Made by a program: the position numbers and the translations under genes
Shown: positions 1-64,000 of the stretch, piece after piece
Numbering within the stretch: the first letter of the stretch is position 1
How the letters are laid out: the number at the start of each line of letters is the position of its first letter
From: Rufibacter roseus
GTDB taxonomy: Bacteria; Bacteroidota; Bacteroidia; Cytophagales; Hymenobacteraceae
Length of the DNA stretch: 64,000 bases
Direction of reading: 5' to 3'
Assembly: GCF_001647285.1 (NCBI RefSeq)
Contig: NZ_LRML01000013.1
Span: 1-64,000, forward strand
The notes under the pieces: generated by a model
Seen by the model: the letters and a program-made list of their open reading frames with translations, nothing else
The model's database searches: none
Told to the model about the DNA's origin: nothing

Positions 1-80
1 CGGTTTTAAAACCGCCGCCCTATCTGTATAGCTGAAAAGTATCCAACACCTACAAACCTACCTTTTATTATAGCCTTGTA

Positions 81-422
81 TTAGTTACTGTTTCTTTCTG
101 TATATAACCATCCAGCAAACCCAATCACATACATCCAAGCTGTAATAAGAACAACTATGAAAGTCTTTTCGCCAAATATTTGTGTAGAATCTGCAGTCAA
201 AAGCAAGGGATAAATTAGAAAAGCGACTAACACCAATGTTTTCTGAATTTTATGTCTCGATTGATAGCTAATTATAAATACACTGCTTAAAGCAAGTAAG
301 TGTATCAAGCTAAAAAATGATTTTAGAATTTCTAGTGGGTTTATATCATATAAACTTGAGAGTAGTAATGGGGTGATAATCCAAGCTATTATGCCTGTTA
401 ACAAAGTTGCCTTTTTACCCAT
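81..422 (-). CDS. Small hypothetical membrane protein
   Basis: A 113-residue protein of unknown function. It begins with a lysine-bearing stub and has three or four hydrophobic segments (about residues 7-24, 38-53, 62-78 and 88-106), so it is probably an integral inner-membrane protein with short loops. I see no motif of a known family. The gene is visibly more AT-rich than its neighbours, with codons such as ata, aat and tta, which fits a recently acquired or weakly expressed gene. It is transcribed in the same direction as the dehydrogenase at 533-1771 but lies downstream of it, separated by a palindromic repeat, so it is probably not co-transcribed. Confidence 0.6.
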   Translation of the reverse strand: MGKKATLLTGIIAWIITPLLLSSLYDINPLEILKSFFSLIHLLALSSVFIISYQSRHKIQKTLVLVAFLIYPLLLTADSTQIFGEKTFIVVLITAWMYVIGFAGWLYTERNSN

Positions 423-474
423 ATTGTAGCTAACAAAAATATAATAGTTTATTCTCAGCTCTTAATCTAAAAGA

Positions 475-515
475 CTTGTTTTGGGCTTGTTTTCGTAAAA
501 CAGCCCCAGAACAAG
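475..515. repeat. Dispersed ~40-bp palindrome, copy 1
   Basis: Imperfect palindrome with outer arms CTTGTTTTGGG and CCCCAGAACAAG around an inner TTGTTTT/AAAACA stem. It lies 17 bp beyond the stop codon of the minus-strand dehydrogenase gene. Confidence 0.8.
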
Positions 516-532
516 ATTTTTAGTTACTGCCT

Positions 533-1771
533 CTACAACAACTGGCTCAGCGCAATTTCAAAGGAAGTCTTGGCAATCTCTGTTTTCTGCGGATTGCGCT
601 CATAAGCTTTCTCCAAGGCTTGGCGGATGGTGCGGGAAATGTCAGAGAAAATGGCTTCGTCGGTTATTTCCACGTCTTGCTCCATAAGGTAGGCAAACAC
701 GCGGGCCATGCCACAGTTGGCCACAAAGTCCGGAATCACAGACACGTGCCGGTCAGCAAATTCACCGGTAGGGCCGAAGAATATCTCAGGGTCTTTAAAG
801 GGTACGTTGGCCCCGCAGGAAATAACTTCCAGGCCGCTGGCTTTCATGCGCTCTACCTGTTCTGTAGTTACTAATCTGGAAGCGGCGGCCGGTATAAAAA
901 TCTCAGCCTCTATACCCCAAATCTGGGTGTTCACTTCCTCAAACGAAAGCAAATTTTCAGCGGTGAGGGTGTTGCCGTGGCGGTTCAGGAACAGGTCTGT
1001 GATTTGGTCAAATGAGAACCCGTTGGTGTGGATAAGGCCACCGGCACGGTCAATGATGCCTACAATTTTCACTTCCTCGGCTGCCAGATAATAGGCTGCC
1101 GCCGCCCCCACATTTCCCCAGCCTTGAATAATGGCGCGCTTGCCTTTGAGCTGACCGCCCCAAATATCATAGTAGTGGCATACCGCTTTGGCCACGCCGT
1201 AACCGGTAATCATGTCGGCTACGGTGTATTTGCGGGCCAAGGAAGGCGAGTAGTTAATATCTTCCAGCACTTTGCTCACACCTTGGCGAAGCTGCCCCAG
1301 CTTGTTGATTTTCTGCGGCTCGGTGGCGTTGTAGTGGCCGTTCACAATGCCTTCCTGCGGGTGCCAGAGGCCGTATTCCTCGGTGATAGGAATTACTTCG
1401 TGAATCTCGTCTACGTTGAGGTCGCCGCCGGTACCGTAATAGTTTTTGAGCAGCGGGTACACCACGCGGTACCAACGTTCCAGCACGCCCTGTTTTCTGG
1501 GGTCAGAAGGGTCAAAGTTGATGCCTGACTTGGCTCCGCCGATGACTGGGCCAGAGACGGTAAACTTCACCTCCATGGTTTTGGCCAGAGATTCCACCTC
1601 GTTCTTGTCTAACCCAGCGCGCATGCGGGTTCCGCCGCCGGCTGCCCCGCCCCGCAATGAATTAATTACTACCCAACCTTCAGCCTCGGTTTCAGAATCT
1701 TTCCACTCAAAAACAATTTCTGGTCGCTTGTTCTCAAACTTGGTGAGTAGGTCTTTCATAGAGTTGGTCAC
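533..1771 (-). CDS. Glu/Leu/Phe/Val dehydrogenase family protein
   Basis: A 412-residue NAD(P)-dependent amino acid dehydrogenase of the Glu/Leu/Phe/Val family, which interconverts an amino acid and its 2-oxo acid plus ammonium in the cytoplasm. The substrate-binding domain shows GGAAGGGTRM (about 41-50) and the family lysine in GGAKSG (Lys81). The TGGDLNVDEI segment holds the conserved Asp region, and a Rossmann motif GWGNVG lies near residue 217. It is clearly diverged from the second enzyme at 16827-18122, which has the more typical glutamate dehydrogenase sequence, so its substrate is uncertain. A TACCTTTG promoter box lies about 20 bp upstream. An in-frame Met at position 5 is an alternative start. 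Confidence 0.9.
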   Translation of the reverse strand: MTNSMKDLLTKFENKRPEIVFEWKDSETEAEGWVVINSLRGGAAGGGTRMRAGLDKNEVESLAKTMEVKFTVSGPVIGGAKSGINFDPSDPRKQGVLERWYRVVYPLLKNYYGTGGDLNVDEIHEVIPITEEYGLWHPQEGIVNGHYNATEPQKINKLGQLRQGVSKVLEDINYSPSLARKYTVADMITGYGVAKAVCHYYDIWGGQLKGKRAIIQGWGNVGAAAAYYLAAEEVKIVGIIDRAGGLIHTNGFSFDQITDLFLNRHGNTLTAENLLSFEEVNTQIWGIEAEIFIPAAASRLVTTEQVERMKASGLEVISCGANVPFKDPEIFFGPTGEFADRHVSVIPDFVANCGMARVFAYLMEQDVEITDEAIFSDISRTIRQALEKAYERNPQKTEIAKTSFEIALSQLL

Positions 1772-1790
1772 GTTTTATTGGCTTATACGG

Positions 1791-1798
1791 CAAAGGTA
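1791..1798 (-). promoter_or_regulatory. Putative promoter -7 box (TACCTTTG)
   Basis: The minus strand reads TACCTTTG, matching the Bacteroidota TAnnTTTG consensus, 20 bp upstream of the dehydrogenase start at 1771. I could not identify a convincing -33 TTTG. Confidence 0.5.
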
Positions 1799-2000
1799 TA
1801 AAGAACTAGCGTTTGTTGAGGGTGTTCTCTTTTTCCGTAGAGACTAGGCACTGCCTTGTCTCCCACGCATTTTGGAAGAGAAGCAGAGGCAACTGTTTTT
1901 GGCGCCGACACTAGCAGGTCTGGGAGACAATGCTAAGTCTTTTGAGCAAGCATTTTACGGGGAAGCTAAGTGAAACTTCCTCTTCTGAAAGGTAGCAATT

Positions 2001-2040
2001 CTATTTTCGGCCTCCTTTTTGAAAAACGGGTCGAAAACAG
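2001..2040. repeat. Dispersed ~40-bp palindrome, copy 2
   Basis: CTATTTTCGG and TCGAAAACAG arms enclose CCTCCTTTTTGAAAAACGGG. It starts 7 bp after the anmK stop codon (anmK is on the minus strand). Confidence 0.85.
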
Positions 2041-2047
2041 CCATAGT

Positions 2048-3121
2048 TTACATCCAGTAAATGGCGCCGCCGCAATTATCATGCTTGGCACCGGTAACGC
2101 TTTTGAGACAGTTAGGTTCTTGCCGCCAGCGCAGCACACCCAGAAATGCGAAGATGAGGGCTTCTTTGAAATTTACCAGCTCCGGCTCAGGTACTACTAC
2201 CTCATATTCGGGGCCTAAGTAGTGTCTTATTTGCTCCACCAAAAAAGAATTAAACGCCCCACCACCCGTGAGCAAAAGCTTCCCGTTTTTTATGTTGGAG
2301 TGCTGCCGTACTGACTGCGCAATTTGGTAACCGATGTGGTGGCAGGAGGTGTGCAGTTTGTCTTGTACTGAGGCGGAAAATTCTTGGAGCGTGGTTAAAC
2401 TGTAGGCATCTGCCCACTCTTTTCCAATAGATTTTGGAAACGGAGCCGAGAAATAAGAAGGCTTGTTGAGCCGGTCGAACAGGTTTTGGTCAAATTTGCC
2501 TGACCGCGCCGCCTCGCCGTTTTTGTCATAGGGCATACCTAATTCTTCGGCCAGCGGGTTCAGCAGCATGTTGCAGCAGCTAATGTCAAAAGCGATTCTG
2601 GTATTGGGCCCTTCTTGCGAAATGTTGGAAATGCCGCCCAAGTTCAGGCAGAAATCGTATTCAGCGAACAGCAGCCGGTCGCCAATTGGGACCAACGGAG
2701 CGCCTTGACCGCCCAGGGCAATGTCAAGGGTGCGAAAGTCTGAGACAGTGGGTACGCCGGCCGCGGCCGCCAAATAAGCCCCGCTGCCTACCTGAAACGT
2801 AATGTGCAGCTGGGGCTGGTGAAAGATGGTATGCCCGTGAGAAGCCACAAAATCAACCTGCAGTTGGTGACGGTCAATGAAATTTTTTGTGAGTTCCCCT
2901 AAAAAGTGGCCATAGGCCCTGTCAGTGGCAATAATTTCAACAGCGCTTACTTCTGTCAGGCCCTGTAGGCGCTGCATCCATACATCTGAATATGGAACTG
3001 TTTCTGTATTAAGTATTTTATATATCCAATTGTGATTAATATACGTAAATCTGCAATAAGCCAAGTCAACTCCGTCTAACGAAGTGCCGGACATGATACC
3101 GATAACATGGTAAGTCGCCAT
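2048..3121 (-). CDS. anmK: Anhydro-N-acetylmuramic acid kinase
   Basis: A 357-residue AnmK. It phosphorylates and hydrolyses 1,6-anhydro-N-acetylmuramic acid to MurNAc-6-phosphate, a cytoplasmic step of peptidoglycan recycling. The N-terminus carries the family signature GIMSGTSLDGVDL (residues 8-20), a phosphate-binding loop of the actin-like ATPase fold. The segment GGQGAPLVPIGD and the C-terminal LLTGGGAFNSFLVE agree with AnmK. Length is normal for the family. Its upstream partner in recycling, a NagZ-type glucosaminidase, is encoded in the same window at 40085-43144, although not in the same operon. The gene is divergent from the ArsR regulator at 3228, with a 106-bp shared upstream region. 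Confidence 0.95.
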   Translation of the reverse strand: MATYHVIGIMSGTSLDGVDLAYCRFTYINHNWIYKILNTETVPYSDVWMQRLQGLTEVSAVEIIATDRAYGHFLGELTKNFIDRHQLQVDFVASHGHTIFHQPQLHITFQVGSGAYLAAAAGVPTVSDFRTLDIALGGQGAPLVPIGDRLLFAEYDFCLNLGGISNISQEGPNTRIAFDISCCNMLLNPLAEELGMPYDKNGEAARSGKFDQNLFDRLNKPSYFSAPFPKSIGKEWADAYSLTTLQEFSASVQDKLHTSCHHIGYQIAQSVRQHSNIKNGKLLLTGGGAFNSFLVEQIRHYLGPEYEVVVPEPELVNFKEALIFAFLGVLRWRQEPNCLKSVTGAKHDNCGGAIYWM

Positions 3122-3227
3122 GCGTTAAAGTAACATAATGTTCAGGTAGTAAGCAAAACGGATTGCCGGGCGGGTTTGAAGGGCGCGGTTGGCGCGTCTT
3201 ATTGTAGTATGATTTTAGTGTGTCCTT

Positions 3228-3536
3228 ATGAAAAGTTTATTATCCAGAGTGGAATCAAAGAAGATAGATAAGGCTGCGTCTATGCTGAAGGTGTTGGCGC
3301 ACCCAAAAAGGTTGGCCATCGTGGATCTCCTGGGTAAGGAAGATAAAATGACTGTGACGGAGATCTATAACTACTTAGATCTGCCCCAGGCCATTGCCTC
3401 ACAGCATTTGATCACGCTGAAAGACAAGGGCGTTCTCTCGTCTTTCAAGGTGGGCACCAAAATCTATTATTCCCTATCTATCCCTAAGCTGATTGATGTG
3501 ATCGACTGTCTGGAGGAATGTTGCGGAGATCTGTAA
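3228..3536 (+). CDS. ArsR-family winged-helix regulator
   Basis: A 102-residue transcription regulator of the ArsR/SmtB type. LKVLAHPKRLAIVDLL (about 21-36) is the typical dimer/first helix region, followed by the recognition helix around LPQAIASQHLITLKDKG (52-68) and a winged hairpin ending in TKIYYSL. The metal-binding ELCVCDL-type cysteine motif of ArsR is absent from the third helix. The only cysteines are a CLEECC cluster at the C-terminus (about 94-99), which might sense thiols or metal. No obvious target gene is adjacent: anmK diverges from it and the glycosidase gene converges. The effector is unknown. Confidence 0.88.
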   Translation: MKSLLSRVESKKIDKAASMLKVLAHPKRLAIVDLLGKEDKMTVTEIYNYLDLPQAIASQHLITLKDKGVLSSFKVGTKIYYSLSIPKLIDVIDCLEECCGDL

Positions 3537-3580
3537 CTATCCTGCTTGCCTGTTCCCCCATCAAGTAAGTATCCCCCGGA

Positions 3581-3622
3581 ACCGTTTCCAGCCTGTTTTC
3601 TGAAAAGTAGGCCAGAAACGGT
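3581..3622. repeat. Dispersed ~40-bp palindrome, copy 3, terminator-like
   Basis: ACCGTTTC and GAAACGGT arms enclose the GCCTGTTTTC/GAAAAGTAGGC core. A TTTTATTTTTT tract follows on the plus strand, so this copy could act as the intrinsic terminator of the ArsR gene, between convergent genes. Confidence 0.8.
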
Positions 3623-3635
3623 TTTATTTTTTGTT

Positions 3636-4589
3636 CTATTCTTTGTACTTGAATACCAACACCGCCGGTACAGGCCGCTGACCATTTTTGTCTGAGGGCT
3701 TGATGGTGTCTTTGCCCTTGATATAAAGCGCACTGGAGCCGCCGCCGTCTAAATTCAATGCTTCGTGGCAGCCTAATTGCACCATGAGCTGTGCCAGTTG
3801 GTCAAGGGTTGCTCCTTCTGCCACGCCTTTGTTGCGACCTTCCACCATCAAAATTATAAGTTTCTGGTCTTGTGTATACCCCATGGCAGTTCGTGGGTGC
3901 GGACCTCTGAAGTAGGAGCCGCCGCGCTGTTCTTCTTCGGCGGTAATGTGTACCTGTCCCTTTTGTACCAGTACCGGACCTCCGCCTACAGCCACCTGAG
4001 GCTTCCAGCGTTTCATGCCTTTAACCGTTCGTTTAGAGGGTTCAGGTGCTGCTTGATTGTTCTCTATGGCCGCATAAGGAGAGGCCAGTTCCATGGTTTT
4101 CTGTCTCTTACCTAAATTATAGGCCCAAGCCACATCAGCGGTGCGGTTACGGAAGAAGCCAATAGCTCCAGTAGTAGGGTAGAGGGTGAGGGTGTCGGGG
4201 CCGTTTGGGTTCTTTTGCCTTACCGATGCCTGCGTAGCCAGCACCTTGCCGTTGTTCATGACCAAGTTGAGGTTGCTGTTGTCGGCAAAAGAAAAGAAAG
4301 TGGTGTTGACAACGGCTATCACGTTTCCCGCTTCCTGTTCATAATATTCTTTGGGGGTATACCGCTTTCCGTTGCCCACACGGGCAGCTATCTCTAGTTT
4401 GGGGTCTTTAAGGTCTGCTATCAGGTAATAGGCTTTGAACGGCTTTCCATCTAGGGAGTCAGTGGTGACGTAGACTTGTACCGATGGGGGTAGCCCCTGT
4501 TGGTGCTCAGTAGCAAGCGACCATTTTACTTGGCCCAACCCAGAGAATGATACAAAAAGGCAAAGAAGGGGGGGAAGCAGTTTTTTCAT
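3636..4589 (-). CDS. Secreted phosphodiester glycosidase (NAGPA domain) protein
   Basis: A protein of about 317 residues of the phosphodiester glycosidase family (related to the luminal domain of NAGPA). I set the start at the Met of MKKLLPPLLCLFVSFSGLGQ because this gives a clean signal peptide; an upstream in-frame Met would add seven residues. Family features are AVVNTTFFSF, FRGPHPRTAMGYTQD and LNLDGGGSSALYIKGK near the C-terminus, where LDGGGS is diagnostic. It is probably periplasmic or surface exposed and may cleave sugar-phosphodiester linkages, but the substrate is unknown. It converges with the ArsR gene across a palindromic repeat. Confidence 0.85.
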   Translation of the reverse strand: MKKLLPPLLCLFVSFSGLGQVKWSLATEHQQGLPPSVQVYVTTDSLDGKPFKAYYLIADLKDPKLEIAARVGNGKRYTPKEYYEQEAGNVIAVVNTTFFSFADNSNLNLVMNNGKVLATQASVRQKNPNGPDTLTLYPTTGAIGFFRNRTADVAWAYNLGKRQKTMELASPYAAIENNQAAPEPSKRTVKGMKRWKPQVAVGGGPVLVQKGQVHITAEEEQRGGSYFRGPHPRTAMGYTQDQKLIILMVEGRNKGVAEGATLDQLAQLMVQLGCHEALNLDGGGSSALYIKGKDTIKPSDKNGQRPVPAVLVFKYKE

Positions 4590-4658
4590 GCAGCCAATAT
4601 AAACAGCCACCCTTAGTTATTGGCAGAAATATTGGTAAATGTTGTTCAGGGGCAAGGT

Positions 4659-4976
4659 TTACCACATGCCTTTGTCTGGATTGTCGCCGTCTGGTCTGGA
4701 GGAGCGGTAAAAGCCGTCTTTGTTGCTCAAGGGGGTTCCTTTGCCTTCCAGGTGGTTCTGCAGATCTTGGTTCATTTTCAGTTGGTCCAGCTCCAGAAAC
4801 TCTTTCCAGCGAAGCTGGTGATTGAGGGTGAGGCACTCTACAATTTCCTCTAAATTTAAGCTGTTGCCTTCAGCAACTCTATTTTTTAGCTGCGGGTGCG
4901 ACTCCAGCAGTTCCTTTATTTTCTGTTTGAAGTAAAGGTTCAGCTCCTGGTATTTTCCGGCATCAAATTCTTGCAT
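4659..4976 (-). CDS. Hypothetical 105-residue protein
   Basis: A small soluble protein of unknown function. It is charged and predicted mostly helical, starting MQEFDAGKYQELNLYFKQKI, with a hydrophilic Gly/Asp/Pro-rich tail (SSRPDGDNPDKGMW). It has no signal peptide, membrane segment or cysteine. The reading frame has codon use like its neighbours, and I prefer it over the overlapping frame at 4507-4836, which is Pro/Arg-rich and looks like a shadow. It lies 69 bp upstream of the glycosidase start and in the same direction, so the two may be co-transcribed. Confidence 0.6.
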   Translation of the reverse strand: MQEFDAGKYQELNLYFKQKIKELLESHPQLKNRVAEGNSLNLEEIVECLTLNHQLRWKEFLELDQLKMNQDLQNHLEGKGTPLSNKDGFYRSSRPDGDNPDKGMW

Positions 4977-5100
4977 GGTACAGGTGTTGGTGAAGTTTTT
5001 ATACGTGTTTTAGAGATTCTCGGCTAAGGTAGGATTGGAACAAATAGGGTCGTCCAAGGTTTTTAAATCAACCGGTGCCCCTGAACAGAGCATTCTGTAG

Positions 5101-5119
5101 GGGCGTATGGCATACGCCC
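5101..5119. repeat. GGGCGTATG hairpin, copy A
   Basis: Perfect palindrome GGGCGTATGGCATACGCCC with 9-bp arms around one base. A related longer hairpin lies at 5198-5224. Confidence 0.75.
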
Positions 5120-5197
5120 AAATGCCGCCGCCAACGCATTAAAGTATCGGGTAGGCAATGGCGTATTCAATGAATTAATCATGAGCATGGGTCGCCG

Positions 5198-5224
5198 TTT
5201 AGGGCGTATTCCATACGCCCTAAA
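5198..5224. repeat. GGGCGTAT hairpin, copy B
   Basis: Perfect 12-bp arms TTTAGGGCGTAT and ATACGCCCTAAA around a TCC loop. It shares its core with copy A at 5101-5119. Confidence 0.75.
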
Positions 5225-5238
5225 CTACGGATCTGCAA

Positions 5239-5280
5239 TCCGTTTTCGGCTCCTTTTCCTGAAAACAAGCTGAAAACGGA
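5239..5280. repeat. Dispersed ~40-bp palindrome, copy 4
   Basis: TCCGTTTTC and GAAAACGGA arms; abuts the hemA terminator hairpin at 5280-5316. Confidence 0.85.
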
Positions 5281-5316
5281 AAAGCGGAATATTCTGTAAG
5301 GAATATTCCGCTTTTT
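5280..5316 (-). terminator. Intrinsic terminator of hemA
   Basis: Perfect 11-bp stem GCGGAATATTC/GAATATTCCGC with a 6-base loop, flanked by AAAA and TTTTT so that it could work in both directions. It begins 22 bp beyond the hemA stop codon. Confidence 0.85.
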
Positions 5317-5338
5317 ATATGTCAGAATCAAAAAAAAT

Positions 5339-6613
5339 CTAGTGTTGTGCCTCGGCAGACTGCTTCTCTAAATCGAATAAATCAGTGAGTACGTCTATCA
5401 ATGTTTCGGCCTCACCGCGTTTGCAGGCGGCTTTCAATTGCAATACTGGCAGTTTTATGATTTTCTGCATCATAGACTTGGTTACCTCATCCATGTGCTT
5501 GGCTTCCTCGGCGCTCAGTTTTTTCATGTACCGGGCCATCTCCTCCTGACGGATGGTTTCCAGCGCATTTTTCAGTTTCTGGATGGTAGGTGACACGTTC
5601 ATCTCCTTCGTCCAGTCCTCAAAACCGGCAATTGACTCGCTGATGATCTGCTTTACCTGTGGTACGGCCGCCAAGCGGCGCTCCAAGGCTTCAGAGGCTT
5701 TGTTCTGTATGGTGTCAATGTTGTACACCAGCACGCCCGGAATTTGCTCCACCTCCGGCTCTACGCTACGCGGTACGCTCAAGTCTATGAAAAACTTGTA
5801 GGTTAACACGTTCAGGCGGCTCACCATGTCGTGGGTGAAGAAAGGCTCATCGCGGGCTACGGAAGAAATGATCACATCGGCTTCCTTCATGCCTTCCACC
5901 AAATCCTCGAACGGTAAAACCTGCAGTCCGCATTCATCGGCTAAAAGCTGCGCTTTTGCTTTGGTGCGGTTAGAGATTTTTACGTTGGTATAGTCAGAAT
6001 CCTGCAGGTGACGGCACACATCGGCACCAATTTCACCTAAGCCTACTACTAAAATCTTAGGGTTGGCAATATCGGCTACCAAGCTTTCTACCAGTTCAAG
6101 AGCAGCGTAAGAGGTAGAGGCGGCTCCGTCTCTAAAAGAAGTCTCTTGTACAACGCGCTTGTTCGTGAAGAAAATGGTGTGCAGCAAACGGTGCAGGAAC
6201 GGGCCAGCGGCCTCAGAATCAACACTCCACTGATAGGCTTGCTTTACCTGGTTTGAGATTTGCATGTCGCCCACCACCTGTGCCTCTAAGCCCATGGCCA
6301 CGTTGAACAGGTGTTGCACGGCGTCAGCGTGCTCATTAATAATGGTAAAGTAGTCAAGGTACTGGGAGATATTCTCCATCCCCTTACTAATACCCAACAG
6401 CTTTACTATCTCCTGGCTGAAGTCAGAGTCAGAGGTATAATAAACTTCCGTGCGGTTGCACGTAGAGAGTACAAGAATGTCAGTTGCCTGAATGAAATTT
6501 TTGAGCGTTTGCAGAAACTGTCGGCACGACCCCTCATCCAAGGCAATAAGCTCTCTTATGTCTAAGGGAGCTTTTCTATGTGAAAGACTGACGGCTCTAA
6601 AATTGTTAAGCAT
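5339..6613 (-). CDS. hemA: Glutamyl-tRNA reductase
   Basis: A 424-residue HemA that reduces glutamyl-tRNA(Glu) to glutamate-1-semialdehyde with NADPH, the first committed step of C5 tetrapyrrole synthesis in the cytoplasm. The catalytic cysteine is Cys52 in LVLSTCNRTEVYY. The NADPH-binding motif VVGLGEIGADV follows near residue 196, and RRLAAVPQVKQI begins the C-terminal dimerisation helices. Length is normal. No other heme gene is adjacent. It is divergent from the histidine kinase at 6799, with a TAATTTTG promoter box about 23 bp upstream of its start. Confidence 0.97.
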   Translation of the reverse strand: MLNNFRAVSLSHRKAPLDIRELIALDEGSCRQFLQTLKNFIQATDILVLSTCNRTEVYYTSDSDFSQEIVKLLGISKGMENISQYLDYFTIINEHADAVQHLFNVAMGLEAQVVGDMQISNQVKQAYQWSVDSEAAGPFLHRLLHTIFFTNKRVVQETSFRDGAASTSYAALELVESLVADIANPKILVVGLGEIGADVCRHLQDSDYTNVKISNRTKAKAQLLADECGLQVLPFEDLVEGMKEADVIISSVARDEPFFTHDMVSRLNVLTYKFFIDLSVPRSVEPEVEQIPGVLVYNIDTIQNKASEALERRLAAVPQVKQIISESIAGFEDWTKEMNVSPTIQKLKNALETIRQEEMARYMKKLSAEEAKHMDEVTKSMMQKIIKLPVLQLKAACKRGEAETLIDVLTDLFDLEKQSAEAQH

Positions 6614-6635
6614 ACGGCAGTGTAGAAATAGCTTG

Positions 6636-6643
6636 CAAAATTA
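6636..6643 (-). promoter_or_regulatory. Putative promoter -7 box of hemA (TAATTTTG)
   Basis: The minus strand reads TAATTTTG, matching TAnnTTTG, 22 bp upstream of the hemA start codon. Confidence 0.5.
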
Positions 6644-6798
6644 CTTTACTATCTGGTAAAAAGGAATAATATTTAGATGTTTATCTTATTTATACTCATT
6701 CCAAATTAAGGGGAATAGGAATGCCTATCCGTATATTGGCTCTTAAAAGCATCTTGCCCAGTATATAGTCCGTAGGTGGTTTTGCGTTGTTTACATCC

Positions 6799-7986
6799 AT
6801 GATTCCAACTTCCATTTATTCTAAAAAGTCGCGGCTCAAGTTGCTCATCATGATCATTGCATTGGTGATTGGGGCTGCAACCGTTATTTATACCAACTTG
6901 CTGGTGGCCAAGTTATCTGAGCGTGAGCAGCAACTCATAGATCTGTATGCCAAGGGTTTGCGCTACATGGGCAACGCTGAGATTGACTCTGATAACCTGG
7001 TGTTTGTGCAAGAGGAAATCATTGATGCAAACCAAAGCGTGCCAGTAATTTTAACAGATGAACACGAAAACGCCCTCGCCTATAAAAACCTTGAAATCCC
7101 CGAAAAGATTTCAGAAAAGCGGAAAAAAGCCATGTTGCAGCGCGAAATAGCTAAGATGAAGGCGCAGCACCCACCCATTGAGGTTTCTTACCAAGATGAT
7201 TTTAAGAACTATATATTCTACAAAGATTCTGAGCTGCTGACTCAGCTACGCTATTACCCCTATGTGCAACTTACAGTCATTGCCTGCCTGTTTGTGATTG
7301 CCTACTACGCCTTTAGTTACTCCCGCAAAGCCGAGCAGAACCGCGTGTGGGTAGGTTTAGCCAAAGAAACCGCTCACCAGTTGGGTACACCGCTTTCTTC
7401 TTTGATGGCATGGTTTGAGTACCTGAAAGCCAGCCCCAAGTTTGAAAACGAGCCCATTGTAGAAGAATTGGGCAAAGATGTGCGGCGGCTGGAGATCATC
7501 ACCGAGCGTTTCTCCAACATCGGGTCTGTGCCAGTGCTCAAAGACGAGCCTATGCTGCGGGTGGTGGAAAATGCCATTGGCTATCTGCGTAATCGCGTAT
7601 CGGCCAAAGTGGCCTTTACCATTGAAACTGACTTTGACCCCGATGCCACCGCCAAAGTAAATATTCCGCTGTTTGAGTGGGTGGTGGAGAATATCTGCAA
7701 AAATGCCGTAGACGCCATGGAAGGCAAGGGCAGTATTACCATACGTTTGTCTAAAGGCACGGCCAAAGACACCATGGCCATAGATATACAAGACACCGGT
7801 AAAGGCATACCCAAAGCTAAGCAGGAAGAGGTGTTTATGCCCGGCTACACCACTAAAAAGCGCGGTTGGGGTTTGGGTTTAGCCTTGGCCCGCAGAATTA
7901 TTGAGAATTACCATGCAGGAAGGCTGTATGTGCGGTGGTCTGAGGTTGGGAAGGGTACTACGTTTAGAGTGGTGTTGAATAGATAG
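6799..7986 (+). CDS. Sensor histidine kinase
   Basis: A two-pass membrane histidine kinase of 395 residues. I use the ATG at 6799; an upstream in-frame TTG at 6787 is less likely. Membrane segments lie near residues 14-34 and 156-174, with a periplasmic sensor region of about 120 residues between them. The H-box is ETAHQLGTPLSSL (phospho-accepting His about 193). The ATPase domain shows the N-box VVENICKNAVDAM, G1 DTGKGIP, an F-box around EEVFMPGYTTK and G2 GLGLALARRI. No HAMP domain is evident between the second membrane segment and the H-box. No response regulator is adjacent, so it is an orphan. The ligand is unknown. Confidence 0.92.
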   Translation: MIPTSIYSKKSRLKLLIMIIALVIGAATVIYTNLLVAKLSEREQQLIDLYAKGLRYMGNAEIDSDNLVFVQEEIIDANQSVPVILTDEHENALAYKNLEIPEKISEKRKKAMLQREIAKMKAQHPPIEVSYQDDFKNYIFYKDSELLTQLRYYPYVQLTVIACLFVIAYYAFSYSRKAEQNRVWVGLAKETAHQLGTPLSSLMAWFEYLKASPKFENEPIVEELGKDVRRLEIITERFSNIGSVPVLKDEPMLRVVENAIGYLRNRVSAKVAFTIETDFDPDATAKVNIPLFEWVVENICKNAVDAMEGKGSITIRLSKGTAKDTMAIDIQDTGKGIPKAKQEEVFMPGYTTKKRGWGLGLALARRIIENYHAGRLYVRWSEVGKGTTFRVVLNR

Positions 7987-8033
7987 CCGAGTCCCCGGCC
8001 CCTCTCTAACTGAGGGGAGAGTTGTGGGTTTGT

Positions 8034-8068
8034 GTTTTGAATCTGTTTTTCGAAAAACAGGGCAGAAA
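8034..8068. repeat. Dispersed ~40-bp palindrome, copy 5
   Basis: The inner stem CTGTTTTTCGAAAAACAG is perfect; outer arms are weak. It lies 47 bp after the histidine kinase stop codon. Confidence 0.7.
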
Positions 8069-8107
8069 TGCTTGGTTTTGAAATAAAGCAGTTGCTCTTT
8101 GCAGATT

Positions 8108-8134
8108 CCCCCTTTGAAGGTGGCAAGGGGGATG
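8108..8134. repeat. CCCCCTTTGAAGG element
   Basis: CCCCCTTTGAAGGTGGCAAG followed by GGGGATG. Related copies are at 34255-34280, 34397-34426 (inverted) and, shorter, 43248-43266. Confidence 0.7.
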
Positions 8135-8178
8135 TTTACACGAGTAGATCCACTCTTTCCTGATTCCTCTCATTTCCG

Positions 8179-8240
8179 GTCATCCTGAGCATTCTTGAGG
8201 CGAGAGCCGAAAAGAGCTAGCGTAGCTACCGAAGGATCTA
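8179..8240. repeat. GTCATCCTGAGC...GAAGGATCTA element
   Basis: The stretch begins GTCATCCTGAGC and ends GAAGGATCTA, with an internal TAGCGTAGCTA palindrome. A short relative, GTCATCCTGAAAGGATCTTG, is at 46070-46090. The pattern resembles dispersed intergenic repeats of Bacteroidota genomes; this attribution is from memory. Confidence 0.55.
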
Positions 8241-8376
8241 ACGAAGACTTTTGCCTCTACTTCCGCTTTACCCCCCGCTGTTATTGCGTGTTCTCATCAA
8301 CAACCTGAATTGCTTTTGCTCCCACCACTGCTTATTACTTATTCCAGCCTGCCTCACTTTCTGCTGGGGTTTGTCA

Positions 8377-8455
8377 CTTTTCTCCTTGATGAGAAAAGTA
8401 ACCAAAAGAATCAAGAAGCCCTTAAACTCGCTGCCGCTCAAACAGTAAGGGCTTC
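8377..8455. repeat. Double-hairpin repeat-like segment
   Basis: Two consecutive inverted repeats: CTTTTCTC/GAGAAAAG (8377-8398) and GAAGCCCTTA/TAAGGGCTTC (8415-8424 with 8446-8455). It looks like part of a non-coding element, not a gene. Confidence 0.5.
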
Positions 8456-8715
8456 ATTAAATTTACCACCTGGCCACCGTGCGCTGTTCCATAGCTTCTG
8501 TGGCTACTACTAAATTGAACCTGCGTCTCGTGCTCCCGCTAAGCGCCTGCGTGCCCTTGGCACTGCGTTGCCCGCTCCCGCAGGATAGGCTAAGGAAGTG
8601 TGAAATTGTGAGGAATGAGGTGATAAGTAATTCTTGGTAAGGGAGACTCAAGCTCTGCGCATCACCTTTGGTTTTGAGCTAAGGTGCCGCTTTCTCTTCT
8701 ATGCATGTCAATTTG

Positions 8716-8753
8716 CATTTTTGGCCTGTTTTTCAAAAACTAGCCTTGAAACG
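8716..8753. repeat. Dispersed ~40-bp palindrome, copy 6
   Basis: TTTTTGGCCTGTTTTTC core; ends 1 bp from the stop codon of the minus-strand gene at 8755. Confidence 0.7.
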
Positions 8754-8754
8754 A

Positions 8755-9498
8755 CTAACAGAAGAGATTCCTAAATTTAAAGAACATCCCGCGGGGAGTG
8801 TACCATTTGTATTGAACGACCATGCCGCCGATGGTACCCTGAAGAAAGGGAAATGGATCAGTTTCTTTAGTCAAAGTGAGGTGCAGGGGTTGATGTAATT
8901 GTAAGTCCGCCAACCGGTGCCGTTGAGTGACAAAGCCGGGGCTGGAAATAACTAGCCACTGAAGCTTAAGGGGTGCATTTTGGGAGATCGGTAGGCTGAA
9001 GTTTCCGAATAAATCAGGTTTTACTTCCAAGGTGTCATTGAGCCGGATGATAACCCGAGAAAGGTCTCCAGTCGGAGCGGTAATAGTTCCGCTGATGGTG
9101 CTGCTGTCTGGTGCAGGAGTGAGTGGTAGAACTTTGGCAGTTCTGGAAGGCAACAACTCTATATCTGAGCGGGTGGGTGTGGAAGCCTCTTGTGCCTCCG
9201 CTGATTTCAATCCAAGCCAGGCGGCAAACCCCAGCATTACTGTCCGGAGTGCTAATTTCTTCTTAGAACTAGTTGCGTGTTGCAGTTCCCTGTTCAGCTG
9301 GTCAGACCTGAAGTGGCCGCAGCCTTTGTGTTTGTTCTTCGCCAGCCACGTTAATACCTCTGCGTCGGTCATCGTTCTAAAATCCATCACCGTTTTCTGG
9401 CAGCTCTGGCAGAATTTTCCTTTGTCCGCTGGGGTCATGGCGTTCCAGTCTGCATGGCAGGGAGTAGGAACTGTAACGGTGAGGCGGCGGCTGAACAT
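8755..9498 (-). CDS. Cys4-motif single-pass membrane protein, paralogue A
   Basis: A 247-residue protein of unknown function, paralogous to its upstream neighbour. The N-terminal 70 residues carry cysteines at 14, 30, 33 and 60 (CHADW, CQSCQK, GCGHFRSDQL) with MTDAEV between them, a spacing that suggests a bound metal ion such as zinc. A hydrophobic segment near 82-97 (ALRTVMLGFAAWLGL), ending in AEAQ, probably anchors it in the membrane. A beta-sandwich-like region follows around residues 133-166, where ISGTIT and LFGNFSLPI recall a carboxypeptidase regulatory-like domain. The extreme C-terminus YKWYTPRGMFFKFRNLF is shared with the paralogue. The two genes are only 18 bp apart and probably form an operon. 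Confidence 0.75.
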   Translation of the reverse strand: MFSRRLTVTVPTPCHADWNAMTPADKGKFCQSCQKTVMDFRTMTDAEVLTWLAKNKHKGCGHFRSDQLNRELQHATSSKKKLALRTVMLGFAAWLGLKSAEAQEASTPTRSDIELLPSRTAKVLPLTPAPDSSTISGTITAPTGDLSRVIIRLNDTLEVKPDLFGNFSLPISQNAPLKLQWLVISSPGFVTQRHRLADLQLHQPLHLTLTKETDPFPFLQGTIGGMVVQYKWYTPRGMFFKFRNLFC

Positions 9499-9507
9499 AA
9501 GGTTTGT

Positions 9508-9543
9508 GTGCTAAACTTAGTTTCCTGAAAAGAGGCCAGGCAC
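9508..9543. repeat. Degenerate palindrome overlapping a stop codon
   Basis: The plus strand reads GTTTCCTGAAAAGAGGCC here, resembling half of the 40-bp palindrome, and it encodes the last residues (PGLFSGN) of the minus-strand gene at 9517. The arms pair poorly, so membership is doubtful. Confidence 0.35.
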
Positions 9544-10290
9544 GGTAAACCGGAAAAAATTTAATGTTTTATAGTAGAGGCCTACCGGAGAATACCATCT
9601 ATAGTGGATAGCACCCATCAATACAGTCTCACCAAGAAGGGCAGTGGAATCTGATGCAAGAGAAATTTCCAAGCTTTGGTCTGAAGTTAGTTGGCTTAAT
9701 TTTATCTCCTGGGTTTTATAGGCAATATAGGCTATAACAATAGTCTGTTCCTGTGCTTGTAGAGAGGCGGGGACTTCTAAAGAGAAGTTTCCTAATTCGT
9801 CAGTTGATGTCCCCAAAGCGGTTCCTTTTATAACTACTGACGCTCCAATAAGAGGAGAGTGATCTGTAGAATCTACTACCGTGCCCTTGATGATAAAAGG
9901 AGTGCCCGATGAAGGATTTTCTTCTGAAATAGTATTTGTCGTCTTTACAGCTTCAGCAGTACTTTCTTTAGACTTTGTTGATTGTGCTTCTGCTGCTGTG
10001 GTGCTTAACCATGTGGCAAAAGCCAAAGCAGCTGCCCGCCACGTCCAGTTACTTTGAGCGGGAGAAACAGCTTTTAATTCTTTCTCCAACTGGTCTCTCC
10101 TGAATCTTCCGCAGGTGCTGCCTTTTTGAACAGACATCCACTGCACTACTTCGGCATCTGTCATTCTGGTGAAATCCACCACTGTTTTAGCGCAGCTCTG
10201 GCAATGCCGTCCCTGCGCTTGGGGCGTCATCTCCTGCCATTTCTCCTGGCAGGGCTGGGGTATAGAAACGGTGATGCGGCGGCGGAACAT
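9517..10290 (-). CDS. Cys4-motif single-pass membrane protein, paralogue B
   Basis: A 257-residue paralogue of the protein at 8755-9498. Cysteines again fall at exactly 14, 30, 33 and 60 (CQEKW, CQSCAK, CGRFRRDQLEKEL). A hydrophobic stretch near 87-101 (AAALAFATWLSTTAAEAQ) follows. The region from about 132 to 170 matches a carboxypeptidase regulatory-like beta-sandwich (IKGTVVDST, PLIGASVVIKGT, DELGNFSLEVP), as seen at the N-termini of many Bacteroidota outer-membrane receptors. The C-terminus repeats the YRWYSPVGLYYK pattern of the paralogue. The predicted topology is Cys domain in the cytoplasm and beta-domain in the periplasm. It is the first gene of the likely two-gene operon. Confidence 0.75.
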   Translation of the reverse strand: MFRRRITVSIPQPCQEKWQEMTPQAQGRHCQSCAKTVVDFTRMTDAEVVQWMSVQKGSTCGRFRRDQLEKELKAVSPAQSNWTWRAAALAFATWLSTTAAEAQSTKSKESTAEAVKTTNTISEENPSSGTPFIIKGTVVDSTDHSPLIGASVVIKGTALGTSTDELGNFSLEVPASLQAQEQTIVIAYIAYKTQEIKLSQLTSDQSLEISLASDSTALLGETVLMGAIHYRWYSPVGLYYKTLNFFRFTVPGLFSGN

Positions 10291-10383
10291 AAGGTGGCGG
10301 TTTGTCTAAATATACGCAGTTCTCACGGGGTTCAGAATATTTTCCTTAACTTTTACCCTGAATTTTTATACCAAAGCTAACAA

Positions 10384-12123
10384 GTGAGTTCAAAAAGTCT
10401 TTTCCGCCGCAAGAGTTTAAGCAATGTAGTTCATACGCCACCCGCCGATGTGGCCACCCACGTGGGTACCATTGACGAGGGGCTGGAGCGCAACTTGACG
10501 GTCCGTGATTTAACCTCTCTGGGTATTGCCGCCATTATTGGGGCGGGTATTTTCAGTACCATCGGTAACGCCAGTTTTGAGGGCGGTCCGGCGGTGTCTA
10601 TGCTGTTTGTTTTTACGGCTATTGCCTGTGCGTTTTCTGCCTTGTGCTATGCCCAATTTGCGGCTACTATTCCGGTTAGTGGTTCAGCTTACACATATGC
10701 TTATGCCTCATTTGGGGAATTAGCCGCCTGGATTATTGGCTGGGCACTCATTATGGAATACACAGTGGGTAACATTGTGGTGGCCATCTCTTGGAGTGAC
10801 TATTTTACAGGACTAATGAGTGGCTTGGGATGGAACATTCCGGCGTGGCTTACCATGGGTACGCAGAGCGCTTATATTGGCTACAATGAAGTACTAGAGC
10901 TGCTGCAGGCTGGGCAACCGCTATCTGCGGCTAACCCGGCACAGTTGGAAGCATACAATACCTGGCTGGGAGCCCCTGATTTTATGGGAGGGAAGCTGGT
11001 GGTAGACCTGCCGGCATTCATGATTAACCTGGTTATTACGGCCTTGGTGTACGTGGGCATTAAAGAATCCAAAAATGCCTCTAACCTATTGGTGCTCCTG
11101 AAAATGTCAGTAGTGCTGGTGGTGATTGCCGTGGGTATTTTTTATGTGGACCCAGGCAACTGGAGCCCGTTTGCGCCCAATGGAGTGGGTGGGGTATTGA
11201 AAGGAGTTTCGGCGGTGTTCTTTGCGTATATAGGCTTTGATGCCATTAGCACCACTGCCGAAGAATGTAAAGACCCGCAGCGCGATTTGCCCCGCGCCAT
11301 GATCTACGCCCTTATCATATGTACTATTCTGTATGTGATTATCACGCTGGTGCTCACAGGTATGGTGCCTTACACAGAGCTGGCCGTGGGTGACCCTCTG
11401 GCTTACGTGTTCACTAAAGTTGGCGTAGATTGGTTAGCCGGTGCCGTGGCCGTAAGTGCCATTTTCGCTATGGCATCGGTGCTGCTGGTGTTCCAAATTG
11501 GCCAGCCCCGTATCTGGATGGTAATGTCCCGCGACGGCCTGTTGCCGCCGGTTTTTTCTAAGGTGCATCCTCGCTTTAGAACGCCTTCTTTCTCCACTTT
11601 AGTTACAGGTTTTTTTGTGGGTGTACCCGCGTTGCTGCTGAACATGGACCTGGTGATTGACCTGACCAGTATTGGAACATTATTCGCGTTTGCGCTAGTG
11701 TGTGGTGGTATATTGATTATTGATCCACATGGCACATCAACTGCCAAGTTTAAAGTACCTTACCTGAACGGCCGGTACTGGGTGCCTGTGCTGTTGGCCT
11801 TGGGAGGTGTGTTGGTGCTTATGTACAACAGAGAGTCTGTAGATGAATTCTGGAGCGCTGTGGGCGGCAATGGTGGTTTTGAGGCTTTCCGCCATGAAAT
11901 CCCTATGCTAGTTTTCCTGATTTCCTGCGTGGTTCTGGCGGTTGTTTCTTTTGTGAAAAGATTATCATTGTTACCGGTGCTGGGACTGCTGACAAATTTG
12001 TACCTAATGACGCAACTGGGAGTGAGTAATTGGCTGCTGTTTACCGTATGGCTGTTGATAGGTTTGGCTATTTACTTTGGCTACAGCTACAAAAACAGTA
12101 AGCTGGCAAAAACCGAAGATTGA
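10384..12123 (+). CDS. APC-family amino acid permease
   Basis: A 579-residue inner-membrane transporter of the APC superfamily, closest in pattern to cationic amino acid transporter-like (YfnA/CAT) permeases. It starts at a [23 protein letters not shown] near residue 42 is the first transmembrane segment with the GAGIF substrate-backbone motif. [16 protein letters not shown] (about 280) is the conserved sixth helix, and about 12-14 hydrophobic helices can be counted. It imports or exchanges an amino acid. The exact substrate cannot be read from sequence. A loop insertion around residues 160-205 ([20 protein letters not shown]) lies between helices. Confidence 0.9.
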
Positions 12124-12268
12124 TTAGGTGTGAATTTATATTATTGAAAGAAAATAGAGCGCCAAAAAATAGTTTCAAATGGAAATGGCAGAAGTAGGTT
12201 TCTATACTGCTTTGTTATATCTTAGTATCACTATATAATAATGCTCCACAAGCTAACCGTCTGTTCAG

Positions 12269-12706
12269 GTGATCGAAAAAGCAGTTAAAGATGTAAACCT
12301 CCAGCTGACCTATCGGAAAGATATGCAGATTCTGTTTCTGCGGTGGACAGCTGGGGTAAAGGGTGATCAGCTGCGGAGAGGTTATCTGGAAGCGCTTGAT
12401 TTTGCCAAAGAGCTAAATTCCAGCTTCTGGATGTTTGATCTTAGGGGCAGAGGCGGTGCATCTGCAGAAGATGAGCAGTGGATTTTGGAAGACTTCTTCC
12501 CGAAAGCTGATTTAGAGCTGGGTGGCCAAAACTCTTTTGCCTACCTGCTGTCGCCAAGTCATTACCTGTACATCAAAGACACCGTAGGCGAAGACCGCTT
12601 GGATATTTTTAGCGGTCCGTCAAAAATCAAAATATTCATGGCTGAAGCAGAGGCTGTGAAATGGCTTCTGGAGCAGAAAGAATTGATTTTGCTGCCTAAG
12701 AAATAG
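12269..12706 (+). CDS. Hypothetical STAS-like protein
   Basis: A 145-residue cytoplasmic protein with no signal peptide or membrane helix, starting at GTG. The alternating pattern, with LQLTYRKDMQILFLRWTA near the start, FWMFDLRGRG in the middle and SPSHYLYIK further on, is reminiscent of SpoIIAA/STAS-like folds found in Bacteroidota, but I cannot confirm this from sequence alone. It follows the amino acid permease after 145 bp in the same direction. No catalytic motif is evident. Confidence 0.65.
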   Translation: MIEKAVKDVNLQLTYRKDMQILFLRWTAGVKGDQLRRGYLEALDFAKELNSSFWMFDLRGRGGASAEDEQWILEDFFPKADLELGGQNSFAYLLSPSHYLYIKDTVGEDRLDIFSGPSKIKIFMAEAEAVKWLLEQKELILLPKK

Positions 12707-12717
12707 TCATCCTGATA

Positions 12718-13635
12718 TTACTTAGCGCGGTTCACCAGCAACACCCCCGCCAGAATAACAGCCATGCCTACATAGTGCATCAGGTGAATCGTTTCGCCAT
12801 CGGCCACGCCCCACATTAAAGCCACAATTGGCATTAAATACGTAGAGGTGCTGGCAAACAGCGTGTTGGTCATGTGGATGAGCTTATTGTAGAAAACCAG
12901 TCCAATGGCTGTGCTAAACACCGAAAGCAGAGAAATATACCCTAGCGCTTCCCACGCCTGAGGATTTGTGGCCAGCTTGTCAAAAGCTGGTGTAGTGCAG
13001 AGATAAACAAACGCAACGGGCCCTACTGTCAGCAAAGCCAGGCTTGCCATGGTCAGTGGTTTAATGCCAGAGAGGCAATGCTTGATAATGTTCAGGCTTC
13101 CGCCGTACAGCACCGTAGCCAACACCACATATAATCCATAGAAGGAGTTAGAAGAATTTTCTTGCGCACTTCCTGAGAAGATAAGAACCGCCGTTCCGCC
13201 AATTCCAATCAAAATACCGAGCACCCTTAGGGCCGTAATGCGCTGCTGAAAAAATACGGCTCCTATTATTAATGTAAAAAGCGCCGTGAGAGAGTTCAGT
13301 ACTCCGGCCAGTCCACTTGCCAATTTTGTCTCAGCGTAAGCAAACAGGAACGCAGGAATTAAATTACCAATCAGTCCGCTCAACAGCAGAAACTTCCATT
13401 GGCCGGGCTTTGGGGCTTTCAATCCTTTCAAAGCAAACGGCAACAGAGCCAGCGTGGCAATGGTAATGCGCAGAGCACCCAGTTCATCAGAAGAAAAGAC
13501 GGTTAATCCTTTTTTGATCAGAATAAAGGAGGTGCCCCAGATCAGCGAAAGTCCGCCTAAAATAAACCACGCCAGAGGTGGAGTAGAAGCAGGAGTAGAG
13601 GGAGCCGCTACAGCAGGAGAAATATTTGTTGACAC
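12718..13635 (-). CDS. EamA/DMT-family transporter
   Basis: A 305-residue inner-membrane protein of the drug/metabolite transporter superfamily with two EamA repeats and about ten hydrophobic helices. GLSLIWGTSFILIKKGL (about 33-49) is the typical first helix, and LASGLAGVLNSLTALFTLIIG ends the first repeat. The second repeat begins near SFYGLYVVLATVLYGGSLNI. Such proteins export amino acids, purines or other metabolites; the substrate is unknown. The gene converges with the STAS-like gene, only 11 bp away. Confidence 0.9.
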   Translation of the reverse strand: MSTNISPAVAAPSTPASTPPLAWFILGGLSLIWGTSFILIKKGLTVFSSDELGALRITIATLALLPFALKGLKAPKPGQWKFLLLSGLIGNLIPAFLFAYAETKLASGLAGVLNSLTALFTLIIGAVFFQQRITALRVLGILIGIGGTAVLIFSGSAQENSSNSFYGLYVVLATVLYGGSLNIIKHCLSGIKPLTMASLALLTVGPVAFVYLCTTPAFDKLATNPQAWEALGYISLLSVFSTAIGLVFYNKLIHMTNTLFASTSTYLMPIVALMWGVADGETIHLMHYVGMAVILAGVLLVNRAK

Positions 13636-13683
13636 AAAAAAGTTGTGAATAGGTGCTTTTGAATAGTGAATGTAATAGTGTGA

Positions 13684-13729
13684 AGTCTGTTTTCGGCCTG
13701 TTTTAAGAAAAACAAACCGAAAACAGACT
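13684..13729. repeat. Dispersed ~40-bp palindrome, copy 7 (near-perfect)
   Basis: AGTCTGTTTTCGG and CCGAAAACAGACT pair perfectly over 13 bp, with a looser inner stem. It lies 42 bp past the dusB stop codon. Confidence 0.9.
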
Positions 13730-13771
13730 ATGTCAATAGTTGAAAACTAAATCCAAACCAGAGAAACTTAC

Positions 13772-14770
13772 TTACAGCTCCGCGTACTCCATAGTGTTGG
13801 CAATTTCATCTAGAATGGCATAGATTTCAGCAGGGTCTTCGGTGGTGACCAATCGGGTGCGGTAGCTTTTTACGTTAGGCAGGCCGCGGAAGTAGTTGGC
13901 GTAGTGGCGGCGCATCTCAAAAATGCCCAAGCGCAGTCCTTTCCACTCCAAACTCTTGTCGAAGTGCATTTTGCACATGTCTATCCGTTCCTGAATGGTA
14001 GGCGGAGCCAGCAGTTCGCCAGTTTGCATGTAATGCTTAATCTCCCTGAAAATCCAAGGGTAGCCAATAGAGGCACGACCAACCATGATGCCGTCTACAC
14101 CATACTTTTCTTTATAAGCCACTGCTTTCTCCGGAGTGTCAATATCACCGTTTCCGAAAATAGGGATCTGAATGCGCGGGTTTTCTTTGATCTTTCGGAT
14201 GAGCGTCCAGTCTGCCTCTCCTTTGTACATCTGCACGCGGGTACGGCCGTGTACCGTCAAAGCTTTGATGCCAATATCCTGCAGTCGCTCGGCTACTTCC
14301 TCTACGTTTTTAGTAGAATCGTCCCAGCCCAAACGGGTTTTCACGGTCACCGGCAAGCCAAACGGCTCTACCGCTTTTACTATGGCCGAAGTCATGGCTA
14401 CCATTTTGGGCACATCTCTCAAAAGAGCGGCACCAGCGCCTTTACAGGCCACATTTTTTACTGGGCAGCCGTAGTTGATGTCAATCAAATCAGGGCCCAC
14501 TTGTGCTGAGATTACCGCTGATTCGCGCATGGCCTCTATCTCAGAGCCAAATATCTGAATGCCGATGGGGCGTTCATAGTCAAAGATATCCAACTTCTGG
14601 CGGCTCTTGGCGGCATCGCGGATGAGTCCTTCAGAAGAAATGAATTCTGTATACATTAAGTCGGCGCCGTTGGCCTTGCACACCGCTCTAAACGGAGGGT
14701 CGCTGACGTCTTCCATTGGGGCTAGCAGCAGCGGAAAGGCCGGAAGCTCCAGATTGCCGATTTTTACCAC
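13772..14770 (-). CDS. dusB: tRNA-dihydrouridine synthase
   Basis: A 332-residue FMN-dependent Dus enzyme that reduces uridines to dihydrouridine in tRNA. APMEDVSDPPFRAVCK near the start is the family signature. INYGCPVKNVACKGAGAALL (about 98-117) holds the region with the catalytic cysteine, and TVKTRLGWDDS and GNGDIDTPEKA contribute FMN binding. ALTVHGRTR is also typical. Length and motifs fit the DusB group. The gene is divergent from the CPBP protease with 56 bp between starts, so the two probably share a bidirectional promoter region. Confidence 0.95.
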   Translation of the reverse strand: MVKIGNLELPAFPLLLAPMEDVSDPPFRAVCKANGADLMYTEFISSEGLIRDAAKSRQKLDIFDYERPIGIQIFGSEIEAMRESAVISAQVGPDLIDINYGCPVKNVACKGAGAALLRDVPKMVAMTSAIVKAVEPFGLPVTVKTRLGWDDSTKNVEEVAERLQDIGIKALTVHGRTRVQMYKGEADWTLIRKIKENPRIQIPIFGNGDIDTPEKAVAYKEKYGVDGIMVGRASIGYPWIFREIKHYMQTGELLAPPTIQERIDMCKMHFDKSLEWKGLRLGIFEMRRHYANYFRGLPNVKSYRTRLVTTEDPAEIYAILDEIANTMEYAEL

Positions 14771-14826
14771 GTGTTTGTGTTTAAATATTTCGCGTAAATT
14801 TACCTCATTAAAACCACATCGCCTAT

Positions 14827-15798
14827 ATGAAAGGTTTCATGCCACAGCGTCTGCACCCACTTATGTCTATTTTACTGTTGATTGCTTTTGTGGCGATGGG
14901 GATGCTGATAGGCATGTTTGCGGCTACCGTTGCATTGAAATTGGGTTTTGGCTATAGCTTAGATCAGGTGGCGCAAATCATGCAAACGCCCACGGATTTT
15001 CCGGAGGGGCGCAACGCGTTGCTGATATACCAAGGTATTACCCACTTGTTTGGCTTTACCTTAAGCGCTTTGGTGTTAACCAAAATTACTTCAAGATTCC
15101 CTGAAAATTTTCTTTCGCCCAGGCCGTCGGTGCCACTGGGTTTACTGCTGCTGAGTGGTCTGCTGATTGTTTTGATCATGCCTGCCAACTCCTGGCTTAT
15201 TGAATGGAACGCCAACTTTAAATTCCCTGATTTTTTAGAATGGTTTGAGAAGGGGGCTAAAGAAACGGAAGAGCGCCTGAAAGTGCTCACGCAATATCTT
15301 ACTCAATTTGACAGCGTGGGCGCCATGCTGTTTGGGATTCTGATTATAGCGGTTCTGCCTGCCATTGGCGAAGAGCTGGTTTTTAGAGGGGTGCTGCAGC
15401 AAGAGTTAATCCGGTGGAGCAAGAACCACCATGTAGGTATATGGGTAGCCGGATTTTTGTTTGGTGCCATTCACATGCAATTCTACGGTTTCTTCCCGCG
15501 TATGGCATTGGGTGTGGTTTTAGGCTATCTCTATTTTTGGTCAGGTAACATTTGGGTACCCATTCTGGGGCACTTTATGAACAATGGATTTACAGTGCTT
15601 ATGCTCTATTTGCAGCAACAAGGTGCCATTGAGATAGACGTGGAATCAACCGATGCTACCACCTGGCCTATCTCGCTGGCCTCGCTGTTGATTAGTGCGG
15701 CGGTTCTATATTTTTTAAGGAACACTTACCGGAGGCTTCCCTCCGTGCCAGAAGCAGGAAATCCTGTTTCTGATCCGTTTTTCCGAAATGAGCCCTAA
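14827..15798 (+). CDS. CPBP-family intramembrane metalloprotease
   Basis: A 323-residue multi-pass membrane protein of the CPBP (Abi/CAAX protease-like) family. The metal-binding motifs are GEELVFRGVLQQEL (EExxxR, about residue 179), FGAIHMQFYGFFPRM (His in the next helix) and LGHFMNNG (second His). About eight hydrophobic helices are present. Substrates are unknown; family members process prenylated peptides or act in stress and bacteriocin immunity. The last 12 codons overlap a copy of the 40-bp palindrome, so the C-terminal tail NPVSDPFFRNEP is encoded by repeat DNA. An in-frame Met at residue 5 is an alternative start. Confidence 0.92.
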   Translation: MKGFMPQRLHPLMSILLLIAFVAMGMLIGMFAATVALKLGFGYSLDQVAQIMQTPTDFPEGRNALLIYQGITHLFGFTLSALVLTKITSRFPENFLSPRPSVPLGLLLLSGLLIVLIMPANSWLIEWNANFKFPDFLEWFEKGAKETEERLKVLTQYLTQFDSVGAMLFGILIIAVLPAIGEELVFRGVLQQELIRWSKNHHVGIWVAGFLFGAIHMQFYGFFPRMALGVVLGYLYFWSGNIWVPILGHFMNNGFTVLMLYLQQQGAIEIDVESTDATTWPISLASLLISAAVLYFLRNTYRRLPSVPEAGNPVSDPFFRNEP

Positions 15799-15802
15799 AA
15801 CA
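15764..15802. repeat. Dispersed ~40-bp palindrome, copy 8, inside a coding end
   Basis: CTGTTTCTGATCCGTTTTTC pairs imperfectly with CGAAATGAGCCCTAAAACAC. It covers the last codons and the stop of the CPBP protease gene. Confidence 0.65.
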
Positions 15803-15812
15803 CTTTTTTAAA

Positions 15813-15886
15813 GATGTTAGTAACTGGATGTTAGACATTAGGCATTTTGTTTTCCTTCCAGAATCTAATGTCTAACTAGTAACATC
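15813..15886. repeat. Nested inverted repeat of TTAGACATTAG words
   Basis: GATGTTAGTAAC (15813-15824) and TGTTAGACATTAG (15829-15841) are mirrored by CTAATGTCTAAC (15865-15876) and GTAACATC (15879-15886), between the protease gene and cdsA. Confidence 0.65.
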
Positions 15887-15899
15887 TAATATCCTTTTC

Positions 15900-16733
15900 A
15901 TGGAGCAGACAAAGAAGCCGCTTAACAATTTTCAGCAACGCGTGCTGGCCGGAGTCATTGGGGGAGCCGTTTTCATTGGGGCTATTTATTTCAGCGTCTG
16001 GTCTTTCTTTCTGCTTTTTCTAGTGTTAACCATTCTGGGGCAGTTAGAGTTTTATCGCTTGCTTTCAGAAAAAGGTTATCATCCGCAGCGGTCGGTTGGG
16101 TTGCTTTTAGGAGTAGGGGCATATTTGGTGGGGTTTGCAGCGGAGTATGGCACCTTGGCGACTGAGTGGCTGTTTCTGATGCCGCCCATTGTACTGCTGG
16201 CCCTCATTGCCGAGCTCTACCGAAAGAAGGAGCTTCCTTTTGTGAATGTGGCGTTTACGTTGCTGGGCGTTTTTTATGTGGCTGCCCCTTTTGCGCTCCT
16301 GCACGTTTTGGCTTTTCAAACTGATCAATATAGCTGGCAGATTGTGCTGGGCGTCATGTTCCTGATCTGGTCTTCTGATTCAGGGGCCTACGCGGCGGGG
16401 AAAAGTTTTGGCAAGCATAAGCTGTTTCCGCGCATTTCACCGGGTAAAACCTGGGAGGGTTGGGCCGGTGGCTTGGTGCTGGCGGTGGTGGTGGCATGGG
16501 GGCTTTCCTTCTTCTTCCAAGACCTTTCTCTAGAACTTTGGCTGGGTATGGCCGTACTCATTGGAATATTTGGTGTATTGGGCGATTTAGTTGAATCTAT
16601 GCTCAAACGCAGTTTGGGTGTGAAAGATTCGGGCACCTTAATTCCTGGCCATGGCGGTATATTGGACCGTTTTGATAGCTTAATTATGGTCATTCCTTTC
16701 CTGGTTGCTTTTCTGGAGTTAGTCCGTCTATAA
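15900..16733 (+). CDS. cdsA: Phosphatidate cytidylyltransferase
   Basis: A 277-residue inner-membrane enzyme that makes CDP-diacylglycerol from phosphatidate and CTP, the branch point of phospholipid synthesis. The family signature spans DLVESMLKRSLGVKDSGTL through PGHGGILDRFDS at the C-terminus, and RISPGKTWEGWAGG lies upstream. Seven or eight hydrophobic helices are visible. Length is typical. The phosphatidylserine decarboxylase gene lies 1.5 kb downstream in the same direction, separated by glutamate dehydrogenase with its own promoter and terminator, so the link is functional and not one operon. Confidence 0.96.
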   Translation: MEQTKKPLNNFQQRVLAGVIGGAVFIGAIYFSVWSFFLLFLVLTILGQLEFYRLLSEKGYHPQRSVGLLLGVGAYLVGFAAEYGTLATEWLFLMPPIVLLALIAELYRKKELPFVNVAFTLLGVFYVAAPFALLHVLAFQTDQYSWQIVLGVMFLIWSSDSGAYAAGKSFGKHKLFPRISPGKTWEGWAGGLVLAVVVAWGLSFFFQDLSLELWLGMAVLIGIFGVLGDLVESMLKRSLGVKDSGTLIPGHGGILDRFDSLIMVIPFLVAFLELVRL

Positions 16734-16781
16734 ATTATATTCAGAGCACAAACAATTGTTCGCTTTGTGTTGTGAAAATGA

Positions 16782-16789
16782 TAATTTTG
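16782..16789 (+). promoter_or_regulatory. Putative promoter -7 box of gdhA (TAATTTTG)
   Basis: TAATTTTG matches TAnnTTTG, 37 bp upstream of the gdh start; a TTG lies 23 bp further upstream. Confidence 0.5.
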
Positions 16790-16826
16790 CGCCCTGTTTA
16801 CACTCTGTAATTATTAATTTGTCAAC

Positions 16827-18122
16827 ATGGCAGCATATCAGAACAAAATGGCCTACAAAGAACCGGCACCTATCAAAGACAAAGAGAATCCCTTTGAGTC
16901 AATGATGTCCCGCTTTAATATTGCAGCGGAAGTACTGGGGTTAGATGAAGAGACGTATGAAGTGCTGAAATCTCCTACCCGTCAGGTTATTGTGCACTTG
17001 CCCGTGACCATGGACAATGGCAGCATTAGAGTGTTTGAAGGTTTCAGAGTAGTTCACTCCAATATACTGGGGCCGTCAAAAGGTGGAATTAGGTATGATA
17101 AAAACGTTTTTCTTGACGAGGTAAAAGCCTTGGCTGCCTGGATGACCTGGAAATGCGCCGTGGTAGATATACCCTACGGCGGTGCCAAAGGCGGTATTAT
17201 CTGCGACCCGGCCAGCATGTCAGCCGGTGAGTTAGAGCGTTTAACCAGAGCCTACACCGTTTCTCTGATTGATACCTTCGGCCCTGACCAAGATATTCCG
17301 GCACCAGATATGGGTACTGGCCCTAGAGAAATGGCCTGGCTCATGGATGAATACTCTAAAACCAAGGGTATGACTGTAAACTCGGTTGTGACTGGTAAAC
17401 CGCTGGTACTAGGAGGTTCTCTGGGTAGGGTAGAAGCCACTGGTCGCGGTGTAATGGTTTCGGCTATGGCCGCCATGGAAGTGCTGCACATGGACCCAAC
17501 TAAATCAACGGCTGCCATTCAAGGCTTCGGGAATGTGGGCTCCTGGGCGGCCAAACTACTAGCCGAGCGGGGTGTGAAAATACTGGGCGTAAGCGATGTG
17601 AGCGGCGCCTACTGGAGTGACAACGGTATTGATATTGAGGCTGCCATTGAATATAAAAATGCGCATCAAGGTCGCTTAGAAGGTTTTGCCGGGGTAGAGC
17701 CCATCAGTAATGATGATCTGCTCACCGCCAAAGTAGATGTATTGGTGCCCGCTGCTGTAGAAGATGTGATCACGGCCCGTAACGCAGATAAAATTCAAGC
17801 TAAACTGATTGTGGAGGGAGCTAACGGGCCTACCTCTGCCAACGCTGATAAAATTATTAACGAAAAGGGTATTATGGTGGTGCCGGATATTTTGGCCAAC
17901 TCCGGCGGGGTAACTGTTTCTTACTTTGAATGGGTGCAGAACAGGCTAGGCTACAAGTGGAGCCTTGACATGGTGACTGAGCGCTCTGACCGGATTATGA
18001 CCGAAGCCTTTGTGAAAGTATATGCCACTTCTGTAAAATATGACGTGCCCATGCGTATTGCCGCTTACATAGTGGCCATTGATAAAGTAGCCCAAACCTA
18101 CAAGTTCCGCGGCGGCTTTTAA
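16827..18122 (+). CDS. gdhA: Glutamate dehydrogenase
   Basis: A 431-residue glutamate dehydrogenase interconverting glutamate and 2-oxoglutarate plus ammonium. GPSKGGIRYD and WMTWKCAVVDIPYGGAKGG contain the substrate-binding and catalytic lysines (Lys121 in GGAKGG). PAPDMGTGPREMAW carries the catalytic Asp, and GFGNVGSWAAKLL is the Rossmann dinucleotide motif. Sequence and length fit the hexameric NAD- or NADP-linked class found in Bacteroidota. It has its own promoter box upstream and a strong terminator downstream, so it is likely monocistronic. It is a distant paralogue of the enzyme at 533-1771. Confidence 0.95.
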   Translation: MAAYQNKMAYKEPAPIKDKENPFESMMSRFNIAAEVLGLDEETYEVLKSPTRQVIVHLPVTMDNGSIRVFEGFRVVHSNILGPSKGGIRYDKNVFLDEVKALAAWMTWKCAVVDIPYGGAKGGIICDPASMSAGELERLTRAYTVSLIDTFGPDQDIPAPDMGTGPREMAWLMDEYSKTKGMTVNSVVTGKPLVLGGSLGRVEATGRGVMVSAMAAMEVLHMDPTKSTAAIQGFGNVGSWAAKLLAERGVKILGVSDVSGAYWSDNGIDIEAAIEYKNAHQGRLEGFAGVEPISNDDLLTAKVDVLVPAAVEDVITARNADKIQAKLIVEGANGPTSANADKIINEKGIMVVPDILANSGGVTVSYFEWVQNRLGYKWSLDMVTERSDRIMTEAFVKVYATSVKYDVPMRIAAYIVAIDKVAQTYKFRGGF

Positions 18123-18144
18123 CGACCTGACTTACTTAAAATAT

Positions 18145-18185
18145 CCGCCTTCCTTCTTTTTTTTAGAGGGAAGGCGGTTTTTTTT
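18145..18185 (+). terminator. Intrinsic terminator of gdhA
   Basis: CCGCCTTCC (18145-18153) pairs with GGAAGGCGG (18169-18177) and is followed by an 8-T run. The loop is long and T-rich. Confidence 0.85.
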
Positions 18186-18186
18186 A

Positions 18187-18194
18187 TATTTTTG
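18187..18194 (+). promoter_or_regulatory. Putative promoter -7 box of psd (TATTTTTG)
   Basis: TATTTTTG matches TAnnTTTG and lies 23 bp upstream of the psd start, directly after the gdhA terminator. Confidence 0.45.
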
Positions 18195-18217
18195 CTTTAT
18201 AAGCCGTAATAGCATAG

Positions 18218-18904
18218 ATGAAAATTCATAAAGAAGGACGTAAGATTCTGTTTTTTACCCTGCTGGGGTTGCTGGTTGTGAACATGTTGCTGTACTACTT
18301 CAACAGTGAGCATGTCACCTTAAATCGTATTTTCTCTGCTGTATCGCTTATTGTTTTCTTGCTGATTCTGCAGTTCTTCCGGAGCCCTTACCGCAATTTG
18401 TTGCTGCACGAAGACTTGGTAGTAGCCCCCGCCGATGGAAAAGTAGTAGTGATAGAAGACGTGGAAGAGCCTGAGTACTTCAATGATACCCGCAAACAGA
18501 TTTCCATCTTCATGTCACCCATTAACGTGCACATTACGCGTAACCCGGTGTCTGGCATTGTGAAGTATTTCAAATACCACCCTGGTAATTATCTGGTAGC
18601 ATGGCACCCCAAAGCTAGCACCAAAAACGAGCGTACTACGGTAGTGGTAGAATCATTGGCCGGTCCGCAAGTGTTGTTTAGGCAGATTGCCGGTGCCATG
18701 GCCCGCCGTATTGTGTGGTACGTAACCGAGGGTGACGAAGTAAACCAGGGCGAGGAGTTCGGTTTCATCAAATTTGGCTCGCGTGTTGATATCTTTGTGC
18801 CCGTAGATACTGAGGTGAAAGTGCAGCTAGGCCAGAAAACCAAAGGCGGCCAAACGGTCATTGCCCAGCTGAAGACGGAGAACTCCGGTTCTTTCTTTGG
18901 GTAA
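18218..18904 (+). CDS. psd: Phosphatidylserine decarboxylase
   Basis: A 228-residue phosphatidylserine decarboxylase of the short (type B) class, converting phosphatidylserine to phosphatidylethanolamine at the inner membrane. Two hydrophobic segments lie at about 10-27 and 36-53. VVAPADGKVVVIE and SIFMSPINVHITRNPVSG are family motifs, and the autocatalytic cleavage site that creates the pyruvoyl cofactor is the Gly-Ser of KFGSRVDIF (Gly187-Ser188). It acts downstream of CdsA (15900-16733). A phosphatidylserine synthase gene (pssA) is not in the window. Confidence 0.95.
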   Translation: MKIHKEGRKILFFTLLGLLVVNMLLYYFNSEHVTLNRIFSAVSLIVFLLILQFFRSPYRNLLLHEDLVVAPADGKVVVIEDVEEPEYFNDTRKQISIFMSPINVHITRNPVSGIVKYFKYHPGNYLVAWHPKASTKNERTTVVVESLAGPQVLFRQIAGAMARRIVWYVTEGDEVNQGEEFGFIKFGSRVDIFVPVDTEVKVQLGQKTKGGQTVIAQLKTENSGSFFG

Positions 18905-18963
18905 ACGCTGCGTGTTGTATCAAGTAGCAGGTATAAAGTAGCAATACTTTACTGAGTTGATAT

Positions 18964-19001
18964 AAAAGAAGCTTCATCCGGTTTGGGTGAGGCTTCTTCT
19001 G
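18964..19001. terminator. Bidirectional terminator between psd and the GAF gene
   Basis: AGAAGCTTCATCC pairs with GGGTGAGGCTTCT (three mismatches) around a GTTT loop. It lies between convergent genes and has A- and T-rich flanks. Confidence 0.65.
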
Positions 19002-19037
19002 TTTTAGACCTGTTTTCAGGAAAACAGGCTCAAAACG
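18999..19037. repeat. Dispersed ~40-bp palindrome, copy 9
   Basis: CTGTTTTAGACCTGTTTTC pairs with GAAAACAGGCTCAAAACG. Located between convergent psd and the GAF-domain gene, 44 bp past the latter's stop codon. Confidence 0.85.
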
Positions 19038-19081
19038 TATTCTAAAGTCATGCTACTTGATACGCACTACTTGATGCTAAC

Positions 19082-19564
19082 TTAGAACCAGTTCTCCGCC
19101 AATTTCATCAGCTGCTCCAGGTACTTCTGGTCAACCTCGTCAAAATCATTGAGGCGGTCGCTGTCTACGTCCAGCACCATTTTCACCTCGCCATTTTTGA
19201 GAACCGGCACCACAATCTCAGACTTAGATTCGCTGCTACAGGCAATGTGGCCCGGAAAAGCCTCTACGTCCGGAACAATGATAGTTTCTTTACGGGTGTA
19301 GCAGGCACCGCAAACCCCTTTATGAAACGGAATGCGGGTACAGGCTACCGGACCCTGAAACGGCCCCAGCACTAGTTGGTCTTCTTTCACCAGATATGCC
19401 CCCACCCAAAAAAAGCCGAAGCTTTGTTTTAGAGCTGCCATCATGTTAGAAAGGTTTGCTACCAAATCGGTTTCTGGGGCTACCAATGCTTCTATTTGGG
19501 GGAGGAGGGCTCTGTATTTCTCTTCTTTGGAGAGAGTATTGTCAACAAATAAATTCTCGGCCAT
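19082..19564 (-). CDS. msrC: GAF-domain free methionine-(R)-sulfoxide reductase
   Basis: A 160-residue single-GAF-domain protein of the fRMsr type, which reduces free methionine-R-sulfoxide. ACTRIPFHKGVCGACYTRKE carries two of the redox cysteines and IACSSESKSEIVVPV the third region, as in the family. FFWVGAYLV and VLDVDSDRLNDFDEVD are also typical. I set the start at MAENLFVDNTL. The longer frame (to 19624) begins in TGTGCTAAT-type word repeats and adds 20 residues that do not fit the family. A TTG-N20-TACCTTTG promoter lies at 19643-19673, on the minus strand. Confidence 0.9.
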   Translation of the reverse strand: MAENLFVDNTLSKEEKYRALLPQIEALVAPETDLVANLSNMMAALKQSFGFFWVGAYLVKEDQLVLGPFQGPVACTRIPFHKGVCGACYTRKETIIVPDVEAFPGHIACSSESKSEIVVPVLKNGEVKMVLDVDSDRLNDFDEVDQKYLEQLMKLAENWF

Positions 19565-19642
19565 TTTATAAAGTGCTAATTTTTCAATGTGCTGATGTGC
19601 TAAATTGGTATGGAGTTTCAGCAAAAAAACTTTTAAGAACTA

Positions 19643-19673
19643 CAAAGGTAAGGCTGAGAATTGGAGGGAACAA
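19643..19673 (-). promoter_or_regulatory. Putative promoter of the GAF gene (TTG-N20-TACCTTTG)
   Basis: On the minus strand TTG (19671-19673) is followed after 20 bp by TACCTTTG (19643-19650). This is the best full match to the Bacteroidota promoter pattern in the window. Confidence 0.6.
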
Positions 19674-19721
19674 TTTTAAGAAATAAGCCAAATAACTGTT
19701 CTAGTTGATTCAGGGCATACC

Positions 19722-19758
19722 GCTTTTAGGCATGTTTTTCTGAAAAGAGGCTCAAAAC
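19722..19758. repeat. Dispersed ~40-bp palindrome, copy 10
   Basis: GCTTTTAGGC and GGCTCAAAAC arms around GTTTTTCTGAAAAG; 45 bp past the ribD stop codon (minus strand). Confidence 0.75.
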
Positions 19759-19803
19759 ACATCTTCTTTAACTCTTTCTAAGTTAAGAGGGGTTGAGTGA
19801 GGC

Positions 19804-20838
19804 TCACACATTCCGGTAGAAAATGATCTCGTCATTACCTAGTGTGCCTCTGGAAATAACAGGCCTGCCGGAAAGCGTGGGAGCTTGCACACCTTCATGG
19901 AGGATAGTGGTTTTACTTTTCAGCACCCTGATCTCATCCCAAATGTTTTTCTGCAAAAAAGCCTCCAGTAACTTAGTTCCACCCTCCACCAGCACTGATT
20001 GCACATTCCGCTGGTACAAATCTTGAAGTAACTGCTCCAAAAAATCTTCCACTTGAGCTAATTTGACAAATTCAGTTTGAGCTAAGGAAGGCTTTTCCGC
20101 TAGCGTATAAATGAGCGTGGGGAGCGAGTCATCCAAAAGGTGGTGACTATCAGGGATTTGCAGCTTTTTGTCGATAGCAATTCTAAGTGGCGCTTGTCCT
20201 GGCCATTGGCGCACATTCAGTTTGGGGTTGTCAGACAGAGCGGTACGCGTGCCTATCATGATTGCTTGTTCTTCAGTGCGCCACTTATGTACCAGCTTAT
20301 GGGCAGAGGGGCCGGAAATTTGGCAGGGCTGACAGTTAGGCAACGCAATAAATCCATCAGATGATTCGGCCCATTTTAAAACTAGATAAGGACGCTTCTT
20401 CTGCTGAAACGTGAAGAACCGACGGTTTAACTTTAGCCCCTCTTGTTCCAATACGCCAATATGTACTTTACATCCAGCATCGACCAGTTTTTGAATTCCT
20501 CTCCCCGCCACTAAGGGATTGGGGTCTGTATTGCAAATCACCACATCCCGCACACCCTTCTCAATGAGGAAATCAGCACAGGGAGGTGTTTTCCCGTAGT
20601 GAGAGCAAGGTTCTAGCGTAACATAAACTTTGCTGTGAGGCAGCAAATTTTGGTTCTGCACACTTGCAATGGCGTTTACTTCGGCATGGGGCTCTCCGTA
20701 CCGTTTGTGCCAGCCTTCACCTATAATTTTGTTTTGGTGCACCACCACACAGCCCACCACTGGATTGGGTCGGGCAGTGCCTAGTCCTTGGCTCGCTAGA
20801 TCCAGTGCCCGCCGCATAAATTTCTCATCTGTGCTCAT
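19804..20838 (-). CDS. ribD: Bifunctional riboflavin biosynthesis deaminase/reductase
   Basis: A 344-residue RibD carrying out the deamination and reduction steps of riboflavin synthesis. The N-terminal deaminase has the zinc motif HAEVNAI (about 50-56) and the PCSHYGKTPPCADFL segment with both zinc cysteines. The C-terminal reductase domain shows RPYLVLKWAESSDGFIA (about 152-168) and VLVEGGTKLLEAFL. Length is normal. No other rib gene is adjacent. The upstream region, 74 bp to the divergent prmC start, is too short to hold an FMN riboswitch, and I see none. Confidence 0.95.
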   Translation of the reverse strand: MSTDEKFMRRALDLASQGLGTARPNPVVGCVVVHQNKIIGEGWHKRYGEPHAEVNAIASVQNQNLLPHSKVYVTLEPCSHYGKTPPCADFLIEKGVRDVVICNTDPNPLVAGRGIQKLVDAGCKVHIGVLEQEGLKLNRRFFTFQQKKRPYLVLKWAESSDGFIALPNCQPCQISGPSAHKLVHKWRTEEQAIMIGTRTALSDNPKLNVRQWPGQAPLRIAIDKKLQIPDSHHLLDDSLPTLIYTLAEKPSLAQTEFVKLAQVEDFLEQLLQDLYQRNVQSVLVEGGTKLLEAFLQKNIWDEIRVLKSKTTILHEGVQAPTLSGRPVISRGTLGNDEIIFYRNV

Positions 20839-20912
20839 GCCGGTTATTTACGCGCCTACAAAATTCCATGCCCGAATATCGTCTGTTTTTTCAGAAATTG
20901 CGCAAAACTGAT

Positions 20913-21773
20913 ATGAAGTACACCATTGGTAATTTATTAGAAAGTGTCTCTCTCCGGCTGGAGGCACTGTACGAGCAGCCAGAAGCCCGTACCATGGCGG
21001 AGTGGCTGCTGCAGCATGAGCTAGGAAAAGGGCGGATGGGGCTGTTTGAAGTACGTTCAAACATTGCCTCTGAAGGGCTGGTAACCAAAGTGGACACTTT
21101 TGTGGAGCGGTTACTTCAGCATGAACCATTGCAATATGTTATAGGTGAGGCCTCTTTCTACGGGCGGGACTTTATTGTTTCTCCGGCTGTGCTAATTCCC
21201 CGCCCTGAGACAGAGGAGTTAGTGCAGTTAATTATAAAGACGTATCAGAGTCAACCGGGAGTTGCTATTTTAGACATAGGAACTGGCAGTGGCTGTATAC
21301 CTGTCACCTTGGCAGCTGAACTACCCCTGAGTACAGTTATAGGGCTAGATGTGTCTGCCGATGCTTTAACCATTGCCCGCCAAAATGCTAATAAATCAGG
21401 GCAAAAAGTAGAATGGCTGTGTCAGGATATATTAAAAGAGATCCCGGCTGTGGCTCCCAGTTCTTTAGACGTCATAGTGAGTAATCCACCCTATGTGCTG
21501 GAGCAGGAAAAGGAACTGATGCGGCAAAACGTATTAAATTTTGAACCGCACCTGGCTCTGTTCGTGCCTGATACTGACCCTTTGCTTTTCTACAGAAGAA
21601 TAGCTGAAATAGCTCCTCAACTTTTAAAGAACGGGGGCAGACTTTTTTTTGAAATAAATGAAAGATATGCTGCCTCAACTGCTGATATTCTTCTTAGTAG
21701 GGGCTTTTGTCAAGTAGAGGTGATAAAAGATTTATACGGTAAAGAACGTATTCTGCAAGCAGTTTGGCAGTAA
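20913..21773 (+). CDS. prmC: Peptide chain release factor N5-glutamine methyltransferase
   Basis: A 286-residue PrmC (HemK) that methylates the GGQ glutamine of release factors RF1/RF2 with S-adenosylmethionine. I place the start at MKYTIGNLLESV because the upstream 15-residue extension (from 20868) is unlike the family. The SAM-binding motif ILDIGTGSGCIPVTLA and the catalytic NPPY in IVSNPPYVLEQEKELM are present, preceded by the substrate-contact motif VLIPRPETEELV. Length is normal. In many genomes prmC sits beside prfA; here it neighbours ribD in a divergent pair. Confidence 0.95.
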   Translation: MKYTIGNLLESVSLRLEALYEQPEARTMAEWLLQHELGKGRMGLFEVRSNIASEGLVTKVDTFVERLLQHEPLQYVIGEASFYGRDFIVSPAVLIPRPETEELVQLIIKTYQSQPGVAILDIGTGSGCIPVTLAAELPLSTVIGLDVSADALTIARQNANKSGQKVEWLCQDILKEIPAVAPSSLDVIVSNPPYVLEQEKELMRQNVLNFEPHLALFVPDTDPLLFYRRIAEIAPQLLKNGGRLFFEINERYAASTADILLSRGFCQVEVIKDLYGKERILQAVWQ

Positions 21774-21829
21774 AACCAGCAACTAGATAAGAAGTTACAA
21801 AAGCTTTACCCTGAATTGTTATAAAATCA

Positions 21830-21837
21830 TACCTTTG
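21830..21837 (+). promoter_or_regulatory. Putative promoter -7 box of the sugar cassette (TACCTTTG)
   Basis: TACCTTTG matches TAnnTTTG and lies 74 bp upstream of the first gene of the nucleotide-sugar cluster. Confidence 0.5.
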
Positions 21838-21911
21838 TGGTTCAATAATTTTTGTATCCTTTTTAGGAAATTGACCGTAAAGGCTCTGATTGTTTAGAAG
21901 CTGTTTTCTCA

Positions 21912-22502
21912 ATGTCTGAATCCTCTGCCCAGTATTTTGCCCATGAATCCGCTGTAATCGACGACGGATGTAAAATAGGGGAGGGTACCAAAATCTGGCA
22001 CTTCTCCCACATCATGCCTAATTGCGAGATCGGGAAGCGCTGCAATATCGGCCAAAACGTGGTTATTTCGCCTGGTGTGGTTCTAGGTGAGAATGTCAAA
22101 ATTCAGAACAACGTATCTGTTTATAGCGGAGTCATTTGCGAAGATGATGTGTTTCTGGGTCCTTCCATGGTGTTTACCAATGTACTAAACCCGCGCAGCG
22201 CCATTAATCGCCGTGGCGAATATCAAAAGACTCTGGTGCAGAAAGGGGCAAGCATTGGCGCTAATGCCACTATTGTCTGTGGTCACACCATTGGGGCCTA
22301 TGCCTTAATTGGTGCGGGTGCCGTGGTGACAAAAGACGTGCCTCCATACGCTTTGGTGTACGGAAACCCCTCCAAGCAGCACGGTTGGGTGAGCGAGGCA
22401 GGTCATAAATTAATTTTTGACGAAAATAATATGGCTGCCTGCCCCGAAACGGGTGAGAGGTATCGCCTGAGCAATAACTCTGTAACTAAAGCCTCCATTT
22501 AA
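21912..22502 (+). CDS. WbpD/WlbB-like sugar N-acetyltransferase
   Basis: A 196-residue left-handed beta-helix acyltransferase. Hexapeptide repeats run from about residue 15 to 145 (for example CKIGEGTKIWHF, CEIGKRCNIGQNVVI). The central MVFTNVLNPRSAINRRGEY and the C-terminal YALVYGNPSKQHGWVSEAG match the WbpD/WlbB group, which acetylates the 3-amino group of UDP-2-acetamido-3-amino-2,3-dideoxyglucuronate. This makes a di-N-acetylated uronic acid donor for surface polysaccharide. The substrate is inferred from family resemblance. It is the first of six collinear sugar genes, 12 bp ahead of the dehydrogenase. Confidence 0.85.
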   Translation: MSESSAQYFAHESAVIDDGCKIGEGTKIWHFSHIMPNCEIGKRCNIGQNVVISPGVVLGENVKIQNNVSVYSGVICEDDVFLGPSMVFTNVLNPRSAINRRGEYQKTLVQKGASIGANATIVCGHTIGAYALIGAGAVVTKDVPPYALVYGNPSKQHGWVSEAGHKLIFDENNMAACPETGERYRLSNNSVTKASI

Positions 22503-22514
22503 AATAATAAAAAC

Positions 22515-23804
22515 GTGTATCAGCAACTCTTGAACAAAGAAGCCAAACTGGCTGTGATAGGATTAGGATATGTAGGGCTCCCCATCGCATTGGAGTTCGC
22601 CAAGAAACTCAGCGTAATCGGCTTCGACATCAACGCAAAGCGGGTGGAGCAGATGAGAAACCACATTGACCCCAGCGGGGAGCTGGAGTCATCTGATTTC
22701 GAGGGTTGCGATATAACCTTCACCAATGATCTGGATGTGCTGCGGGAAGCTCGCTTTTTCGTGGTGGCGGTGCCTACCCCTATTGATAACTACGCCCTGC
22801 CGGACCTGAAGCCGCTCCTTTCCGCCTCCACTACCGTTGGCAAAGTGCTAAAGGAAGGTGACTACGTGGTGTATGAGTCAACCGTGTACCCGGGCTGTAC
22901 CGAGGAGGACTGTATTCCAGTGCTGGAGCGTGAGTCAGGGCTGAAATTCCCGACTGATTTCAAAGTAGGTTACTCCCCTGAGCGCATCAATCCAGGAGAT
23001 AAAGAGCACACTCTGACCAAAATCGTGAAAGTGGTGTCTGGCTGCGACGAAGAGTCCCTTGACGTAATTGCCAAAGTGTATGAAATGATCATCACTGCGG
23101 GCGTTCACAGGGCTTCCTCCATAAAGGTAGCCGAGGCCGCGAAAATTATTGAGAACACCCAGCGCGACGTGAACATTGCCCTGATGAACGAATTGTCCAT
23201 CATATTTGACCGTATGAACATCAACACCTATGAGGTGCTGGAGGCATCGGGCACGAAGTGGAACTTCCTGAAGTTCTTCCCCGGTCTGGTGGGCGGCCAC
23301 TGCATAGGCGTGGACCCATATTACCTCACCTACAAGGCGAAGGCTCTTGGCTACGACTCTAAAGTGATTCTGAGTGGCCGCACCATTAACGACGGTATGG
23401 GAGCTTACGTGGCCAGCAAGGCAATCAAGATGATGATCAAGGAAGGTGTGGCTATTTCCAAAGCAAAAGTGTTGGTGATGGGCGCCACCTTCAAGGAGAA
23501 CGTGGAGGACATCAGAAACTCTAAAGTGGCCGATGTGATAAACGAGCTGAAGAGTTTCGGGGTGCAGGTGGACGTGGTGGACCCCTATGCCTCGTCTGAG
23601 GAGCTGGAGCACGAGTACGGCTTTGCCCTGACCGAGAACCCTACCAACGATTACGACGCTGTTGTAGTGGCAGTGAACCACAAAGACTACCTTGGCTTCA
23701 ATGAGGAATACTTCAAAGGTATTTCCACCGACAGCCCAATTGTAATTGATTTGAAAGGCATTTACAGAGGCAAAATCAAATCCCTACCCTACTGGAGCCT
23801 GTAA
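22515..23804 (+). CDS. Nucleotide-sugar 6-dehydrogenase (WbpA/TviB type)
   Basis: A 429-residue UDP-sugar dehydrogenase oxidising a UDP-HexNAc or UDP-hexose C6 hydroxyl to a carboxylate with two NAD+. It starts at a GTG. LAVIGLGYVGLPIALEFA (about 12-29) is the NAD-binding motif and VGGHCIGVDPYYLTY carries the catalytic cysteine. NTQRDVNIALMNEL and FKENVEDIRNSKV are also conserved. The pattern is closer to the UDP-GlcNAc/GalNAc dehydrogenases (WbpA, WbpO, TviB) than to UDP-glucose dehydrogenase. It fits with the acetyltransferase upstream and the TviC/WbpP-like epimerase downstream in making an acetamido-uronic acid. Confidence 0.9.
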   Translation: MYQQLLNKEAKLAVIGLGYVGLPIALEFAKKLSVIGFDINAKRVEQMRNHIDPSGELESSDFEGCDITFTNDLDVLREARFFVVAVPTPIDNYALPDLKPLLSASTTVGKVLKEGDYVVYESTVYPGCTEEDCIPVLERESGLKFPTDFKVGYSPERINPGDKEHTLTKIVKVVSGCDEESLDVIAKVYEMIITAGVHRASSIKVAEAAKIIENTQRDVNIALMNELSIIFDRMNINTYEVLEASGTKWNFLKFFPGLVGGHCIGVDPYYLTYKAKALGYDSKVILSGRTINDGMGAYVASKAIKMMIKEGVAISKAKVLVMGATFKENVEDIRNSKVADVINELKSFGVQVDVVDPYASSEELEHEYGFALTENPTNDYDAVVVAVNHKDYLGFNEEYFKGISTDSPIVIDLKGIYRGKIKSLPYWSL

Positions 23805-23818
23805 TTTGATAAATTGAA

Positions 23819-24841
23819 ATGAGTAAAATTCTTGTAACTGGTGGCGCCGGATATATTGGCTCACATACTGTAATAGAGCTGGTGGAAGCTGGCTACACTC
23901 CTGTAATTGTAGATAACTTTTCTAACACTGATGAAAAGGTACTGCAGGGTATTTCCAGCATTCTGGGTAAAGAAGTAGCCTGCTATAGGGTTGATTGTAC
24001 AGATGCTGCGGCGTTACAAGAAGTTTTTGCCAAAGAGGGAGGAATAGCTGGCGTTATTCACTTTGCCGCTTTCAAAGCCGTGGGTGAATCTGTGGCAGAG
24101 CCGTTGAAATATTATCACAATAACGTGGCCGGTCTGGTAACGCTATTGCAGGTGATGGAGAACAACAAAGTCAGCAATCTGGTTTTCTCTTCTTCCTGCA
24201 CCGTATATGGTATTCCAGAGAATTTGCCAGTAACCGAGGAAACACCTACGCAGAAAGCGAACTCTCCGTACGGCAACACCAAGAAAATTGACGAGGAAAT
24301 ACTTAGAGACGTAGCAGATAGTGGCAACTATGGCATTAAAACCATTGCCCTACGGTACTTTAACCCAATTGGAGCACACGAATCGGCACTGATAGGCGAG
24401 CTACCTTTGGGCGTGCCAGCCAACTTAGTGCCTTTTATTACGCAAACCGCAGCTGGGATAAGAGAAAGCCTTACAGTGTATGGCACTGATTATGACACAC
24501 CAGACGGCAGCTGCATCAGGGATTACGTGCATGTGGTGGATTTAGCGAAAGCGCATGTGGCGGCTATCAAACGCTTAGAGCAAGAGGAGGCAGCTGCCTA
24601 TGAGGTATTCAATATTGGCACAGGTCAGGGGAGTACTGTTTTGGAGGTGATTAATGCTTTTGAATCTGCCACCGGACAAAAGTTAAATTATAAAATTGGC
24701 CCCCGCAGGGCAGGAGATGTTCCAAAGATTTATGCCGATGTCACTAAAGCTACGGAGGTACTAGGTTTTAAAACATCTTTATCTTTGGAAGAAAGTTTGG
24801 CTAGTTCTTGGGCTTGGCAAAAACAGTTAGAGACGAAATAA
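23819..24841 (+). CDS. galE: UDP-glucose 4-epimerase
   Basis: A 340-residue SDR-family GalE that interconverts UDP-glucose and UDP-galactose. ILVTGGAGYIGSHTVIELVE (residues 4-23) binds NAD, the catalytic pair is Ser/Thr in VFSSSCTVYG with Tyr-x-x-x-Lys in SPYGNTKK, and FNPIGAHESALIGE is GalE-specific. Length is standard. It begins 14 bp after the dehydrogenase and is followed 6 bp later by rfbB, so it is part of the sugar operon. Confidence 0.95.
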   Translation: MSKILVTGGAGYIGSHTVIELVEAGYTPVIVDNFSNTDEKVLQGISSILGKEVACYRVDCTDAAALQEVFAKEGGIAGVIHFAAFKAVGESVAEPLKYYHNNVAGLVTLLQVMENNKVSNLVFSSSCTVYGIPENLPVTEETPTQKANSPYGNTKKIDEEILRDVADSGNYGIKTIALRYFNPIGAHESALIGELPLGVPANLVPFITQTAAGIRESLTVYGTDYDTPDGSCIRDYVHVVDLAKAHVAAIKRLEQEEAAAYEVFNIGTGQGSTVLEVINAFESATGQKLNYKIGPRRAGDVPKIYADVTKATEVLGFKTSLSLEESLASSWAWQKQLETK

Positions 24842-24847
24842 ATAGAA

Positions 24848-25894
24848 ATGAAAATTCTTATAACAGGAGGTGCCGGATTCATAGGCTCCCACGTGGTTCG
24901 GCTGTTTGTAACTAAATATCCAAACTATCAAATATTTAACTTGGATAAATTGACATATGCGGGCAATCTGCAGAACCTGACAGATATAGAAAATGCACCT
25001 AACTATACCTTCGTAAAAGGAGATATTACTGACCAAGCATTTATCAGCAACCTGTTTCAGGAGCAGAAGTTTGATGCGGTGATTCATTTGGCGGCGGAGT
25101 CGCATGTGGACAGATCAATCACTGACCCAATGGCATTTGTGTTTACTAACGTTATTGGAACTTGCTACCTGCTGCACGCGGCTAAAGAACTCTGGAAGTC
25201 TGACTTCAGCAATAAACTTTTTTATCACGTTTCCACCGATGAGGTATATGGTTCTTTAGGCGAGGAAGGCATGTTTACCGAGGAAACTAAGTATGACCCT
25301 CGCTCTCCATATTCTGCCTCAAAGGCCAGCTCTGACCATTTCGTGCGAGCTTACAATCACACCTACGGCATGCCGGTGAAGGTGTCTAACTGCTCGAACA
25401 ACTACGGACCTAACCATTTCCCGGAGAAGCTGATTCCACTTGCGCTCAATAACATCAAGAATGAAAAGCCAGTGCCAGTGTATGGCAAAGGCGAGAATGT
25501 GCGTGACTGGCTGTACGTGATTGACCATGCGCGCGCCATTGATGACGTGTTCCACAAAGGCCAAGTGGGCGAGACCTATAATATTGGCGGCGTGAACGAG
25601 TGGCGGAATATTGACCTCATCCACCTGCTATGCGACATCATGGACCGAAAGTTAGGTCGTGAGGAAGGTGCCTCGCGCAAGCTAATCACTTTTGTGACAG
25701 ACCGCGCCGGACATGATTTGCGCTACGCTATCGACTCCTCAAAAATCATGAACGAGTTGGGCTGGGAGCCGTCTGTTACCTTTGAGGAAGGATTGGAGAA
25801 AACAGTAGACTGGTACCTGCAAAACGAAGACTGGCTGCAGAACGTAACTTCTGGTAACTATCAAGAATACTACCAGAAACAATACTCTCAGTAA
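24848..25894 (+). CDS. rfbB: dTDP-glucose 4,6-dehydratase
   Basis: A 348-residue SDR enzyme that converts dTDP-glucose to dTDP-4-keto-6-deoxyglucose. ILITGGAGFIGSHVVRLF opens the NAD-binding fold, HVSTDEVYGSLG is the RfbB active-site signature (Thr-Asp-Glu), and SPYSASKASSDHFVRAY carries Tyr-x-x-x-Lys. NCSNNYGPNHFPEKLIPL is also diagnostic. It uses the product of RfbA (26994-27854). The next enzymes for dTDP-rhamnose (RfbC, RfbD) are not in the window, so the final sugar is unknown. Confidence 0.95.
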   Translation: MKILITGGAGFIGSHVVRLFVTKYPNYQIFNLDKLTYAGNLQNLTDIENAPNYTFVKGDITDQAFISNLFQEQKFDAVIHLAAESHVDRSITDPMAFVFTNVIGTCYLLHAAKELWKSDFSNKLFYHVSTDEVYGSLGEEGMFTEETKYDPRSPYSASKASSDHFVRAYNHTYGMPVKVSNCSNNYGPNHFPEKLIPLALNNIKNEKPVPVYGKGENVRDWLYVIDHARAIDDVFHKGQVGETYNIGGVNEWRNIDLIHLLCDIMDRKLGREEGASRKLITFVTDRAGHDLRYAIDSSKIMNELGWEPSVTFEEGLEKTVDWYLQNEDWLQNVTSGNYQEYYQKQYSQ

Positions 25895-25903
25895 TAACAA
25901 GAG

Positions 25904-25953
25904 TTAGCTGTGAATTTGGCCTGTTTTCTTAAAAACAGCAAATTCACAGCTAA
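25904..25953. repeat. Dispersed palindrome, copy 11 (50 bp, unusual outer arms)
   Basis: TTAGCTGTGAATTT pairs perfectly with AAATTCACAGCTAA, around a CTGTTTTCTTAAAAACAG inner stem. The outer arm sequence differs from other copies but pairs fully. It lies 9 bp after the rfbB stop codon. Confidence 0.9.
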
Positions 25954-25979
25954 TAATTCCTAATTATTAATTAATCGTC

Positions 25980-26987
25980 GTGTATAATTCCCCTTTTCAT
26001 AACAAACCGCTAGACAACACTGCATTTCTGATTACTGGCGGAGCGGGCTTCATTGGTTCCAACCTTGTGGAGTATTTGCTGAAGTACAACGCCAAGAAAG
26101 TGCGGGTGCTGGACAATTATTCCAACGGCTTTCATAAAAATTTGAAAGCTTTTCAAGATAATCCGGCTTTGGAAGTTATGGAGGGAGATATCAGAGACTT
26201 AGAAACTTGCAAGAAGGCCTGCGAGGGAATGGATATTGTGCTACACCAGGCTGCTCTCGGCTCTGTACCACGCAGCGTGAAGGACCCAGTGACTTCTAAT
26301 GAGGTGAACGTAAGCGGTTTCGTGAATATGCTGATGGCAGCGAAAGAGCAGAGTGTGAAGCGCTTCGTTTACGCCGCCTCTTCCTCTACATACGGAGACA
26401 GCAAATCTTTGCCCAAGGTAGAAGATAAGATTGGCCGTCCGTTGTCACCGTACGCAGTGACTAAATATGTAAATGAGTTATATGCCGATGTATTTGGGAA
26501 GACTTACGGAATGGAAATCATTGGCTTGCGATATTTCAACATTTTCGGGCCGAGACAAGACCCAAACGGCGCGTATGCGGCGGTTATTCCTTTGTTTATT
26601 GATGCCGTGCTGAACAACCGAGGGCCTAGAATGAACGGTGACGGTGAGCATACTCGTGACTTCACCTTCGTAGAGAATTGCGTGGAGGCGAATATTCGGG
26701 CAGCATTGGTTGAAAATCCTGAGGCTATAAATCAAGTGTATAACATAGCGGTGGGAGACAGAACCTCCTTAAATGACCTGTTCAATATTCTGAAGGATGA
26801 AGCGGGTGTTGATGTGCAGGCCGAGTATGGGCCGGAGCGTCTTGGAGACATTCGGGATAGTTTGGCAGATATTTCTAAAGCTAGAAAACTATTAGGCTAT
26901 AACCCGCAAATTAAAATACAGGAAGGGTTGCGTATCACCTTAGACTGGTTCCGGAACAACCAAGACTTCATCTATAACCAAAAGTAG
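25980..26987 (+). CDS. UDP-N-acetylglucosamine 4-epimerase-like (WbpP/TviC type)
   Basis: A 335-residue SDR epimerase starting at GTG. FLITGGAGFIGSNLVEYLLK (about 17-36) binds NAD, and VYAASSSTYGDS with SPYAVTKYVNELYA provide the Ser and Tyr-x-x-x-Lys. VLHQAALGSVPRSVKDP and FNIFGPRQDPNGAYAAVIP are typical of the WbpP/TviC group acting on UDP-GlcNAc/GalNAc or their uronates. It is set off from rfbB by a 50-bp palindrome but closely precedes rfbA (6 bp). It likely feeds UDP-GalNAc or GalNAcA into polysaccharide synthesis with the dehydrogenase at 22515. Confidence 0.88.
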   Translation: MYNSPFHNKPLDNTAFLITGGAGFIGSNLVEYLLKYNAKKVRVLDNYSNGFHKNLKAFQDNPALEVMEGDIRDLETCKKACEGMDIVLHQAALGSVPRSVKDPVTSNEVNVSGFVNMLMAAKEQSVKRFVYAASSSTYGDSKSLPKVEDKIGRPLSPYAVTKYVNELYADVFGKTYGMEIIGLRYFNIFGPRQDPNGAYAAVIPLFIDAVLNNRGPRMNGDGEHTRDFTFVENCVEANIRAALVENPEAINQVYNIAVGDRTSLNDLFNILKDEAGVDVQAEYGPERLGDIRDSLADISKARKLLGYNPQIKIQEGLRITLDWFRNNQDFIYNQK

Positions 26988-26993
26988 AAGAAC

Positions 26994-27854
26994 ATGAAAG
27001 GAATTATCTTGGCAGGTGGCTCGGGCACCAGATTGCACCCCTTAACGCTGGCGGTTAGCAAACAGCTAATGCCGGTGTATGATAAACCTATGATTTATTA
27101 CCCGCTTAGCACGCTTATGCTGGCTGGTATCAAAGATATTCTCATCATCTCCACGCCGCATGACCTTCCAATGTTTGAGCGACTGCTGGGCGATGGTAGC
27201 CAGATAGGCTGTTGCTTCAGCTATCAGGTGCAGGAGGTGCCGAATGGGCTGGCGCAGGCCTTCGTCTTAGGGGCGGATTTCGTGGGCAAGGACAAAGCCG
27301 CTTTGATTTTAGGCGACAACATCTTCTATGGCTCTGGCATGGGTGAACTGCTCCAAGCAAATAAAGATCCTGATGGAGGGGTGGTGTATGCATACCACGT
27401 GCAGGACCCGGAGCGCTACGGCGTGGTAGAGTTCGACGGGGACAACAAAGTTATATCCATTGAGGAGAAGCCGAAACAGCCCAAATCTAATTACGCGGTA
27501 CCTGGGCTCTACTTCTACGACAATGACGTGGTTGACATCGCCAAGAATCTGAAGCCCAGCCCCAGAGGAGAGTATGAAATTACCGATGTGAATAAAGAGT
27601 ATTTGAGAAGAGGCAAATTGAAAGTGGGTATTTTGAACCGCGGAACCGCTTGGTTGGACACTGGCACCATTCAGTCACTGATGCAGGCAGCCACGTTTGT
27701 GCAGGTGATTGAGGAGCGGCAGGGTCTCAAAATTGGAGCTATTGAAGAAGTAGCCTACCGAATGGGCTTCATCAATGCCGAGCAGTTGCAGAGGGTGGCT
27801 GAGCCATTGCGCAAGAGCGGGTATGGAGATTACTTGTTAAGCATCTTAAAGTAA
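26994..27854 (+). CDS. rfbA: Glucose-1-phosphate thymidylyltransferase
   Basis: A 286-residue nucleotidyltransferase that makes dTDP-glucose from glucose-1-phosphate and d[23 protein letters not shown] at the N-terminus is the signature with the catalytic residues, and [14 protein letters not shown] follows. [11 protein letters not shown] and [12 protein letters not shown] are also typical, as is [10 protein letters not shown]. Length matches the RmlA short form. The usual order rfbA-rfbB is reversed, with an epimerase between them. It is the last gene of the sugar cassette and converges with chrA. Confidence 0.95.
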
Positions 27855-27897
27855 TATACTTAGCTTCTATACAAAAATAGCCTGAAAGCAGAACCAG

Positions 27898-27941
27898 CTT
27901 CTATTTTCGGACTATTTTTGTAAAATGAAGTCAAAAACAAG
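27898..27941. repeat. Dispersed ~40-bp palindrome, copy 12
   Basis: CTTCTATTTTCGGACTATTTT pairs loosely with AAAATGAAGTCAAAAACAAG. Located between convergent rfbA and chrA, 1 bp from the chrA stop codon. Confidence 0.7.
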
Positions 27942-27942
27942 T

Positions 27943-29118
27943 TTACCCCGGAAACAGCAAACCTACTACTAGCCCTGTCAGAATAAGTAATGGAGCAGGA
28001 ACTTTCGTCCAAAGCAATAGGGCAAAAGTAACTACCACCAAACCGAAATTGTAAGGCGTGTTTTCGATGGGGTGATACAGCATAATGGCCGCCGCGCAGA
28101 CCAAACCCGAGCCCACAGCATTAATGCCTTCCAGAGAAGCTTGGATTACACGGAATTTGCGAAGTTCTCCCCAGAACCGAATCACAAAGAAAATTAAGAA
28201 CGTACCCGGCAGAAAAATGGCAATGGTAGAGACAATGCCGCCAAGAATCTGACCGCCCCATCCATACTCCCGCATAGAAAGCGTTCCAATATAAGAACAG
28301 AAGGAGAACACCGGCCCCGGCAGCGCCTGCACCATGGCAAAGCCCGATAGAAATTCCTTTGAGCTGAGGTAACTTTTAAATACTACGAACTCAGTATACA
28401 TGAGCGGAATCAGCACCTGACCGCCTCCAAAAATAAGGCTGCCGTTCCGGTAGAAGTTCTCAAACAACAAAACAGCTCTTAACTGTGTGTAGCGTCCCAG
28501 TAACGCCGCCGCCACCAACACTCCGGCAAAAAGAAGAAAGTTTGCCCACTCCACCCGCATTGGTTTCTTCTCTAGAATAGGTTGGCGTTTGAACCGAAAG
28601 GCAGTAAGGCTACCCCCAGCCAACAGCAGCGCCGGAAAAACCCAAGGCGACCGGAAGAAGTAGGAGAGAATGGCAGAAACCATTAAAATAAGAATTCCCA
28701 ACTTAGTAGTGACCACCTTGGAGCTGATGCGGTACGCGGCAAAGGCCACAAAACCCACCGCCATAGGCTGAATAAAACGGGTAAAACCCAAAGGGGCGCC
28801 TTTATCTCCCAGAAAAGAAATCAAAAGGCCGGCGGCAATCATTATGAGGGCGGCGGGGGCAATCCAGACCAAAAGTGTGAGGTACGCCAGGTTTGGCCCA
28901 CCTACTTTAAACCCGATGGCAGTAATGGTTTGGGTGGAGGTGGGGCCGGGCAGGATGTTGCAAAGGGCGTTGAGCTCCATAAGCTCCTTTTCGTTGATGA
29001 ACCGCCTTTTCTCTACCAGCAGCCGCAACATCATGGCAATATGCGCCTGAGGCCCTCCAAACGCAGTAAGCGAAAGAGTGGCCACGTCTTTTAAGAAGAT
29101 AATGTTCCGTGGGCGCAA
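27943..29118 (-). CDS. chrA: Chromate transporter (long-chain, two-domain)
   Basis: A 391-residue inner-membrane protein of the CHR family with the duplicated form typical of chromate efflux. Each half has one copy of the family motifs: LSLTAFGGPQAHIAMM with NILPGPTSTQT in the first, and FGGGQVLIPLMYTEF with ALPGPVFSFCSYIG in the second. About ten to twelve hydrophobic helices are visible. It is predicted to export chromate, possibly by exchange with sulfate or proton motive force. No ChrB regulator is nearby. It converges with the sugar cassette and is not functionally linked to it. Confidence 0.92.
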   Translation of the reverse strand: MRPRNIIFLKDVATLSLTAFGGPQAHIAMMLRLLVEKRRFINEKELMELNALCNILPGPTSTQTITAIGFKVGGPNLAYLTLLVWIAPAALIMIAAGLLISFLGDKGAPLGFTRFIQPMAVGFVAFAAYRISSKVVTTKLGILILMVSAILSYFFRSPWVFPALLLAGGSLTAFRFKRQPILEKKPMRVEWANFLLFAGVLVAAALLGRYTQLRAVLLFENFYRNGSLIFGGGQVLIPLMYTEFVVFKSYLSSKEFLSGFAMVQALPGPVFSFCSYIGTLSMREYGWGGQILGGIVSTIAIFLPGTFLIFFVIRFWGELRKFRVIQASLEGINAVGSGLVCAAAIMLYHPIENTPYNFGLVVVTFALLLWTKVPAPLLILTGLVVGLLFPG

Positions 29119-29136
29119 GGGCTAAAAGTAAGAGGA

Positions 29137-29173
29137 CGTTTTAGGCTAATTTTTAAAAATAAGCATAAAAACG
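29137..29173. repeat. Dispersed ~40-bp palindrome, copy 13
   Basis: CGTTTTAGGCT and AGCATAAAAACG arms around ATTTTTAAAAAT, between the chrA start (18 bp away) and the long palindrome that begins at 29173. Confidence 0.65.
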
Positions 29174-29363
29174 AAAGGAGCCTCAAGAGCTTATTTAAAT
29201 TTTAGGTTTGTAAGCGAAAGTAGTTAGAGTAAGGTTCTGACGAAGTGGTTTTTGAGCCTCGTAGCAGCGCTACGAAGGTGATAAAAGCACAAAGGCAGGT
29301 TCTTGCTATAACTACTTGCAGCGAAAAGCTAAAGTTTAAACAAGCTCTTAAAGAGCTCCTTTC
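29173..29363. repeat. 191-bp near-symmetric long palindrome
   Basis: GAAAGGAGC (29173-29181) pairs with GCTCCTTTC (29355-29363), AGAGCTTATTTAAATTTTAG (from 29186) with CTAAAGTTTAAACAAGCTCT (to 29348), AGTAGTTAGAG with CTATAACTACT, and the centre is CGTAGC-AGC-GCTACG (29260-29274). The midpoint of the whole (29268) agrees with the centre of the inner hairpin (29267). It has no coding potential. It could be a miniature transposable element or a structured RNA. Confidence 0.8.
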
Positions 29364-29380
29364 TAAATTTCTGGAAAAAC

Positions 29381-30352
29381 TTATTTTTTTAATCCAAGTT
29401 CCACTAGGCGCTCGTTCAAGAACTCGCCGGCGGTAATATCTGGGAACTGTTTCGGGTTTTGCTCATCAATACAACCTTCCAGGCAAGTCAAGTCCATCTC
29501 GGAGCGAGGGTGCATGAAGAACGGAATGGAGAAGCGGGAGGTATTCATCAGCTCACGCGGCGGGTTCACTACGCGGTGAATGGTAGACTTCAATTTGTTG
29601 TTGGTGTGGCGAGACAGCATGTCACCCACGTTTACAATCACCTGCTCGGGCAGGGCGGTAATCGGAATCCATTTACCGTCGCGGCGGAGAACTTGCAGGC
29701 CATCGGCAGAGGCGCCCATTAATAATGTAATTAGGTTGATATCACCGTGCTCGGCGGCACGTACGGCATCGGCGGGTACGGCATCTGGGTTTTCTATCGG
29801 GAAGTAATGGATAGGGCGAAGAATGCTGTTTCCGTTGTGCACTTTGGCATCGAAATAATCTTCAGACAAGCCTAGGTATATAGCCAAAGCTTTCAGCACC
29901 TGCTTGCCAGCAGCTTCCAGACGCTGATACGCCTCCAAGGCCACCTCTTTGAACTCAGGCACTTCTTCCGGCCAAACGTTGTCTGGGTACTCTTCTTTAA
30001 TTGGGTCATTGTCGGTCACTTCCTGGCCTACGTGGTAGAACTCCTTCAGGTCGCCGGTGTTACGGCCCTTGGCGTGCTCTTTTCCTTTGCCTACGTAGCC
30101 GCGCTGGCCTGCTAAGCCCGGAATCTCATACTTCTGCTTCACCTCATCTGGCAGGGCGAAGAATTTTTTTATGGCGGCGTATAATCGCTCCGTTAGGTCA
30201 TCGCTCAGGCCATGGTTTTTTATCGCCACAAACCCAATATTTTGGTGCGCATCGCCCATTGCCTTCACAAAGGCCGCTTTGCGCTCCGAGTCGCCAGACG
30301 TAAAATCAGCTAAGTCCAGCGAAGGGATTTCCTCCAATAATTTATCGTTCAT
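29381..30352 (-). CDS. Isopenicillin N synthase-family 2OG-Fe(II) oxygenase
   Basis: A 323-residue non-heme iron oxygenase of the 2OG-Fe(II)/isopenicillin N synthase superfamily. The N-terminal DIOX_N region contains FVAIKNHGLSDDL. The iron ligands are His and Asp of EHGDINLITLL (His-x-Asp) and the His of KSTIHRVVNPP, and the 2-oxoglutarate-binding Arg-x-Ser is in NTSRFSIPFF. Length matches the family. The substrate is unknown; relatives act in diverse oxidations and are widespread in Bacteroidota as single genes. There is no biosynthetic cluster around it. Confidence 0.9.
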   Translation of the reverse strand: MNDKLLEEIPSLDLADFTSGDSERKAAFVKAMGDAHQNIGFVAIKNHGLSDDLTERLYAAIKKFFALPDEVKQKYEIPGLAGQRGYVGKGKEHAKGRNTGDLKEFYHVGQEVTDNDPIKEEYPDNVWPEEVPEFKEVALEAYQRLEAAGKQVLKALAIYLGLSEDYFDAKVHNGNSILRPIHYFPIENPDAVPADAVRAAEHGDINLITLLMGASADGLQVLRRDGKWIPITALPEQVIVNVGDMLSRHTNNKLKSTIHRVVNPPRELMNTSRFSIPFFMHPRSEMDLTCLEGCIDEQNPKQFPDITAGEFLNERLVELGLKK

Positions 30353-30412
30353 AAACCTAAGTTGACGTGTTGTTTAATGCGTGTTGTAGTGGGCTGCAAG
30401 TTACGAATTTTC

Positions 30413-30420
30413 TATCTTTG
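30413..30420 (+). promoter_or_regulatory. Putative promoter -7 box of the lipoprotein gene (TATCTTTG)
   Basis: TATCTTTG matches TAnnTTTG and lies 35 bp upstream of the lipoprotein start at 30456. Confidence 0.55.
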
Positions 30421-30455
30421 AAACATTCTGTGCGTTCATACGAAAAACTAATACT

Positions 30456-31322
30456 ATGAAAAACAAACACATCTCTTTACTTGCCGCTGTGGCGCTGCTG
30501 TTCTCAGCCGCCGCTTGTGACAGCAACCGTACCACCACTACCGAAGGAGAAGGAACCGACACCGCCGACCACGCGGCCATGGGCCACGATTCGGCTGGGG
30601 TGCAATACCAAGGCACCATGGGCACACCTATGGAAAAAGGTGGCCTGAAAGTTTATTCTTACAGCAACTCGGTTGATTTCCCTGATGCTAAGCTGGAGCA
30701 AACGGCTCCAGAGGAAAATGCCACGGTAGCCGCCGGTGAAGTGCCGTTTAAGTACACAGTTCAGAACTATGAACTGAGCAAGCAGACGCCAGACGCCGGC
30801 ACGCATGAGCATGCCAATTCGGCCGAAGGCCAGCACATCCACAACATTGTGGACAACGAGCCTTACACCGCGCACTACACCCCAGAGTTCACCAAGAAAA
30901 TGGAAAACGGCGAGCACGTGGTCCTGTCTTTCTTGTCACGGTCTTACCACGAGAGCATTAAACATCCAACTGCTTATACTTTGCGTGAAGTGAAAGTGGG
31001 CAACGGAGGCAAGACCATGGATTTCAAGAAAGACGATCAGCACTTGTTCTACAGCCGTCCTAAAGGCGAGTACAAAGGCGCCGATACCAAAAAAGTGATG
31101 TTGGATTTCTACCTAGTGAACACCACCCTCAGCCCCGACGGAAACAAAGTGCGCGCCACCATCAACGGCAATGAGTTCATTCTGGACCAGTGGCTACCGT
31201 ACCTGATTGAGGGCTTGCCAATGGGTGAAAACACGTTCAAACTGGAGCTCATCAACAGCCAAGGCCAAGTAATTCCAGGGCCCTTCAATACCGTAACCCG
31301 TACCGTTACTTTGAAAGAATAG
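30456..31322 (+). CDS. Hypothetical lipoprotein with His-rich segments
   Basis: A 288-residue predicted lipoprotein. The signal peptide MKNKHISLLAAVALLFSAAA precedes the lipid-attachment Cys21, followed by a Thr/Glu/Asp/Gly-rich linker. Histidines cluster in DHAAMGHDSAG (about 38-48) and in THEHANSAEGQHIHNIVDN (about 112-130), which could bind a metal, though this is inference. The middle holds VLSFLSRSYHESIKHPTAY and the C-terminal third resembles an immunoglobulin-like beta fold (NTFKLELINSQGQVIPGPF). I do not recognise the family. It has a promoter box at 30413 and a strong terminator after it, so it is probably monocistronic. Confidence 0.75.
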   Translation: MKNKHISLLAAVALLFSAAACDSNRTTTTEGEGTDTADHAAMGHDSAGVQYQGTMGTPMEKGGLKVYSYSNSVDFPDAKLEQTAPEENATVAAGEVPFKYTVQNYELSKQTPDAGTHEHANSAEGQHIHNIVDNEPYTAHYTPEFTKKMENGEHVVLSFLSRSYHESIKHPTAYTLREVKVGNGGKTMDFKKDDQHLFYSRPKGEYKGADTKKVMLDFYLVNTTLSPDGNKVRATINGNEFILDQWLPYLIEGLPMGENTFKLELINSQGQVIPGPFNTVTRTVTLKE

Positions 31323-31345
31323 TTTATAAATTGCTGCACATAAGC

Positions 31346-31377
31346 AAAGAGCCGCTCTATCAGGAGCGGCTCTTTTT
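31346..31377 (+). terminator. Intrinsic terminator of the His-rich lipoprotein gene
   Basis: AAAGAGCCGCTC pairs with GAGCGGCTCTTT and is followed by further T residues, 23 bp after the stop codon. Confidence 0.85.
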
Positions 31378-31392
31378 GTTTTTCAAATTTTA

Positions 31393-31430
31393 TGTTTTGG
31401 AATCGTTTTCAAGAAAAGAGACCGAAAACA
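31393..31430. repeat. Dispersed ~40-bp palindrome, copy 14
   Basis: TGTTTTGG and CCGAAAACA arms around CGTTTTCAAGAAAAG, just after the terminator at 31346-31377. Confidence 0.75.
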
Positions 31431-31597
31431 CAAAACTACACAGGCCAATATAGGGGCAAGAGCTTTATAAATTGTCTTGGAATAAATGTAATTAATGTCA
31501 GAGGTGTGCGACTAATATTGAACATTCCTTCCTCCCTGGCACACCAGCAATTGTAGCGAAGAGTATAGCAAATATTCCTTTCAAAGAACGCCCACAC

Positions 31598-32083
31598 ATG
31601 CAGTTTGAGAAAATATTCAGAACTAAAACTGGCTATTGCCATGTGCTGCCGCAGAAAATAGCTTTCACCCGCGATGGCATTTTAGGCAACCTGACGGAGA
31701 AATCAACGGGTGCAAGGGTGGCCAACTTATTCGCCGTTTATGGCCTGATTGCCTTGTTTTTGCTGTACCAGGCCATTACCAGCTACCAAACGAACCATAC
31801 GTTTCAGGCTACCTTCTTTGGGTTGCTGAGCGGGTATTTGTTTGTGGGCATCTTAAGGAGCCGGAATAATACGGCGGTGCAGAGCATTGCTCGAGAAAAT
31901 ATTCAGAAAGTAAAGTTCAAGAAAGCCACCAGCCTGTCGCGCGCTTATTTTGAAGTCTTTTATAAAGACGAAGAAAACCGTACCAAAAAACGACTGATTT
32001 TGCTGCCGGGCTCTGCGTCTGATGGTACCGAAGAAATAGATAGGGCCACAAAAATTTTCAAAGAGGAAAACCTGATAAAGTAG
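31598..32083 (+). CDS. Hypothetical two-pass membrane protein
   Basis: A 161-residue protein of unknown function. Two hydrophobic helices lie at about 42-59 (ANLFAVYGLIALFLLYQA) and 70-85 (TFFGLLSGYLFVGIL), flanked by a short N-terminal region and a C-terminal charged domain (IARENIQKVKFKK, VFYKDEENRTKKRLILLPG). That layout resembles small PH-like bacterial membrane proteins, but I cannot assign it. Its stop codon is 138 bp upstream of the efflux ATPase gene, with two perfect hairpins in between, so co-transcription with the efflux genes is uncertain. Confidence 0.7.
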   Translation: MQFEKIFRTKTGYCHVLPQKIAFTRDGILGNLTEKSTGARVANLFAVYGLIALFLLYQAITSYQTNHTFQATFFGLLSGYLFVGILRSRNNTAVQSIARENIQKVKFKKATSLSRAYFEVFYKDEENRTKKRLILLPGSASDGTEEIDRATKIFKEENLIK

Positions 32084-32094
32084 AGCCACTCTGA

Positions 32095-32132
32095 GGCAGA
32101 GATTTTTATTCAGAAGAATAAAAATCTCTGCC
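32095..32132 (+). terminator. Perfect 17-bp hairpin
   Basis: GGCAGAGATTTTTATTC and GAATAAAAATCTCTGCC flank an AGAA loop, 11 bp after the stop codon at 32083. There is no T run after it, so it may be a processing or attenuation structure, not a classical terminator. Confidence 0.6.
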
Positions 32133-32164
32133 AAAGCAACCAAACCTAATTCTTCTGCATCTAT

Positions 32165-32186
32165 CTCGGAAAGAAAGCTTTCCGAG
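32165..32186 (+). promoter_or_regulatory. Perfect hairpin in the efflux operon leader
   Basis: CTCGGAAAG and CTTTCCGAG flank an AAAG loop, 35 bp upstream of the ABC ATPase start codon. A regulatory role is inferred only from position. Confidence 0.4.
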
Positions 32187-32221
32187 GCACACAAATACTT
32201 TACCCGCTATCGCTCAAAACT

Positions 32222-32941
32222 ATGATTCACCTGCAGGGCATCCACAAGTATTACACCATGGCGCAGAACAAGCTCCATGTGCTAAAAGGCATAGATTTGC
32301 ACGTGCGCGAAGGTGAATTAGTGTCCATCATGGGTTCCTCGGGCTCGGGCAAATCTACGCTGCTCAACATACTGGGTATTCTGGATGATTACGACCAAGG
32401 CCAGTACACGCTGGCGGGGACTTCCATCAAAAACCTGTCGCAGACCAGGGCGGCACAGTACCGCAACCAGTTTCTGGGCTTCGTGTTTCAGAGCTTTAAT
32501 TTGCTCACCTTCAAAAACGCCATGGAAAACGTGGCGCTGCCGCTGTACTACCAGAAAGTGGGCCGCAAAGAGCGCAACAAACTGGCGCTGGGGTACCTGG
32601 ACCGCGTGGGGCTGAAAGATTGGGCCGAACACTCACCCAACGAAATGTCAGGTGGGCAACGGCAGCGTGTGGCCATTGCCCGGGCTCTTATCAGTCAACC
32701 GAAATTGATATTAGCCGATGAGCCCACTGGTGCCTTAGACACTAAGACTACTGAAGAGGTGATGGAGATATTCAAAGACGTGAACCGCCAGGGCATGACC
32801 GTGGTGATTGTGACGCACGAAAACGACATAGCCGCCCAAACCGACCGTGTTATCCGGCTCAAAGATGGTCTGATTCTGGACGATGGCTTGGGCAATAAAT
32901 CTGAGGAATTTCTGACCAAAGTTGCTTATTCCCAAGCATAA
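32222..32941 (+). CDS. ABC transporter ATP-binding protein (MacB/LolD type)
   Basis: A 239-residue ATPase subunit of the MacB/LolD-like ABC family, powering export by the neighbouring FtsX-like permeases. Walker A is GSSGSGKST (38-46), the signature is MSGGQRQRVAIARAL (about 145-159) and Walker B is LILADEPTGALD. The Q-loop region FVFQSFNLL and the switch IVTHENDIA are also in place. The permease gene begins 12 bp downstream, indicating an operon with 32954-34198 and probably the second permease and adaptor. Confidence 0.94.
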   Translation: MIHLQGIHKYYTMAQNKLHVLKGIDLHVREGELVSIMGSSGSGKSTLLNILGILDDYDQGQYTLAGTSIKNLSQTRAAQYRNQFLGFVFQSFNLLTFKNAMENVALPLYYQKVGRKERNKLALGYLDRVGLKDWAEHSPNEMSGGQRQRVAIARALISQPKLILADEPTGALDTKTTEEVMEIFKDVNRQGMTVVIVTHENDIAAQTDRVIRLKDGLILDDGLGNKSEEFLTKVAYSQA

Positions 32942-32953
32942 CTCCCGCAGCGT

Positions 32954-34198
32954 ATGTTCGATATTGACAAATGGCAGGAGATTCTGGGCACCGTCCGGAA
33001 AAACAAACTAAGGACGTTTTTGACGGCTTTTGGGGTTTTCTGGGGCATTTTTATGCTGGTGCTTCTGCTGGGTGCGGGGCAAGGCCTGCAGAACGGCGTG
33101 TTCAACCGTTTCGGTGACGGAGCCAAGAACAGCATCTTCTTCTCAGGCGCTAAAACTTCCTTGGCCCACAAAGGGTTGAGCCCTGGCCGCCAAATTCAGC
33201 TATCTAATGAAGATTTGGCCACCATAGTACGCGAGGTGCCAGAAGTAAACATTGTTTCACCGCGTAACCGCTTGTGGGGCGAATACACCATCAACTACAA
33301 AACCGAAAACGGCTCTTACCAGGTTTTTGGCTCTATTCCAGAGTTTCTGGAGATGAACGGGGAACGTGTGAAATCTGGCCGGCTGCTAAACCAAAAGGAT
33401 TTGGATGAGAAGCGCAAAGTAGTGGTGATTGGGGATAAAGTGCGCGAAGTGCTGTTCAAAGACAAGCCAGCCGTGGGGGAATACGTGAACATCAAGGGGA
33501 TTCACTTTAAGGTAGTGGGCACCTTTACCGTGCGTGGCAACAACGGCGGCCGCCGCGAAGAACGTGCCTACATTCCGTTTAGCACGTTGCAAACTGCCTA
33601 TAACCAGCCTAACCAGGTGCAGCTGATTGGTATGGTAGCCAAACCGGGAATAAAAGCCACCGTCATTGAAGAGAAAGTAAAGCATCTGCTGGCCCAGCGG
33701 CATAAATTTTCCCCCGAAGATGCCCAAGCTCTTCAAATCAACAATGGCGAGAAAGAGTACGAGCAGATGATGGGTCTTTTCAACGGCATTAACATCTTTG
33801 TGTGGATTGTGGGCATAGGTACGCTCATTGCTGGTATTGTGGGAGTGAGCAACATCATGCTCATCATCGTGAAAGAGCGCACCCGTGAAATTGGCGTACG
33901 CAAGGCTTTAGGCGCCACTCCGTTCTCAGTAGTAAGCCTGATTCTGCAGGAGTCCATTATTATTACGGCTTTATCTGGTTATTTAGGCCTGCTGGCGGGT
34001 GTTGGTCTGCTTGATTTGGTTCGCTACGCCATCGACTCATCTGGGGCGGAACTGCCTTTCTTCGCTAATCCGGGGGTACATCTGGGAGTAGCCGTCTCAG
34101 CCACAGTCTTGCTGGTGCTTGCCGGAGCTCTGGCTGGTCTAGTGCCCGCCCTGAAAGCAGCTAGAATTAAACCGATTGAAGCGTTGAGAGCAGACTGA
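32954..34198 (+). CDS. MacB-like ABC permease 1
   Basis: A 414-residue permease with an N-terminal membrane helix, a large periplasmic MacB core domain and three C-terminal helices in an FtsX domain. RKNKLRTFLTAFGVFWGIFM (about 15-34) is the start signature. VKERTREIGVRKALGATPFS near residue 310 precedes the C-terminal helices, and GLVPALKAARIKPIEALR ends the protein. It is expected to work with the ATPase upstream. It is a paralogue of the next gene at 34582, with which it shares the same layout and ends. Confidence 0.94.
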   Translation: MFDIDKWQEILGTVRKNKLRTFLTAFGVFWGIFMLVLLLGAGQGLQNGVFNRFGDGAKNSIFFSGAKTSLAHKGLSPGRQIQLSNEDLATIVREVPEVNIVSPRNRLWGEYTINYKTENGSYQVFGSIPEFLEMNGERVKSGRLLNQKDLDEKRKVVVIGDKVREVLFKDKPAVGEYVNIKGIHFKVVGTFTVRGNNGGRREERAYIPFSTLQTAYNQPNQVQLIGMVAKPGIKATVIEEKVKHLLAQRHKFSPEDAQALQINNGEKEYEQMMGLFNGINIFVWIVGIGTLIAGIVGVSNIMLIIVKERTREIGVRKALGATPFSVVSLILQESIIITALSGYLGLLAGVGLLDLVRYAIDSSGAELPFFANPGVHLGVAVSATVLLVLAGALAGLVPALKAARIKPIEALRAD

Positions 34199-34254
34199 TT
34201 TTTAATTTGGAATTGAGAATTGTTTAGGAATATATATATAGTTACGCATTCCGT

Positions 34255-34280
34255 CCCCCTTTGAAGGGGGTAGGGGGATG
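34255..34280. repeat. CCCCCTTTGAAGG element, forward copy
   Basis: CCCCCTTTGAAGGGGGTAGG then GGGATG. Its inverted partner lies at 34397-34426. Confidence 0.7.
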
Positions 34281-34396
34281 ACAAGATGGATAGAACAAGT
34301 AGAAGCTGTAGTTTAAAAACAGAGAGAATTGATTCTCGGGAGGATGTGCATCAGCAGAATAAAAAAATCAGCAATGTGTGGACCTGCTAGTGCAAA

Positions 34397-34426
34397 CATC
34401 CCCCTTGGCCTCCTTCAAAGGGGGGG
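34397..34426. repeat. CCCCCTTTGAAGG element, inverted copy
   Basis: CATCCCCCTTGGCCTCCTTC followed by AAAGGGGGG, the reverse complement of the element at 34255-34280 with a few changes. The pair could fold into a stem closing a 116-bp loop. Confidence 0.7.
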
Positions 34427-34487
34427 TATCAGAAAGGCACGGAAGTAACTTCCGCGCCATAGAATGTGATGTATAAGGAAAGAATGA

Positions 34488-34527
34488 CTGTTTTTGACCT
34501 GATTTTCTGAAAACTGGACAAAAACAG
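34488..34527. repeat. Dispersed ~40-bp palindrome, copy 15
   Basis: CTGTTTTTGACCTGATTTTC pairs with GAAAACTGGACAAAAACAG, 54 bp upstream of the second permease start. Confidence 0.85.
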
Positions 34528-34542
34528 ATTAAATAAAATTCT

Positions 34543-34576
34543 TGACTCAGGACTCGCGACTCAAGACTCAGAACTC
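34543..34576. repeat. GACTCA(A/G) word repeat
   Basis: Short tandem words GACTCAG, GACTCGC, GACTCAA, GACTCAG and AACTCAA, just upstream of the permease 2 start codon. Confidence 0.65.
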
Positions 34577-34581
34577 AAAAA

Positions 34582-35832
34582 ATGATTGACATAGACAAAT
34601 GGTCTGAGATTTACGCCACAGTGAAGAAACATAAGCTTCGGACGGCGCTGACGGCCTTTGGCGTATTCTGGGGTGTATTCATGCTGGTGCTGCTGTTGGG
34701 GGCCGGAAAGGGGCTGGAAAACGGTGTTACAAATGAATTCAACGTAGCCAAGAACGCCGTGTTCGTCTGGACGCAACGCACTAGCGTGCCGTACATGGGC
34801 CTGAAGCCGGGGCGTTTTGTAAACTTAGTGAATGAAGACGTAGAGGCCATTAAAAGCCAGCTTCCGGAGGTGGGGGTGGTGTCGCCGAGCAGCCAGCTGT
34901 GGGGCACTTTCACCGTGAGCCGTAACGATAAAAACTCATCGTTTACCGTGAATGGCGAATTTCCGGAGCTACTGTACGTAGAGCCGCTTTCCATCAGTAA
35001 AGGCAGGTTTTTGAACAAGCTTGACATTGACGAGAAACGCAAAGTCGCTATTATAGGGCCGCGGGTGCAAGTAGTTTTGTTTAAGCCCGAGGAAGACCCA
35101 ATAGGCAAGTACATCAACATTAAAGGCAGCTATTTTCAGGTAGTGGGCGTGCACCAGCCGGTAGGTAAAAGCGAAGACATTGTGCAGGGGGCGCAGACCA
35201 TTTTCATTCCGCACTCTACGCTGCAGCAGACTTTTAACCAGCAGAACCGCATTGGGCACCTGAAACTGATTCCGGTCCCCGGTGTGGCGGCGGTGGTAGT
35301 GGAAGACAAGGTAAAAGCCCTGTTGGCTCAGCGGCACAAAGTAGCCCCCTCAGACGTCAAGGCCTTTGGCTCAGCTAACATAGAGAAAGAGTTTCAGGAG
35401 ATACAGGGATTGTTTACGGGCATTTCCAGCTTCAGCTGGTTTGTGAGTGTCATGACGCTTATTGCGGGCATCATTGGCGTGGGCAACATCATGCTCATTG
35501 TGGTGAAAGAACGCACGAAGGAAATTGGCATCCGGAAAGCAATGGGTGCCACGCCGCTTTCAGTCATTAGCCTGATTCTGCAGGAAAGCGTGGTCATTAC
35601 AGCGCTGGCCGGTTACCTGGGCCTGATGGCCGGAACCGGTTTAATTGCCCTGATTGATTACCTGATGGTAAAAATGGGAGCCACAGGCGGCATGTTCGCC
35701 AATCCCGAGGTGGACCCGCAGGTAGGATTCATGGCCATCGCGCTGCTGGTGATTATGGGAGCTCTGGCCGGGCTGATTCCGGCTACCAAAGCCGCACGTG
35801 TGAATCCGGTGGAAGCACTTAAAGACGAATAA
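34582..35832 (+). CDS. MacB-like ABC permease 2
   Basis: A 416-residue permease paralogous to the one at 32954. It opens with KKHKLRTALTAFGVFWGVFM, has a MacB-type periplasmic core domain, and ends with VKERTKEIGIRKAMGATPLS, three helices and GLIPATKAARVNPVEALKDE. It has no ATPase of its own and probably pairs with the ATPase at 32222, either as a heterodimer with permease 1 or as an alternative homodimer. The 383-bp repeat-rich gap before it is unusual for an operon. The adaptor gene follows after 33 bp. Confidence 0.93.
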   Translation: MIDIDKWSEIYATVKKHKLRTALTAFGVFWGVFMLVLLLGAGKGLENGVTNEFNVAKNAVFVWTQRTSVPYMGLKPGRFVNLVNEDVEAIKSQLPEVGVVSPSSQLWGTFTVSRNDKNSSFTVNGEFPELLYVEPLSISKGRFLNKLDIDEKRKVAIIGPRVQVVLFKPEEDPIGKYINIKGSYFQVVGVHQPVGKSEDIVQGAQTIFIPHSTLQQTFNQQNRIGHLKLIPVPGVAAVVVEDKVKALLAQRHKVAPSDVKAFGSANIEKEFQEIQGLFTGISSFSWFVSVMTLIAGIIGVGNIMLIVVKERTKEIGIRKAMGATPLSVISLILQESVVITALAGYLGLMAGTGLIALIDYLMVKMGATGGMFANPEVDPQVGFMAIALLVIMGALAGLIPATKAARVNPVEALKDE

Positions 35833-35865
35833 AACAGCACAGTAACATACCGTACATAAAACAAA

Positions 35866-36972
35866 ATGAAAAAAGTATTCTTAGGTCTGTTCATCATTAT
35901 CTTCTTAGCCGGAAGCGTCTGGATTGGACAGTACTTCTACAAAAAATCGACGACTGACCCGGTGGTATACAAAACCGAAAAGCCGTTTTACACCAACATT
36001 GTCAAGAAAACGGTGGCCACGGGTTCTATTGTGCCGCGCAAAGAAATCCAGATAAAGCCGCAGGTGTCAGGTATTGTGGAGGAGCTGTACGTAGAGGCGG
36101 GTCAGACGGTGAAGGCTGGGCAAATGATTGCCAAAATCAGGATTGTACCCAACATGGTGAGCGTGAACAATGCTGAGACCAGTGTGCAAACGGCTAAAAT
36201 CGCTTTCAGCCAAGCCAAACAAGAGCTGGACCGCCAGAAGCAGTTATTTGAGCAAAAGGTCATAGCCGAACAGGAATACAACAAATTTCTGCTGGAATAC
36301 AACCTCAAGAAAGAAGATTTAACCTCTGCCGAGAATAATTTACAGCTGGTGAAATCGGGAACCTCCAAGCGTACCGGCGGCTCTAACGTCATCTACTCCA
36401 CCGTGGAGGGAATGGTGCTGGACGTGCCGGTAAAAGTGGGGGCCTCGGTGATTGAGCGCAACAACTTCAACGAAGGCACCACCATTGCCGCCGTAGCCGA
36501 TATGAAAAGCCTCATTTTTGAAGGCAAGATTGATGAATCAGAGGTCGGCAAACTCCGCGAGGGCATGGATTTGAACCTGACCATTGGCGCCATCGAGAAC
36601 AAAGTGTATAAGGCCCGTCTGGAGCACATCGCCCCAAAAGGCATATTGGAGGAAGGTGCCGTGAAGTTTCAGGTGAAAGCCCAAATTTTACTGGAGCCGG
36701 GTGATTTTCTGCGTGCCGGCTACAGCGCCAACGCCGACATTGTGTTGGACCAGAAAGAGAACGTGCTGGCTATAAAAGAAGGCCTGTTGCAGTTCGGGAA
36801 GAAAAGCAAAGACAGTGTGTTTGTGGAGGTGGAGACAGGGCCACAGCAGTTCCAGAAAAAGCTGGTGAAAACCGGATTATCTGACGGTATCAACATTCAG
36901 ATTGTGGAAGGCCTGAAAGCCGAAGACAAAGTAAAAGTGACCGAAGCCGCCACGCCAGACAAGCAGTCATAA
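35866..36972 (+). CDS. MacA-like periplasmic adaptor (membrane fusion protein)
   Basis: A 368-residue membrane fusion protein of the HlyD/MacA type. An N-terminal anchor helix (VFLGLFIIIFLAGSVWIGQYF, about 4-23, of which I quote a part) is followed by a lipoyl half-motif VSGIVEELYVEAGQTVKAGQ (about 69-88), a helical hairpin (about 98-160, AKQELDRQKQLFEQKVIAEQ), the second lipoyl half and beta-barrel domains. It should link the MacB-like permeases to an outer-membrane channel. No TolC-like gene is present in the window. It ends the efflux operon and is followed by a strong terminator. Confidence 0.92.
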   Translation: MKKVFLGLFIIIFLAGSVWIGQYFYKKSTTDPVVYKTEKPFYTNIVKKTVATGSIVPRKEIQIKPQVSGIVEELYVEAGQTVKAGQMIAKIRIVPNMVSVNNAETSVQTAKIAFSQAKQELDRQKQLFEQKVIAEQEYNKFLLEYNLKKEDLTSAENNLQLVKSGTSKRTGGSNVIYSTVEGMVLDVPVKVGASVIERNNFNEGTTIAAVADMKSLIFEGKIDESEVGKLREGMDLNLTIGAIENKVYKARLEHIAPKGILEEGAVKFQVKAQILLEPGDFLRAGYSANADIVLDQKENVLAIKEGLLQFGKKSKDSVFVEVETGPQQFQKKLVKTGLSDGINIQIVEGLKAEDKVKVTEAATPDKQS

Positions 36973-36987
36973 AGTAGGCATGAATGT

Positions 36988-37031
36988 AAAACAGCGTGGG
37001 CAGCCATTTTTGGCTGCCCACGCTGTTTTTT
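36988..37031 (+). terminator. Strong intrinsic terminator of the efflux operon
   Basis: CAGCGTGGGCAGCC and GGCTGCCCACGCTG form a perfect 14-bp stem followed by six T, 15 bp after the adaptor stop codon. Confidence 0.9.
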
Positions 37032-37063
37032 AGGCTGTTTTTCAGAAAACAGGCCAAAAACGC
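37022..37063. repeat. Dispersed ~40-bp palindrome, copy 16
   Basis: GCTGTTTTTTAGGCTGTTTT pairs with GAAAACAGGCCAAAAACGC. It shares the T tract of the preceding terminator. Confidence 0.85.
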
Positions 37064-37096
37064 TTAACTTTCTGCTCTTGCACCGTATCTCTTTGC

Positions 37097-38218
37097 ATGA
37101 CTATGAAACACCTGGCAACCCTGTTAGAACTTCGCTTTAACCCTGAATTCAGTTTTGGCCCCGAGGGCAAACACGTGCGCGACGGCCTTTCCACCGTGCT
37201 GCGCACCGGTGATTATTTGTGGGTAAGCTGCGATGAACGTACCAAAGTGGAACGGCTCAAGAAGACCGGAGAGTACACCTATGCCGAGCACACCACCTTC
37301 GACCTGACCGAGTACCTGGAACTGCCCGACGGCAACAACTCAGAAATAGACATTGAAGGCATGGGCCGCGCCGGCGGCTATCTCTGGATTGTGGGCTCAC
37401 ACAGCCTGAAGCGCAGAAAGCCTAAAAGCAAAGATTCTATTGAAAAGCAGATCAACCGGCTGACCAAAGTAAAAAACGACCCTAACCGTTATCTGCTGGC
37501 CCGCATTCCGCTGGTAGAAAACCCAAAAACCGGAGAATTTACTCTTCAGAAATCCTGCCCTGACCCTGAAAACGGCGGCAAGACTTTGCGGGCTGCCCAG
37601 TTAGTAGGCACTTCCACCACAAACCAATTAATGGAAGCCGTGGCCAACGACCCGCACCTCAAAGATTTCCTGCCTATTCCGGGGAAAGACAACGGCTTTG
37701 ACATTGAAGGACTGGCGCTGCACGAAAACCGAATATTTTTAGGCTTGCGCGGTCCGGTGCTGCGGGGCTGGGCCATGCTGTTGGAGTTGCAGGTAGAGGA
37801 TGCGGAGCAGGAGGGGTATCTGCAGCTGGTGCCGGTAGAGGAAGATAAGCGGCTGTACAAAAAGCACTTCCTGCACATGAGCGGCAAAGGCGTACGCGAA
37901 CTGCGCATCAAAGGCGATGATCTGTATTTCCTGGCCGGCCCCACTATGGATTTGGACGGAACTATTGCCGTATACCGCTGGCCCAACGCCATACCAAGAA
38001 CTGCCAAGGGTGAGCAAGTGGTGCATAGAAAGGAGCTGGAGCATCTGTTTGACGTTCCGCACGGCAGCGGTATGACGAGCGGCCAAAACAAAGCCGAGGG
38101 TTTGGCTATTTATGATGATAACCACCTGCTCGTAGTCTTCGACAGCCCCTCTGCCTTGCGCAAACCTGAAGATGATGTGGTGTTGGCAGACTTGTACCGG
38201 ATTAGCGGCGGAAAATAA
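37097..38218 (+). CDS. DUF3616 domain protein
   Basis: A 373-residue protein matching the DUF3616 family, of unknown function. There is no signal peptide. Blocks such as VRDGLSTVLRTGDYLWVSCD, NNSEIDIEGMGRAGGYLWIV, GKDNGFDIEGLALHENRIFL and NKAEGLAIYDDNHLLVVFD look like repeated blades of a beta-propeller with an IEG motif. A second in-frame Met (MKHLATL) two codons downstream is an alternative start. It stands alone between the efflux operon and the L,D-transpeptidase gene. Confidence 0.88.
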   Translation: MTMKHLATLLELRFNPEFSFGPEGKHVRDGLSTVLRTGDYLWVSCDERTKVERLKKTGEYTYAEHTTFDLTEYLELPDGNNSEIDIEGMGRAGGYLWIVGSHSLKRRKPKSKDSIEKQINRLTKVKNDPNRYLLARIPLVENPKTGEFTLQKSCPDPENGGKTLRAAQLVGTSTTNQLMEAVANDPHLKDFLPIPGKDNGFDIEGLALHENRIFLGLRGPVLRGWAMLLELQVEDAEQEGYLQLVPVEEDKRLYKKHFLHMSGKGVRELRIKGDDLYFLAGPTMDLDGTIAVYRWPNAIPRTAKGEQVVHRKELEHLFDVPHGSGMTSGQNKAEGLAIYDDNHLLVVFDSPSALRKPEDDVVLADLYRISGGK

Positions 38219-38222
38219 GTCT

Positions 38223-38262
38223 CTGTTTTAGGCCTGTTTTTATAAAAATAAGCCGAAAATAG
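38223..38262. repeat. Dispersed ~40-bp palindrome, copy 17
   Basis: CTGTTTTAGGCCTGTTTTTA pairs with TAAAAATAAGCCGAAAATAG, 4 bp after the DUF3616 stop codon. Confidence 0.85.
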
Positions 38263-38313
38263 GCAGGAGTTGGAAAAGTAAATCAACGCATAGGGAATTA
38301 TATTTCAAGCAAA

Positions 38314-38832
38314 ATGAAAAAGGTGATTATGGCGCTTCTCCTGCTGATAATGGCAGTTGCTGCCACGTATGCGCTTTACCCAATATCTGCTAAACTGCCG
38401 AAGAACACTACCTTTGATCAGCTTGAGGTACTGAAGTCAGAGCGGAAACTTTTGGCATATTCCAAGGGCAAAGTCATCAGAAGCTACAACATTTCATTGG
38501 GCGCAAACCCAGAGGGGCACAAGCAGTACGAGGGCGACAACAAAACTCCCGAAGGCACCTACACCATCCACGACAAGAACCCGAACAGCGGCTACCATAA
38601 AAACCTGGGTGTTTCCTACCCCAACGTTCAGGACAAAGCGGCGGCCAAGAAGTTAGGTAAGTCGCCGGGTGGCGATATTAAAATTCATGGCCTTCGGAAT
38701 GGTGTCGGCTTTATTGGAAGGCTGCACCGGTTCATGGATTGGACGCACGGCTGCCTAGCCGTCACCGATGCTGAGATAGACGAACTTTACGCCCATACAC
38801 CAGTTGGCACGCCCATAGAAATTAAGCCGTAG
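38314..38832 (+). CDS. L,D-transpeptidase (YkuD) family protein
   Basis: A 172-residue exported protein with an N-terminal hydrophobic signal or anchor (VIMALLLLIMAVAATYALYP). The YkuD active site is present: the conserved His in KIHGLRNG and the catalytic cysteine in DWTHGCLAVTDAE (Cys147). Such enzymes form 3-3 crosslinks in peptidoglycan or attach proteins to it, and work in the periplasm. The small size means it is only a catalytic domain without a substrate-binding module. It belongs to the cell-wall gene group of this window. Confidence 0.9.
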   Translation: MKKVIMALLLLIMAVAATYALYPISAKLPKNTTFDQLEVLKSERKLLAYSKGKVIRSYNISLGANPEGHKQYEGDNKTPEGTYTIHDKNPNSGYHKNLGVSYPNVQDKAAAKKLGKSPGGDIKIHGLRNGVGFIGRLHRFMDWTHGCLAVTDAEIDELYAHTPVGTPIEIKP

Positions 38833-38850
38833 ACTAAGAACAACAGTAGG

Positions 38851-38893
38851 TGCGTTTTAAAGCTAGTTTCTGAAAAACAGCTCTAAAACAGCA
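38851..38893. repeat. Dispersed ~40-bp palindrome, copy 18
   Basis: TGCGTTTTAAAGCTAGTTTC pairs with GAAAAACAGCTCTAAAACAGCA, 18 bp after the L,D-transpeptidase stop codon. Confidence 0.85.
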
Positions 38894-38914
38894 CCAGCAC
38901 TCAAAGCCAATCCA

Positions 38915-39808
38915 ATGAAAAAAGCAGCGTTTCTATTACTTCTGATGTGCTTGCTAATAGCTGAAGGCTTTGGACAAGTCAAAGGCACCGTTACCGACCA
39001 ATCTACCGGCAAGCCGGTTTCCTTCGCCAATATTTGGGTGGAAGACCAAAGTATTGGCACCACTTCAAATGAGAAAGGGCAGTTTGAACTGAAAGCATCT
39101 TCGCTGGAAGGAAAAACGTTGATAGTATCTTGTTTGGGCTATGAACGGAAGTTGGTGCCTGTTACTGCCGCTCCACTTAAAATAGCCTTGAAACCCTCGG
39201 CCGTGTCATTGCGGGAGGTAACGGTAAAGCGGAACACCGCCCGCCGGAAAGCCGTCGTGAATCAGCTGGACAATGACACGCAACTGTGCTTCGGAAGCAA
39301 CGGCACCCCCTGGATTATTGCGCAATACGTTCCTTACAAACCCACCTACAGTAACACTCCTTTTGTAGACGAGGTTGCCATGGTGACGTTGAGCAACCTC
39401 AGGAAAGCTCAGTTTAAAATAAGGTTATTGGAGGTGAAGGAGAACGGTGAGCCAGGCAATGATTTGCTGACCACACCTTTGCTGGTAACCGCACCCAAGG
39501 GTATTAAAACTCTGCGCGTCAACCTAAGCCAATATGATTTGCTCATGCCATCCAAAGGCTTCTTTATTGCCTTTGAATGGTTAATTATTCCAGATAACAA
39601 ATATGAGCCGCGAGATGAAGAAACAGGAGAGAAGTTAAGCGAAACGTTCGTGTCTTATGAACCCAGCATCCGGACCTACAAAAAGTCGAGCCAAGTCCGC
39701 CACGGCTGGATTTACCACCAGGGCAAATGGCAAAGCACCGATAAAGTAGAAGAAGGAGATGCCATTGCCTCCGCCACTCCACATTTTCAGTTGACATTGA
39801 GTGATTGA
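38915..39808 (+). CDS. Secreted protein with carboxypeptidase-regulatory-like domain
   Basis: A 297-residue exported protein. The signal peptide MKKAAFLLLLMCLLIAEGFG is followed by a CarboxypepD-reg-like beta-sandwich (about 22-95): VKGTVTDQSTGKPVSFANIW, SIGTTSNEKGQFEL and LIVSCLGYERKLV. The remaining 200 residues (from about 100) contain VAMVTLSNLRKAQFKIRLLE and FFIAFEWLIIPDN, and do not resemble a TonB receptor barrel, so it is not a truncated receptor in any obvious way. The function is unknown. Homologues with this layout are common in Bacteroidota, and I expect it in the periplasm or on the outer membrane. Confidence 0.8.
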   Translation: MKKAAFLLLLMCLLIAEGFGQVKGTVTDQSTGKPVSFANIWVEDQSIGTTSNEKGQFELKASSLEGKTLIVSCLGYERKLVPVTAAPLKIALKPSAVSLREVTVKRNTARRKAVVNQLDNDTQLCFGSNGTPWIIAQYVPYKPTYSNTPFVDEVAMVTLSNLRKAQFKIRLLEVKENGEPGNDLLTTPLLVTAPKGIKTLRVNLSQYDLLMPSKGFFIAFEWLIIPDNKYEPRDEETGEKLSETFVSYEPSIRTYKKSSQVRHGWIYHQGKWQSTDKVEEGDAIASATPHFQLTLSD

Positions 39809-39841
39809 GACTGATGCTTTTCTAATTTAATAGAATTTTCA

Positions 39842-39936
39842 TGGCGCAAGCATCCGCTTGTGTCCGTTCGCATTGCAACGTTAGCCACCGCTGTTTCTCC
39901 AGGTACACCTGCGACCACAAGCGGACGCTTGCGCCA
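39842..39936. repeat. 21-bp inverted repeat pair (REP/MITE-like)
   Basis: TGGCGCAAGCATCCGCTTGTG (39842-39862, first 20 bases unchanged in pattern) is mirrored at 39916-39936 by its reverse complement with a single mismatch, separated by 53 bp. No coding potential. It resembles paired REP or miniature mobile elements. Confidence 0.75.
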
Positions 39937-39966
39937 GTGGTTATTGCATCTTATTTAAAATTTCTC

Positions 39967-40008
39967 TCTGTTTTCGGCCTCCTTTTCTGAAAAGAAGCCA
40001 AAAACAGA
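39967..40008. repeat. Dispersed ~40-bp palindrome, copy 19
   Basis: TCTGTTTTCGGCCTCCTTTTC pairs (one end base omitted) with GAAAAGAAGCCAAAAACAGA. It abuts the terminator at 40008-40044, between convergent genes. Confidence 0.85.
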
Positions 40009-40044
40009 AAGGGGCGCTCTGGAAATTTCCAGAGCCGCCCCTTT
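40008..40044. terminator. Bidirectional terminator
   Basis: AAAGGGGCGCTCTGGAAA pairs with TTTCCAGAGCCGCCCCTTT (one bulged C), between the convergent genes ending at 39808 and 40085. Confidence 0.8.
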
Positions 40045-40084
40045 CCAATATAAAGTCTAGCGTCTAAAATCTAACGTCAAACTA

Positions 40085-43000
40085 CTAACGTCCACTACCA
40101 ATAGCAGGAGCCGCCTGAGCTTTTTCAGCTTTGGCTTTCTCCATGGCATCATACACCACTTGCATCACGTTGGTGCGGGTGTTCATGCGGCTGAGGGTGG
40201 GGTTCTCGCGGGTGGGGTTCACACGGTTAGACAAGAAGAGGTAGACAATGTCATTTACCGGGTCAACCCAAGAGTAAATGCCTGTGAAACCAGTGTGCCC
40301 GAAGCTTTCTGCCGGAGCGCTTGGCGCAGCATTGCCGTTCTGGCTGCCCGGCTTAGACGGACGGTCAAAGCCCAGGGCGCGGTAATTTTCAGGGCAGAAC
40401 TGACACTTGCTGAACGTTTCCACCACGCCATCGGCAATGATGCGGCGGCCAGCGTACTCACCATCTTGCAGGTACATTTGCATGACTTTGGCCAAATCAT
40501 TGGCGTTGCCGAACAAGCCTGCGTGTCCGCTCACACCACCCAGCATAGAAGCACCTTCGTCATGCACGGTGCCATGCAGCAGTTCTTTACGGAACAAAGA
40601 GTCATACTCCGTAGGGACAATGCGCGACAATGGATAGTGTTGGTAGGCGTTGAATGTGAGCGTATGGGCGCCTAGTGGTTTGTAAATGTTTTCCTTCAGG
40701 TACGTCTCAAATTCCTGGCCAGTGATATTCTCTACCACTTTAGGTGCCAGTATGAAAGACAAATCAGAATACACATAACCAGGCTTTTCGTTCAACGGTG
40801 ACTTGAAGATGGCATCATACACGCAGTTTTTCAGGTCTTTGTGCATGTACAGATTCTGCGACACTTTGTAGGGGAACTTAGCCGAGGAATCTGGTGAGAA
40901 CGTGTTGCGCTTAAACTTGCCATTTTTTTCGTTTACCATGTCTCTCCAGAACGGAATCCAGCTTTTCAGGCGGGCCTGGTGCGTGAGAATGTCTCTGAAC
41001 TTAAGGTTCTCTTTGTTCGTGCCCTTGGCCCATGGCAGGTACTCGCCCAGCGTGCGGTCTACATCAAAACGTCCTTCGCCGTTCAACTTCATGTAAGCAG
41101 CCAGTGAGGTGGTGATTTTGGTTACGGAAGCTAAATCGTAGAGGTCTGTGTTCTGAACCGGGGTTTCATTCTCATAGGTGTGGTACCCGAACGATTTCTG
41201 GTAAATCACTTTACCATCTTTGGCTACCAACACCTGCGCGCCTGGGGTGGCTCTGGCTGCAATGGCGGCGTGAACCAGTGAATCAATGCCGGCTAAGTCT
41301 TTTGAGTTCAGACCAACAGATTCAGGTACAGAATAAGCCAAGCGTAAACCTCCTTCGGTTTTCAAACCATCGCCCATCCGGAAAGCGCTGGACACATTTA
41401 CCGGAAGTTTGCCTTTGGCACCCACACCGCCAAAGATAATTTGAGCAGCTACATCCTGCGTCAACTCATTCTCTTGGTAAGTGGCCAACACACCGTGGGC
41501 TTTCTCAATATCTTCAAAGCGGGTGAGGCTGTACACGTTACCAAACACACTCACCACTGTTGGCTTAGAACGGATAAGGTCTTTCAGAAACAGGTTCATT
41601 TCAGCGGTAATACCAAACGTGCCGTTACCCGATGCCTTCAGTTGCAGTCTGTGCACGCCCACCAGCACCACGTTATAATCTTTCAGCTGGTCTTTGAGCT
41701 GCTGCAAATCAGCTATAGACGCGGTAGGAGGCAGAAAGAAGGTGTCTACCTTGGCGTACCTTGACAAGCTGCGCTGAAACTCGGTTTCGCGGCTGGTGCC
41801 TAAACTCAGAGCGGCAATCTTTAGCGTGTCAAGCGCCTTGAGGGGCAGCAAATTTCCTTTGTTGCGGAGCAGCGTGATGGAAGCCTCGGTGAGCTGACGA
41901 TTAATGTAATCGGCGCGGGGGCTGTTCAGGTCTTCAATTAGGTGTTCGGTTTCGATTGGCTCCCATTTGTCAAGGCCTACCCACTGCTTAGCGGCCAATA
42001 CCCGGCGTACGCGCTCGTCAATTTCGGCTTGGGTAATTTCTTTGTTGGCGATGGCTTTTTTTACTTCCTCAATGGTTGTTTTCACATCCATGGTGTTCAA
42101 AAGCACATCGTTGCCGGCTAAAAGGGCCTTCACGTCAACAATACCGGGCTTGTAGAATTTGGCTACGCCTTGCATGTTCAAGGCATCGGTAAAGACCAAA
42201 CCTTTGAACTTCATCTCATCCTTCAGTAAATCATTCACAATGCTTTTGGAAAGGGTAGAGGCAAGGTTGGGTGTGTTGTCCAGCACCGGAATGTTCATGT
42301 GCGCCACCATCAAACTACCCAAACCATTTTTCATGAGTTGACGGAAAGGGTACAGCTCTGTAGAATCAAGTCTAAGTTTAGAGAAGTGTAGCACGGGCAG
42401 GCCGTAGTGCGAGTCAACGTTGGTGTCGCCGTGGCCGGGGAAGTGTTTGGCGTTGGCCAGAATGCGGTTGTCCTGCATGCCTTTCATGTAGGCGATGGAC
42501 TTGCTGGTAACATTGTATTTGTCTTCCCCAAAGGAGCGGAACCCGATAACTGGGTTGTTGGCGTTGTTGTTGATGTCAATCACCGGCGCGAAGTTCACGT
42601 GAATGCCCAGGCGCTTGGCCTGTCGGGCAATCTCGGCACCCATGTCATAAATGAGGCTTTCGTCTTCAATGCCACCCAAAGCCATCTGGTACGGGAACTT
42701 TGTAGTGCTATCTAAACGCATGGCCAGACCCCACTCGGCATCAATGGTAATCATGAGCGGTACCTTGCTTTCGCGCTGGTAGCGGTTGGTCATGTGCGCC
42801 TGCCGCACCGGTCCGCCCTGAAAGAAAATCAGGCCACCCACCTTGTAGTTAGTAATGAGCCGACTGATGGAGTCAATGTGCACCTGATTCTTGTTGGAGT
42901 ATACCGGAATCATAATCAACTGCGCAATCCGCTCTTCTGGCGTTAGCGAATTGAACACAGAGTCCACCCATTTAGAGGCCACTGGAGCCAAGAATGGCGG

Positions 43001-43144
43001 GTCGGTCTTCGGGTTGAAGGCAGCTACCGCGGCTTTCTTGGCCGGAGCTGCTTTTTTCTTGTTTCTTTTCTGCGCCTGCACCTGAAACGAGCCTATCAAC
43101 AGGAGCAAAATTAAGAGGAGGGAGAGGTTACGGTATTTTTTCAA
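40085..43144 (-). CDS. NagZ-type beta-N-acetylglucosaminidase fused to a class C beta-lactamase-like domain
   Basis: A 1019-residue exported two-domain enzyme (signal MKKYRNLSLLLILLLLIGSF). The GH3 N-terminal domain (about 60-400) has AKHFPGHGDTNVDSHYG (about 233-249) with the His-Asp pair of NagZ enzymes and FTDALNMQGV near the nucleophile Asp. A C-terminal GH3 subdomain (about 440-600) follows. The last 380 residues are a serine beta-lactamase/transpeptidase-like domain with SVTK (Ser about 672), YSD in place of Y-x-N, and HTG near residue 950. This architecture is seen in Bacteroidota and suggests periplasmic peptidoglycan turnover, feeding AnmK and LD-carboxypeptidase. The stop codon overlaps a CTAACGTC word repeat. 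Confidence 0.94.
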   Translation of the reverse strand: MKKYRNLSLLLILLLLIGSFQVQAQKRNKKKAAPAKKAAVAAFNPKTDPPFLAPVASKWVDSVFNSLTPEERIAQLIMIPVYSNKNQVHIDSISRLITNYKVGGLIFFQGGPVRQAHMTNRYQRESKVPLMITIDAEWGLAMRLDSTTKFPYQMALGGIEDESLIYDMGAEIARQAKRLGIHVNFAPVIDINNNANNPVIGFRSFGEDKYNVTSKSIAYMKGMQDNRILANAKHFPGHGDTNVDSHYGLPVLHFSKLRLDSTELYPFRQLMKNGLGSLMVAHMNIPVLDNTPNLASTLSKSIVNDLLKDEMKFKGLVFTDALNMQGVAKFYKPGIVDVKALLAGNDVLLNTMDVKTTIEEVKKAIANKEITQAEIDERVRRVLAAKQWVGLDKWEPIETEHLIEDLNSPRADYINRQLTEASITLLRNKGNLLPLKALDTLKIAALSLGTSRETEFQRSLSRYAKVDTFFLPPTASIADLQQLKDQLKDYNVVLVGVHRLQLKASGNGTFGITAEMNLFLKDLIRSKPTVVSVFGNVYSLTRFEDIEKAHGVLATYQENELTQDVAAQIIFGGVGAKGKLPVNVSSAFRMGDGLKTEGGLRLAYSVPESVGLNSKDLAGIDSLVHAAIAARATPGAQVLVAKDGKVIYQKSFGYHTYENETPVQNTDLYDLASVTKITTSLAAYMKLNGEGRFDVDRTLGEYLPWAKGTNKENLKFRDILTHQARLKSWIPFWRDMVNEKNGKFKRNTFSPDSSAKFPYKVSQNLYMHKDLKNCVYDAIFKSPLNEKPGYVYSDLSFILAPKVVENITGQEFETYLKENIYKPLGAHTLTFNAYQHYPLSRIVPTEYDSLFRKELLHGTVHDEGASMLGGVSGHAGLFGNANDLAKVMQMYLQDGEYAGRRIIADGVVETFSKCQFCPENYRALGFDRPSKPGSQNGNAAPSAPAESFGHTGFTGIYSWVDPVNDIVYLFLSNRVNPTRENPTLSRMNTRTNVMQVVYDAMEKAKAEKAQAAPAIGSGR

Positions 43145-43187
43145 AGCAATCAGTATATATGGAAAGGGTGGTACTACTTGTTTAGGT

Positions 43188-43223
43188 GTTTCAGGGGTGC
43201 TTTTTGAAAAACAGCCTGAAAAC
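43188..43223. repeat. Dispersed ~40-bp palindrome, copy 20
   Basis: GTTTCAGG and CCTGAAAAC arms around TGCTTTTTGAAAAACA, between the LD-carboxypeptidase 3' end and the NagZ-fusion start. Confidence 0.7.
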
Positions 43224-43247
43224 GGGTGTTATTTATGTTCACGTTTC

Positions 43248-43266
43248 GTCCCCTTCAAAGGGGGAC
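43248..43266. repeat. CCCCTTCAAAGGGGG element
   Basis: A short relative of the CCCCCTTTGAAGG elements at 8108 and 34255. Confidence 0.55.
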
Positions 43267-43299
43267 TTATCGGGAATGTTTGCTTTAATTCTTTTCAGC

Positions 43300-44352
43300 T
43301 TACACCACCGCACTGTTCAACAAACGAATAGTTCCGGCTGTGGCGTCTATTTCGGCTTCTACCCCTACTGGTGTTGTGAACTTATGAGATATGTGGCCTA
43401 TCATGGCGCCGGAGTACACCGGTACTTTCAAGGGCTGCAAATGTTGTTCCAGAACCTCCTCTAGAGTAAGCGAACCGTAACCGCCACCGGGGCCGCAATC
43501 GGTGCACTTTCCAAACACCACGCCTTTCACCTGGTCTAGCACGCCTGCCAGTTTCAGTTGGGTGAGCATGCGGTCAACGCGGTACACTTTCTCGTTGGTG
43601 TCTTCCAGAAACAAGATGCTGTCTTTCCAGGTGGGCAGGTAGTCAGAACCGATTATGGCAGTAAGTACCGTTAAATTGCCACCTACCAATGTGCCACGGG
43701 CGGTGCCGGGGGTAATGGTGGTAATGCGGTCTTTGGTGATGGTTAGGTTATCGCCAATTTCCTTTGGGTTTTCAAAAGTGGCTGCTGCGGCATCAAACAA
43801 CACCTGCTTAAAAGAATCTACTGAGAATTTATTCCAGGTGGCTGAACCTACTGGGCCATGAAACGTCACTAAACCCGTTTTGGCATAGATAGCATTTAAA
43901 AGCGCAGTAATGTCAGAGTAGCCAATGAGGGGTTTTGGGTTTTTCTGGATGGTTTTATAATCTAAAAGCGGCAGCAATCGGGCGCAGCCCCAACCGCCGT
44001 GTATGGCCAAAATGCCCTGCACACTTTTATCGGCGAACATAGCGTTCACGTCTGCTGCGCGGGCTTGGTCGGTACCGGCCAGAGACCCCATACGGTCAAA
44101 TACATGCTTGCCCAGCTTCACTTTCAGCCCCAAAGCTTCCATGCTTTCTTTGGTGATTTGCACAGTTTCTTTGCTAAACGCCGCTCCGGCCGGGCAAATC
44201 AGACCCACTGTGTCGCCAGGTTTCAGGCGCGGAGGCAGAATTGTCTTTGGGCTCTTATTGGCGGTAGCCACAGGAGAAAAGCCCAGAAGGGGAACGGCAG
44301 CGGCTGCCAAAGAAAGCGAAGCCAGTACATCGCGACGGGAGCGAGAAATCAT
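43300..44352 (-). CDS. LD-carboxypeptidase (S66 family)
   Basis: A 350-residue muramoyltetrapeptide/LD-carboxypeptidase-like protein that removes D-Ala from tetrapeptides or acts on related peptides. The N-terminus MISRSRRDVLASLSLAAAAV has a twin-arginine pair (Arg6-Arg7) before a hydrophobic stretch, consistent with Tat export. The nucleophile elbow reads HGGWGCARLLPLLDY, with Cys123 where many family members have Ser. GYSDITALLNAIYA and LVTFHGPVGSATWN also match. GGNLTVLTAIIGSDYLP holds the conserved Glu region. It is transcribed with the NagZ fusion, 155 bp upstream of its start, and is divergent from PBP4. Confidence 0.9.
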   Translation of the reverse strand: MISRSRRDVLASLSLAAAAVPLLGFSPVATANKSPKTILPPRLKPGDTVGLICPAGAAFSKETVQITKESMEALGLKVKLGKHVFDRMGSLAGTDQARAADVNAMFADKSVQGILAIHGGWGCARLLPLLDYKTIQKNPKPLIGYSDITALLNAIYAKTGLVTFHGPVGSATWNKFSVDSFKQVLFDAAAATFENPKEIGDNLTITKDRITTITPGTARGTLVGGNLTVLTAIIGSDYLPTWKDSILFLEDTNEKVYRVDRMLTQLKLAGVLDQVKGVVFGKCTDCGPGGGYGSLTLEEVLEQHLQPLKVPVYSGAMIGHISHKFTTPVGVEAEIDATAGTIRLLNSAVV

Positions 44353-44562
44353 GTTTGCCTGTTTGTGGTAATGAGTGAGCGAAACAAAGCCTTAAATTAC
44401 AGACTTTGTTTTTCAGTAACGGAAATTTTGTCAGATTTTTATTACAAAGCCGCAGGTTGTTCTTAAAAAAAATTAAATTTCAGGTATCTGGAGAATTGTG
44501 TCTGAAATCTTCAGGAATAAAAGATAAATCTTTTACTTACGCTTCCCAAACACTGCCAAACT

Positions 44563-45930
44563 ATGCGAACCCTTATTCATCTGCGCCAGTGGTGCTTTTT
44601 ACCTTTGCTGAGCCTGCTGCTGCTTACCGGTTGTACTACTTCTAAAAACACGCCTGCAGCCTCAGTTGCTACGCCTCCGCCATATGGCCCTGATGTGATA
44701 AAGCAGCGCCTGCTACAGTCAGACAGCATCAATAACCGTTTCATTGGCTTTGCGCTGTATGACCCTGAGCTAGGTAAAATGGTGGTAGAGCATAATGTTG
44801 ATAAATATTTTGTGCCGGCGTCTAACACCAAACTATTCACGTTTTATGCGTGCTTGAAAATGCTGGGAGATTCTATTCCGGCGCTTAAGTACGTGGTGCG
44901 CGGCGACTCACTCATTTTCTGGGGCACCGGCGACCCTACCTTCACGCACATGGATTTGAAAAATCAGGTGGCGTATGATTTCCTGAAAAACCGCAAGGAG
45001 AAGCTGTTTTACATAGAAACGCCCATGGCTAGTACACCCTTCGCCAACAACTGGGGCTGGGACGATTACAACTATTATTACCAGCCCGAGCGGAGCCCGT
45101 TCCCGGTGCACGGCAACATTGTGAAATTTATGCGCAGAGGCGGAGCAGAACAGCCCATTTCCGTCACACCATCAATGTTCAAGAAAAATGTGGCGGTAGA
45201 TTCCTCCAGCTCTCCTTTCAGAGATGGCTTTCGCCGGGCCTGGCGCACGAATGACTTCACCTACTTCCCGAAGCACGCTTCCGCTACTTTCTCAACAGAG
45301 GTGCCTTTTATCTCTTCGCCGGACCTGACCGTGCGTTTACTAGCTGATACTCTGAAAAAGAAGGTGACGCTTCTCAAACGGCCATTGCCCCAGAACGGCA
45401 CTACCTTTTATGGCTTACCAAGTGACAGCGTGTACAAGCGCATGCTGCAAGTGAGTGATAACTTGTTTGCCGAGCAACTGATGGTTCTTTGTTCCGGCAC
45501 CTTGTCTGACACTCTTTCGGTAGAAAAAGCTATTCGGCACGTAGTCAAAAATTATCTTTCTGATTTGCCCGATGCCCCTGTTTGGGTAGATGGCTCCGGT
45601 TTGTCTAGCATGAACATGTTTACGCCGCGCAGTATCATTGCCCTACTCCAGAAGCTGCAGCAAGAGCGGCCCAATGAGCAGCAGTTACTGCCCATGCTAG
45701 CCACTGGCGGCCGCCCCGGCACTTTCCGGAGCATCTACAAAGCCGAACCGCCTTTTGTGTTCGGGAAATCTGGAACGCTGGCGCACGTGCACAACCAAAG
45801 CGGCTTTATCCGGACTAAAAGCGGAAAGCTGCTGCTGTATAGCTTCATGAACAATAATTTCAAAGGCAGTTCTTCTGATGTAAGAAATGAAATGGTCCGC
45901 ATTATGACTGAGGTGCACGAGAAATATTAG
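44563..45930 (+). CDS. dacB: D-alanyl-D-alanine carboxypeptidase/endopeptidase, PBP4 type (S13)
   Basis: A 455-residue low-molecular-mass penicillin-binding protein. The lipobox LLTGC (Cys24) makes it a likely lipoprotein. The three PBP motifs are present: Ser87-x-x-Lys90 in VPASNTKLFTFY, Ser-x-Asn in LQVSDNLFAEQL, and Lys-Ser-Gly in FGKSGTLAHVHNQSG. VWVDGSGLSSMN is typical of the S13 family. It cleaves D-Ala-D-Ala or crosslinks in the periplasm. It is divergent from the LD-carboxypeptidase, so the pair may be co-regulated from their shared 210-bp upstream region. Confidence 0.92.
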   Translation: MRTLIHLRQWCFLPLLSLLLLTGCTTSKNTPAASVATPPPYGPDVIKQRLLQSDSINNRFIGFALYDPELGKMVVEHNVDKYFVPASNTKLFTFYACLKMLGDSIPALKYVVRGDSLIFWGTGDPTFTHMDLKNQVAYDFLKNRKEKLFYIETPMASTPFANNWGWDDYNYYYQPERSPFPVHGNIVKFMRRGGAEQPISVTPSMFKKNVAVDSSSSPFRDGFRRAWRTNDFTYFPKHASATFSTEVPFISSPDLTVRLLADTLKKKVTLLKRPLPQNGTTFYGLPSDSVYKRMLQVSDNLFAEQLMVLCSGTLSDTLSVEKAIRHVVKNYLSDLPDAPVWVDGSGLSSMNMFTPRSIIALLQKLQQERPNEQQLLPMLATGGRPGTFRSIYKAEPPFVFGKSGTLAHVHNQSGFIRTKSGKLLLYSFMNNNFKGSSSDVRNEMVRIMTEVHEKY

Positions 45931-45936
45931 AATTTA

Positions 45937-45970
45937 TTTTGAGCCTGTTTTTCAGAAATCAGGCCCAAAA
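45937..45970. repeat. Dispersed ~40-bp palindrome, copy 21
   Basis: TTTTGAGCCTGTTTTTC pairs with GAAATCAGGCCCAAAA, 6 bp after the PBP4 stop codon. Confidence 0.8.
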
Positions 45971-46069
45971 CAGAAATAACAGAGGCCGATGTTTTTGCAA
46001 TGCGCAGCAAGAACATAGGCCTTTTAAATTTGGCTTAAGTAGAGGGGCAGAATAACATAAAACCTATTT

Positions 46070-46090
46070 GTCATCCTGAAAGGATCTTGT
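46070..46090. repeat. GTCATCCTGAAAGGATC element
   Basis: GTCATCCTGAAAGGATCTTG; a short relative of the element at 8179-8240. Confidence 0.5.
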
Positions 46091-46232
46091 GGCCAGCTGT
46101 AGTTGAATTGACAAAGCAACCTTCTATTTAGTTTATAGGGCAAGCAGACGTTTGGCTACTATAAACTATGGCAGACCAGAAGTTTTAGATTGAACCTGCG
46201 GATTTCGTTGATTAGGCTTTCCCTAAAAAAAG

Positions 46233-46284
46233 ATGTTCCTGTTTTCGGGTTGCTTTTTCAAAAACAGCCCGAAAGCAGGAACAT
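46233..46284. repeat. Dispersed palindrome, copy 22 (52 bp, near-perfect)
   Basis: ATGTTCCTGTTTTCGGG pairs with CCCGAAAGCAGGAACAT (one mismatch) around TTGCTTTTTCAAAAACAG. It lies 20 bp past the stop codon of the GH18 gene (minus strand). Confidence 0.9.
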
Positions 46285-46304
46285 GAGAACGGTAACTTGA
46301 AAGC

Positions 46305-47798
46305 TTAGTCTACCACTACTACCCGGTGGGTGTTACTTCCTTTGGAGGTGGTAACTGTTAAGAAGTATACGCCGGCAGCCAAACCATCAGTGCTGATAGT
46401 TCCGGAGGAGCTAAGAACTGGAGTGGGGAATTGGCGGCCCAGTGCATCACGTAGCGCTAAGGCCATAGGTACGCCGCTCATTTTGTTGCTGAAGGAAAGC
46501 TGCTGCCCCCGTTTCACTGGGTTAGGATAAGCTACGCTTTGGCCTTCTTCCAATTCATCTGAGGCAGATAACGGAGCTGGCGGGAATTTTTCGCGGAGCA
46601 GGTTGTTCAACTCAGGGTTCTCCGGTGTGTTATCGTAACCAAGAGCCCAGATGCCTATGCCGGCTAGATTTTTCTCATTGACCAGGTCATATTTCAGCCC
46701 TAAGCTTTCCGCATCATCATAAAACACCTGAAACCATTGGCCGCTGCTGTTTTGGTAGGTGTAATACGGCACTCCGCCTTCGTTGCTCCATTTACGGCCG
46801 TACTGAGCAGCTTCTTCTTTGGCTACATTATACAATCTGGAAGTGGAGGCGGATATGCTGTTTTGAGTAGCAGAGGGAACTGTCCCTTTTTCAGTGGCCC
46901 AGCGGCGGCCGTAGTAAGGCACGGCTAGGAAGAGCTGGTCAGGAGATACACCTTTGTTCAAATACCAGTTCACAGAGTAAGTGACATTCAATGTAGAACC
47001 CCAGTAAGTCCATGAGCTGGCTTTCAATGGGGCGACTGGTCCGGCCTTCTCTGATCCTGCATAATGATAGTCATAGCCCATAATCAGGAAATCATCTACG
47101 CTGGTCATTTGGTTTACCATAAACACTTCCGTCCACTGAATGGCAGGTAGGGCAATAGATACTCTTGAACCCGGTATCTCGGCATGAAAACGGTCACCCA
47201 ACTCGTTCATGAACTTAGTGAGGCTGTCGCGCTGGGCTACGCCTACAGATTCAAAGTCAATGTTCACGCCATCGGCGTTGCGGGCTTTCACTAAAGTAAT
47301 AAGCTGGTTGATCAGGTTTTTCTTGCTGCTTGGGCTGTTAAGCAGTTTGGCGTTATTGGAGTTTCCGAAGTTGGTAACCGTAAGCACTACCTTTGTGCCT
47401 GCCGCATGAGCAATGTCTACCAAATCAGTAGAAAGCCAGCTATGAATTGTGCTGTATCCGCCTGTGTTTGGGTTTACTTCATATGAGAAGTAGGCAATAG
47501 TGCTAATGTTGTTGTAGTCGTAGGTACGGTAAGCGGTTCCTAACCAATATGGGTGCCAACCAAACACTTTTTTTAAGAGAGGTTGCCCCGTTCTACGGTA
47601 AGTGCTGAAAGTAGCAGATGCTTTTTTGGTAGCTTCTGTGTCACGGCCTAATGCATGGTCATATTCTGCATCAGTCTTAAAATCTAGATGCCTGTATTGG
47701 GCTGCCTGTTCCTGGTGAACAGACTGGGCCTGCACAGAAGCGGCGGCTCCGCTTAGTAGCAGGCAAAGCAAAAATGATAAACGTAAAATTCTTTTCAT
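46305..47798 (-). CDS. Secreted GH18 chitinase-like enzyme with T9SS sorting domain
   Basis: A 497-residue secreted protein with signal MKRILRLSFLLCLLLSGAAA. The GH18 domain runs from about residue 75 to 400: HPYWLGTAY, FSYEVNP, and the catalytic DGVNIDFE (176-183, Glu183 the acid), then MGYDYHYAGS and LFLAVPYYGRRW. The last 80 residues (from about 415) are a type IX secretion C-terminal sorting domain, with SVAYPNPVKRGQ, RDALGR, LAAGVYFLTV and a final HRVVVVD. It resembles spore germination/lysin-type GH18 proteins acting on peptidoglycan or chitin. The protein is probably exported across the outer membrane by T9SS. Confidence 0.93.
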   Translation of the reverse strand: MKRILRLSFLLCLLLSGAAASVQAQSVHQEQAAQYRHLDFKTDAEYDHALGRDTEATKKASATFSTYRRTGQPLLKKVFGWHPYWLGTAYRTYDYNNISTIAYFSYEVNPNTGGYSTIHSWLSTDLVDIAHAAGTKVVLTVTNFGNSNNAKLLNSPSSKKNLINQLITLVKARNADGVNIDFESVGVAQRDSLTKFMNELGDRFHAEIPGSRVSIALPAIQWTEVFMVNQMTSVDDFLIMGYDYHYAGSEKAGPVAPLKASSWTYWGSTLNVTYSVNWYLNKGVSPDQLFLAVPYYGRRWATEKGTVPSATQNSISASTSRLYNVAKEEAAQYGRKWSNEGGVPYYTYQNSSGQWFQVFYDDAESLGLKYDLVNEKNLAGIGIWALGYDNTPENPELNNLLREKFPPAPLSASDELEEGQSVAYPNPVKRGQQLSFSNKMSGVPMALALRDALGRQFPTPVLSSSGTISTDGLAAGVYFLTVTTSKGSNTHRVVVVD

Positions 47799-47879
47799 GA
47801 TAGTTAGGTTAGAGGCGGAGAGGTAATTATTGACAAATTATTAAAAAAAAATTACCAACTCCGCCATTAACCTTAAATT

Positions 47880-49070
47880 TTATTGATAAAGAGCAGCAGT
47901 GCGTAAGTCAAGTAAAGTAGCTTGCGAAGATATGCGCTTGGCTCTCAGAAAACGCTTAAGCTCAGGCTCATCAAAATTTGGAGCGGATGGATCCATGCTG
48001 CTGATACGTACCCGGCCAGCGGAATGAATGAACTCGTTGTTGCCAATCCACATACCCACGTGCACTACCCGCTCACCACGACCATCTTTGGCCGGTGAAC
48101 CGAAGAACAGCAAATCGCCGGGGCGCATGTTCTGGAAACCATCTTTGGTATCAATCAGCTCACCCACGTGCACTTGCTGAGAGGCATCGCGGGGCAAGAC
48201 CAGACCGTTCATGAAATAAACTGTTTTGGTAAAGCCGCTGCAGTCTACGCCTTTGAAAGAAGTACCGCCCCACAAGTAAGGCAAGCCCAGTAATTTCTTA
48301 GATGTTTCAACCAAATTCTGCTCAGTCGGCTGGCGGGTAGCAGCCCATTTTGCATATTTTTCCGCTTCTTTCTCTGAGACAAAAGCGGTACGGCCATCGG
48401 GAAACTCCACTTCAAAGAAGCCTTTCCCCTGATTTTTCACCACCATCACATCCCCATAAACTAAATCTGAAACTGTGGCGCTTTGTGTGGTAGGGGTAGC
48501 GTAAGCAAAACCGTATGGTTGGGTGTATAGCAATTTCTCACCAGCCTGCCATTTGGCAAAAGCCGCTTGATCCATAAGTTTAATGCCGCTGCCGTCTACC
48601 CAAGAAAGATAATGGTCAGGAGTCTGTACCAAGTACCAGCCGCTCTGTGCTTTCCAAACTTTCAAGGGAGTGCCCATGGTGGCTTGAGTGGCCAGTTCAG
48701 CGGGATGCTTAGGCTCTGAGCGTAAATTCGCCACCGACAATGTTACCACTGCCTGATGCTTGCCCTCCAGCTCTGCTTCCGGTAGCACCGCTATGCTGTC
48801 TTGGTAAGAAATGCCAGCGGTACGTAATCTCTCAAGCAATGCAGCCTTGGCTTGGGGCATATTGGTTTCACCGGTGAGCACGGCACCCTTGGCAGACACA
48901 TTGAAAAGCGCTACTCTTTTATCGGGGGCAAACTGCTGGCGAACAGCCTCTACATGAGAGGTGGCGGCAGAAGAAGGGGCAGAAACGGCAGAAGTTGCCT
49001 CTGGGGTAGGCTTGCGTCCGGCGCAGGCCATCAGAAAGCTTAACAGTAGGAGGTAGGAGTTTTTTTTCAT
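47880..49070 (-). CDS. NlpC/P60 peptidoglycan endopeptidase, lipoprotein
   Basis: A 396-residue predicted lipoprotein (LLLLSFLMACAGRKPTPEAT; lipid Cys16). Two bacterial SH3-like regions precede the catalytic domain: LSVANLRSEPKHPAELATQA (about 113-132) and VYGDVMVVKNQGKGFFEVEF (about 203-222). The NlpC/P60 domain has the catalytic cysteine in GVDCSGFTKTVYF (about 275), the His in ERVVHVGMWIGNN and the third residue in FIHSAGRVRI. It cleaves cell-wall peptide bonds (commonly gamma-D-Glu-diaminopimelate). It lies upstream of the GH18 gene in the same direction and may be co-transcribed (81-bp gap). Confidence 0.93.
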   Translation of the reverse strand: MKKNSYLLLLSFLMACAGRKPTPEATSAVSAPSSAATSHVEAVRQQFAPDKRVALFNVSAKGAVLTGETNMPQAKAALLERLRTAGISYQDSIAVLPEAELEGKHQAVVTLSVANLRSEPKHPAELATQATMGTPLKVWKAQSGWYLVQTPDHYLSWVDGSGIKLMDQAAFAKWQAGEKLLYTQPYGFAYATPTTQSATVSDLVYGDVMVVKNQGKGFFEVEFPDGRTAFVSEKEAEKYAKWAATRQPTEQNLVETSKKLLGLPYLWGGTSFKGVDCSGFTKTVYFMNGLVLPRDASQQVHVGELIDTKDGFQNMRPGDLLFFGSPAKDGRGERVVHVGMWIGNNEFIHSAGRVRISSMDPSAPNFDEPELKRFLRAKRISSQATLLDLRTAALYQ

Positions 49071-49165
49071 GGATAGTACAGGTCAGTGGGCCGAAATATA
49101 TGGCTTTTGCGCTTTATTCTGAACAGGAGAATAGCAGAACTCGTTCCGCATGCTTATTTTAGGGA

Positions 49166-50017
49166 ATGAATGAATTCAGAAAAGAAGCTGTTTTTGGCTC
49201 GTTTTTCAAAAATCAGCTTCTAAATAGTTTATTGTCTCTTGGGGTTTGCCTGGCGTTGTGGCAATGCGCTAAACCACCGCTTGCGCAGGAAAGCAAGCTG
49301 ACAGGGCCGCAGGTAATAGAGGCTGTAGCACCGCTTGCGCCAGCAGACCGAGACGCTTTTGTACTGGAGCAATTGTTGAAAGAAGGGAATGGTCCAGATT
49401 TTCTGCGCCACACCAAACGCGTTCCTCTCGTTGCCCTTGGTCCGGAAGGTGACACATTGCGAGGCTACTGTTACGCTATTTTAGATTATTTGGCGGTTGG
49501 GGGTGATAATAATTTTGTGCGGATGCCTCTGCAGCCGCAATCTGCTCAGGCTGTTGCTCAGGCCTGGAGCTGTACATTGCCTACCCGTAAGGTGGTAGAT
49601 GCCATTTATGCCGCCGCTGATCTAAAGCTGGAACCACGGCCACTGACCGAAAACCGTGACAGCGCCCTTACATTTCTGCAACACAACCAAATTATTCAGC
49701 AACAGCTAAAAGGAAAACATAAGGGAAAACTTATTGCAGGGCATAAAAAGGATGTTGTGCTCAGCCCGCGGTTACTAAATCCTGAAAACACTGATCGGGT
49801 GGCAATTTACGGTTGGCATAAAAAAGACGGTAAGCCTATTCAGCCGCTTTACTTGTGTCATCTGGCTTCGTACACAGACTACAGTCACGGTATAAGGCTG
49901 GTTTTAGACCGCTTTGAGGTGAATGGGCAAGTTTACACCATGCAGCAGCTTTTAGCAGACCCTATGTATAGCCGGTTAGTGTGCGACGAAGAAATTTGCG
50001 AGCCCGTGCGGTACTAA
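49166..50017 (+). CDS. Hypothetical lipoprotein-like secreted protein
   Basis: A 283-residue exported protein of unknown function. A hydrophobic stretch SLLSLGVCLALWQCAKPP suggests a loose lipobox (Cys34). The first 18 codons overlap a 40-bp palindrome, so the true start may be downstream, for instance the TTG at residue 23. The C-terminal half has VAIYGWHKKDGKPIQPLYL, HLASYTDYSHGIRLVLD and a CDEEICEP cysteine pair, a pattern I associate with conserved secreted proteins of unknown role that contain YxDYSHGxR. The gene is divergent from NlpC/P60, and its neighbours suggest an envelope function, but this is weak inference. Confidence 0.7.
   Translation: MNEFRKEAVFGSFFKNQLLNSLLSLGVCLALWQCAKPPLAQESKLTGPQVIEAVAPLAPADRDAFVLEQLLKEGNGPDFLRHTKRVPLVALGPEGDTLRGYCYAILDYLAVGGDNNFVRMPLQPQSAQAVAQAWSCTLPTRKVVDAIYAAADLKLEPRPLTENRDSALTFLQHNQIIQQQLKGKHKGKLIAGHKKDVVLSPRLLNPENTDRVAIYGWHKKDGKPIQPLYLCHLASYTDYSHGIRLVLDRFEVNGQVYTMQQLLADPMYSRLVCDEEICEPVRY
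49184..49220. repeat. Dispersed ~40-bp palindrome, copy 23, inside a coding start
   Basis: GAAGCTGTTTTTGGCTCG pairs with AAAAATCAGCTTC around TTTTTC. It overlaps the N-terminal codons of the protein starting at 49166. Confidence 0.75.
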
Positions 50018-50022
50018 TCTTC

Positions 50023-50062
50023 CTGTTTTTGGTCTGTTTTCAGGAAAACGGGCCGGAAATAG
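50023..50062. repeat. Dispersed ~40-bp palindrome, copy 24
   Basis: CTGTTTTTGGTCTGTTTTC pairs with GAAAACGGGCCGGAAATAG, 5 bp after the stop codon at 50017 and just upstream of the GNAT gene promoter box. Confidence 0.8.
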
Positions 50063-50076
50063 AAAGGCGGGTTCTT

Positions 50077-50084
50077 TATCTTTG
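50077..50084 (+). promoter_or_regulatory. Putative promoter -7 box of the GNAT gene (TATCTTTG)
   Basis: TATCTTTG matches TAnnTTTG; the ATG at 50105 is 20 bp downstream, which supports that start over 50084. Confidence 0.55.
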
Positions 50085-50104
50085 TGGTTTACTTTTTCTG
50101 CTTT

Positions 50105-50587
50105 ATGACCACTACTGCATCTGCTCCGGCTGTATCTATTATAGATTATACCCCCGCCCACGCCACCCACTTCCGTAGCCTGAACCAAGCCTGGATTGAG
50201 CGTTACTTTGAAATGGAAGAGCTGGATCACAAATCTTTGGGCGACCCAGACGGGTACATCATTAGCAAAGGAGGCCATATTTTCATGGCCGAATACAACA
50301 GTGAAGTTGTTGGCACCTGCGCTCTCATCAAAGTAAACGACATTACGTTTGAACTGGCTAAAATGGCCGTGACTGATAAAGTGCAGGGACTGAAAATAGG
50401 TAAACGTCTGGGCGAGGCGGCAATTCAAAAAGCGAAAGAGTTAGGGGCAGAGACTTTATTCCTGGTTTCTAACCGGCGGCTAGAAACAGCCCTGCATTTG
50501 TACCACAGGCTCGGGTTTGTGGAGGTGCCGGAAGACCTTCAGGAGTACAAACGCGCCGATATAAAAATGGAAATGTTTCTCAAGTAA
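50105..50587 (+). CDS. GNAT-family N-acetyltransferase
   Basis: A 160-residue acetyltransferase of the GNAT superfamily. The start is MTTTASAPAVSII, since the longer frame begins inside the promoter box. The acetyl-CoA-binding pyrophosphate loop is VQGLKIGKRLGEAAI (Q/R-x-x-G-x-G/A type), followed by AETLFLVSNRRLETAL and a C-terminal LYHRLGFVEVP typical of the fold. The substrate is unknown. The stop codon overlaps the start of the downstream TonB receptor gene (TAATG), which indicates co-transcription and perhaps translational coupling. Confidence 0.9.
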   Translation: MTTTASAPAVSIIDYTPAHATHFRSLNQAWIERYFEMEELDHKSLGDPDGYIISKGGHIFMAEYNSEVVGTCALIKVNDITFELAKMAVTDKVQGLKIGKRLGEAAIQKAKELGAETLFLVSNRRLETALHLYHRLGFVEVPEDLQEYKRADIKMEMFLK

Positions 50588-53007
50588 TGGCAAACTGTTC
50601 TCTGAAAGGTTGGGTGGCCGTGTTGCTGTTGGTTTTGCCATTGGGTGTATTTGGTCAGCGGATACAGATACTGGATAAAACCAATTTGCAGCCTTTAGCT
50701 GGTGTGCGGGTGGTAACCCTACCGGCGGGTGAGGGATTCTTGACCGATGCCAAGGGATTTGTTTCGGTAACAGGTTTAAATATGAACGATAGCCTCAGGT
50801 TTGATCGTTTCGATTACCAATCCAGAACGGTGGCCGTTTCACAGTTGAATACGTTGCAGAGCCGAATATTCTTAACAGAGCGCAGCTTTTCATTAGAAGA
50901 AGTGGTGGTGTCTGCGAGTAAGTTTGAGGAGAAGCGGGCCGATGTGCCGCAGCAAATTCAGGTGATCAAGGCGAAAGAACTGGCGTTCCAGAACAACCAA
51001 ACCACCGCCGATGTGCTGCAGCAAACCGGACAGGTGCTGGTGCAGAAAAGCCAGGCTGGCGGCGGAAGCCCCATCATCAGGGGCTTTGAAGCAAATAAAG
51101 TGCTGATGGTAGTAGACGGCGTGCGGTTAAACAATGCCATTTACCGTGGCGGGCATTTGCAAAACGTAATCACCATTGATAATGCGGCGCTGGAGAAAGT
51201 GGAGGTGGTGTTCGGGCCTGGTTCTGTCGTGTATGGCTCCGATGCCCTTGGCGGCGTAGTGCATTTCTACACAAAGAACCCGGTACTCACTGACACCGCC
51301 GGCACGTTGGTAACCGGAAACGCCTTTACCCGCTACGCCACTGCCAACCATGAGAAAACAGGGCATGTGAATGTTTCGGTAGGCGGCCGCCGGTGGGGGA
51401 GTTTTACCAGCCTCACGTATTCTGATTTCAGTGACCTGCGGCAAGGAGCCAACCGTAATCCGTTTTACGGTGATTGGGGACTGCGGCCATTTTACGCCGA
51501 GCGGCAGAACGGGCAGGATATCATGGTGCCTAACGAGAATATCAATGTGCAGAAGCAAAGCGGCTACCGGCAGTATGATGTACTGCAGAAGGTGTTGTTC
51601 AAACCCTCGGCCACAACGTCTCACCTGCTCAACCTGCAATACTCCACCTCTTCCAATATTCCACGCTACGACCGCCTTTCTGAAATAAACGATCTAGGCC
51701 ATCTCAACCATGCGCAGTGGTATTACGGGCCGCAGGAGCGCCTTTTGGCCGCCTATACATTTAATACGCAGGGCAGGGGCTGGTTAGAGAACCTGAGACT
51801 TACCGCCGCTTACCAGCACATTGAAGAATGTCGCCACAACCGTCGTTTCGGGAGAAGCTTGCTGCAGAACCGGTTTGAACAGGTAGACGTGTACACCTTC
51901 AACGTCGATGCCAGCCGCCTGCTAGGGGAGCACGAATTACGCTATGGCCTGGAAGGAACCTATAATGATGTCCGCTCCGCTGCCCACGGCACCGATCTAA
52001 CTACCGGAGAGCAAGACCCCCTTGACACCCGCTATCCTGGGGGTGGCTCCTCTATGTACTCGGCGGCTGCCTATTTCACCCATACCTGGGAAATCTCTCC
52101 CCGCTGGATTTTTTCTGACGGCATCCGGTTAAGCCGCGTAGGCTTGCAGGCTGATTTCTCCAGTGACAAAACGTTCTTCCCATTTCCGTTTAGTGAGGTT
52201 GAGCAAAACAACACCGCCCTGAACGGCAACGTGGGTCTGGTCTTTCAGCCGGGGCAGGAGTGGCGCTTTACTGGCGTGCTTTCCTCGGGATTTAGAGCAC
52301 CTAACATTGATGACCTCGGCAAAGTGTTTGAATCGGTGGCGGGTCAGTTGATTGTGCCTAACCCAGACCTGAAGCCGGAATACACTTACAATGCGGAACT
52401 ATCGGTTGGGAAAACCATTGCGCAGCAGGTGCGGGTAGAAGGCACGGGCTTTTACACTTGGTACCGCAATGCCATCACCACACAACCTTTCGTGTTTCAG
52501 GGGCAGTCAGAAATTGAGTATAACGGCCAGCTAAGCAGAGTAACTGCCAATGTGAATGCAGGCAAAGCTTATGTCTACGGTTTCAGCGGCTCCCTCTCCG
52601 CTGATGTCACTCCCGCTTTCCGCCTCTCTTCCACGCTTACTTACACCTATGGCCGTATTCAGAGAGAGCCTGCCAATATTCCGCTAGACCATATACCACC
52701 TGTGTACGGCAAAACCAGCTTCTTCTTGACGTTACCCAAGTTTCGCTCTGAATTCTTTGTACAGTACAACGGCTGGAAGCGCCTGGAAGATTACAACCCT
52801 GTAGGCGAAGACAATCTGCAATACGCTACACCTGAAGGAGTACCGGCATGGTATACCCTCAATTTACGCACCGCCTACCAAGTGCATCCGCGGGTGCAGG
52901 TACAGGCTGCGCTGGAAAACATTTTAGACCAGTTTTACCGCGTGTACGCCTCGGGCATCAGTGCGCCCGGCCGTAATTTCATGCTTACCGTGCGAGGGAA
53001 TTTTTAA
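50587..53007 (+). CDS. TonB-dependent outer-membrane receptor
   Basis: An 806-residue outer-membrane receptor. The signal peptide (VAVLLLVLPLGVFGQ) is followed by a CarboxypepD-reg-like domain (about 25-95), then SLEEVVVSASKFEEKRADVP starting the plug. The plug includes GGSPIIRGFEANKVLMVVDG and GPGSVVYGSDALGGVVHFYT, and the barrel follows, ending LTVRGNF with a terminal Phe. Repeated FRAPNIDDLGKVFE and NPDLKPEYTYNAEL blocks match haem/siderophore-type receptors. Ligand unknown: sequence alone does not distinguish iron-siderophore, haem or vitamin. It overlaps the GNAT gene by one base. Confidence 0.94.
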   Translation: MANCSLKGWVAVLLLVLPLGVFGQRIQILDKTNLQPLAGVRVVTLPAGEGFLTDAKGFVSVTGLNMNDSLRFDRFDYQSRTVAVSQLNTLQSRIFLTERSFSLEEVVVSASKFEEKRADVPQQIQVIKAKELAFQNNQTTADVLQQTGQVLVQKSQAGGGSPIIRGFEANKVLMVVDGVRLNNAIYRGGHLQNVITIDNAALEKVEVVFGPGSVVYGSDALGGVVHFYTKNPVLTDTAGTLVTGNAFTRYATANHEKTGHVNVSVGGRRWGSFTSLTYSDFSDLRQGANRNPFYGDWGLRPFYAERQNGQDIMVPNENINVQKQSGYRQYDVLQKVLFKPSATTSHLLNLQYSTSSNIPRYDRLSEINDLGHLNHAQWYYGPQERLLAAYTFNTQGRGWLENLRLTAAYQHIEECRHNRRFGRSLLQNRFEQVDVYTFNVDASRLLGEHELRYGLEGTYNDVRSAAHGTDLTTGEQDPLDTRYPGGGSSMYSAAAYFTHTWEISPRWIFSDGIRLSRVGLQADFSSDKTFFPFPFSEVEQNNTALNGNVGLVFQPGQEWRFTGVLSSGFRAPNIDDLGKVFESVAGQLIVPNPDLKPEYTYNAELSVGKTIAQQVRVEGTGFYTWYRNAITTQPFVFQGQSEIEYNGQLSRVTANVNAGKAYVYGFSGSLSADVTPAFRLSSTLTYTYGRIQREPANIPLDHIPPVYGKTSFFLTLPKFRSEFFVQYNGWKRLEDYNPVGEDNLQYATPEGVPAWYTLNLRTAYQVHPRVQVQAALENILDQFYRVYASGISAPGRNFMLTVRGNF

Positions 53008-53020
53008 AGAAGAAGAGCAG

Positions 53021-53059
53021 CATTTTCGGCCTGATTTTGAAAAAGTAGGTCTAAAATAG
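53021..53059. repeat. Dispersed ~40-bp palindrome, copy 25
   Basis: CATTTTCGGCCTGATTTTG pairs with AAAAAGTAGGTCTAAAATAG, 13 bp after the receptor stop codon. Confidence 0.75.
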
Positions 53060-53106
53060 AAATTCAGCTACTACAGAGCCCTGAAGGCTAAGTAGGGAGA
53101 TGTCAT

Positions 53107-54654
53107 TTAATTGGCTGCCGTCTTTGAGGGGGCTGAAGGTACTTCAAAGCCTAGCTTCCACAGCATATTTCGGGCATCAGAGTTACCTTGCAAAGCAGCT
53201 TTTCGCCAGAGTGTAATTGCGGACATACTGCTTACCGGAATCCCTTTGCCGTAGTAGTACATATTGGCTAAATGATTTTGAGCGAAGGCGTTGTTTTGGT
53301 CGGCCGCTTTCTTGAACCACTGGGCAGCCTGCTGAAAGTCTTTTTCCACTCCTTTTCCCTCTAAGTAAAAGTAACCGAGCTGTGCTTGGGCTATGTGTTC
53401 TCCCTGGGCAGCGGCTTTCCTGAACCACTTTATGGCTGTCGGCATATCTTGCGGTACTTCAAAATCATTGTAGTAGATAAAACCTAATTGGGTTAGAGCT
53501 TTGCCTACGCCTTTGTTGCCGGCTACTTCAAACCATTTCAGGGCTTTCTTTAGGTCTTGCACATCAGGTAGGTTTGGGTCAGGGTAGAGGTAAGCGTTGT
53601 AGTGAAGATAAGCTAACCTCATGATGGCATCTGTGTTCCCTTTCTTAGCCAACTTCTGGTACCAAATGCTTGCCCATTCCTTGTCTTTTTCTACTCCTTT
53701 GCCCAGCTCAAACGCAAGCGCTAAGCTGTACTGAGATTTTTCAAGCTCGCGTTCAGCGCCCAGCATGTACATGTTAAACGCTTCTGCCTCGTTCTTTTTC
53801 ACTCCCAAGCCATTTGCATACATATAGCCTAGGTTATGGATGGCTTTGGCGAAACCATCTTTGGCCGCTCTTTGAAACCAAGTGAAGGCGGCTTTCTCAT
53901 CTTTTTTCACGCCCTGTCCTTTTTGGTAAGCCACGCCTACGTTGTATTCGGCGCTGGCATAGTCTTGCTGTGCGCCAATGCTGCTATAGTGAAAGGCTTT
54001 TTCATGATTTACTGGCAGGTTCATTAGTCCCTCACTATAAGCGGTGCCTAGGCGAGTGGCCCAGAAATATTGGTTGCTGTCGGCTCTGGCCTGTATGGCA
54101 GGTAGGGCTACTTGCTCCAGCGCATAGGCCTTTTTGACGTTCTTTTTAACGCCCAATCCTCCTCGGTATAATTGACCTAGCCCGTAGTTGGCTTTCACAT
54201 CGCCGGCGGCCACGCCTTTGGTGTAGTTTTTAAAGGCGAGGTCATATTGTTTGGATACGTGCTCGCCATTCTGGTGCATTCTGCCTAAAAAGTAGAAGGC
54301 TTCTGGGTGGTTTTCAAGAGCAGCTTGGGTGAATTTTTCAAAGGCAATGGCAAATTGGCTGAGCCGATAAGCTTCTAAACCTTCTTCAAACGCAGTGGAT
54401 TTTTTGGTTGCTGTTGCACTGGCTGCCGTAGAATCAGAGGAGAGTGTTTGTGCCTGTTGATCTGAATCAGTTTGAAAGCTTTTTAAATAGGTCTGCAGCT
54501 GTCCGGCTGTCACTGAGGAGAGCTTGCCGCTATAGAGTAAATAGCTGGCTGTGCCGGTTGCAACAAGAAGGAGACACAGGAGCAACAGCCACTTTGTGCG
54601 GCTCTTTTTCTTCTGCGTCTGAGAGGGTGGGTCTGTGTTTAGAGATGGGGCCAC
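53107..54654 (-). CDS. Sel1-repeat protein with N-terminal membrane anchor
   Basis: A 515-residue protein with a single hydrophobic anchor after a basic stretch (KWLLLLCLLLVATGTASYLL, about 23-42) and about eleven Sel1-like repeats from about residue 90 to 505. Each is about 36 residues with A-x-x-x-LG-x-x-Y-x-x-G-x-GV, for example LGQLYRGGLGVKKNVKKAYA and LANMYYYGKGIPVSSMSAI. Such alpha/alpha solenoids mediate protein-protein interactions. The repeats probably face the periplasm, with the short basic tail inside. The gene converges with the TonB receptor across a palindromic repeat; a functional link is not evident. Confidence 0.9.
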   Translation of the reverse strand: MAPSLNTDPPSQTQKKKSRTKWLLLLCLLLVATGTASYLLYSGKLSSVTAGQLQTYLKSFQTDSDQQAQTLSSDSTAASATATKKSTAFEEGLEAYRLSQFAIAFEKFTQAALENHPEAFYFLGRMHQNGEHVSKQYDLAFKNYTKGVAAGDVKANYGLGQLYRGGLGVKKNVKKAYALEQVALPAIQARADSNQYFWATRLGTAYSEGLMNLPVNHEKAFHYSSIGAQQDYASAEYNVGVAYQKGQGVKKDEKAAFTWFQRAAKDGFAKAIHNLGYMYANGLGVKKNEAEAFNMYMLGAERELEKSQYSLALAFELGKGVEKDKEWASIWYQKLAKKGNTDAIMRLAYLHYNAYLYPDPNLPDVQDLKKALKWFEVAGNKGVGKALTQLGFIYYNDFEVPQDMPTAIKWFRKAAAQGEHIAQAQLGYFYLEGKGVEKDFQQAAQWFKKAADQNNAFAQNHLANMYYYGKGIPVSSMSAITLWRKAALQGNSDARNMLWKLGFEVPSAPSKTAAN

Positions 54655-54913
54655 AGCTACTATTTTAGTTTTCCTTCTGGAGTAAGAATAAAACTACATC
54701 AACAGACTAATAACGGTAGGGCGATTGAAGGTAATATTAAATGAAGATACTATTTTAGGACGAGATACCTGAAGATTAAGTTTTTGTTTCTCTGTGTCTG
54801 ACAGAAGCAGAGAAAACTGCATTGGAACAGTACTTACGAAAAATCCTGTTCTAACGCAGCTTTCCATTTATTCTACAGCAAAAGCAGCCAGAAAATGTGC
54901 AACGGATAAACTC
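54655..54913. other. 259-bp intergenic region
   Basis: No gene seen. It has a TTTCTCTG/CAGAGAAA inverted repeat (54787-54815) but no recognised promoter. Confidence 0.6.
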
Positions 54914-56206
54914 TTATTGCACCTGTGTTTTATCTACCCTTGAAGGAGTTCTTTTGCCATCAACAAAATCTTTGGCGCCCATGGCAATGGCTTTGATCAT
55001 GTTGGTCATATGGGCCAAATCAAGGCTTTCTACCTCATCGTCAACGGAGTGGTAGAGTTTGTCTTGGTCTATTTGCACCGAAGAAATGGTGTGAGCCGGT
55101 ACGCCCAAGCGGGCTAAAGTGGCGTTATCTGAACGGTAGAACAGGTTTTGGCTGGGGTACGGGTCTGGGTGAAAACTGTAGGGTGTGCCTTTTACCGCCC
55201 CTTGCAGCAGCGGGCCAAAGTCTGACTTATCAAAGCCGGTGATGTAGGCGGTGTTAGGCCCGAACTTAGAGCCTTTGCCAATCATCTCAATGTTGAACAT
55301 GGCTACAATTTCATCGGGGTTTAGTTGCTTAGAGAAATACTGCGATCCGTAGCCTCCAATTTCCTCGGCGGTGAAGGTTACAAAAATAAGCGTGCGCTCC
55401 GGTTTACGTTGTTTCTTGAAATGTTTAGCCAGCGTAATAACGGCAGTGGTACCAGAGGCATCGTCATCGGCACCGTTGGCAATAGAATCACCTTCCACCG
55501 GTTTTTGAATACCTATGTGATCATGATGGCCAGAGAAGACAACATATTCATTTTTGCGCTTGCCTGGTATCATGCCCGCCACGTTAGCCAAAGACATTTC
55601 TTCTACCTCGTTTTCAATCTCCACTTCAAAAGAGCGTACCTCCGTAAGCGGAGAGAGCACAAATACCATAGTAGGGCCTTTGCCTACCTCGGTTACAGGG
55701 CTTGCTTGCCTGAAGTAGTTGGCGTACCGGTTAAACATGCTTTGGTGCTTGGGGTGCACCATCACCAGAACGTCTTTCTGTTGCTGACGAGCTTTGTTGA
55801 TGCCTTGTCTGAAATCATCGTTTTCGCCAATGAAGACAGGCTCTGGCGCATTTTCTTCCCACTCCACCTCACGGCTTGACGTGCTGTAGAAAAAGTTTTC
55901 CGGTGCTATTTCTTTTCCGTTGATCTCTACTTCGGCTTCCTGTGGTTTGAGCCGGAACATTTTGAACTCCTGCTTGAAATCAGAGTCACCGGGTAAGGGT
56001 TTCAGGCCTATTTTCTTGAATTCAGCAGAAATAAAATCTGCGGCTTTTTCTATGCCGGGAGTAAAGGTCTGGCGGCCCATCATGTCATCGGCGGCCAGTG
56101 TGCGGATAATACGCTCCACCTCTTTTTGCTGAATATGCTTTTGGGCAAAGCTGGGGGTAAATGGCAATACTGCCAAGCCAAGGAAAAGGGCTTTTTTCAA
56201 GATCAT
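54914..56206 (-). CDS. M28-family zinc aminopeptidase/carboxypeptidase
   Basis: A protein of about 430 residues, secreted (MILKKALFLGLAVLPFTPSF signal; I use this Met, as the 44-residue upstream extension to 56338 has no family character). The M28 zinc ligands are in SGHHDHIG (His and Asp near the middle), ADDDASGTTAV (bridging Asp), TAEEIGGYGS (catalytic Glu and ligand), MIGKGSKFG region and KLYHSVDDEVE (terminal His). It likely trims peptides in the periplasm. The single-gene unit is followed on the plus strand by an unrelated small gene. Confidence 0.92.
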   Translation of the reverse strand: MILKKALFLGLAVLPFTPSFAQKHIQQKEVERIIRTLAADDMMGRQTFTPGIEKAADFISAEFKKIGLKPLPGDSDFKQEFKMFRLKPQEAEVEINGKEIAPENFFYSTSSREVEWEENAPEPVFIGENDDFRQGINKARQQQKDVLVMVHPKHQSMFNRYANYFRQASPVTEVGKGPTMVFVLSPLTEVRSFEVEIENEVEEMSLANVAGMIPGKRKNEYVVFSGHHDHIGIQKPVEGDSIANGADDDASGTTAVITLAKHFKKQRKPERTLIFVTFTAEEIGGYGSQYFSKQLNPDEIVAMFNIEMIGKGSKFGPNTAYITGFDKSDFGPLLQGAVKGTPYSFHPDPYPSQNLFYRSDNATLARLGVPAHTISSVQIDQDKLYHSVDDEVESLDLAHMTNMIKAIAMGAKDFVDGKRTPSRVDKTQVQ

Positions 56207-56670
56207 GGGTTTGTGTTTTAGGCTAGATGACTTGCGCGTGGCCTTTAGCTTTGCAGCAAAAGGGTTAACGTCTACTATTAGTCTCTTCAAAGTTAAAAAT
56301 CTTACCATAAGTCTACGGGCTGTTTCGGTAAATTTCATGAAGGAGGGGTGGTAATGTATTTGAAAGAAAGAGTTTGCATCTGTTTTATGCCTGATTTCTG
56401 AAAAACAGGCTTAAAACAGAAGCAACATTAGTTTTCCCCTAAACATAATAAAGGCTTCTTATAGTGGTATCACCAATAATTGGAGTGGGTTTTAAGGGTT
56501 GGTATGGAGGTAGCTAAAAAATTGTAAAAAAAAATAGAAGTCTACGCAACCATTCAGGCTAATTCCCGATAGAATAGATTCCCCCTCTCTTGAGTAGTGG
56601 GCAGGATGGCGGGTTTTCAAAAGCCCGTGCCTGAAGAAACGATAATTATTAATTTTTAACTATTACAACT
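56207..56670. other. 464-bp region between divergent genes
   Basis: It includes the probable non-coding 5' extension of the M28 frame (56207-56338) and one 40-bp palindrome (56379-56420). A CCCCCTCTCTTGAGTAGTGGG stretch (about 56582-56601) is also present. No further gene is visible and I found no clear TAnnTTTG box. Confidence 0.55.
56379..56420. repeat. Dispersed ~40-bp palindrome, copy 26
   Basis: TCTGTTTTATGCCTGATTTC pairs with GAAAAACAGGCTTAAAACAGA. This copy lies between divergent genes, an exception to the usual 3' position. Confidence 0.85.
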
Positions 56671-57033
56671 ATGGAAAACAGAACCAATCAATCAGCTCAG
56701 GCTACTTCATACGATCAAGATTCAGCTAAAGACCAAATGACCCCTAATTCTAACGGACAAGGCGGCATGATGGACTCTATCACCGGAAAGCTGAGCAACA
56801 TTCAGGTGCCAGATGCAGTGAAAAACATGCAGTTGCCGCAAGGAGTGAAAGATTTAGGAACTACAGTTTCTAGAAGCATTGGTAGCTTGACTACTACCCA
56901 AAAAGTAATTGGAGGTGCCGCTCTGGCGCTAGGTGCTACCTACTGGGCAGCAACCTCAAAAGGCTGGATGGGCATGGGAAAAGCTGCTAAAGCCAGAACT
57001 ACCACAACTGGTACTAAAATCAAACGCGCATAA
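56671..57033 (+). CDS. Hypothetical small protein with C-terminal hydrophobic segment
   Basis: A 120-residue protein of unknown function. The N-terminal half is polar (Gln, Asn and Ser rich: MENRTNQSAQATSYDQDSAK). The middle has NIQVPDAVKNMQLPQGVKDL, with a repeated N-x-Q-(V/L)-P pattern. A hydrophobic segment, VIGGAALALGATYWAA (about 88-103), is followed by a basic tail with KAAKARTTTTGTKIKRA. It may be a tail-anchored membrane or envelope stress-type protein, but this is inference. It is followed by a strong terminator shared with rhlE. Confidence 0.7.
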   Translation: MENRTNQSAQATSYDQDSAKDQMTPNSNGQGGMMDSITGKLSNIQVPDAVKNMQLPQGVKDLGTTVSRSIGSLTTTQKVIGGAALALGATYWAATSKGWMGMGKAAKARTTTTGTKIKRA

Positions 57034-57058
57034 GCAGTTAAATTAACTGCCCTTAAAA

Positions 57059-57093
57059 CAAAAAGAGCCAGACACAACAGTGTCGGCTCTTTT
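57059..57093. terminator. Bidirectional terminator
   Basis: AAAAGAGCCAGACAC pairs with GTGTCGGCTCTTTT around a short loop between convergent genes ending at 57033 and 57108. Confidence 0.85.
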
Positions 57094-57107
57094 GTTTTAA
57101 GGGGGAA

Positions 57108-58448
57108 TTATCTTCGGCCGCTTCGGTTACCGCCTGAAGACCGTCGGTCTCTGTTGCCGCCTCCGCCTTGGCTAGAGCCTTGAGCTTGGGCAGGCTGTCT
57201 GTTGCCTTGGCCGCCGCCGGTGCGGGGGCCACGTCTCTGGCTACCGCCGCTGTTGCCTCCGCCGGAGCGGACTTTGTCAGTGGCGCGGCCTCCGGCTATC
57301 GGTAATTTTTCCAGTTTGGCTTGAAACGGATGGTCCTTCTCCACCGGAATGGTTTGCTTGGTCAGGCGTTCAATATCGCGTAGGTAAGGCAGTTCGGTGT
57401 CATCACAGAAAGAAAGAGCTAATCCTTCGGCTCCGGCGCGGCCGGTACGGCCAATGCGGTGCACGTACGTTTCAGGCTCGTTGGGCAGGTCTACATTTAT
57501 TACGTGGGTAAGGTCATCTACGTCAATGCCACGGGCGGCAATGTCGGTAGCCACCAACGCCTGCAGCTCATTGTTCTTGAATTGAGTAAGCGCCTTTACG
57601 CGGGTGCTCTGAGCCTTGTCGCCGTGAATAGATTGAGCCGAAATGCCTGCTCTAGATAAATCTTTGGCTATGCGGTCGGCGCCGTGTTTAGTACGGGAGA
57701 AAACTAACGCTCTTGAAATGCCTCCCTCTTTCAACAAGTGTTTTAGCAAAGCGCGTTTCTCCATTTTGTCAACGAAGTACACTTTCTGCTCAATTTTTTC
57801 AGCGGTACTTGAAACTGGCGTTACCTCTACATACACTGGGTCACGAAGTATGCTGCTAGACAGTTTCTGTATTTCCTGAGGCATGGTAGCTGAAAACAAC
57901 AGGGTCTGGCGGTCTGTCGGTATCTTATCAATCACTTTGCGCACATCATGAATAAAGCCCATGTCCAGCATGCGGTCGGCCTCGTCCAAGATAAAGGTCT
58001 GAATGAATTTGAGCGAGAGCAGGCCTTGGTTCATTAAGTCCAACAAGCGTCCGGGCGTGGCTACCAAAATATCTACCCCTCGTTGTATCTTCTCTACCTG
58101 CGGCACCTGGCCCACACCTCCAAAAATGACGGTGTGCTTTAATTTGGTATGGCGGCCATAGGCTTCAATGCTTTCGCCAATTTGCAGGGCCAGTTCACGG
58201 GTTGGGGTTAAAATAAGAGCTCTGATGGCTTTGGCCGGCTGAGCCGGTCCAGCCTGGTGCAGCCGTTGAATTAGAGGCAAGCTGAAAGCGGCTGTTTTGC
58301 CGGTTCCGGTTTGGGCGCAGCCCAGCAAATCTTCGCCGTTCAATACGGGCGGAATAGCTTGTTCCTGAATAGGGGTTGGGTTGGTGTAACCTTCTTCTTG
58401 CAGTGCCTGCAGAATAGGTTCTATTAAATTAAGTTCTAAAAATGTCAT
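57108..58448 (-). CDS. rhlE: DEAD-box ATP-dependent RNA helicase
   Basis: A 446-residue RhlE-like RNA helicase that remodels RNA, for instance in ribosome assembly or cold adaptation. I start it at [16 protein letters not shown], because the 17-residue upstream extension has no homology pattern. Q motif [14 protein letters not shown], motif [12 protein letters not shown], motif II DEAD in [12 protein letters not shown], motif III SATMP, motif [12 protein letters not shown]. The C-terminal 60 residues are Gly/Arg-rich ([18 protein letters not shown]), an RNA-binding tail common in this group. The stop codon is followed by a terminator hairpin. Confidence 0.94.
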
Positions 58449-58547
58449 TTTGATTTGTAACGGCCGACGTGTTTTTGGCCAGAAATGAAATGAGGACAAT
58501 GGCGCCCTTGTCTATAAGACGCAAAGATAGGTAAAAAGATTCAGTCT

Positions 58548-58584
58548 GCGTTTTTAGCCTGTTTTGTTGAAACTAGCTAATAAT
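58548..58584. repeat. Dispersed ~40-bp palindrome, copy 27 (degenerate)
   Basis: GCGTTTTTAGCCTGTTTTG pairs poorly with GAAACTAGCTAATAA. Located between divergent rhlE and the gene at 58705. Confidence 0.55.
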
Positions 58585-58704
58585 CAGAATATAAGTACAA
58601 GCTGATCTGCTGAAAAGTAAACTTTCATCTCTAATTCCGTTTAATGAAAAGGAGCCGCTATTTAAGTAGCTGCTGTATAACTATGACAATAAGCAACCGA
58701 AACT

Positions 58705-59214
58705 ATGGGCAAAGACAAAAAAGATAAAAAGAAAAAGAAGACCAAGAAAGTCTCAAAAAAGCGTTTGAGCAGGTGGTTGAGAGCCAGTCTTAGCGGTTTA
58801 GCTGGCGCTGTGGCGGTTACGGCCGTGCATGAAGCTGTGCGCAGGTTTTACCCCAAAGCACCCCGCATGGATATATTGGGCATGAGGGCCATCTCCAAAG
58901 GATTGCACTTGGCAGGCCAAACGCCACCTGAAAATGATAAACTACATACCTGGTCTTTAGTGGGTGATATCATCTCAAACAGCGTGTACTACAGCTTGGT
59001 GGGATCAGATAAAAAAGCCCTTTGGCGGGGCTCCTTGCTAGGTGCGGCTGCCGGCATAGGTGGTGTTTTACTGCCCGGCCCAATGGGCTTAGGCACCGCC
59101 CCCAGTAACCGCACCCGCGAAACACAGGCTTTGACCATTGGCTACTACTTTATGGCAGGCTTAGCAGCTGGAGTAGCAGCTAAGTGGCTACGTAAAGTGA
59201 AAGTGAAGAAGTAA
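58705..59214 (+). CDS. Hypothetical membrane protein with lysine-rich N-terminus
   Basis: A 169-residue protein of unknown function. The first 25 residues are extremely lysine-rich (MGKDKKDKKKKKTKKVSKKR). Hydrophobic segments follow at about 30-42 (ASLSGLAGAVAVTAV), 112-124 (GSLLGAAAGIGGVLLPG) and 144-158 (LTIGYYFMAGLAAGVAA), so it is probably an inner-membrane protein with the basic tail in the cytoplasm. A glycine/alanine-rich helix pattern is seen. It is followed by a palindromic repeat with a T tract and is likely monocistronic. Confidence 0.75.
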   Translation: MGKDKKDKKKKKTKKVSKKRLSRWLRASLSGLAGAVAVTAVHEAVRRFYPKAPRMDILGMRAISKGLHLAGQTPPENDKLHTWSLVGDIISNSVYYSLVGSDKKALWRGSLLGAAAGIGGVLLPGPMGLGTAPSNRTRETQALTIGYYFMAGLAAGVAAKWLRKVKVKK

Positions 59215-59230
59215 AATTGCTCAATAATTT

Positions 59231-59282
59231 AAAAGCCTGTTTTAAGGTTGGTTTTAGAAAATCAGCCTTAAAACAGGCTTTT
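59231..59282 (+). repeat. Dispersed palindrome, copy 28, terminator-like (52 bp)
   Basis: AAAAGCCTGTTTTAAGG pairs perfectly with CCTTAAAACAGGCTTTT around TTGGTTTTAGAAAATCAG. The outer arms here are AAGG/CCTT instead of CGG/CCG, a compensated change. It lies 16 bp after the stop codon at 59214 and ends in T residues. Confidence 0.9.
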
Positions 59283-59300
59283 GCTTATGTTGGTGAGTTG

Positions 59301-59417
59301 TCAACTCTTTTTGCCAGAGCCGCTCTTGTTGCCACCACCATCTTGTTTGTTTACGGTAGCCCAAGCTCTTTTCTCGGCCTCTTCATGGCTTACGCCGCGC
59401 TTTTCAAAAAGATTTAA
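59301..59417 (-). pseudogene. Remnant of a small KRGVSxEEAEKRAWATVNK-type protein
   Basis: The minus strand encodes FEKRGVSHEEAEKRAWATVN followed by a KQDGGGNKSGSGKKS tail and a stop at 59301-59303. This matches the C-terminal half of small Bacteroidota/Proteobacteria proteins (often 60-80 residues, called plasmid stabilisation-like) as I remember them. A stop codon (59418-59420) lies five residues upstream and there is no start codon in the frame, so the N-terminal half is missing. I therefore call it a decayed gene. The plus-strand frame across this stretch is a shadow. Confidence 0.55.
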
Positions 59418-59442
59418 TTAAGGTATTAGAAATAGAATGGTG

Positions 59443-59482
59443 CAAAAAAGGAAGAACACTTATAGCGTCCCTCCTTTTTTAT
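59443..59482 (-). terminator. Probable terminator of the Thr-rich lipoprotein gene
   Basis: An imperfect hairpin with AAAAAAGGA and TCCTTTTTT ends, 20 bp past the stop codon at 59503. Confidence 0.5.
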
Positions 59483-59502
59483 AAATTAGGTGGTGTTATA
59501 TT

Positions 59503-59721
59503 TTAGCGAGTAGAGTCAGGCGGCAAAGTTGTGTTGGTAGTATCAGTGGTAGTGCCGGTGGTGTTATCCATTGTGCCAGTTGTACCAGTAGTACCATTTT
59601 CAGTGCTCATGTCAGTGGTAGTGGTGTCAGTGGTTGACTCAGTGGATCCAGAGCATGAGGTTAAGGCTGATGCAGCAATAAAAGCAGCAGCAGCAAAAAC
59701 ATTGAACATTGTCTTTTTCAT
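59503..59721 (-). CDS. Small Thr-rich lipoprotein
   Basis: A 72-residue predicted lipoprotein. I start it at MKKTMFNVFAAAAF, since the upstream 16 residues are lysine- and threonine-rich without a function and would displace the signal peptide. The lipid cysteine is in the lipobox ALTSC (about residue 23). The rest is low complexity, dominated by Thr with Asp, Ser, Asn and Gly (for example TTTDMSTENGTTGTTG), and probably an unstructured surface linker. No domain is recognisable. It may be an envelope lipoprotein of unknown role. Confidence 0.65.
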   Translation of the reverse strand: MKKTMFNVFAAAAFIAASALTSCSGSTESTTDTTTTDMSTENGTTGTTGTMDNTTGTTTDTTNTTLPPDSTR

Positions 59722-59891
59722 AGTTTTAACAGTTTTAGAAACTTTAATAAGTTTTCTTTTTAAGTTCATCTTTTACGACTAAGTTTTGAAAAGGTGCGCT
59801 ACCGTTCAATAATTTCTTAAGGAATAAATACTGATTTTTAACTTGCACTTTTTCTTCTGCGTACAGCTCAAGAATTAGTTTAATACTTACT

Positions 59892-60293
59892 ATGGCTACT
59901 GGGTCTGCCACTATACTTTTTGACGGGGTCTGTAATCTATGCAATGGCTTTGTGCAATTTGTCATAGAGCATGACCCGCATGGGTATTTTAAGTTTGCCG
60001 CGCTGCAGTCTGAGATAGGGCAGCAGACACTGCAGCAGCATAAAATGCCAACTCAGCAGTTCTCTTCCTTCCTGCTGCTGGAAAATGGCAAACTGTACAC
60101 CAGATCCTCAGCGGCACTACGGGTTTTTAGACGCCTTAGCGGTGCTTGGCCATTGCTGTATGGCTTTATGATACTGCCTGCTTTTTTACGTGATGCTGTG
60201 TATGATCTGGTGGCAAGGAACCGCTACCGCTGGTTTGGTCAGCAGGAAAGCTGTATGCTGCCCACGCCTGAACTGAAAGCTCGTTTTTTGTAA
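59892..60293 (+). CDS. DCC-family thiol-disulfide oxidoreductase (DUF393)
   Basis: A 133-residue protein of the DCC (DUF393) family. The Asp-x-x-Cys-x-x-Cys motif is FDGVCNLCNGF (Cys14, Cys17), in a thioredoxin-like fold. LYTRSSAALRVFRRL and RYRWFGQQESCMLP are also typical of the family. It is cytoplasmic, and the physiological partner is unknown. It stands alone, divergent from the Thr-rich lipoprotein gene. Confidence 0.9.
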   Translation: MATGSATILFDGVCNLCNGFVQFVIEHDPHGYFKFAALQSEIGQQTLQQHKMPTQQFSSFLLLENGKLYTRSSAALRVFRRLSGAWPLLYGFMILPAFLRDAVYDLVARNRYRWFGQQESCMLPTPELKARFL

Positions 60294-60392
60294 AGCTTTC
60301 TTCAAGGGTACATCCTTTTCATAGGCTGGTGTGAATTAGCTTTATTCTCTACTTGCCCTATAGATATTTATAAGTACAAAATGCGCACTCTG

Positions 60393-60432
60393 CTGTTTTA
60401 GGGCTTGTTTTAAGAAACTGAGCCTAAAACAG
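60393..60432. repeat. Dispersed ~40-bp palindrome, copy 29
   Basis: CTGTTTTAGGGCTTGTTTTA pairs with AAGAAACTGAGCCTAAAACAG (first base shared), 99 bp after the DUF393 stop codon. Confidence 0.8.
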
Positions 60433-60490
60433 GGGTTCCTTTTGCCGAAATACAGCCGTAAGTTTGTAAGTTTAACACAAACGATACTCT

Positions 60491-61866
60491 GTGAAGACAA
60501 TAGAAAATATATTGGCTGAGGCCAGCGGCCTGGCTTGGGGAATGCCTTTGTTGATTTTGCTGATGGGGGGTGGCCTGTTCCTGATGCTGTACTGCCGGTT
60601 TGCTCCCTTCCGGCATTTAGGCCATTCCATTGAAATATTAAGTGGGAAATACCATGACCCCACTGCTCCTGGGCAAATCAGTCCGTTTCAAGCCATGGCG
60701 GGGGCGTTGGCGTCTACCATAGGCATGGGCAACATTAGCGGCGTGGCCGTGGGTATTGCCATGGGCGGACCTGGCGTGCTGTTCTGGATGTGGGTGAGCG
60801 CTCTGGTGGGTATGGCTACCAAGTTTTTCACCTGTACCCTCTCCGTCATGTACCGTGGCCGCAATGAGCGCGGCGAGGTAGAAGGTGGGCCCATGTACAT
60901 GGTAACAGAAGGGCTCGGTCAGAAATGGAAACCGCTGTCTATTCTGTTGCCGCCGCCGGATTAATAGGTACTTTGCCGCTCTTCCAGTCTAACCAGCTGA
61001 CCCAGATTGTGCGCGATGTTATTTTGAGACCCAGTGGCATGGTGGGCGAAGATGCCTTTGTGGCTAACTTGATCATGGGACTAGGCTTAGCATTGCCGGT
61101 GGCGGTGATCATGTTTGGTGGTCTTAAACGAATTGCCAAGGTGGCTACCAAACTGGTGCCGCTAATGGTGGTACTATACACTGGTTCAGTGCTGTACATC
61201 ATCTTTTCCAATATAGGAGAGGTGCCGCACATGTTTGCTATGATCTTTGAAGATGCCTTTAGCGGAAATGCCGTGCTGGGCGGAGCCGTAATGCAGATCA
61301 TCATATTAGGTGCCCGCCGGGCCTCTTTCTCTAATGAAGCCGGAATTGGTACCGCCGCCATGATGCATGGTGAATCACAGACGAATGAGCCGGTGCGCGA
61401 GGGGCTGGTAGCCATGCTGGAGCCATTTATTGACACCATAGTAGTCTGCACCATGACCGGCTTGGCCATTCTTATAACAGGCGTGTGGCAATCTGGAGAT
61501 ACCAATGGGGTAAGCATGACCGCCGCCGCCTTTGGTGAAGCTATGCCAGCCGTTGGTAAATACCTGCTGGTGTTGTGCGTATTTATTTTCGCGTTTACCT
61601 CATTGTTCTCTTATTGCTACTATGGCTCAAAGTGCTTTACCTACCTCTTCGGGTTCAAGTACAGCCGCGTGTATGACTATTTCTATATTTCCACCGTGGT
61701 TATTGGCGCGGTTATCACTCTGACGGCTATCATTAACCTAATAGATACCGCCTTTGCCTTAATGGCCGTGCCCACCATGGCTTGTGCTCTGTTGCTTTCA
61801 CCTAAAGTTATGGCCGCCGCTCGAGATTATTTTGGCAGAATGAAAGCGGTGAACAGTAAACAGTGA
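60491..61866 (+). pseudogene. Alanine/glycine:sodium symporter (AGCS) gene with a -1 frameshift
   Basis: The AGCS-family transporter is split into two frames. The first (60491-60964, GTG start) holds QAMAGALASTIGMGNISGVA and GGPMYMVTEGLGQKW, then ends out of frame as PLSILLPPPD. The second (60925-61866) resumes with AAAGLIGTLPLFQSNQLTQI and continues to the C-terminus with LGARRASFSNEAGIGTAAMM. Joining at 60947-60949 by one extra T (CTGTTGCC to CTGTTTGCC) would restore SILFAAAGLIGTL. This may be an assembly error or a genuine mutation. If real, the symporter is not functional. The stop codon overlaps a 21-bp tandem repeat. Confidence 0.9.
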
Positions 61867-61933
61867 TCAGTAAACAGTAAACAATGATCAGTAAACAGTA
61901 AACAATGATCAGTAAACAGTAAATAGTGATCAG
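61852..61933. repeat. 21-bp tandem repeat overlapping a stop codon
   Basis: Three units of GATCAGTAAACAGTAAACAA-type sequence (61865-61885, 61886-61906, 61907-61927), preceded by a partial unit that covers the symporter stop codon. A reversed word GTTTAC lies near 62070. Confidence 0.85.
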
Positions 61934-61962
61934 TAGCTAGAAAAACTACCAGTTAAACGAGT

Positions 61963-61998
61963 GTTTTGGATCTGATTTCTTGAAAATAGCCTTAAAAC
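61963..61998. repeat. Dispersed ~40-bp palindrome, copy 30
   Basis: GTTTTGGATCTGATTTCTTG pairs with GAAAATAGCCTTAAAAC, between convergent symporter and carB genes. Confidence 0.7.
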
Positions 61999-62001
61999 GT
62001 A

Positions 62002-62030
62002 AAAGGGCTGCTCCACCGGAGCAGCCCTTT
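62002..62030. terminator. Bidirectional terminator next to carB
   Basis: AAAGGGCTGCTCC and GGAGCAGCCCTTT form a perfect 13-bp stem around ACC between the convergent symporter and carB genes. Confidence 0.9.
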
Positions 62031-62093
62031 ATTATAACAGCACCATGCCGTCAACTAATCACTTATCACTGTTTACTAATTACTGTAAACTGA

Positions 62094-64000
62094 CTACATG
62101 CTCAGGTACAGGTTGCGCTCGCCGTAAATCTTGGTGAAGTACTCATCCTGTAAATCATCAATGAAATAGATAGCCTCACCGGTAGACTTCATTTCTGGCC
62201 CCAGTTCTTTATTTACTTCCGGGAATTTGTTGTGTGAGAACACAGGTACTTTGATAGCGTAGCCTTCTAATTGTGGGTTAAAAGTGAAGTCAGTCACCTT
62301 TTTCTCGCCCAGCATTACCTTGGCCGCGTAGTTCACATAAGGTTCTTTGTAGGCCTTGGCAATGAACGGCACCGTGCGGCTGGCGCGTGGGTTAGCTTCA
62401 ATGATGTACACAATCTCATTTTTGATAGCAAACTGAATGTTGATCAAGCCAACGGTATTCAGGGCCAGCGCAATTTTCTTCGTGTACTCCTCAATCTGCT
62501 TCATCACGTTCTCGCTCAGGTCAAACGGAGGCAATACAGCGTATGAGTCACCGGAGTGGATTCCGGCTGGTTCAATATGCTCCATAATGCCTAGAATGCG
62601 CACGTTCTCACCATCGCAAATAGCATCGGCTTCAGCCTCAATGGCGCGGTCCAGGAAATGGTCAAGAAGTACGTGGTTACCAGGGCTATCTTTCAAAATG
62701 TCCAGTACCTGCGCTTCCAATTCCTTCTCATTGATCACAATCTTCATGTTCTGGCCACCCAATACGTAGCTAGGGCGCACCAACAGCGGGAACTTCAGGT
62801 CTTTGCAAACTTCCAGCGCTTCCTCGGCAGACGTTACGCTTGCGAACGGTGGGTATGGAATGTCGTTTTCTTTCAGCAGGGTAGAGAAGGCTCCGCGGTC
62901 TTCGGCCAAATCAAGGCTCTCATAGGTAGTACCCATAATCTTGATGCCGTAGCGGGTCAGTTTTTCAGCCAGTTTCAGAGCGGTCTGTCCACCCAACTGC
63001 ACAATCACGCCTTCTGGTTTCTCGTGCAGAATGATGTCATAGATGTGCTCCCAGAACACCGGCTCAAAATACAGCTTGTCAGAGATGTCAGAGTCTGTAG
63101 AAACGGTCTCAGGGTTGCAGTTGATCATGATGGTCTCGTAGCCGCACTCGCTGGCGGCCAGCACACCGTGTACACAAGAATAGTCAAACTCAATGCCCTG
63201 ACCAATGCGGTTAGGGCCAGAGCCTAATACCACAACTTTTTTGCGGTCTGAGACAACGCTCTCGTTCTCGCCGTCAAAGGTGCTGTAGTAATAAGGCGTC
63301 ACGGCCTCAAATTCAGCGGCGCAGGTGTCTACCATCTTAAACACACGCTTAATGCCCATGCTGGTGCGCTTTTCGTGCACTTCACTTTCTTTGCAACGCA
63401 GCAGGTAGGCAATCTGGCGGTCAGCAAAGCCTTTTACTTTGGCACTGCGCATCAGATCAGCCGGAATGCTGTCTATGGTGTGTTTCAGAATTTCGCGCTC
63501 GGTCAGTTCCAGCTCCTCAATCTGCTGCAGAAACCAAGGGTCAATTTTAGTTACTTTCTGAATAGTGCTGGTGGCAACGCCAAATTTCATGGCGTCTTTG
63601 ATGGTGAACAGGCGGTCCCAGCTTGGGTTTGCCAGGCTGTACATGAGCTGGTCATAGTTGGTTTTCTCCTTGCCATCGGCGCCTAAGCCATTCCGCTTAA
63701 TTTCTAAGCTTTGGCAAGCCTTCTGCAAGGCCTCCTGGAACGTACGTCCAATGCCCATCACTTCGCCCACAGATTTCATTTGCAAGCCCAGGCGCTTATT
63801 GGCTCCTTTGAACTTGTCAAAGTTCCAGCGTGGTATTTTCACAATCACGTAGTCCAGCGCGGGCTCAAAGAACGCCGAGGTGGTTTTGGTGATAGAGTTT
63901 TTCAGTTCATCTAAGTTATAGCCAATAGCCAATTTGGCGGCTACCTTGGCAATTGGGTAACCAGTCGCTTTAGAAGCCAACGCCGAAGAGCGGCTCACGC
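62094..64000 (-). CDS. carB: Carbamoyl-phosphate synthase large subunit, C-terminal part
   Basis: The 3' two thirds of carB; the gene enters from beyond the window end and the frame is open there, so it is a partial CDS, not truncated. The sequence begins at RVSRSSALASKATGYPIAKV (near residue 304 of E. coli CarB). It includes the first synthetase half, the oligomerisation domain and a second ATP-grasp half (PLLVRPSYVLGGQNMKIV, IIEANPRASRTVPF). It ends with LGPEMKSTGEAIYFIDDLQD and a short YGERNLYLSM tail. The C-terminal MGS-like allosteric domain of E. coli CarB (about 140 residues) is absent. Confidence 0.95.
   Translation of the reverse strand, partial: VSRSSALASKATGYPIAKVAAKLAIGYNLDELKNSITKTTSAFFEPALDYVIVKIPRWNFDKFKGANKRLGLQMKSVGEVMGIGRTFQEALQKACQSLEIKRNGLGADGKEKTNYDQLMYSLANPSWDRLFTIKDAMKFGVATSTIQKVTKIDPWFLQQIEELELTEREILKHTIDSIPADLMRSAKVKGFADRQIAYLLRCKESEVHEKRTSMGIKRVFKMVDTCAAEFEAVTPYYYSTFDGENESVVSDRKKVVVLGSGPNRIGQGIEFDYSCVHGVLAASECGYETIMINCNPETVSTDSDISDKLYFEPVFWEHIYDIILHEKPEGVIVQLGGQTALKLAEKLTRYGIKIMGTTYESLDLAEDRGAFSTLLKENDIPYPPFASVTSAEEALEVCKDLKFPLLVRPSYVLGGQNMKIVINEKELEAQVLDILKDSPGNHVLLDHFLDRAIEAEADAICDGENVRILGIMEHIEPAGIHSGDSYAVLPPFDLSENVMKQIEEYTKKIALALNTVGLINIQFAIKNEIVYIIEANPRASRTVPFIAKAYKEPYVNYAAKVMLGEKKVTDFTFNPQLEGYAIKVPVFSHNKFPEVNKELGPEMKSTGEAIYFIDDLQDEYFTKIYGERNLYLSM

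What the first reader, a model, noticed from the sequence alone, without database searches (positions are those of the whole stretch)
475..61998. About 31 copies of a 40-bp palindromic repeat mostly at gene 3' ends
Across 64 kb, about 31 imperfect palindromes share a core GGCCTGTTTT-loop-AAAACAGGCC with outer CTGTTTT/AAAACAG arms, starting at 475, 2001, 3581, 5239, 8034, 8716, 13684, 15764, 18999, 19722, 25904, 27898, 29137, 31393, 34488, 37022, 38223, 38851, 39967, 43188, 45937, 46233, 49184, 50023, 53021, 56379, 58548, 59231, 60393 and 61963, plus a degenerate one at 9508. About 27 lie downstream of a stop codon (often within 1-50 bp), many next to a conventional terminator. Only three are in 5' or divergent positions. 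That density and placement suggest a functional 3'-UTR hairpin (termination, mRNA stabilisation, sRNA) or a REP-like element mobilised by a transposase not seen here. I do not know this family under a name, but cannot search.
Basis: partly seen in the sequence, partly recalled or inferred. Interest (0 to 1): 0.85.

Follow-up and report, generated by a model that had tools for sequence, protein, structure and literature searches.

The report
Genus-specific palindrome marking bacterial gene ends
Bacteria of one genus carry a 40-letter mirror-image DNA word in very many copies, most of them just behind the ends of genes; the places are shared between species while several species spell the word in their own way, which looks more like a DNA landing site for an unknown protein than like an RNA hairpin or a jumping element.

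Summary
The genome is a Rufibacter. The unit is a 40-bp dyad of four 7-mers (CTGTTTT-4-CTGTTTT-4-AAAACAG-4-AAAACAG), 3-6 copies per 10 kb in 15 genomes sampled, near-absent elsewhere. 582 of 927 copies start within 100 bp behind a stop codon, against 28% for random intergenic placement.

The RNA reading is not supported: in co-directional gaps G-T and A-C mismatches are equal (357:355), whereas terminators gave 19:1. The transposon reading is not supported either: positions are shared between species, and Y1 transposase genes are as common in relatives lacking the element.

Copies at shared positions carry species-specific spellings, clearest in three lineages, and lone half-sites are rare. 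Best reading: a double-stranded DNA site for an unknown multimeric protein marking gene ends, perhaps as a two-way transcription roadblock. Protein and function are not shown; a test for replacement of ordinary terminators was negative.

The parts
476..514 (.). copy, 18 bp behind the stop of the minus-strand gene 533-1759 (3-bp centre)
   Evidence: profile score 39.8
2001..2040 (.). copy in co-directional gap
   Evidence: score 40.4
3582..3621 (.). copy in convergent gap; the gap is occupied in 7 of 8 congeners
   Evidence: score 40.6
5240..5279 (.). copy in co-directional gap, next to a CGGATCTGCAATCCG word
   Evidence: score 40.5
8032..8071 (.). copy in long convergent gap, 45 bp behind a stop
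   Evidence: score 36.4
8715..8754 (.). copy in the same long convergent gap
   Evidence: score 36.8
   Evidence: score 9.5, below threshold 16
13687..13726 (.). copy in co-directional gap
   Evidence: score 50.5
15764..15803 (.). copy overlapping the stop codon of gene 14827-15798
   Evidence: score 38.3
18999..19038 (.). copy in convergent gap; the gap is occupied in 11 of 12 congeners
   Evidence: score 49.4
19721..19760 (.). copy in co-directional gap; the gap is occupied in 12 of 12 congeners
   Evidence: score 36.2
25910..25949 (.). divergent copy inside a longer palindrome with perfect 15-bp outer arms (25904-25953)
   Evidence: score 16.2
27901..27940 (.). copy in convergent gap
   Evidence: score 36.3
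29136..29174 (.). copy in co-directional gap (3-bp centre)
   Evidence: score 26.9
31392..31431 (.). copy in co-directional gap
   Evidence: score 34.8
34488..34527 (.). copy in co-directional gap
   Evidence: score 44.2
37024..37063 (.). copy in co-directional gap
   Evidence: score 40.6
38223..38262 (.). copy 4 bp behind a stop, co-directional gap
   Evidence: score 48.9
38852..38891 (.). copy in co-directional gap
   Evidence: score 42.8
39968..40007 (.). copy in convergent gap; the gap is occupied in 11 of 11 congeners
   Evidence: score 45.5
43186..43225 (.). copy in co-directional gap; the gap is occupied in only 1 of 14 congeners
   Evidence: score 39.7
45934..45973 (.). first of two copies in one convergent gap, 3 bp behind the left stop
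   Evidence: score 46.1
46239..46278 (.). second copy of that gap, 26 bp from the right stop
   Evidence: score 43.3
49188..49227 (.). copy overlapping the predicted 5' end of gene 49166-50017 (divergent position)
   Evidence: score 35.0
50023..50062 (.). copy 5 bp behind a stop, co-directional gap
   Evidence: score 42.7
53020..53059 (.). copy in convergent gap
   Evidence: score 38.2
56380..56419 (.). copy in divergent gap
   Evidence: score 48.6
58548..58587 (.). copy in divergent gap; the gap is occupied in 11 of 11 congeners
   Evidence: score 30.0
59237..59276 (.). copy inside a longer palindrome (59231-59282) that begins with A's and ends with T's
   Evidence: score 44.1
60393..60432 (.). 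copy in co-directional gap
   Evidence: score 36.2
61961..62000 (.). copy in convergent gap
   Evidence: score 40.8

Best explanation
The 40-bp unit is a double-stranded DNA recognition site, not an RNA structure and not a mobile element. It has four similar boxes, two in each half one helical turn (11 bp) apart, around a 4-bp centre; this suits a tetramer or a pair of dimers of a sequence-specific, probably DNA-bending protein (inferred). Sites sit preferentially at gene 3' ends. Each is kept in place by selection on its match to the protein, and when the protein's preference drifts in a lineage the sites follow by point change, giving dialects (place, maintenance and dialects shown; cause inferred). 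Most likely function (inferred, not shown): a tightly bound two-way roadblock that stops or insulates RNA polymerase at the ends of transcription units, in addition to intrinsic terminators.
For: No strand sense: 285 co-directional copies have 357 GT against 355 AC mismatches while 31 intrinsic terminators of 71 non-Rufibacter loci have 19 against 1; no U-tract consensus and a near mirror-symmetric profile in sense orientation (121 copies); half-site score asymmetry 0.68 +/- 0.43. Gene-end placement: 582 of 927 copies start within 100 bp behind a stop, 28% expected at random in gaps of 45 bp or more; of 526 classified copies in 15 genomes 9 are in genes against 432 expected by bases and 157 in convergent gaps against 19; convergent gaps of 45 bp or more occupied 202 of 244, at 45-120 bp 44 of 56 against 0 of 40 divergent gaps. 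Density 6.1-7.4 per kb within 100 bp of stops in convergent gaps and 3.4-6.7 in co-directional ones, about 1-2 beyond (gaps of 100 bp or more). Convergent gaps of 500-1200 bp hold exactly two copies in 19 of 36 cases; of 29 listed convergent gaps of 450-1500 bp in four genomes, 13 have a copy within 100 bp of each stop, 10 of the 13 two-copy gaps among them. Copy number per convergent gap is under-dispersed (variance/mean 0.2-0.6) while neighbouring gaps are independent. Maintained in place: orthologous gaps both occupied 1096 times against 691 expected, phi 0.74; single copies within 10 bp of the same place 394 of 626 against 113 for random placement; arms 70.5% and flanks 42.6% identical. 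Dialects in place: G012 has C at column 13 in 18 of 20 half-sites at shared positions against 7 of 56 in its partners; G007 T at column 7 in 31 of 32 against 21 of 96; G005 T at column 6 in 2 of 30 against 73 of 112. Non-neighbouring columns are largely unlinked. Near-obligate dyad: half-sites scoring 16 or more lie in elements 245, 416, 214 and 209 times against 6, 23, 0 and 2 elsewhere in G000, G001, G012 and G005.
Against: No binding protein was identified; GyrA/ParC (2 in each of 29 genomes), HU/IHF and resolvase families do not set the genus apart. An element does not lower the chance of an intrinsic terminator at the same convergent gene end (84 of 320 with, 46 of 168 without, P = 0.83); an early scan that suggested replacement (14 of 93 against 13 of 21) did not hold with a better scanner and more data (60 of 148 against 21 of 37, P = 0.095). 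345 of 927 copies are not within 100 bp behind a predicted stop, 75 of 526 are in divergent gaps, and density measured back from start codons is 2.2-4.2 per kb in co-directional gaps and 1.3-2.5 in divergent gaps from 20 to 500 bp; a pure terminator would not predict that. Co-directional gaps with an element are not enriched in a simple promoter motif, and occupancy does not depend on the length of the co-directional run. T is slightly raised behind co-directional copies near stops (0.38 in the first 10 bp against 0.30 in the next 10). At convergent ends the order of terminator and element is about even (33 before, 41 after, 33 overlapping), and terminators start nearer the stop than elements anyway (medians 27 and 39 bp). 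Paired columns 7/32 covary in three of four genomes, which a plain dimer site does not require. G001 has 23 lone half-sites. Genes come from a home-made caller that misses small genes, and counts over related genomes are not independent.
Confidence: 0.42

Rival explanations
1. A strong type II topoisomerase (gyrase) site: a dyad with a 4-bp centre and turn-spaced A/T tracts placed behind genes, where positive supercoils build up ahead of RNA polymerase. It would be a DNA-level gene-end site without being a terminator.
For: DNA-level dyad with a 4-bp centre whose middle dinucleotide avoids self-complementarity, common centres carrying a CA/TG step; 11-bp spacing; placement strongest between converging genes. 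That E. coli REPs bind gyrase and that gyrase cuts with a 4-bp stagger is recalled, not looked up.
Against: Gyrase and topoisomerase IV are not duplicated here (2 GyrA/ParC genes in 29 of 29 genomes), yet the word is confined to one genus and its dialects change; the recalled E. coli gyrase motif does not resemble this word.
Confidence: 0.15
2. An uptake-sequence-like signal: DNA carrying the word is preferentially taken up, so copies accumulate where tolerated and drift into species dialects.
For: Copy number, dialects that partly follow phylogeny (Spearman 0.50 over 104 non-independent species pairs), shared positions and intergenic bias recall Neisseriaceae uptake sequences, whose inverted pairs associate with terminators (passages of PMC3630211).
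Against: Lone half-sites are rare and 9 of 526 copies are in genes, whereas intragenic uptake sequences are common (passages of PMC3630211). Copy number saturates per gap, not per kilobase. No uptake data.
Confidence: 0.08
3. A DNA cruciform or single-strand hairpin recognised as structure rather than as double-stranded sequence.
For: Columns 7/32 covary in three of four genomes and 10/29 in two, strongly only in G000; on 49 mixed copies the fraction paired and the covariation score exceed all 500 shuffles (dialects mixed); both arms are nearly obligate; equal GT and AC mismatches fit folding of either DNA strand.
Against: Most paired columns show little linkage within a genome, the 18-pair arms are only 73-77% complementary in the four large samples, and G005 shows none at columns 7 or 10; arm-templated repair could also make neutral columns symmetric.
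Confidence: 0.12
4. An RNA 3'-UTR hairpin: terminator, 3'-end stabiliser or sRNA source.
For: Location behind stops; a scored terminator hairpin overlaps the element at 35 of 320 convergent ends with an element and 35 times in co-directional ends, so some copies are part of terminators; extended palindromes at 25904 and 59231; slight T enrichment behind copies near stops.
Against: No G-U excess on the sense strand (control), no U-tract consensus, element more often beyond than before the terminator in co-directional ends.
Confidence: 0.13
5. A REP or MITE family spread by transposition (RAYT or another enzyme).
For: Small interspersed palindrome, intergenic, gene 3' ends, restricted to one genus; Y1-transposase matches in 15 of 16 Rufibacter; 2 of 8 fetched Y1 loci have copies within 350 bp on both sides.
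Against: Shared placement and in-place decay without a 40-bp length change (1096 shared against 691 expected; differences of 30-50 bp in 11% of 38, 0% of 139 and 14% of 29 discordant pairs); no conserved flanking tag; Y1 matches in 28 of 33 relatives without the element and none in G007; 80 of 437 ordinary genes of similar size also have copies within 300 bp on both sides; the Y1 locus L028 carries another palindrome.
Confidence: 0.06

Closest known systems
REP elements (GTAG and CGTC super-families) with RAYT transposases
   Same: Short palindromes in many copies, intergenic, mostly between convergent or co-directional genes (passages of PMC3733652)
   Different: No end tag in the flanks, no sense-strand GT excess although GT pairing is used as evidence for RNA function in REPs, shared positions across the genus, dialects, no transposase link
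DNA uptake sequences (DUS) of Neisseriaceae
   Same: Many copies, dialects congruent with phylogeny, inverted pairs near terminators (passages of PMC3630211)
   Different: Here nearly always the complete 40-bp dyad, rarely the half-site alone; almost absent from genes; saturates per gap
Roadblock termination by DNA-bound proteins (Reb1 and Rap1 in yeast; LacI, CcpA, CodY, Fis, Tus in bacteria)
   Same: A DNA-bound protein stopping RNA polymerase; roadblock proteins are suggested to help delimit transcription units (passages of PMC10310618)
   Different: The bacterial cases named in those passages are individual regulators or known proteins; no genome-wide gene-end site is in the passages seen; no protein is known here
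Rho-independent terminators
   Same: Palindromes behind stop codons, sometimes shared by converging genes (recalled)
   Different: No U-tract consensus, symmetric mismatches, a sequence-specific word

Membership tests
REP (GTAG/CGTC-tagged) | Unpaired GTAG or CGTC tag at one end | tested here: not met
   Flanking columns show no such consensus in 121 oriented copies
REP (GTAG/CGTC-tagged) | RAYT genes flanked by the repeat | tested here: not met
   Only 8 of the 45 Y1 matches were fetched and scanned: 16 copies in 26.2 kb, present in 7 of 8, on both sides within 350 bp in 2 of 8, no more than ordinary genes (80 of 437 within 300 bp); L028 has its own palindrome
REP (GTAG/CGTC-tagged) | Intergenic, convergent and co-directional gaps preferred | tested here: met
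REP (GTAG/CGTC-tagged) | Dispersal by transposition (insertion polymorphism) | tested here: not met
   Shared placement; 87% of 52 'absent' sites of matching length still hold a degenerate copy at the expected place, 0% in the control. Between species only; no strains of one species compared
DNA uptake sequence | Species dialects of one word | tested here: met
DNA uptake sequence | Short single word, also common inside genes | tested here: not met
   Half-sites outside elements 6, 23, 0 and 2 in four genomes; 9 of 526 copies in genes
DNA uptake sequence | Promotes uptake in transformation through a receptor | not testable with these tools
   needs uptake assays
Rho-independent terminator | Hairpin followed by a U-tract on the sense strand | tested here: not met
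   No U-tract consensus; a scored terminator overlaps the element at 35 of 320 convergent ends with an element
Rho-independent terminator | RNA-level pairing (GU tolerated, AC not) | tested here: not met
   357 against 355; control 19 against 1
Protein roadblock terminator (works-like) | High-affinity DNA site at transcription-unit ends | tested here: inconclusive
   Site placement fits; affinity and protein unknown
Protein roadblock terminator (works-like) | Substitutes for intrinsic terminators | tested here: inconclusive
   Per end no difference, 84/320 against 46/168; per convergent gap 60/148 against 21/37, P = 0.095
Known RNA family (Rfam 15) | Match above gathering score | tested here: not met
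   0 matches in the window

The most novel reading that the evidence does not exclude
Rufibacter has a dedicated, genome-wide gene-end system: an unidentified multimeric DNA-binding protein occupies a 40-bp dyad at most transcription-unit ends and acts as a two-way barrier to RNA polymerase (or to supercoils), and protein and more than a thousand sites have co-evolved through several dialects within one genus.
Probability: 0.35. Interest if true: 0.93.

Novelty: new variant of a known kind. Interest (0 to 1): 0.76.

Why it matters
If the DNA-level reading holds, a bacterial genus marks the ends of many of its transcription units with a protein-bound site, a role seen piecemeal in bacteria and more widely in yeast (passages of PMC10310618). 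The dialect-bearing species are a natural experiment: sites at shared positions have shifted together in at least three lineages, so specificity changes of the binding protein could be read from genomes, and the question of how bacteria separate neighbouring transcription units without RNA hairpins becomes testable.

Tried and rejected
Terminator replacement: a first scan suggested convergent gaps with an element lack intrinsic terminators (14 of 93 against 13 of 21); with a more sensitive scanner, more sequence and per-end counting the effect vanished. I do not claim it. Terminators at convergent ends: Pontibacter 21 of 40, other Cytophagales 17 of 74.

Pontibacter counterpart: palindromes seen looked similar, but a profile seeded on them converged on terminator-like palindromes and one recurring stretch shared by several loci; rejected.

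RAYT mobilisation. Phage carriage: one exact pattern in IMG/VR, 0 matches. Even spacing along the chromosome: not found (CV 1.00 against 0.95 +/- 0.03 in the null; fewer spacings under 500 bp, 0.153 against 0.196). Promoter enrichment in element-bearing co-directional gaps: none (in 100-160 bp gaps 6 of 58 with element against 34 of 112 without). Run length of co-directional genes does not change occupancy. Candidate binders: PF00521, PF00239 and PF00216 do not set the genus apart. Literature: seven searches listed no title or abstract start on such an element in Rufibacter; only listings were seen, and the two papers that hold both 'Rufibacter' and 'palindrom' (once each) were not opened. PMC3733652, PMC3630211 and PMC10310618 were seen as passages only.

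Limits and corrections: genes come from a home-made caller. The profile that finds copies was trained on one genome and inflates identity between detected copies; the between-species baseline (0.64) is the fair comparison. In one search, 79 of 80 fetched loci were scanned (L098 left out). The terminator controls wrongly included one Rufibacter locus (L138) among the non-Rufibacter loci; one search repeats two of them without it (19 GT against 1 AC in place of 20 against 1; 17 of 74 in place of 17 of 80). In one search, 49 of the 60 sequences drawn were aligned. One search lists at most 150 matches per genome. Positional tests use 20-60 kb of most congeners (464,000, 448,879, 260,000 and 260,000 bases of G000, G001, G012 and G005), not whole genomes; several dialect profiles rest on 9-36 copies. 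G010 was searched whole but no stretch of it was fetched.

Full report
WHAT IS THERE. A half-site profile learned from the sequence finds 30 copies in the window, matching 30 of the 31 listed coordinates; 9508 is a sub-threshold remnant. In 464 kb of the genome (contig C1:1-400000 plus the window) there are 148 copies and 0 in the reversed sequence. The two-box pattern occurs 488 times in 5.12 Mb against 4 for the reversed pattern. The unit is 40 bp: CTGTTTT-4-CTGTTTT-4-AAAACAG-4-AAAACAG; 140 of 148 copies have the 4-bp centre. Each half carries 20-25 bits; roughly 12 bits would suffice to place about 1,600 sites in this genome (my arithmetic on an extrapolated number), so the site is over-specified, as expected for several subunits or very tight binding (inference).

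WHO HAS IT. The exact pattern is found 26-2150 times in each of 15 congeners, 0-7 times in 21 genomes of other genera of the family and 0-11 times in 22 genomes of other families of the order. A model from 49 copies of mixed dialects reaches its listing cap or nearly (146-150) in 16 of 16 Rufibacter; 23 of 28 other genomes have no match at E <= 0.01 and 5 have 1-3. The profile has 0 hits in 391 kb of Pontibacter and 0 in the other non-Rufibacter loci scanned. Density is 3.5-6.3 per 10 kb in the 14 congeners sampled and 3.2 in the larger G000 sample.

WHERE IT SITS. Of 526 classified copies in 15 genomes 285 are in co-directional gaps, 157 convergent, 75 divergent and 9 in genes; by bases 53, 19, 22 and 432 would be expected. 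In the enlarged set 582 of 927 copies start within 100 bp behind, or overlap, a predicted stop; random 40-bp placement in gaps of 45 bp or more gives 28%. Convergent gaps of 45 bp or more are occupied in 202 of 244 cases. At 45-120 bp, 44 of 56 convergent gaps but 0 of 40 divergent gaps hold a copy. In gaps of 100 bp or more, density is 6.1-7.4 per kb within 100 bp of a stop in convergent gaps and 3.4-6.7 in co-directional ones, and about 1-2 per kb beyond; measured from start codons it is 0.6 per kb in the first 20 bp and 1.3-4.2 from 20 to 500 bp. In convergent gaps of 500-1200 bp, 19 of 36 hold exactly two copies. Of 29 listed convergent gaps of 450-1500 bp in four genomes, 13 have a copy within 100 bp of each stop (for example 9 and 7 bp, 2 and 2 bp, 36 and 5 bp), and 3 have none. 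Copy number per convergent gap is under-dispersed while neighbouring gaps are independent: saturation is per gap, not per kilobase. Two co-directional stretches without copies, with 9 and 11 gaps of 45 bp or more, contain SusC/SusD-type genes.

DNA, NOT RNA. If a transcript hairpin mattered, mismatches in sense orientation should favour G-T over A-C. In 285 co-directional copies they are 357 and 355. The same count on 31 intrinsic terminators of 71 non-Rufibacter loci gives 19 and 1. No U-tract consensus follows and the sense-oriented profile is nearly mirror-symmetric; T is slightly raised behind co-directional copies near stops (0.38 against 0.30). Where a co-directional gene end has a scored terminator, the element lies after it 54 times, before it 17 times and overlaps it 35 times; at convergent ends 41, 33 and 33. 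Terminators start nearer the stop (median 27 bp) than elements (39 bp), which accounts for part of this order.

IN PLACE. Among orthologous gap pairs (45 bp or longer in both), both are occupied 1096 times, one 290 times and neither 841 times; 691 double occupancies would be expected (phi 0.74). Single copies lie within 10 bp of the same distance from a stop in 394 of 626 pairs, against 113 for random placement. Of 52 'absent' gaps of matching length 87% still hold a degenerate copy near the expected place, against 0% in the control, and present-minus-absent length differences of 30-50 bp are rare (11% of 38, 0% of 139, 14% of 29). Arms of co-located orthologues are 70.5% identical, arms of unrelated copies of different species 64.0%, flanks 42.6%: place and consensus are kept, individual spelling much less. 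Some window copies are not shared: the gap at 43186 is occupied in 1 of 14 congeners.

DIALECTS. Consensus half-sites differ: G000 cTGTTTTnGGcCTGTTTT, G012 CCGTTTTcGGgCTCATTT, G005 gCGTTTAGGGGCTgTTTT, G007 cCGTTTTTGGCCTgtTTT; G013 is like G007, and the remaining species differ less from one another (pairwise distances 0.06-0.26 overall). The difference exists at the very sites that other species share: G012 C at column 13 in 18 of 20 half-sites against 7 of 56 in partners; G007 T at column 7 in 31 of 32 against 21 of 96; G005 T at column 6 in 2 of 30 against 73 of 112. Dialect distance rises with protein divergence (Spearman 0.50, 104 pairs, not independent). Non-neighbouring columns are largely unlinked, so copies are not clones of a few masters. 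Lone half-sites are rare: 6, 23, 0 and 2 outside elements against 245, 416, 214 and 209 inside. The central dinucleotide avoids self-complementarity and the commonest centres contain a CA or TG step, as at a kinked protein site (inference). Columns 7/32 covary in G000, G001 and G012 but not G005, and columns 10/29 strongly in G000 and weakly in G001; this is the main hint of a cruciform or of arm-templated repair.

HOW IT MAY WORK. Shown: dyad, no strand sense, gene-end preference, maintenance in place, dialects, near-obligate pairing of halves. Inferred: a multimeric DNA-binding protein, co-evolving with its sites, acting as a roadblock or boundary. Against: intrinsic terminators are as common at convergent ends with an element (84 of 320) as without (46 of 168), so the element is at most an addition to them; 345 of 927 copies are not close behind a predicted stop; no binder is known (searches were negative).

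COMPARED WITH WHAT IS KNOWN. It resembles REPs in size, number and place but lacks their tag, transposase link, mobility and GT pairing. It resembles uptake sequences in dialects and number but not in its near-obligate dyad, near-absence from genes or per-gap saturation. It would work like protein roadblocks, without membership shown. Seven literature searches listed no description of it; that covers open-licence papers only.

Noticed in passing
L028:1036-1164 and window 5224-5242: A different palindromic word of the GGATTTGCAATCC type lies about 340 bp from a Y1-transposase match of a congener, and a CGGATCTGCAATCCG word abuts the copy at 5240: perhaps the true RAYT-linked repeat of this genus.
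   Followed up: partly
window 25904-25953 and 59231-59282: Two copies are embedded in longer palindromes with perfect outer arms; in the first the outer arms leave the family consensus. Copies in the orthologous gaps of the first show compensating changes between species by eye, as if co-opted as terminator hairpins.
   Followed up: partly
G000:C1:23311-45737 and 47025-72524: Element-free stretches of 22 and 25 kb, largely co-directional, including SusC/SusD-type and glycoside hydrolase 92 genes, although they contain 9 and 11 gaps of at least 45 bp.
   Followed up: partly
G001 whole genome: 2150 exact matches of the two-box pattern against 26-647 in the other congeners and 488 here, although profile density is similar: copies there may be unusually close to the consensus.
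   Followed up: no
G022 (another genus of the family): Three model matches, best E 1.4e-6, stronger than the other matches outside the genus; possibly transferred DNA.
   Followed up: no
window 58548: The divergent-gap copy upstream of gene 57108-58448 (a DEAD-box helicase by its sequence, name recalled) lies 99-105 bp from its start in 12 species, most with a ttcagtct-like flank, suggesting a separate constraint there.
   Followed up: no
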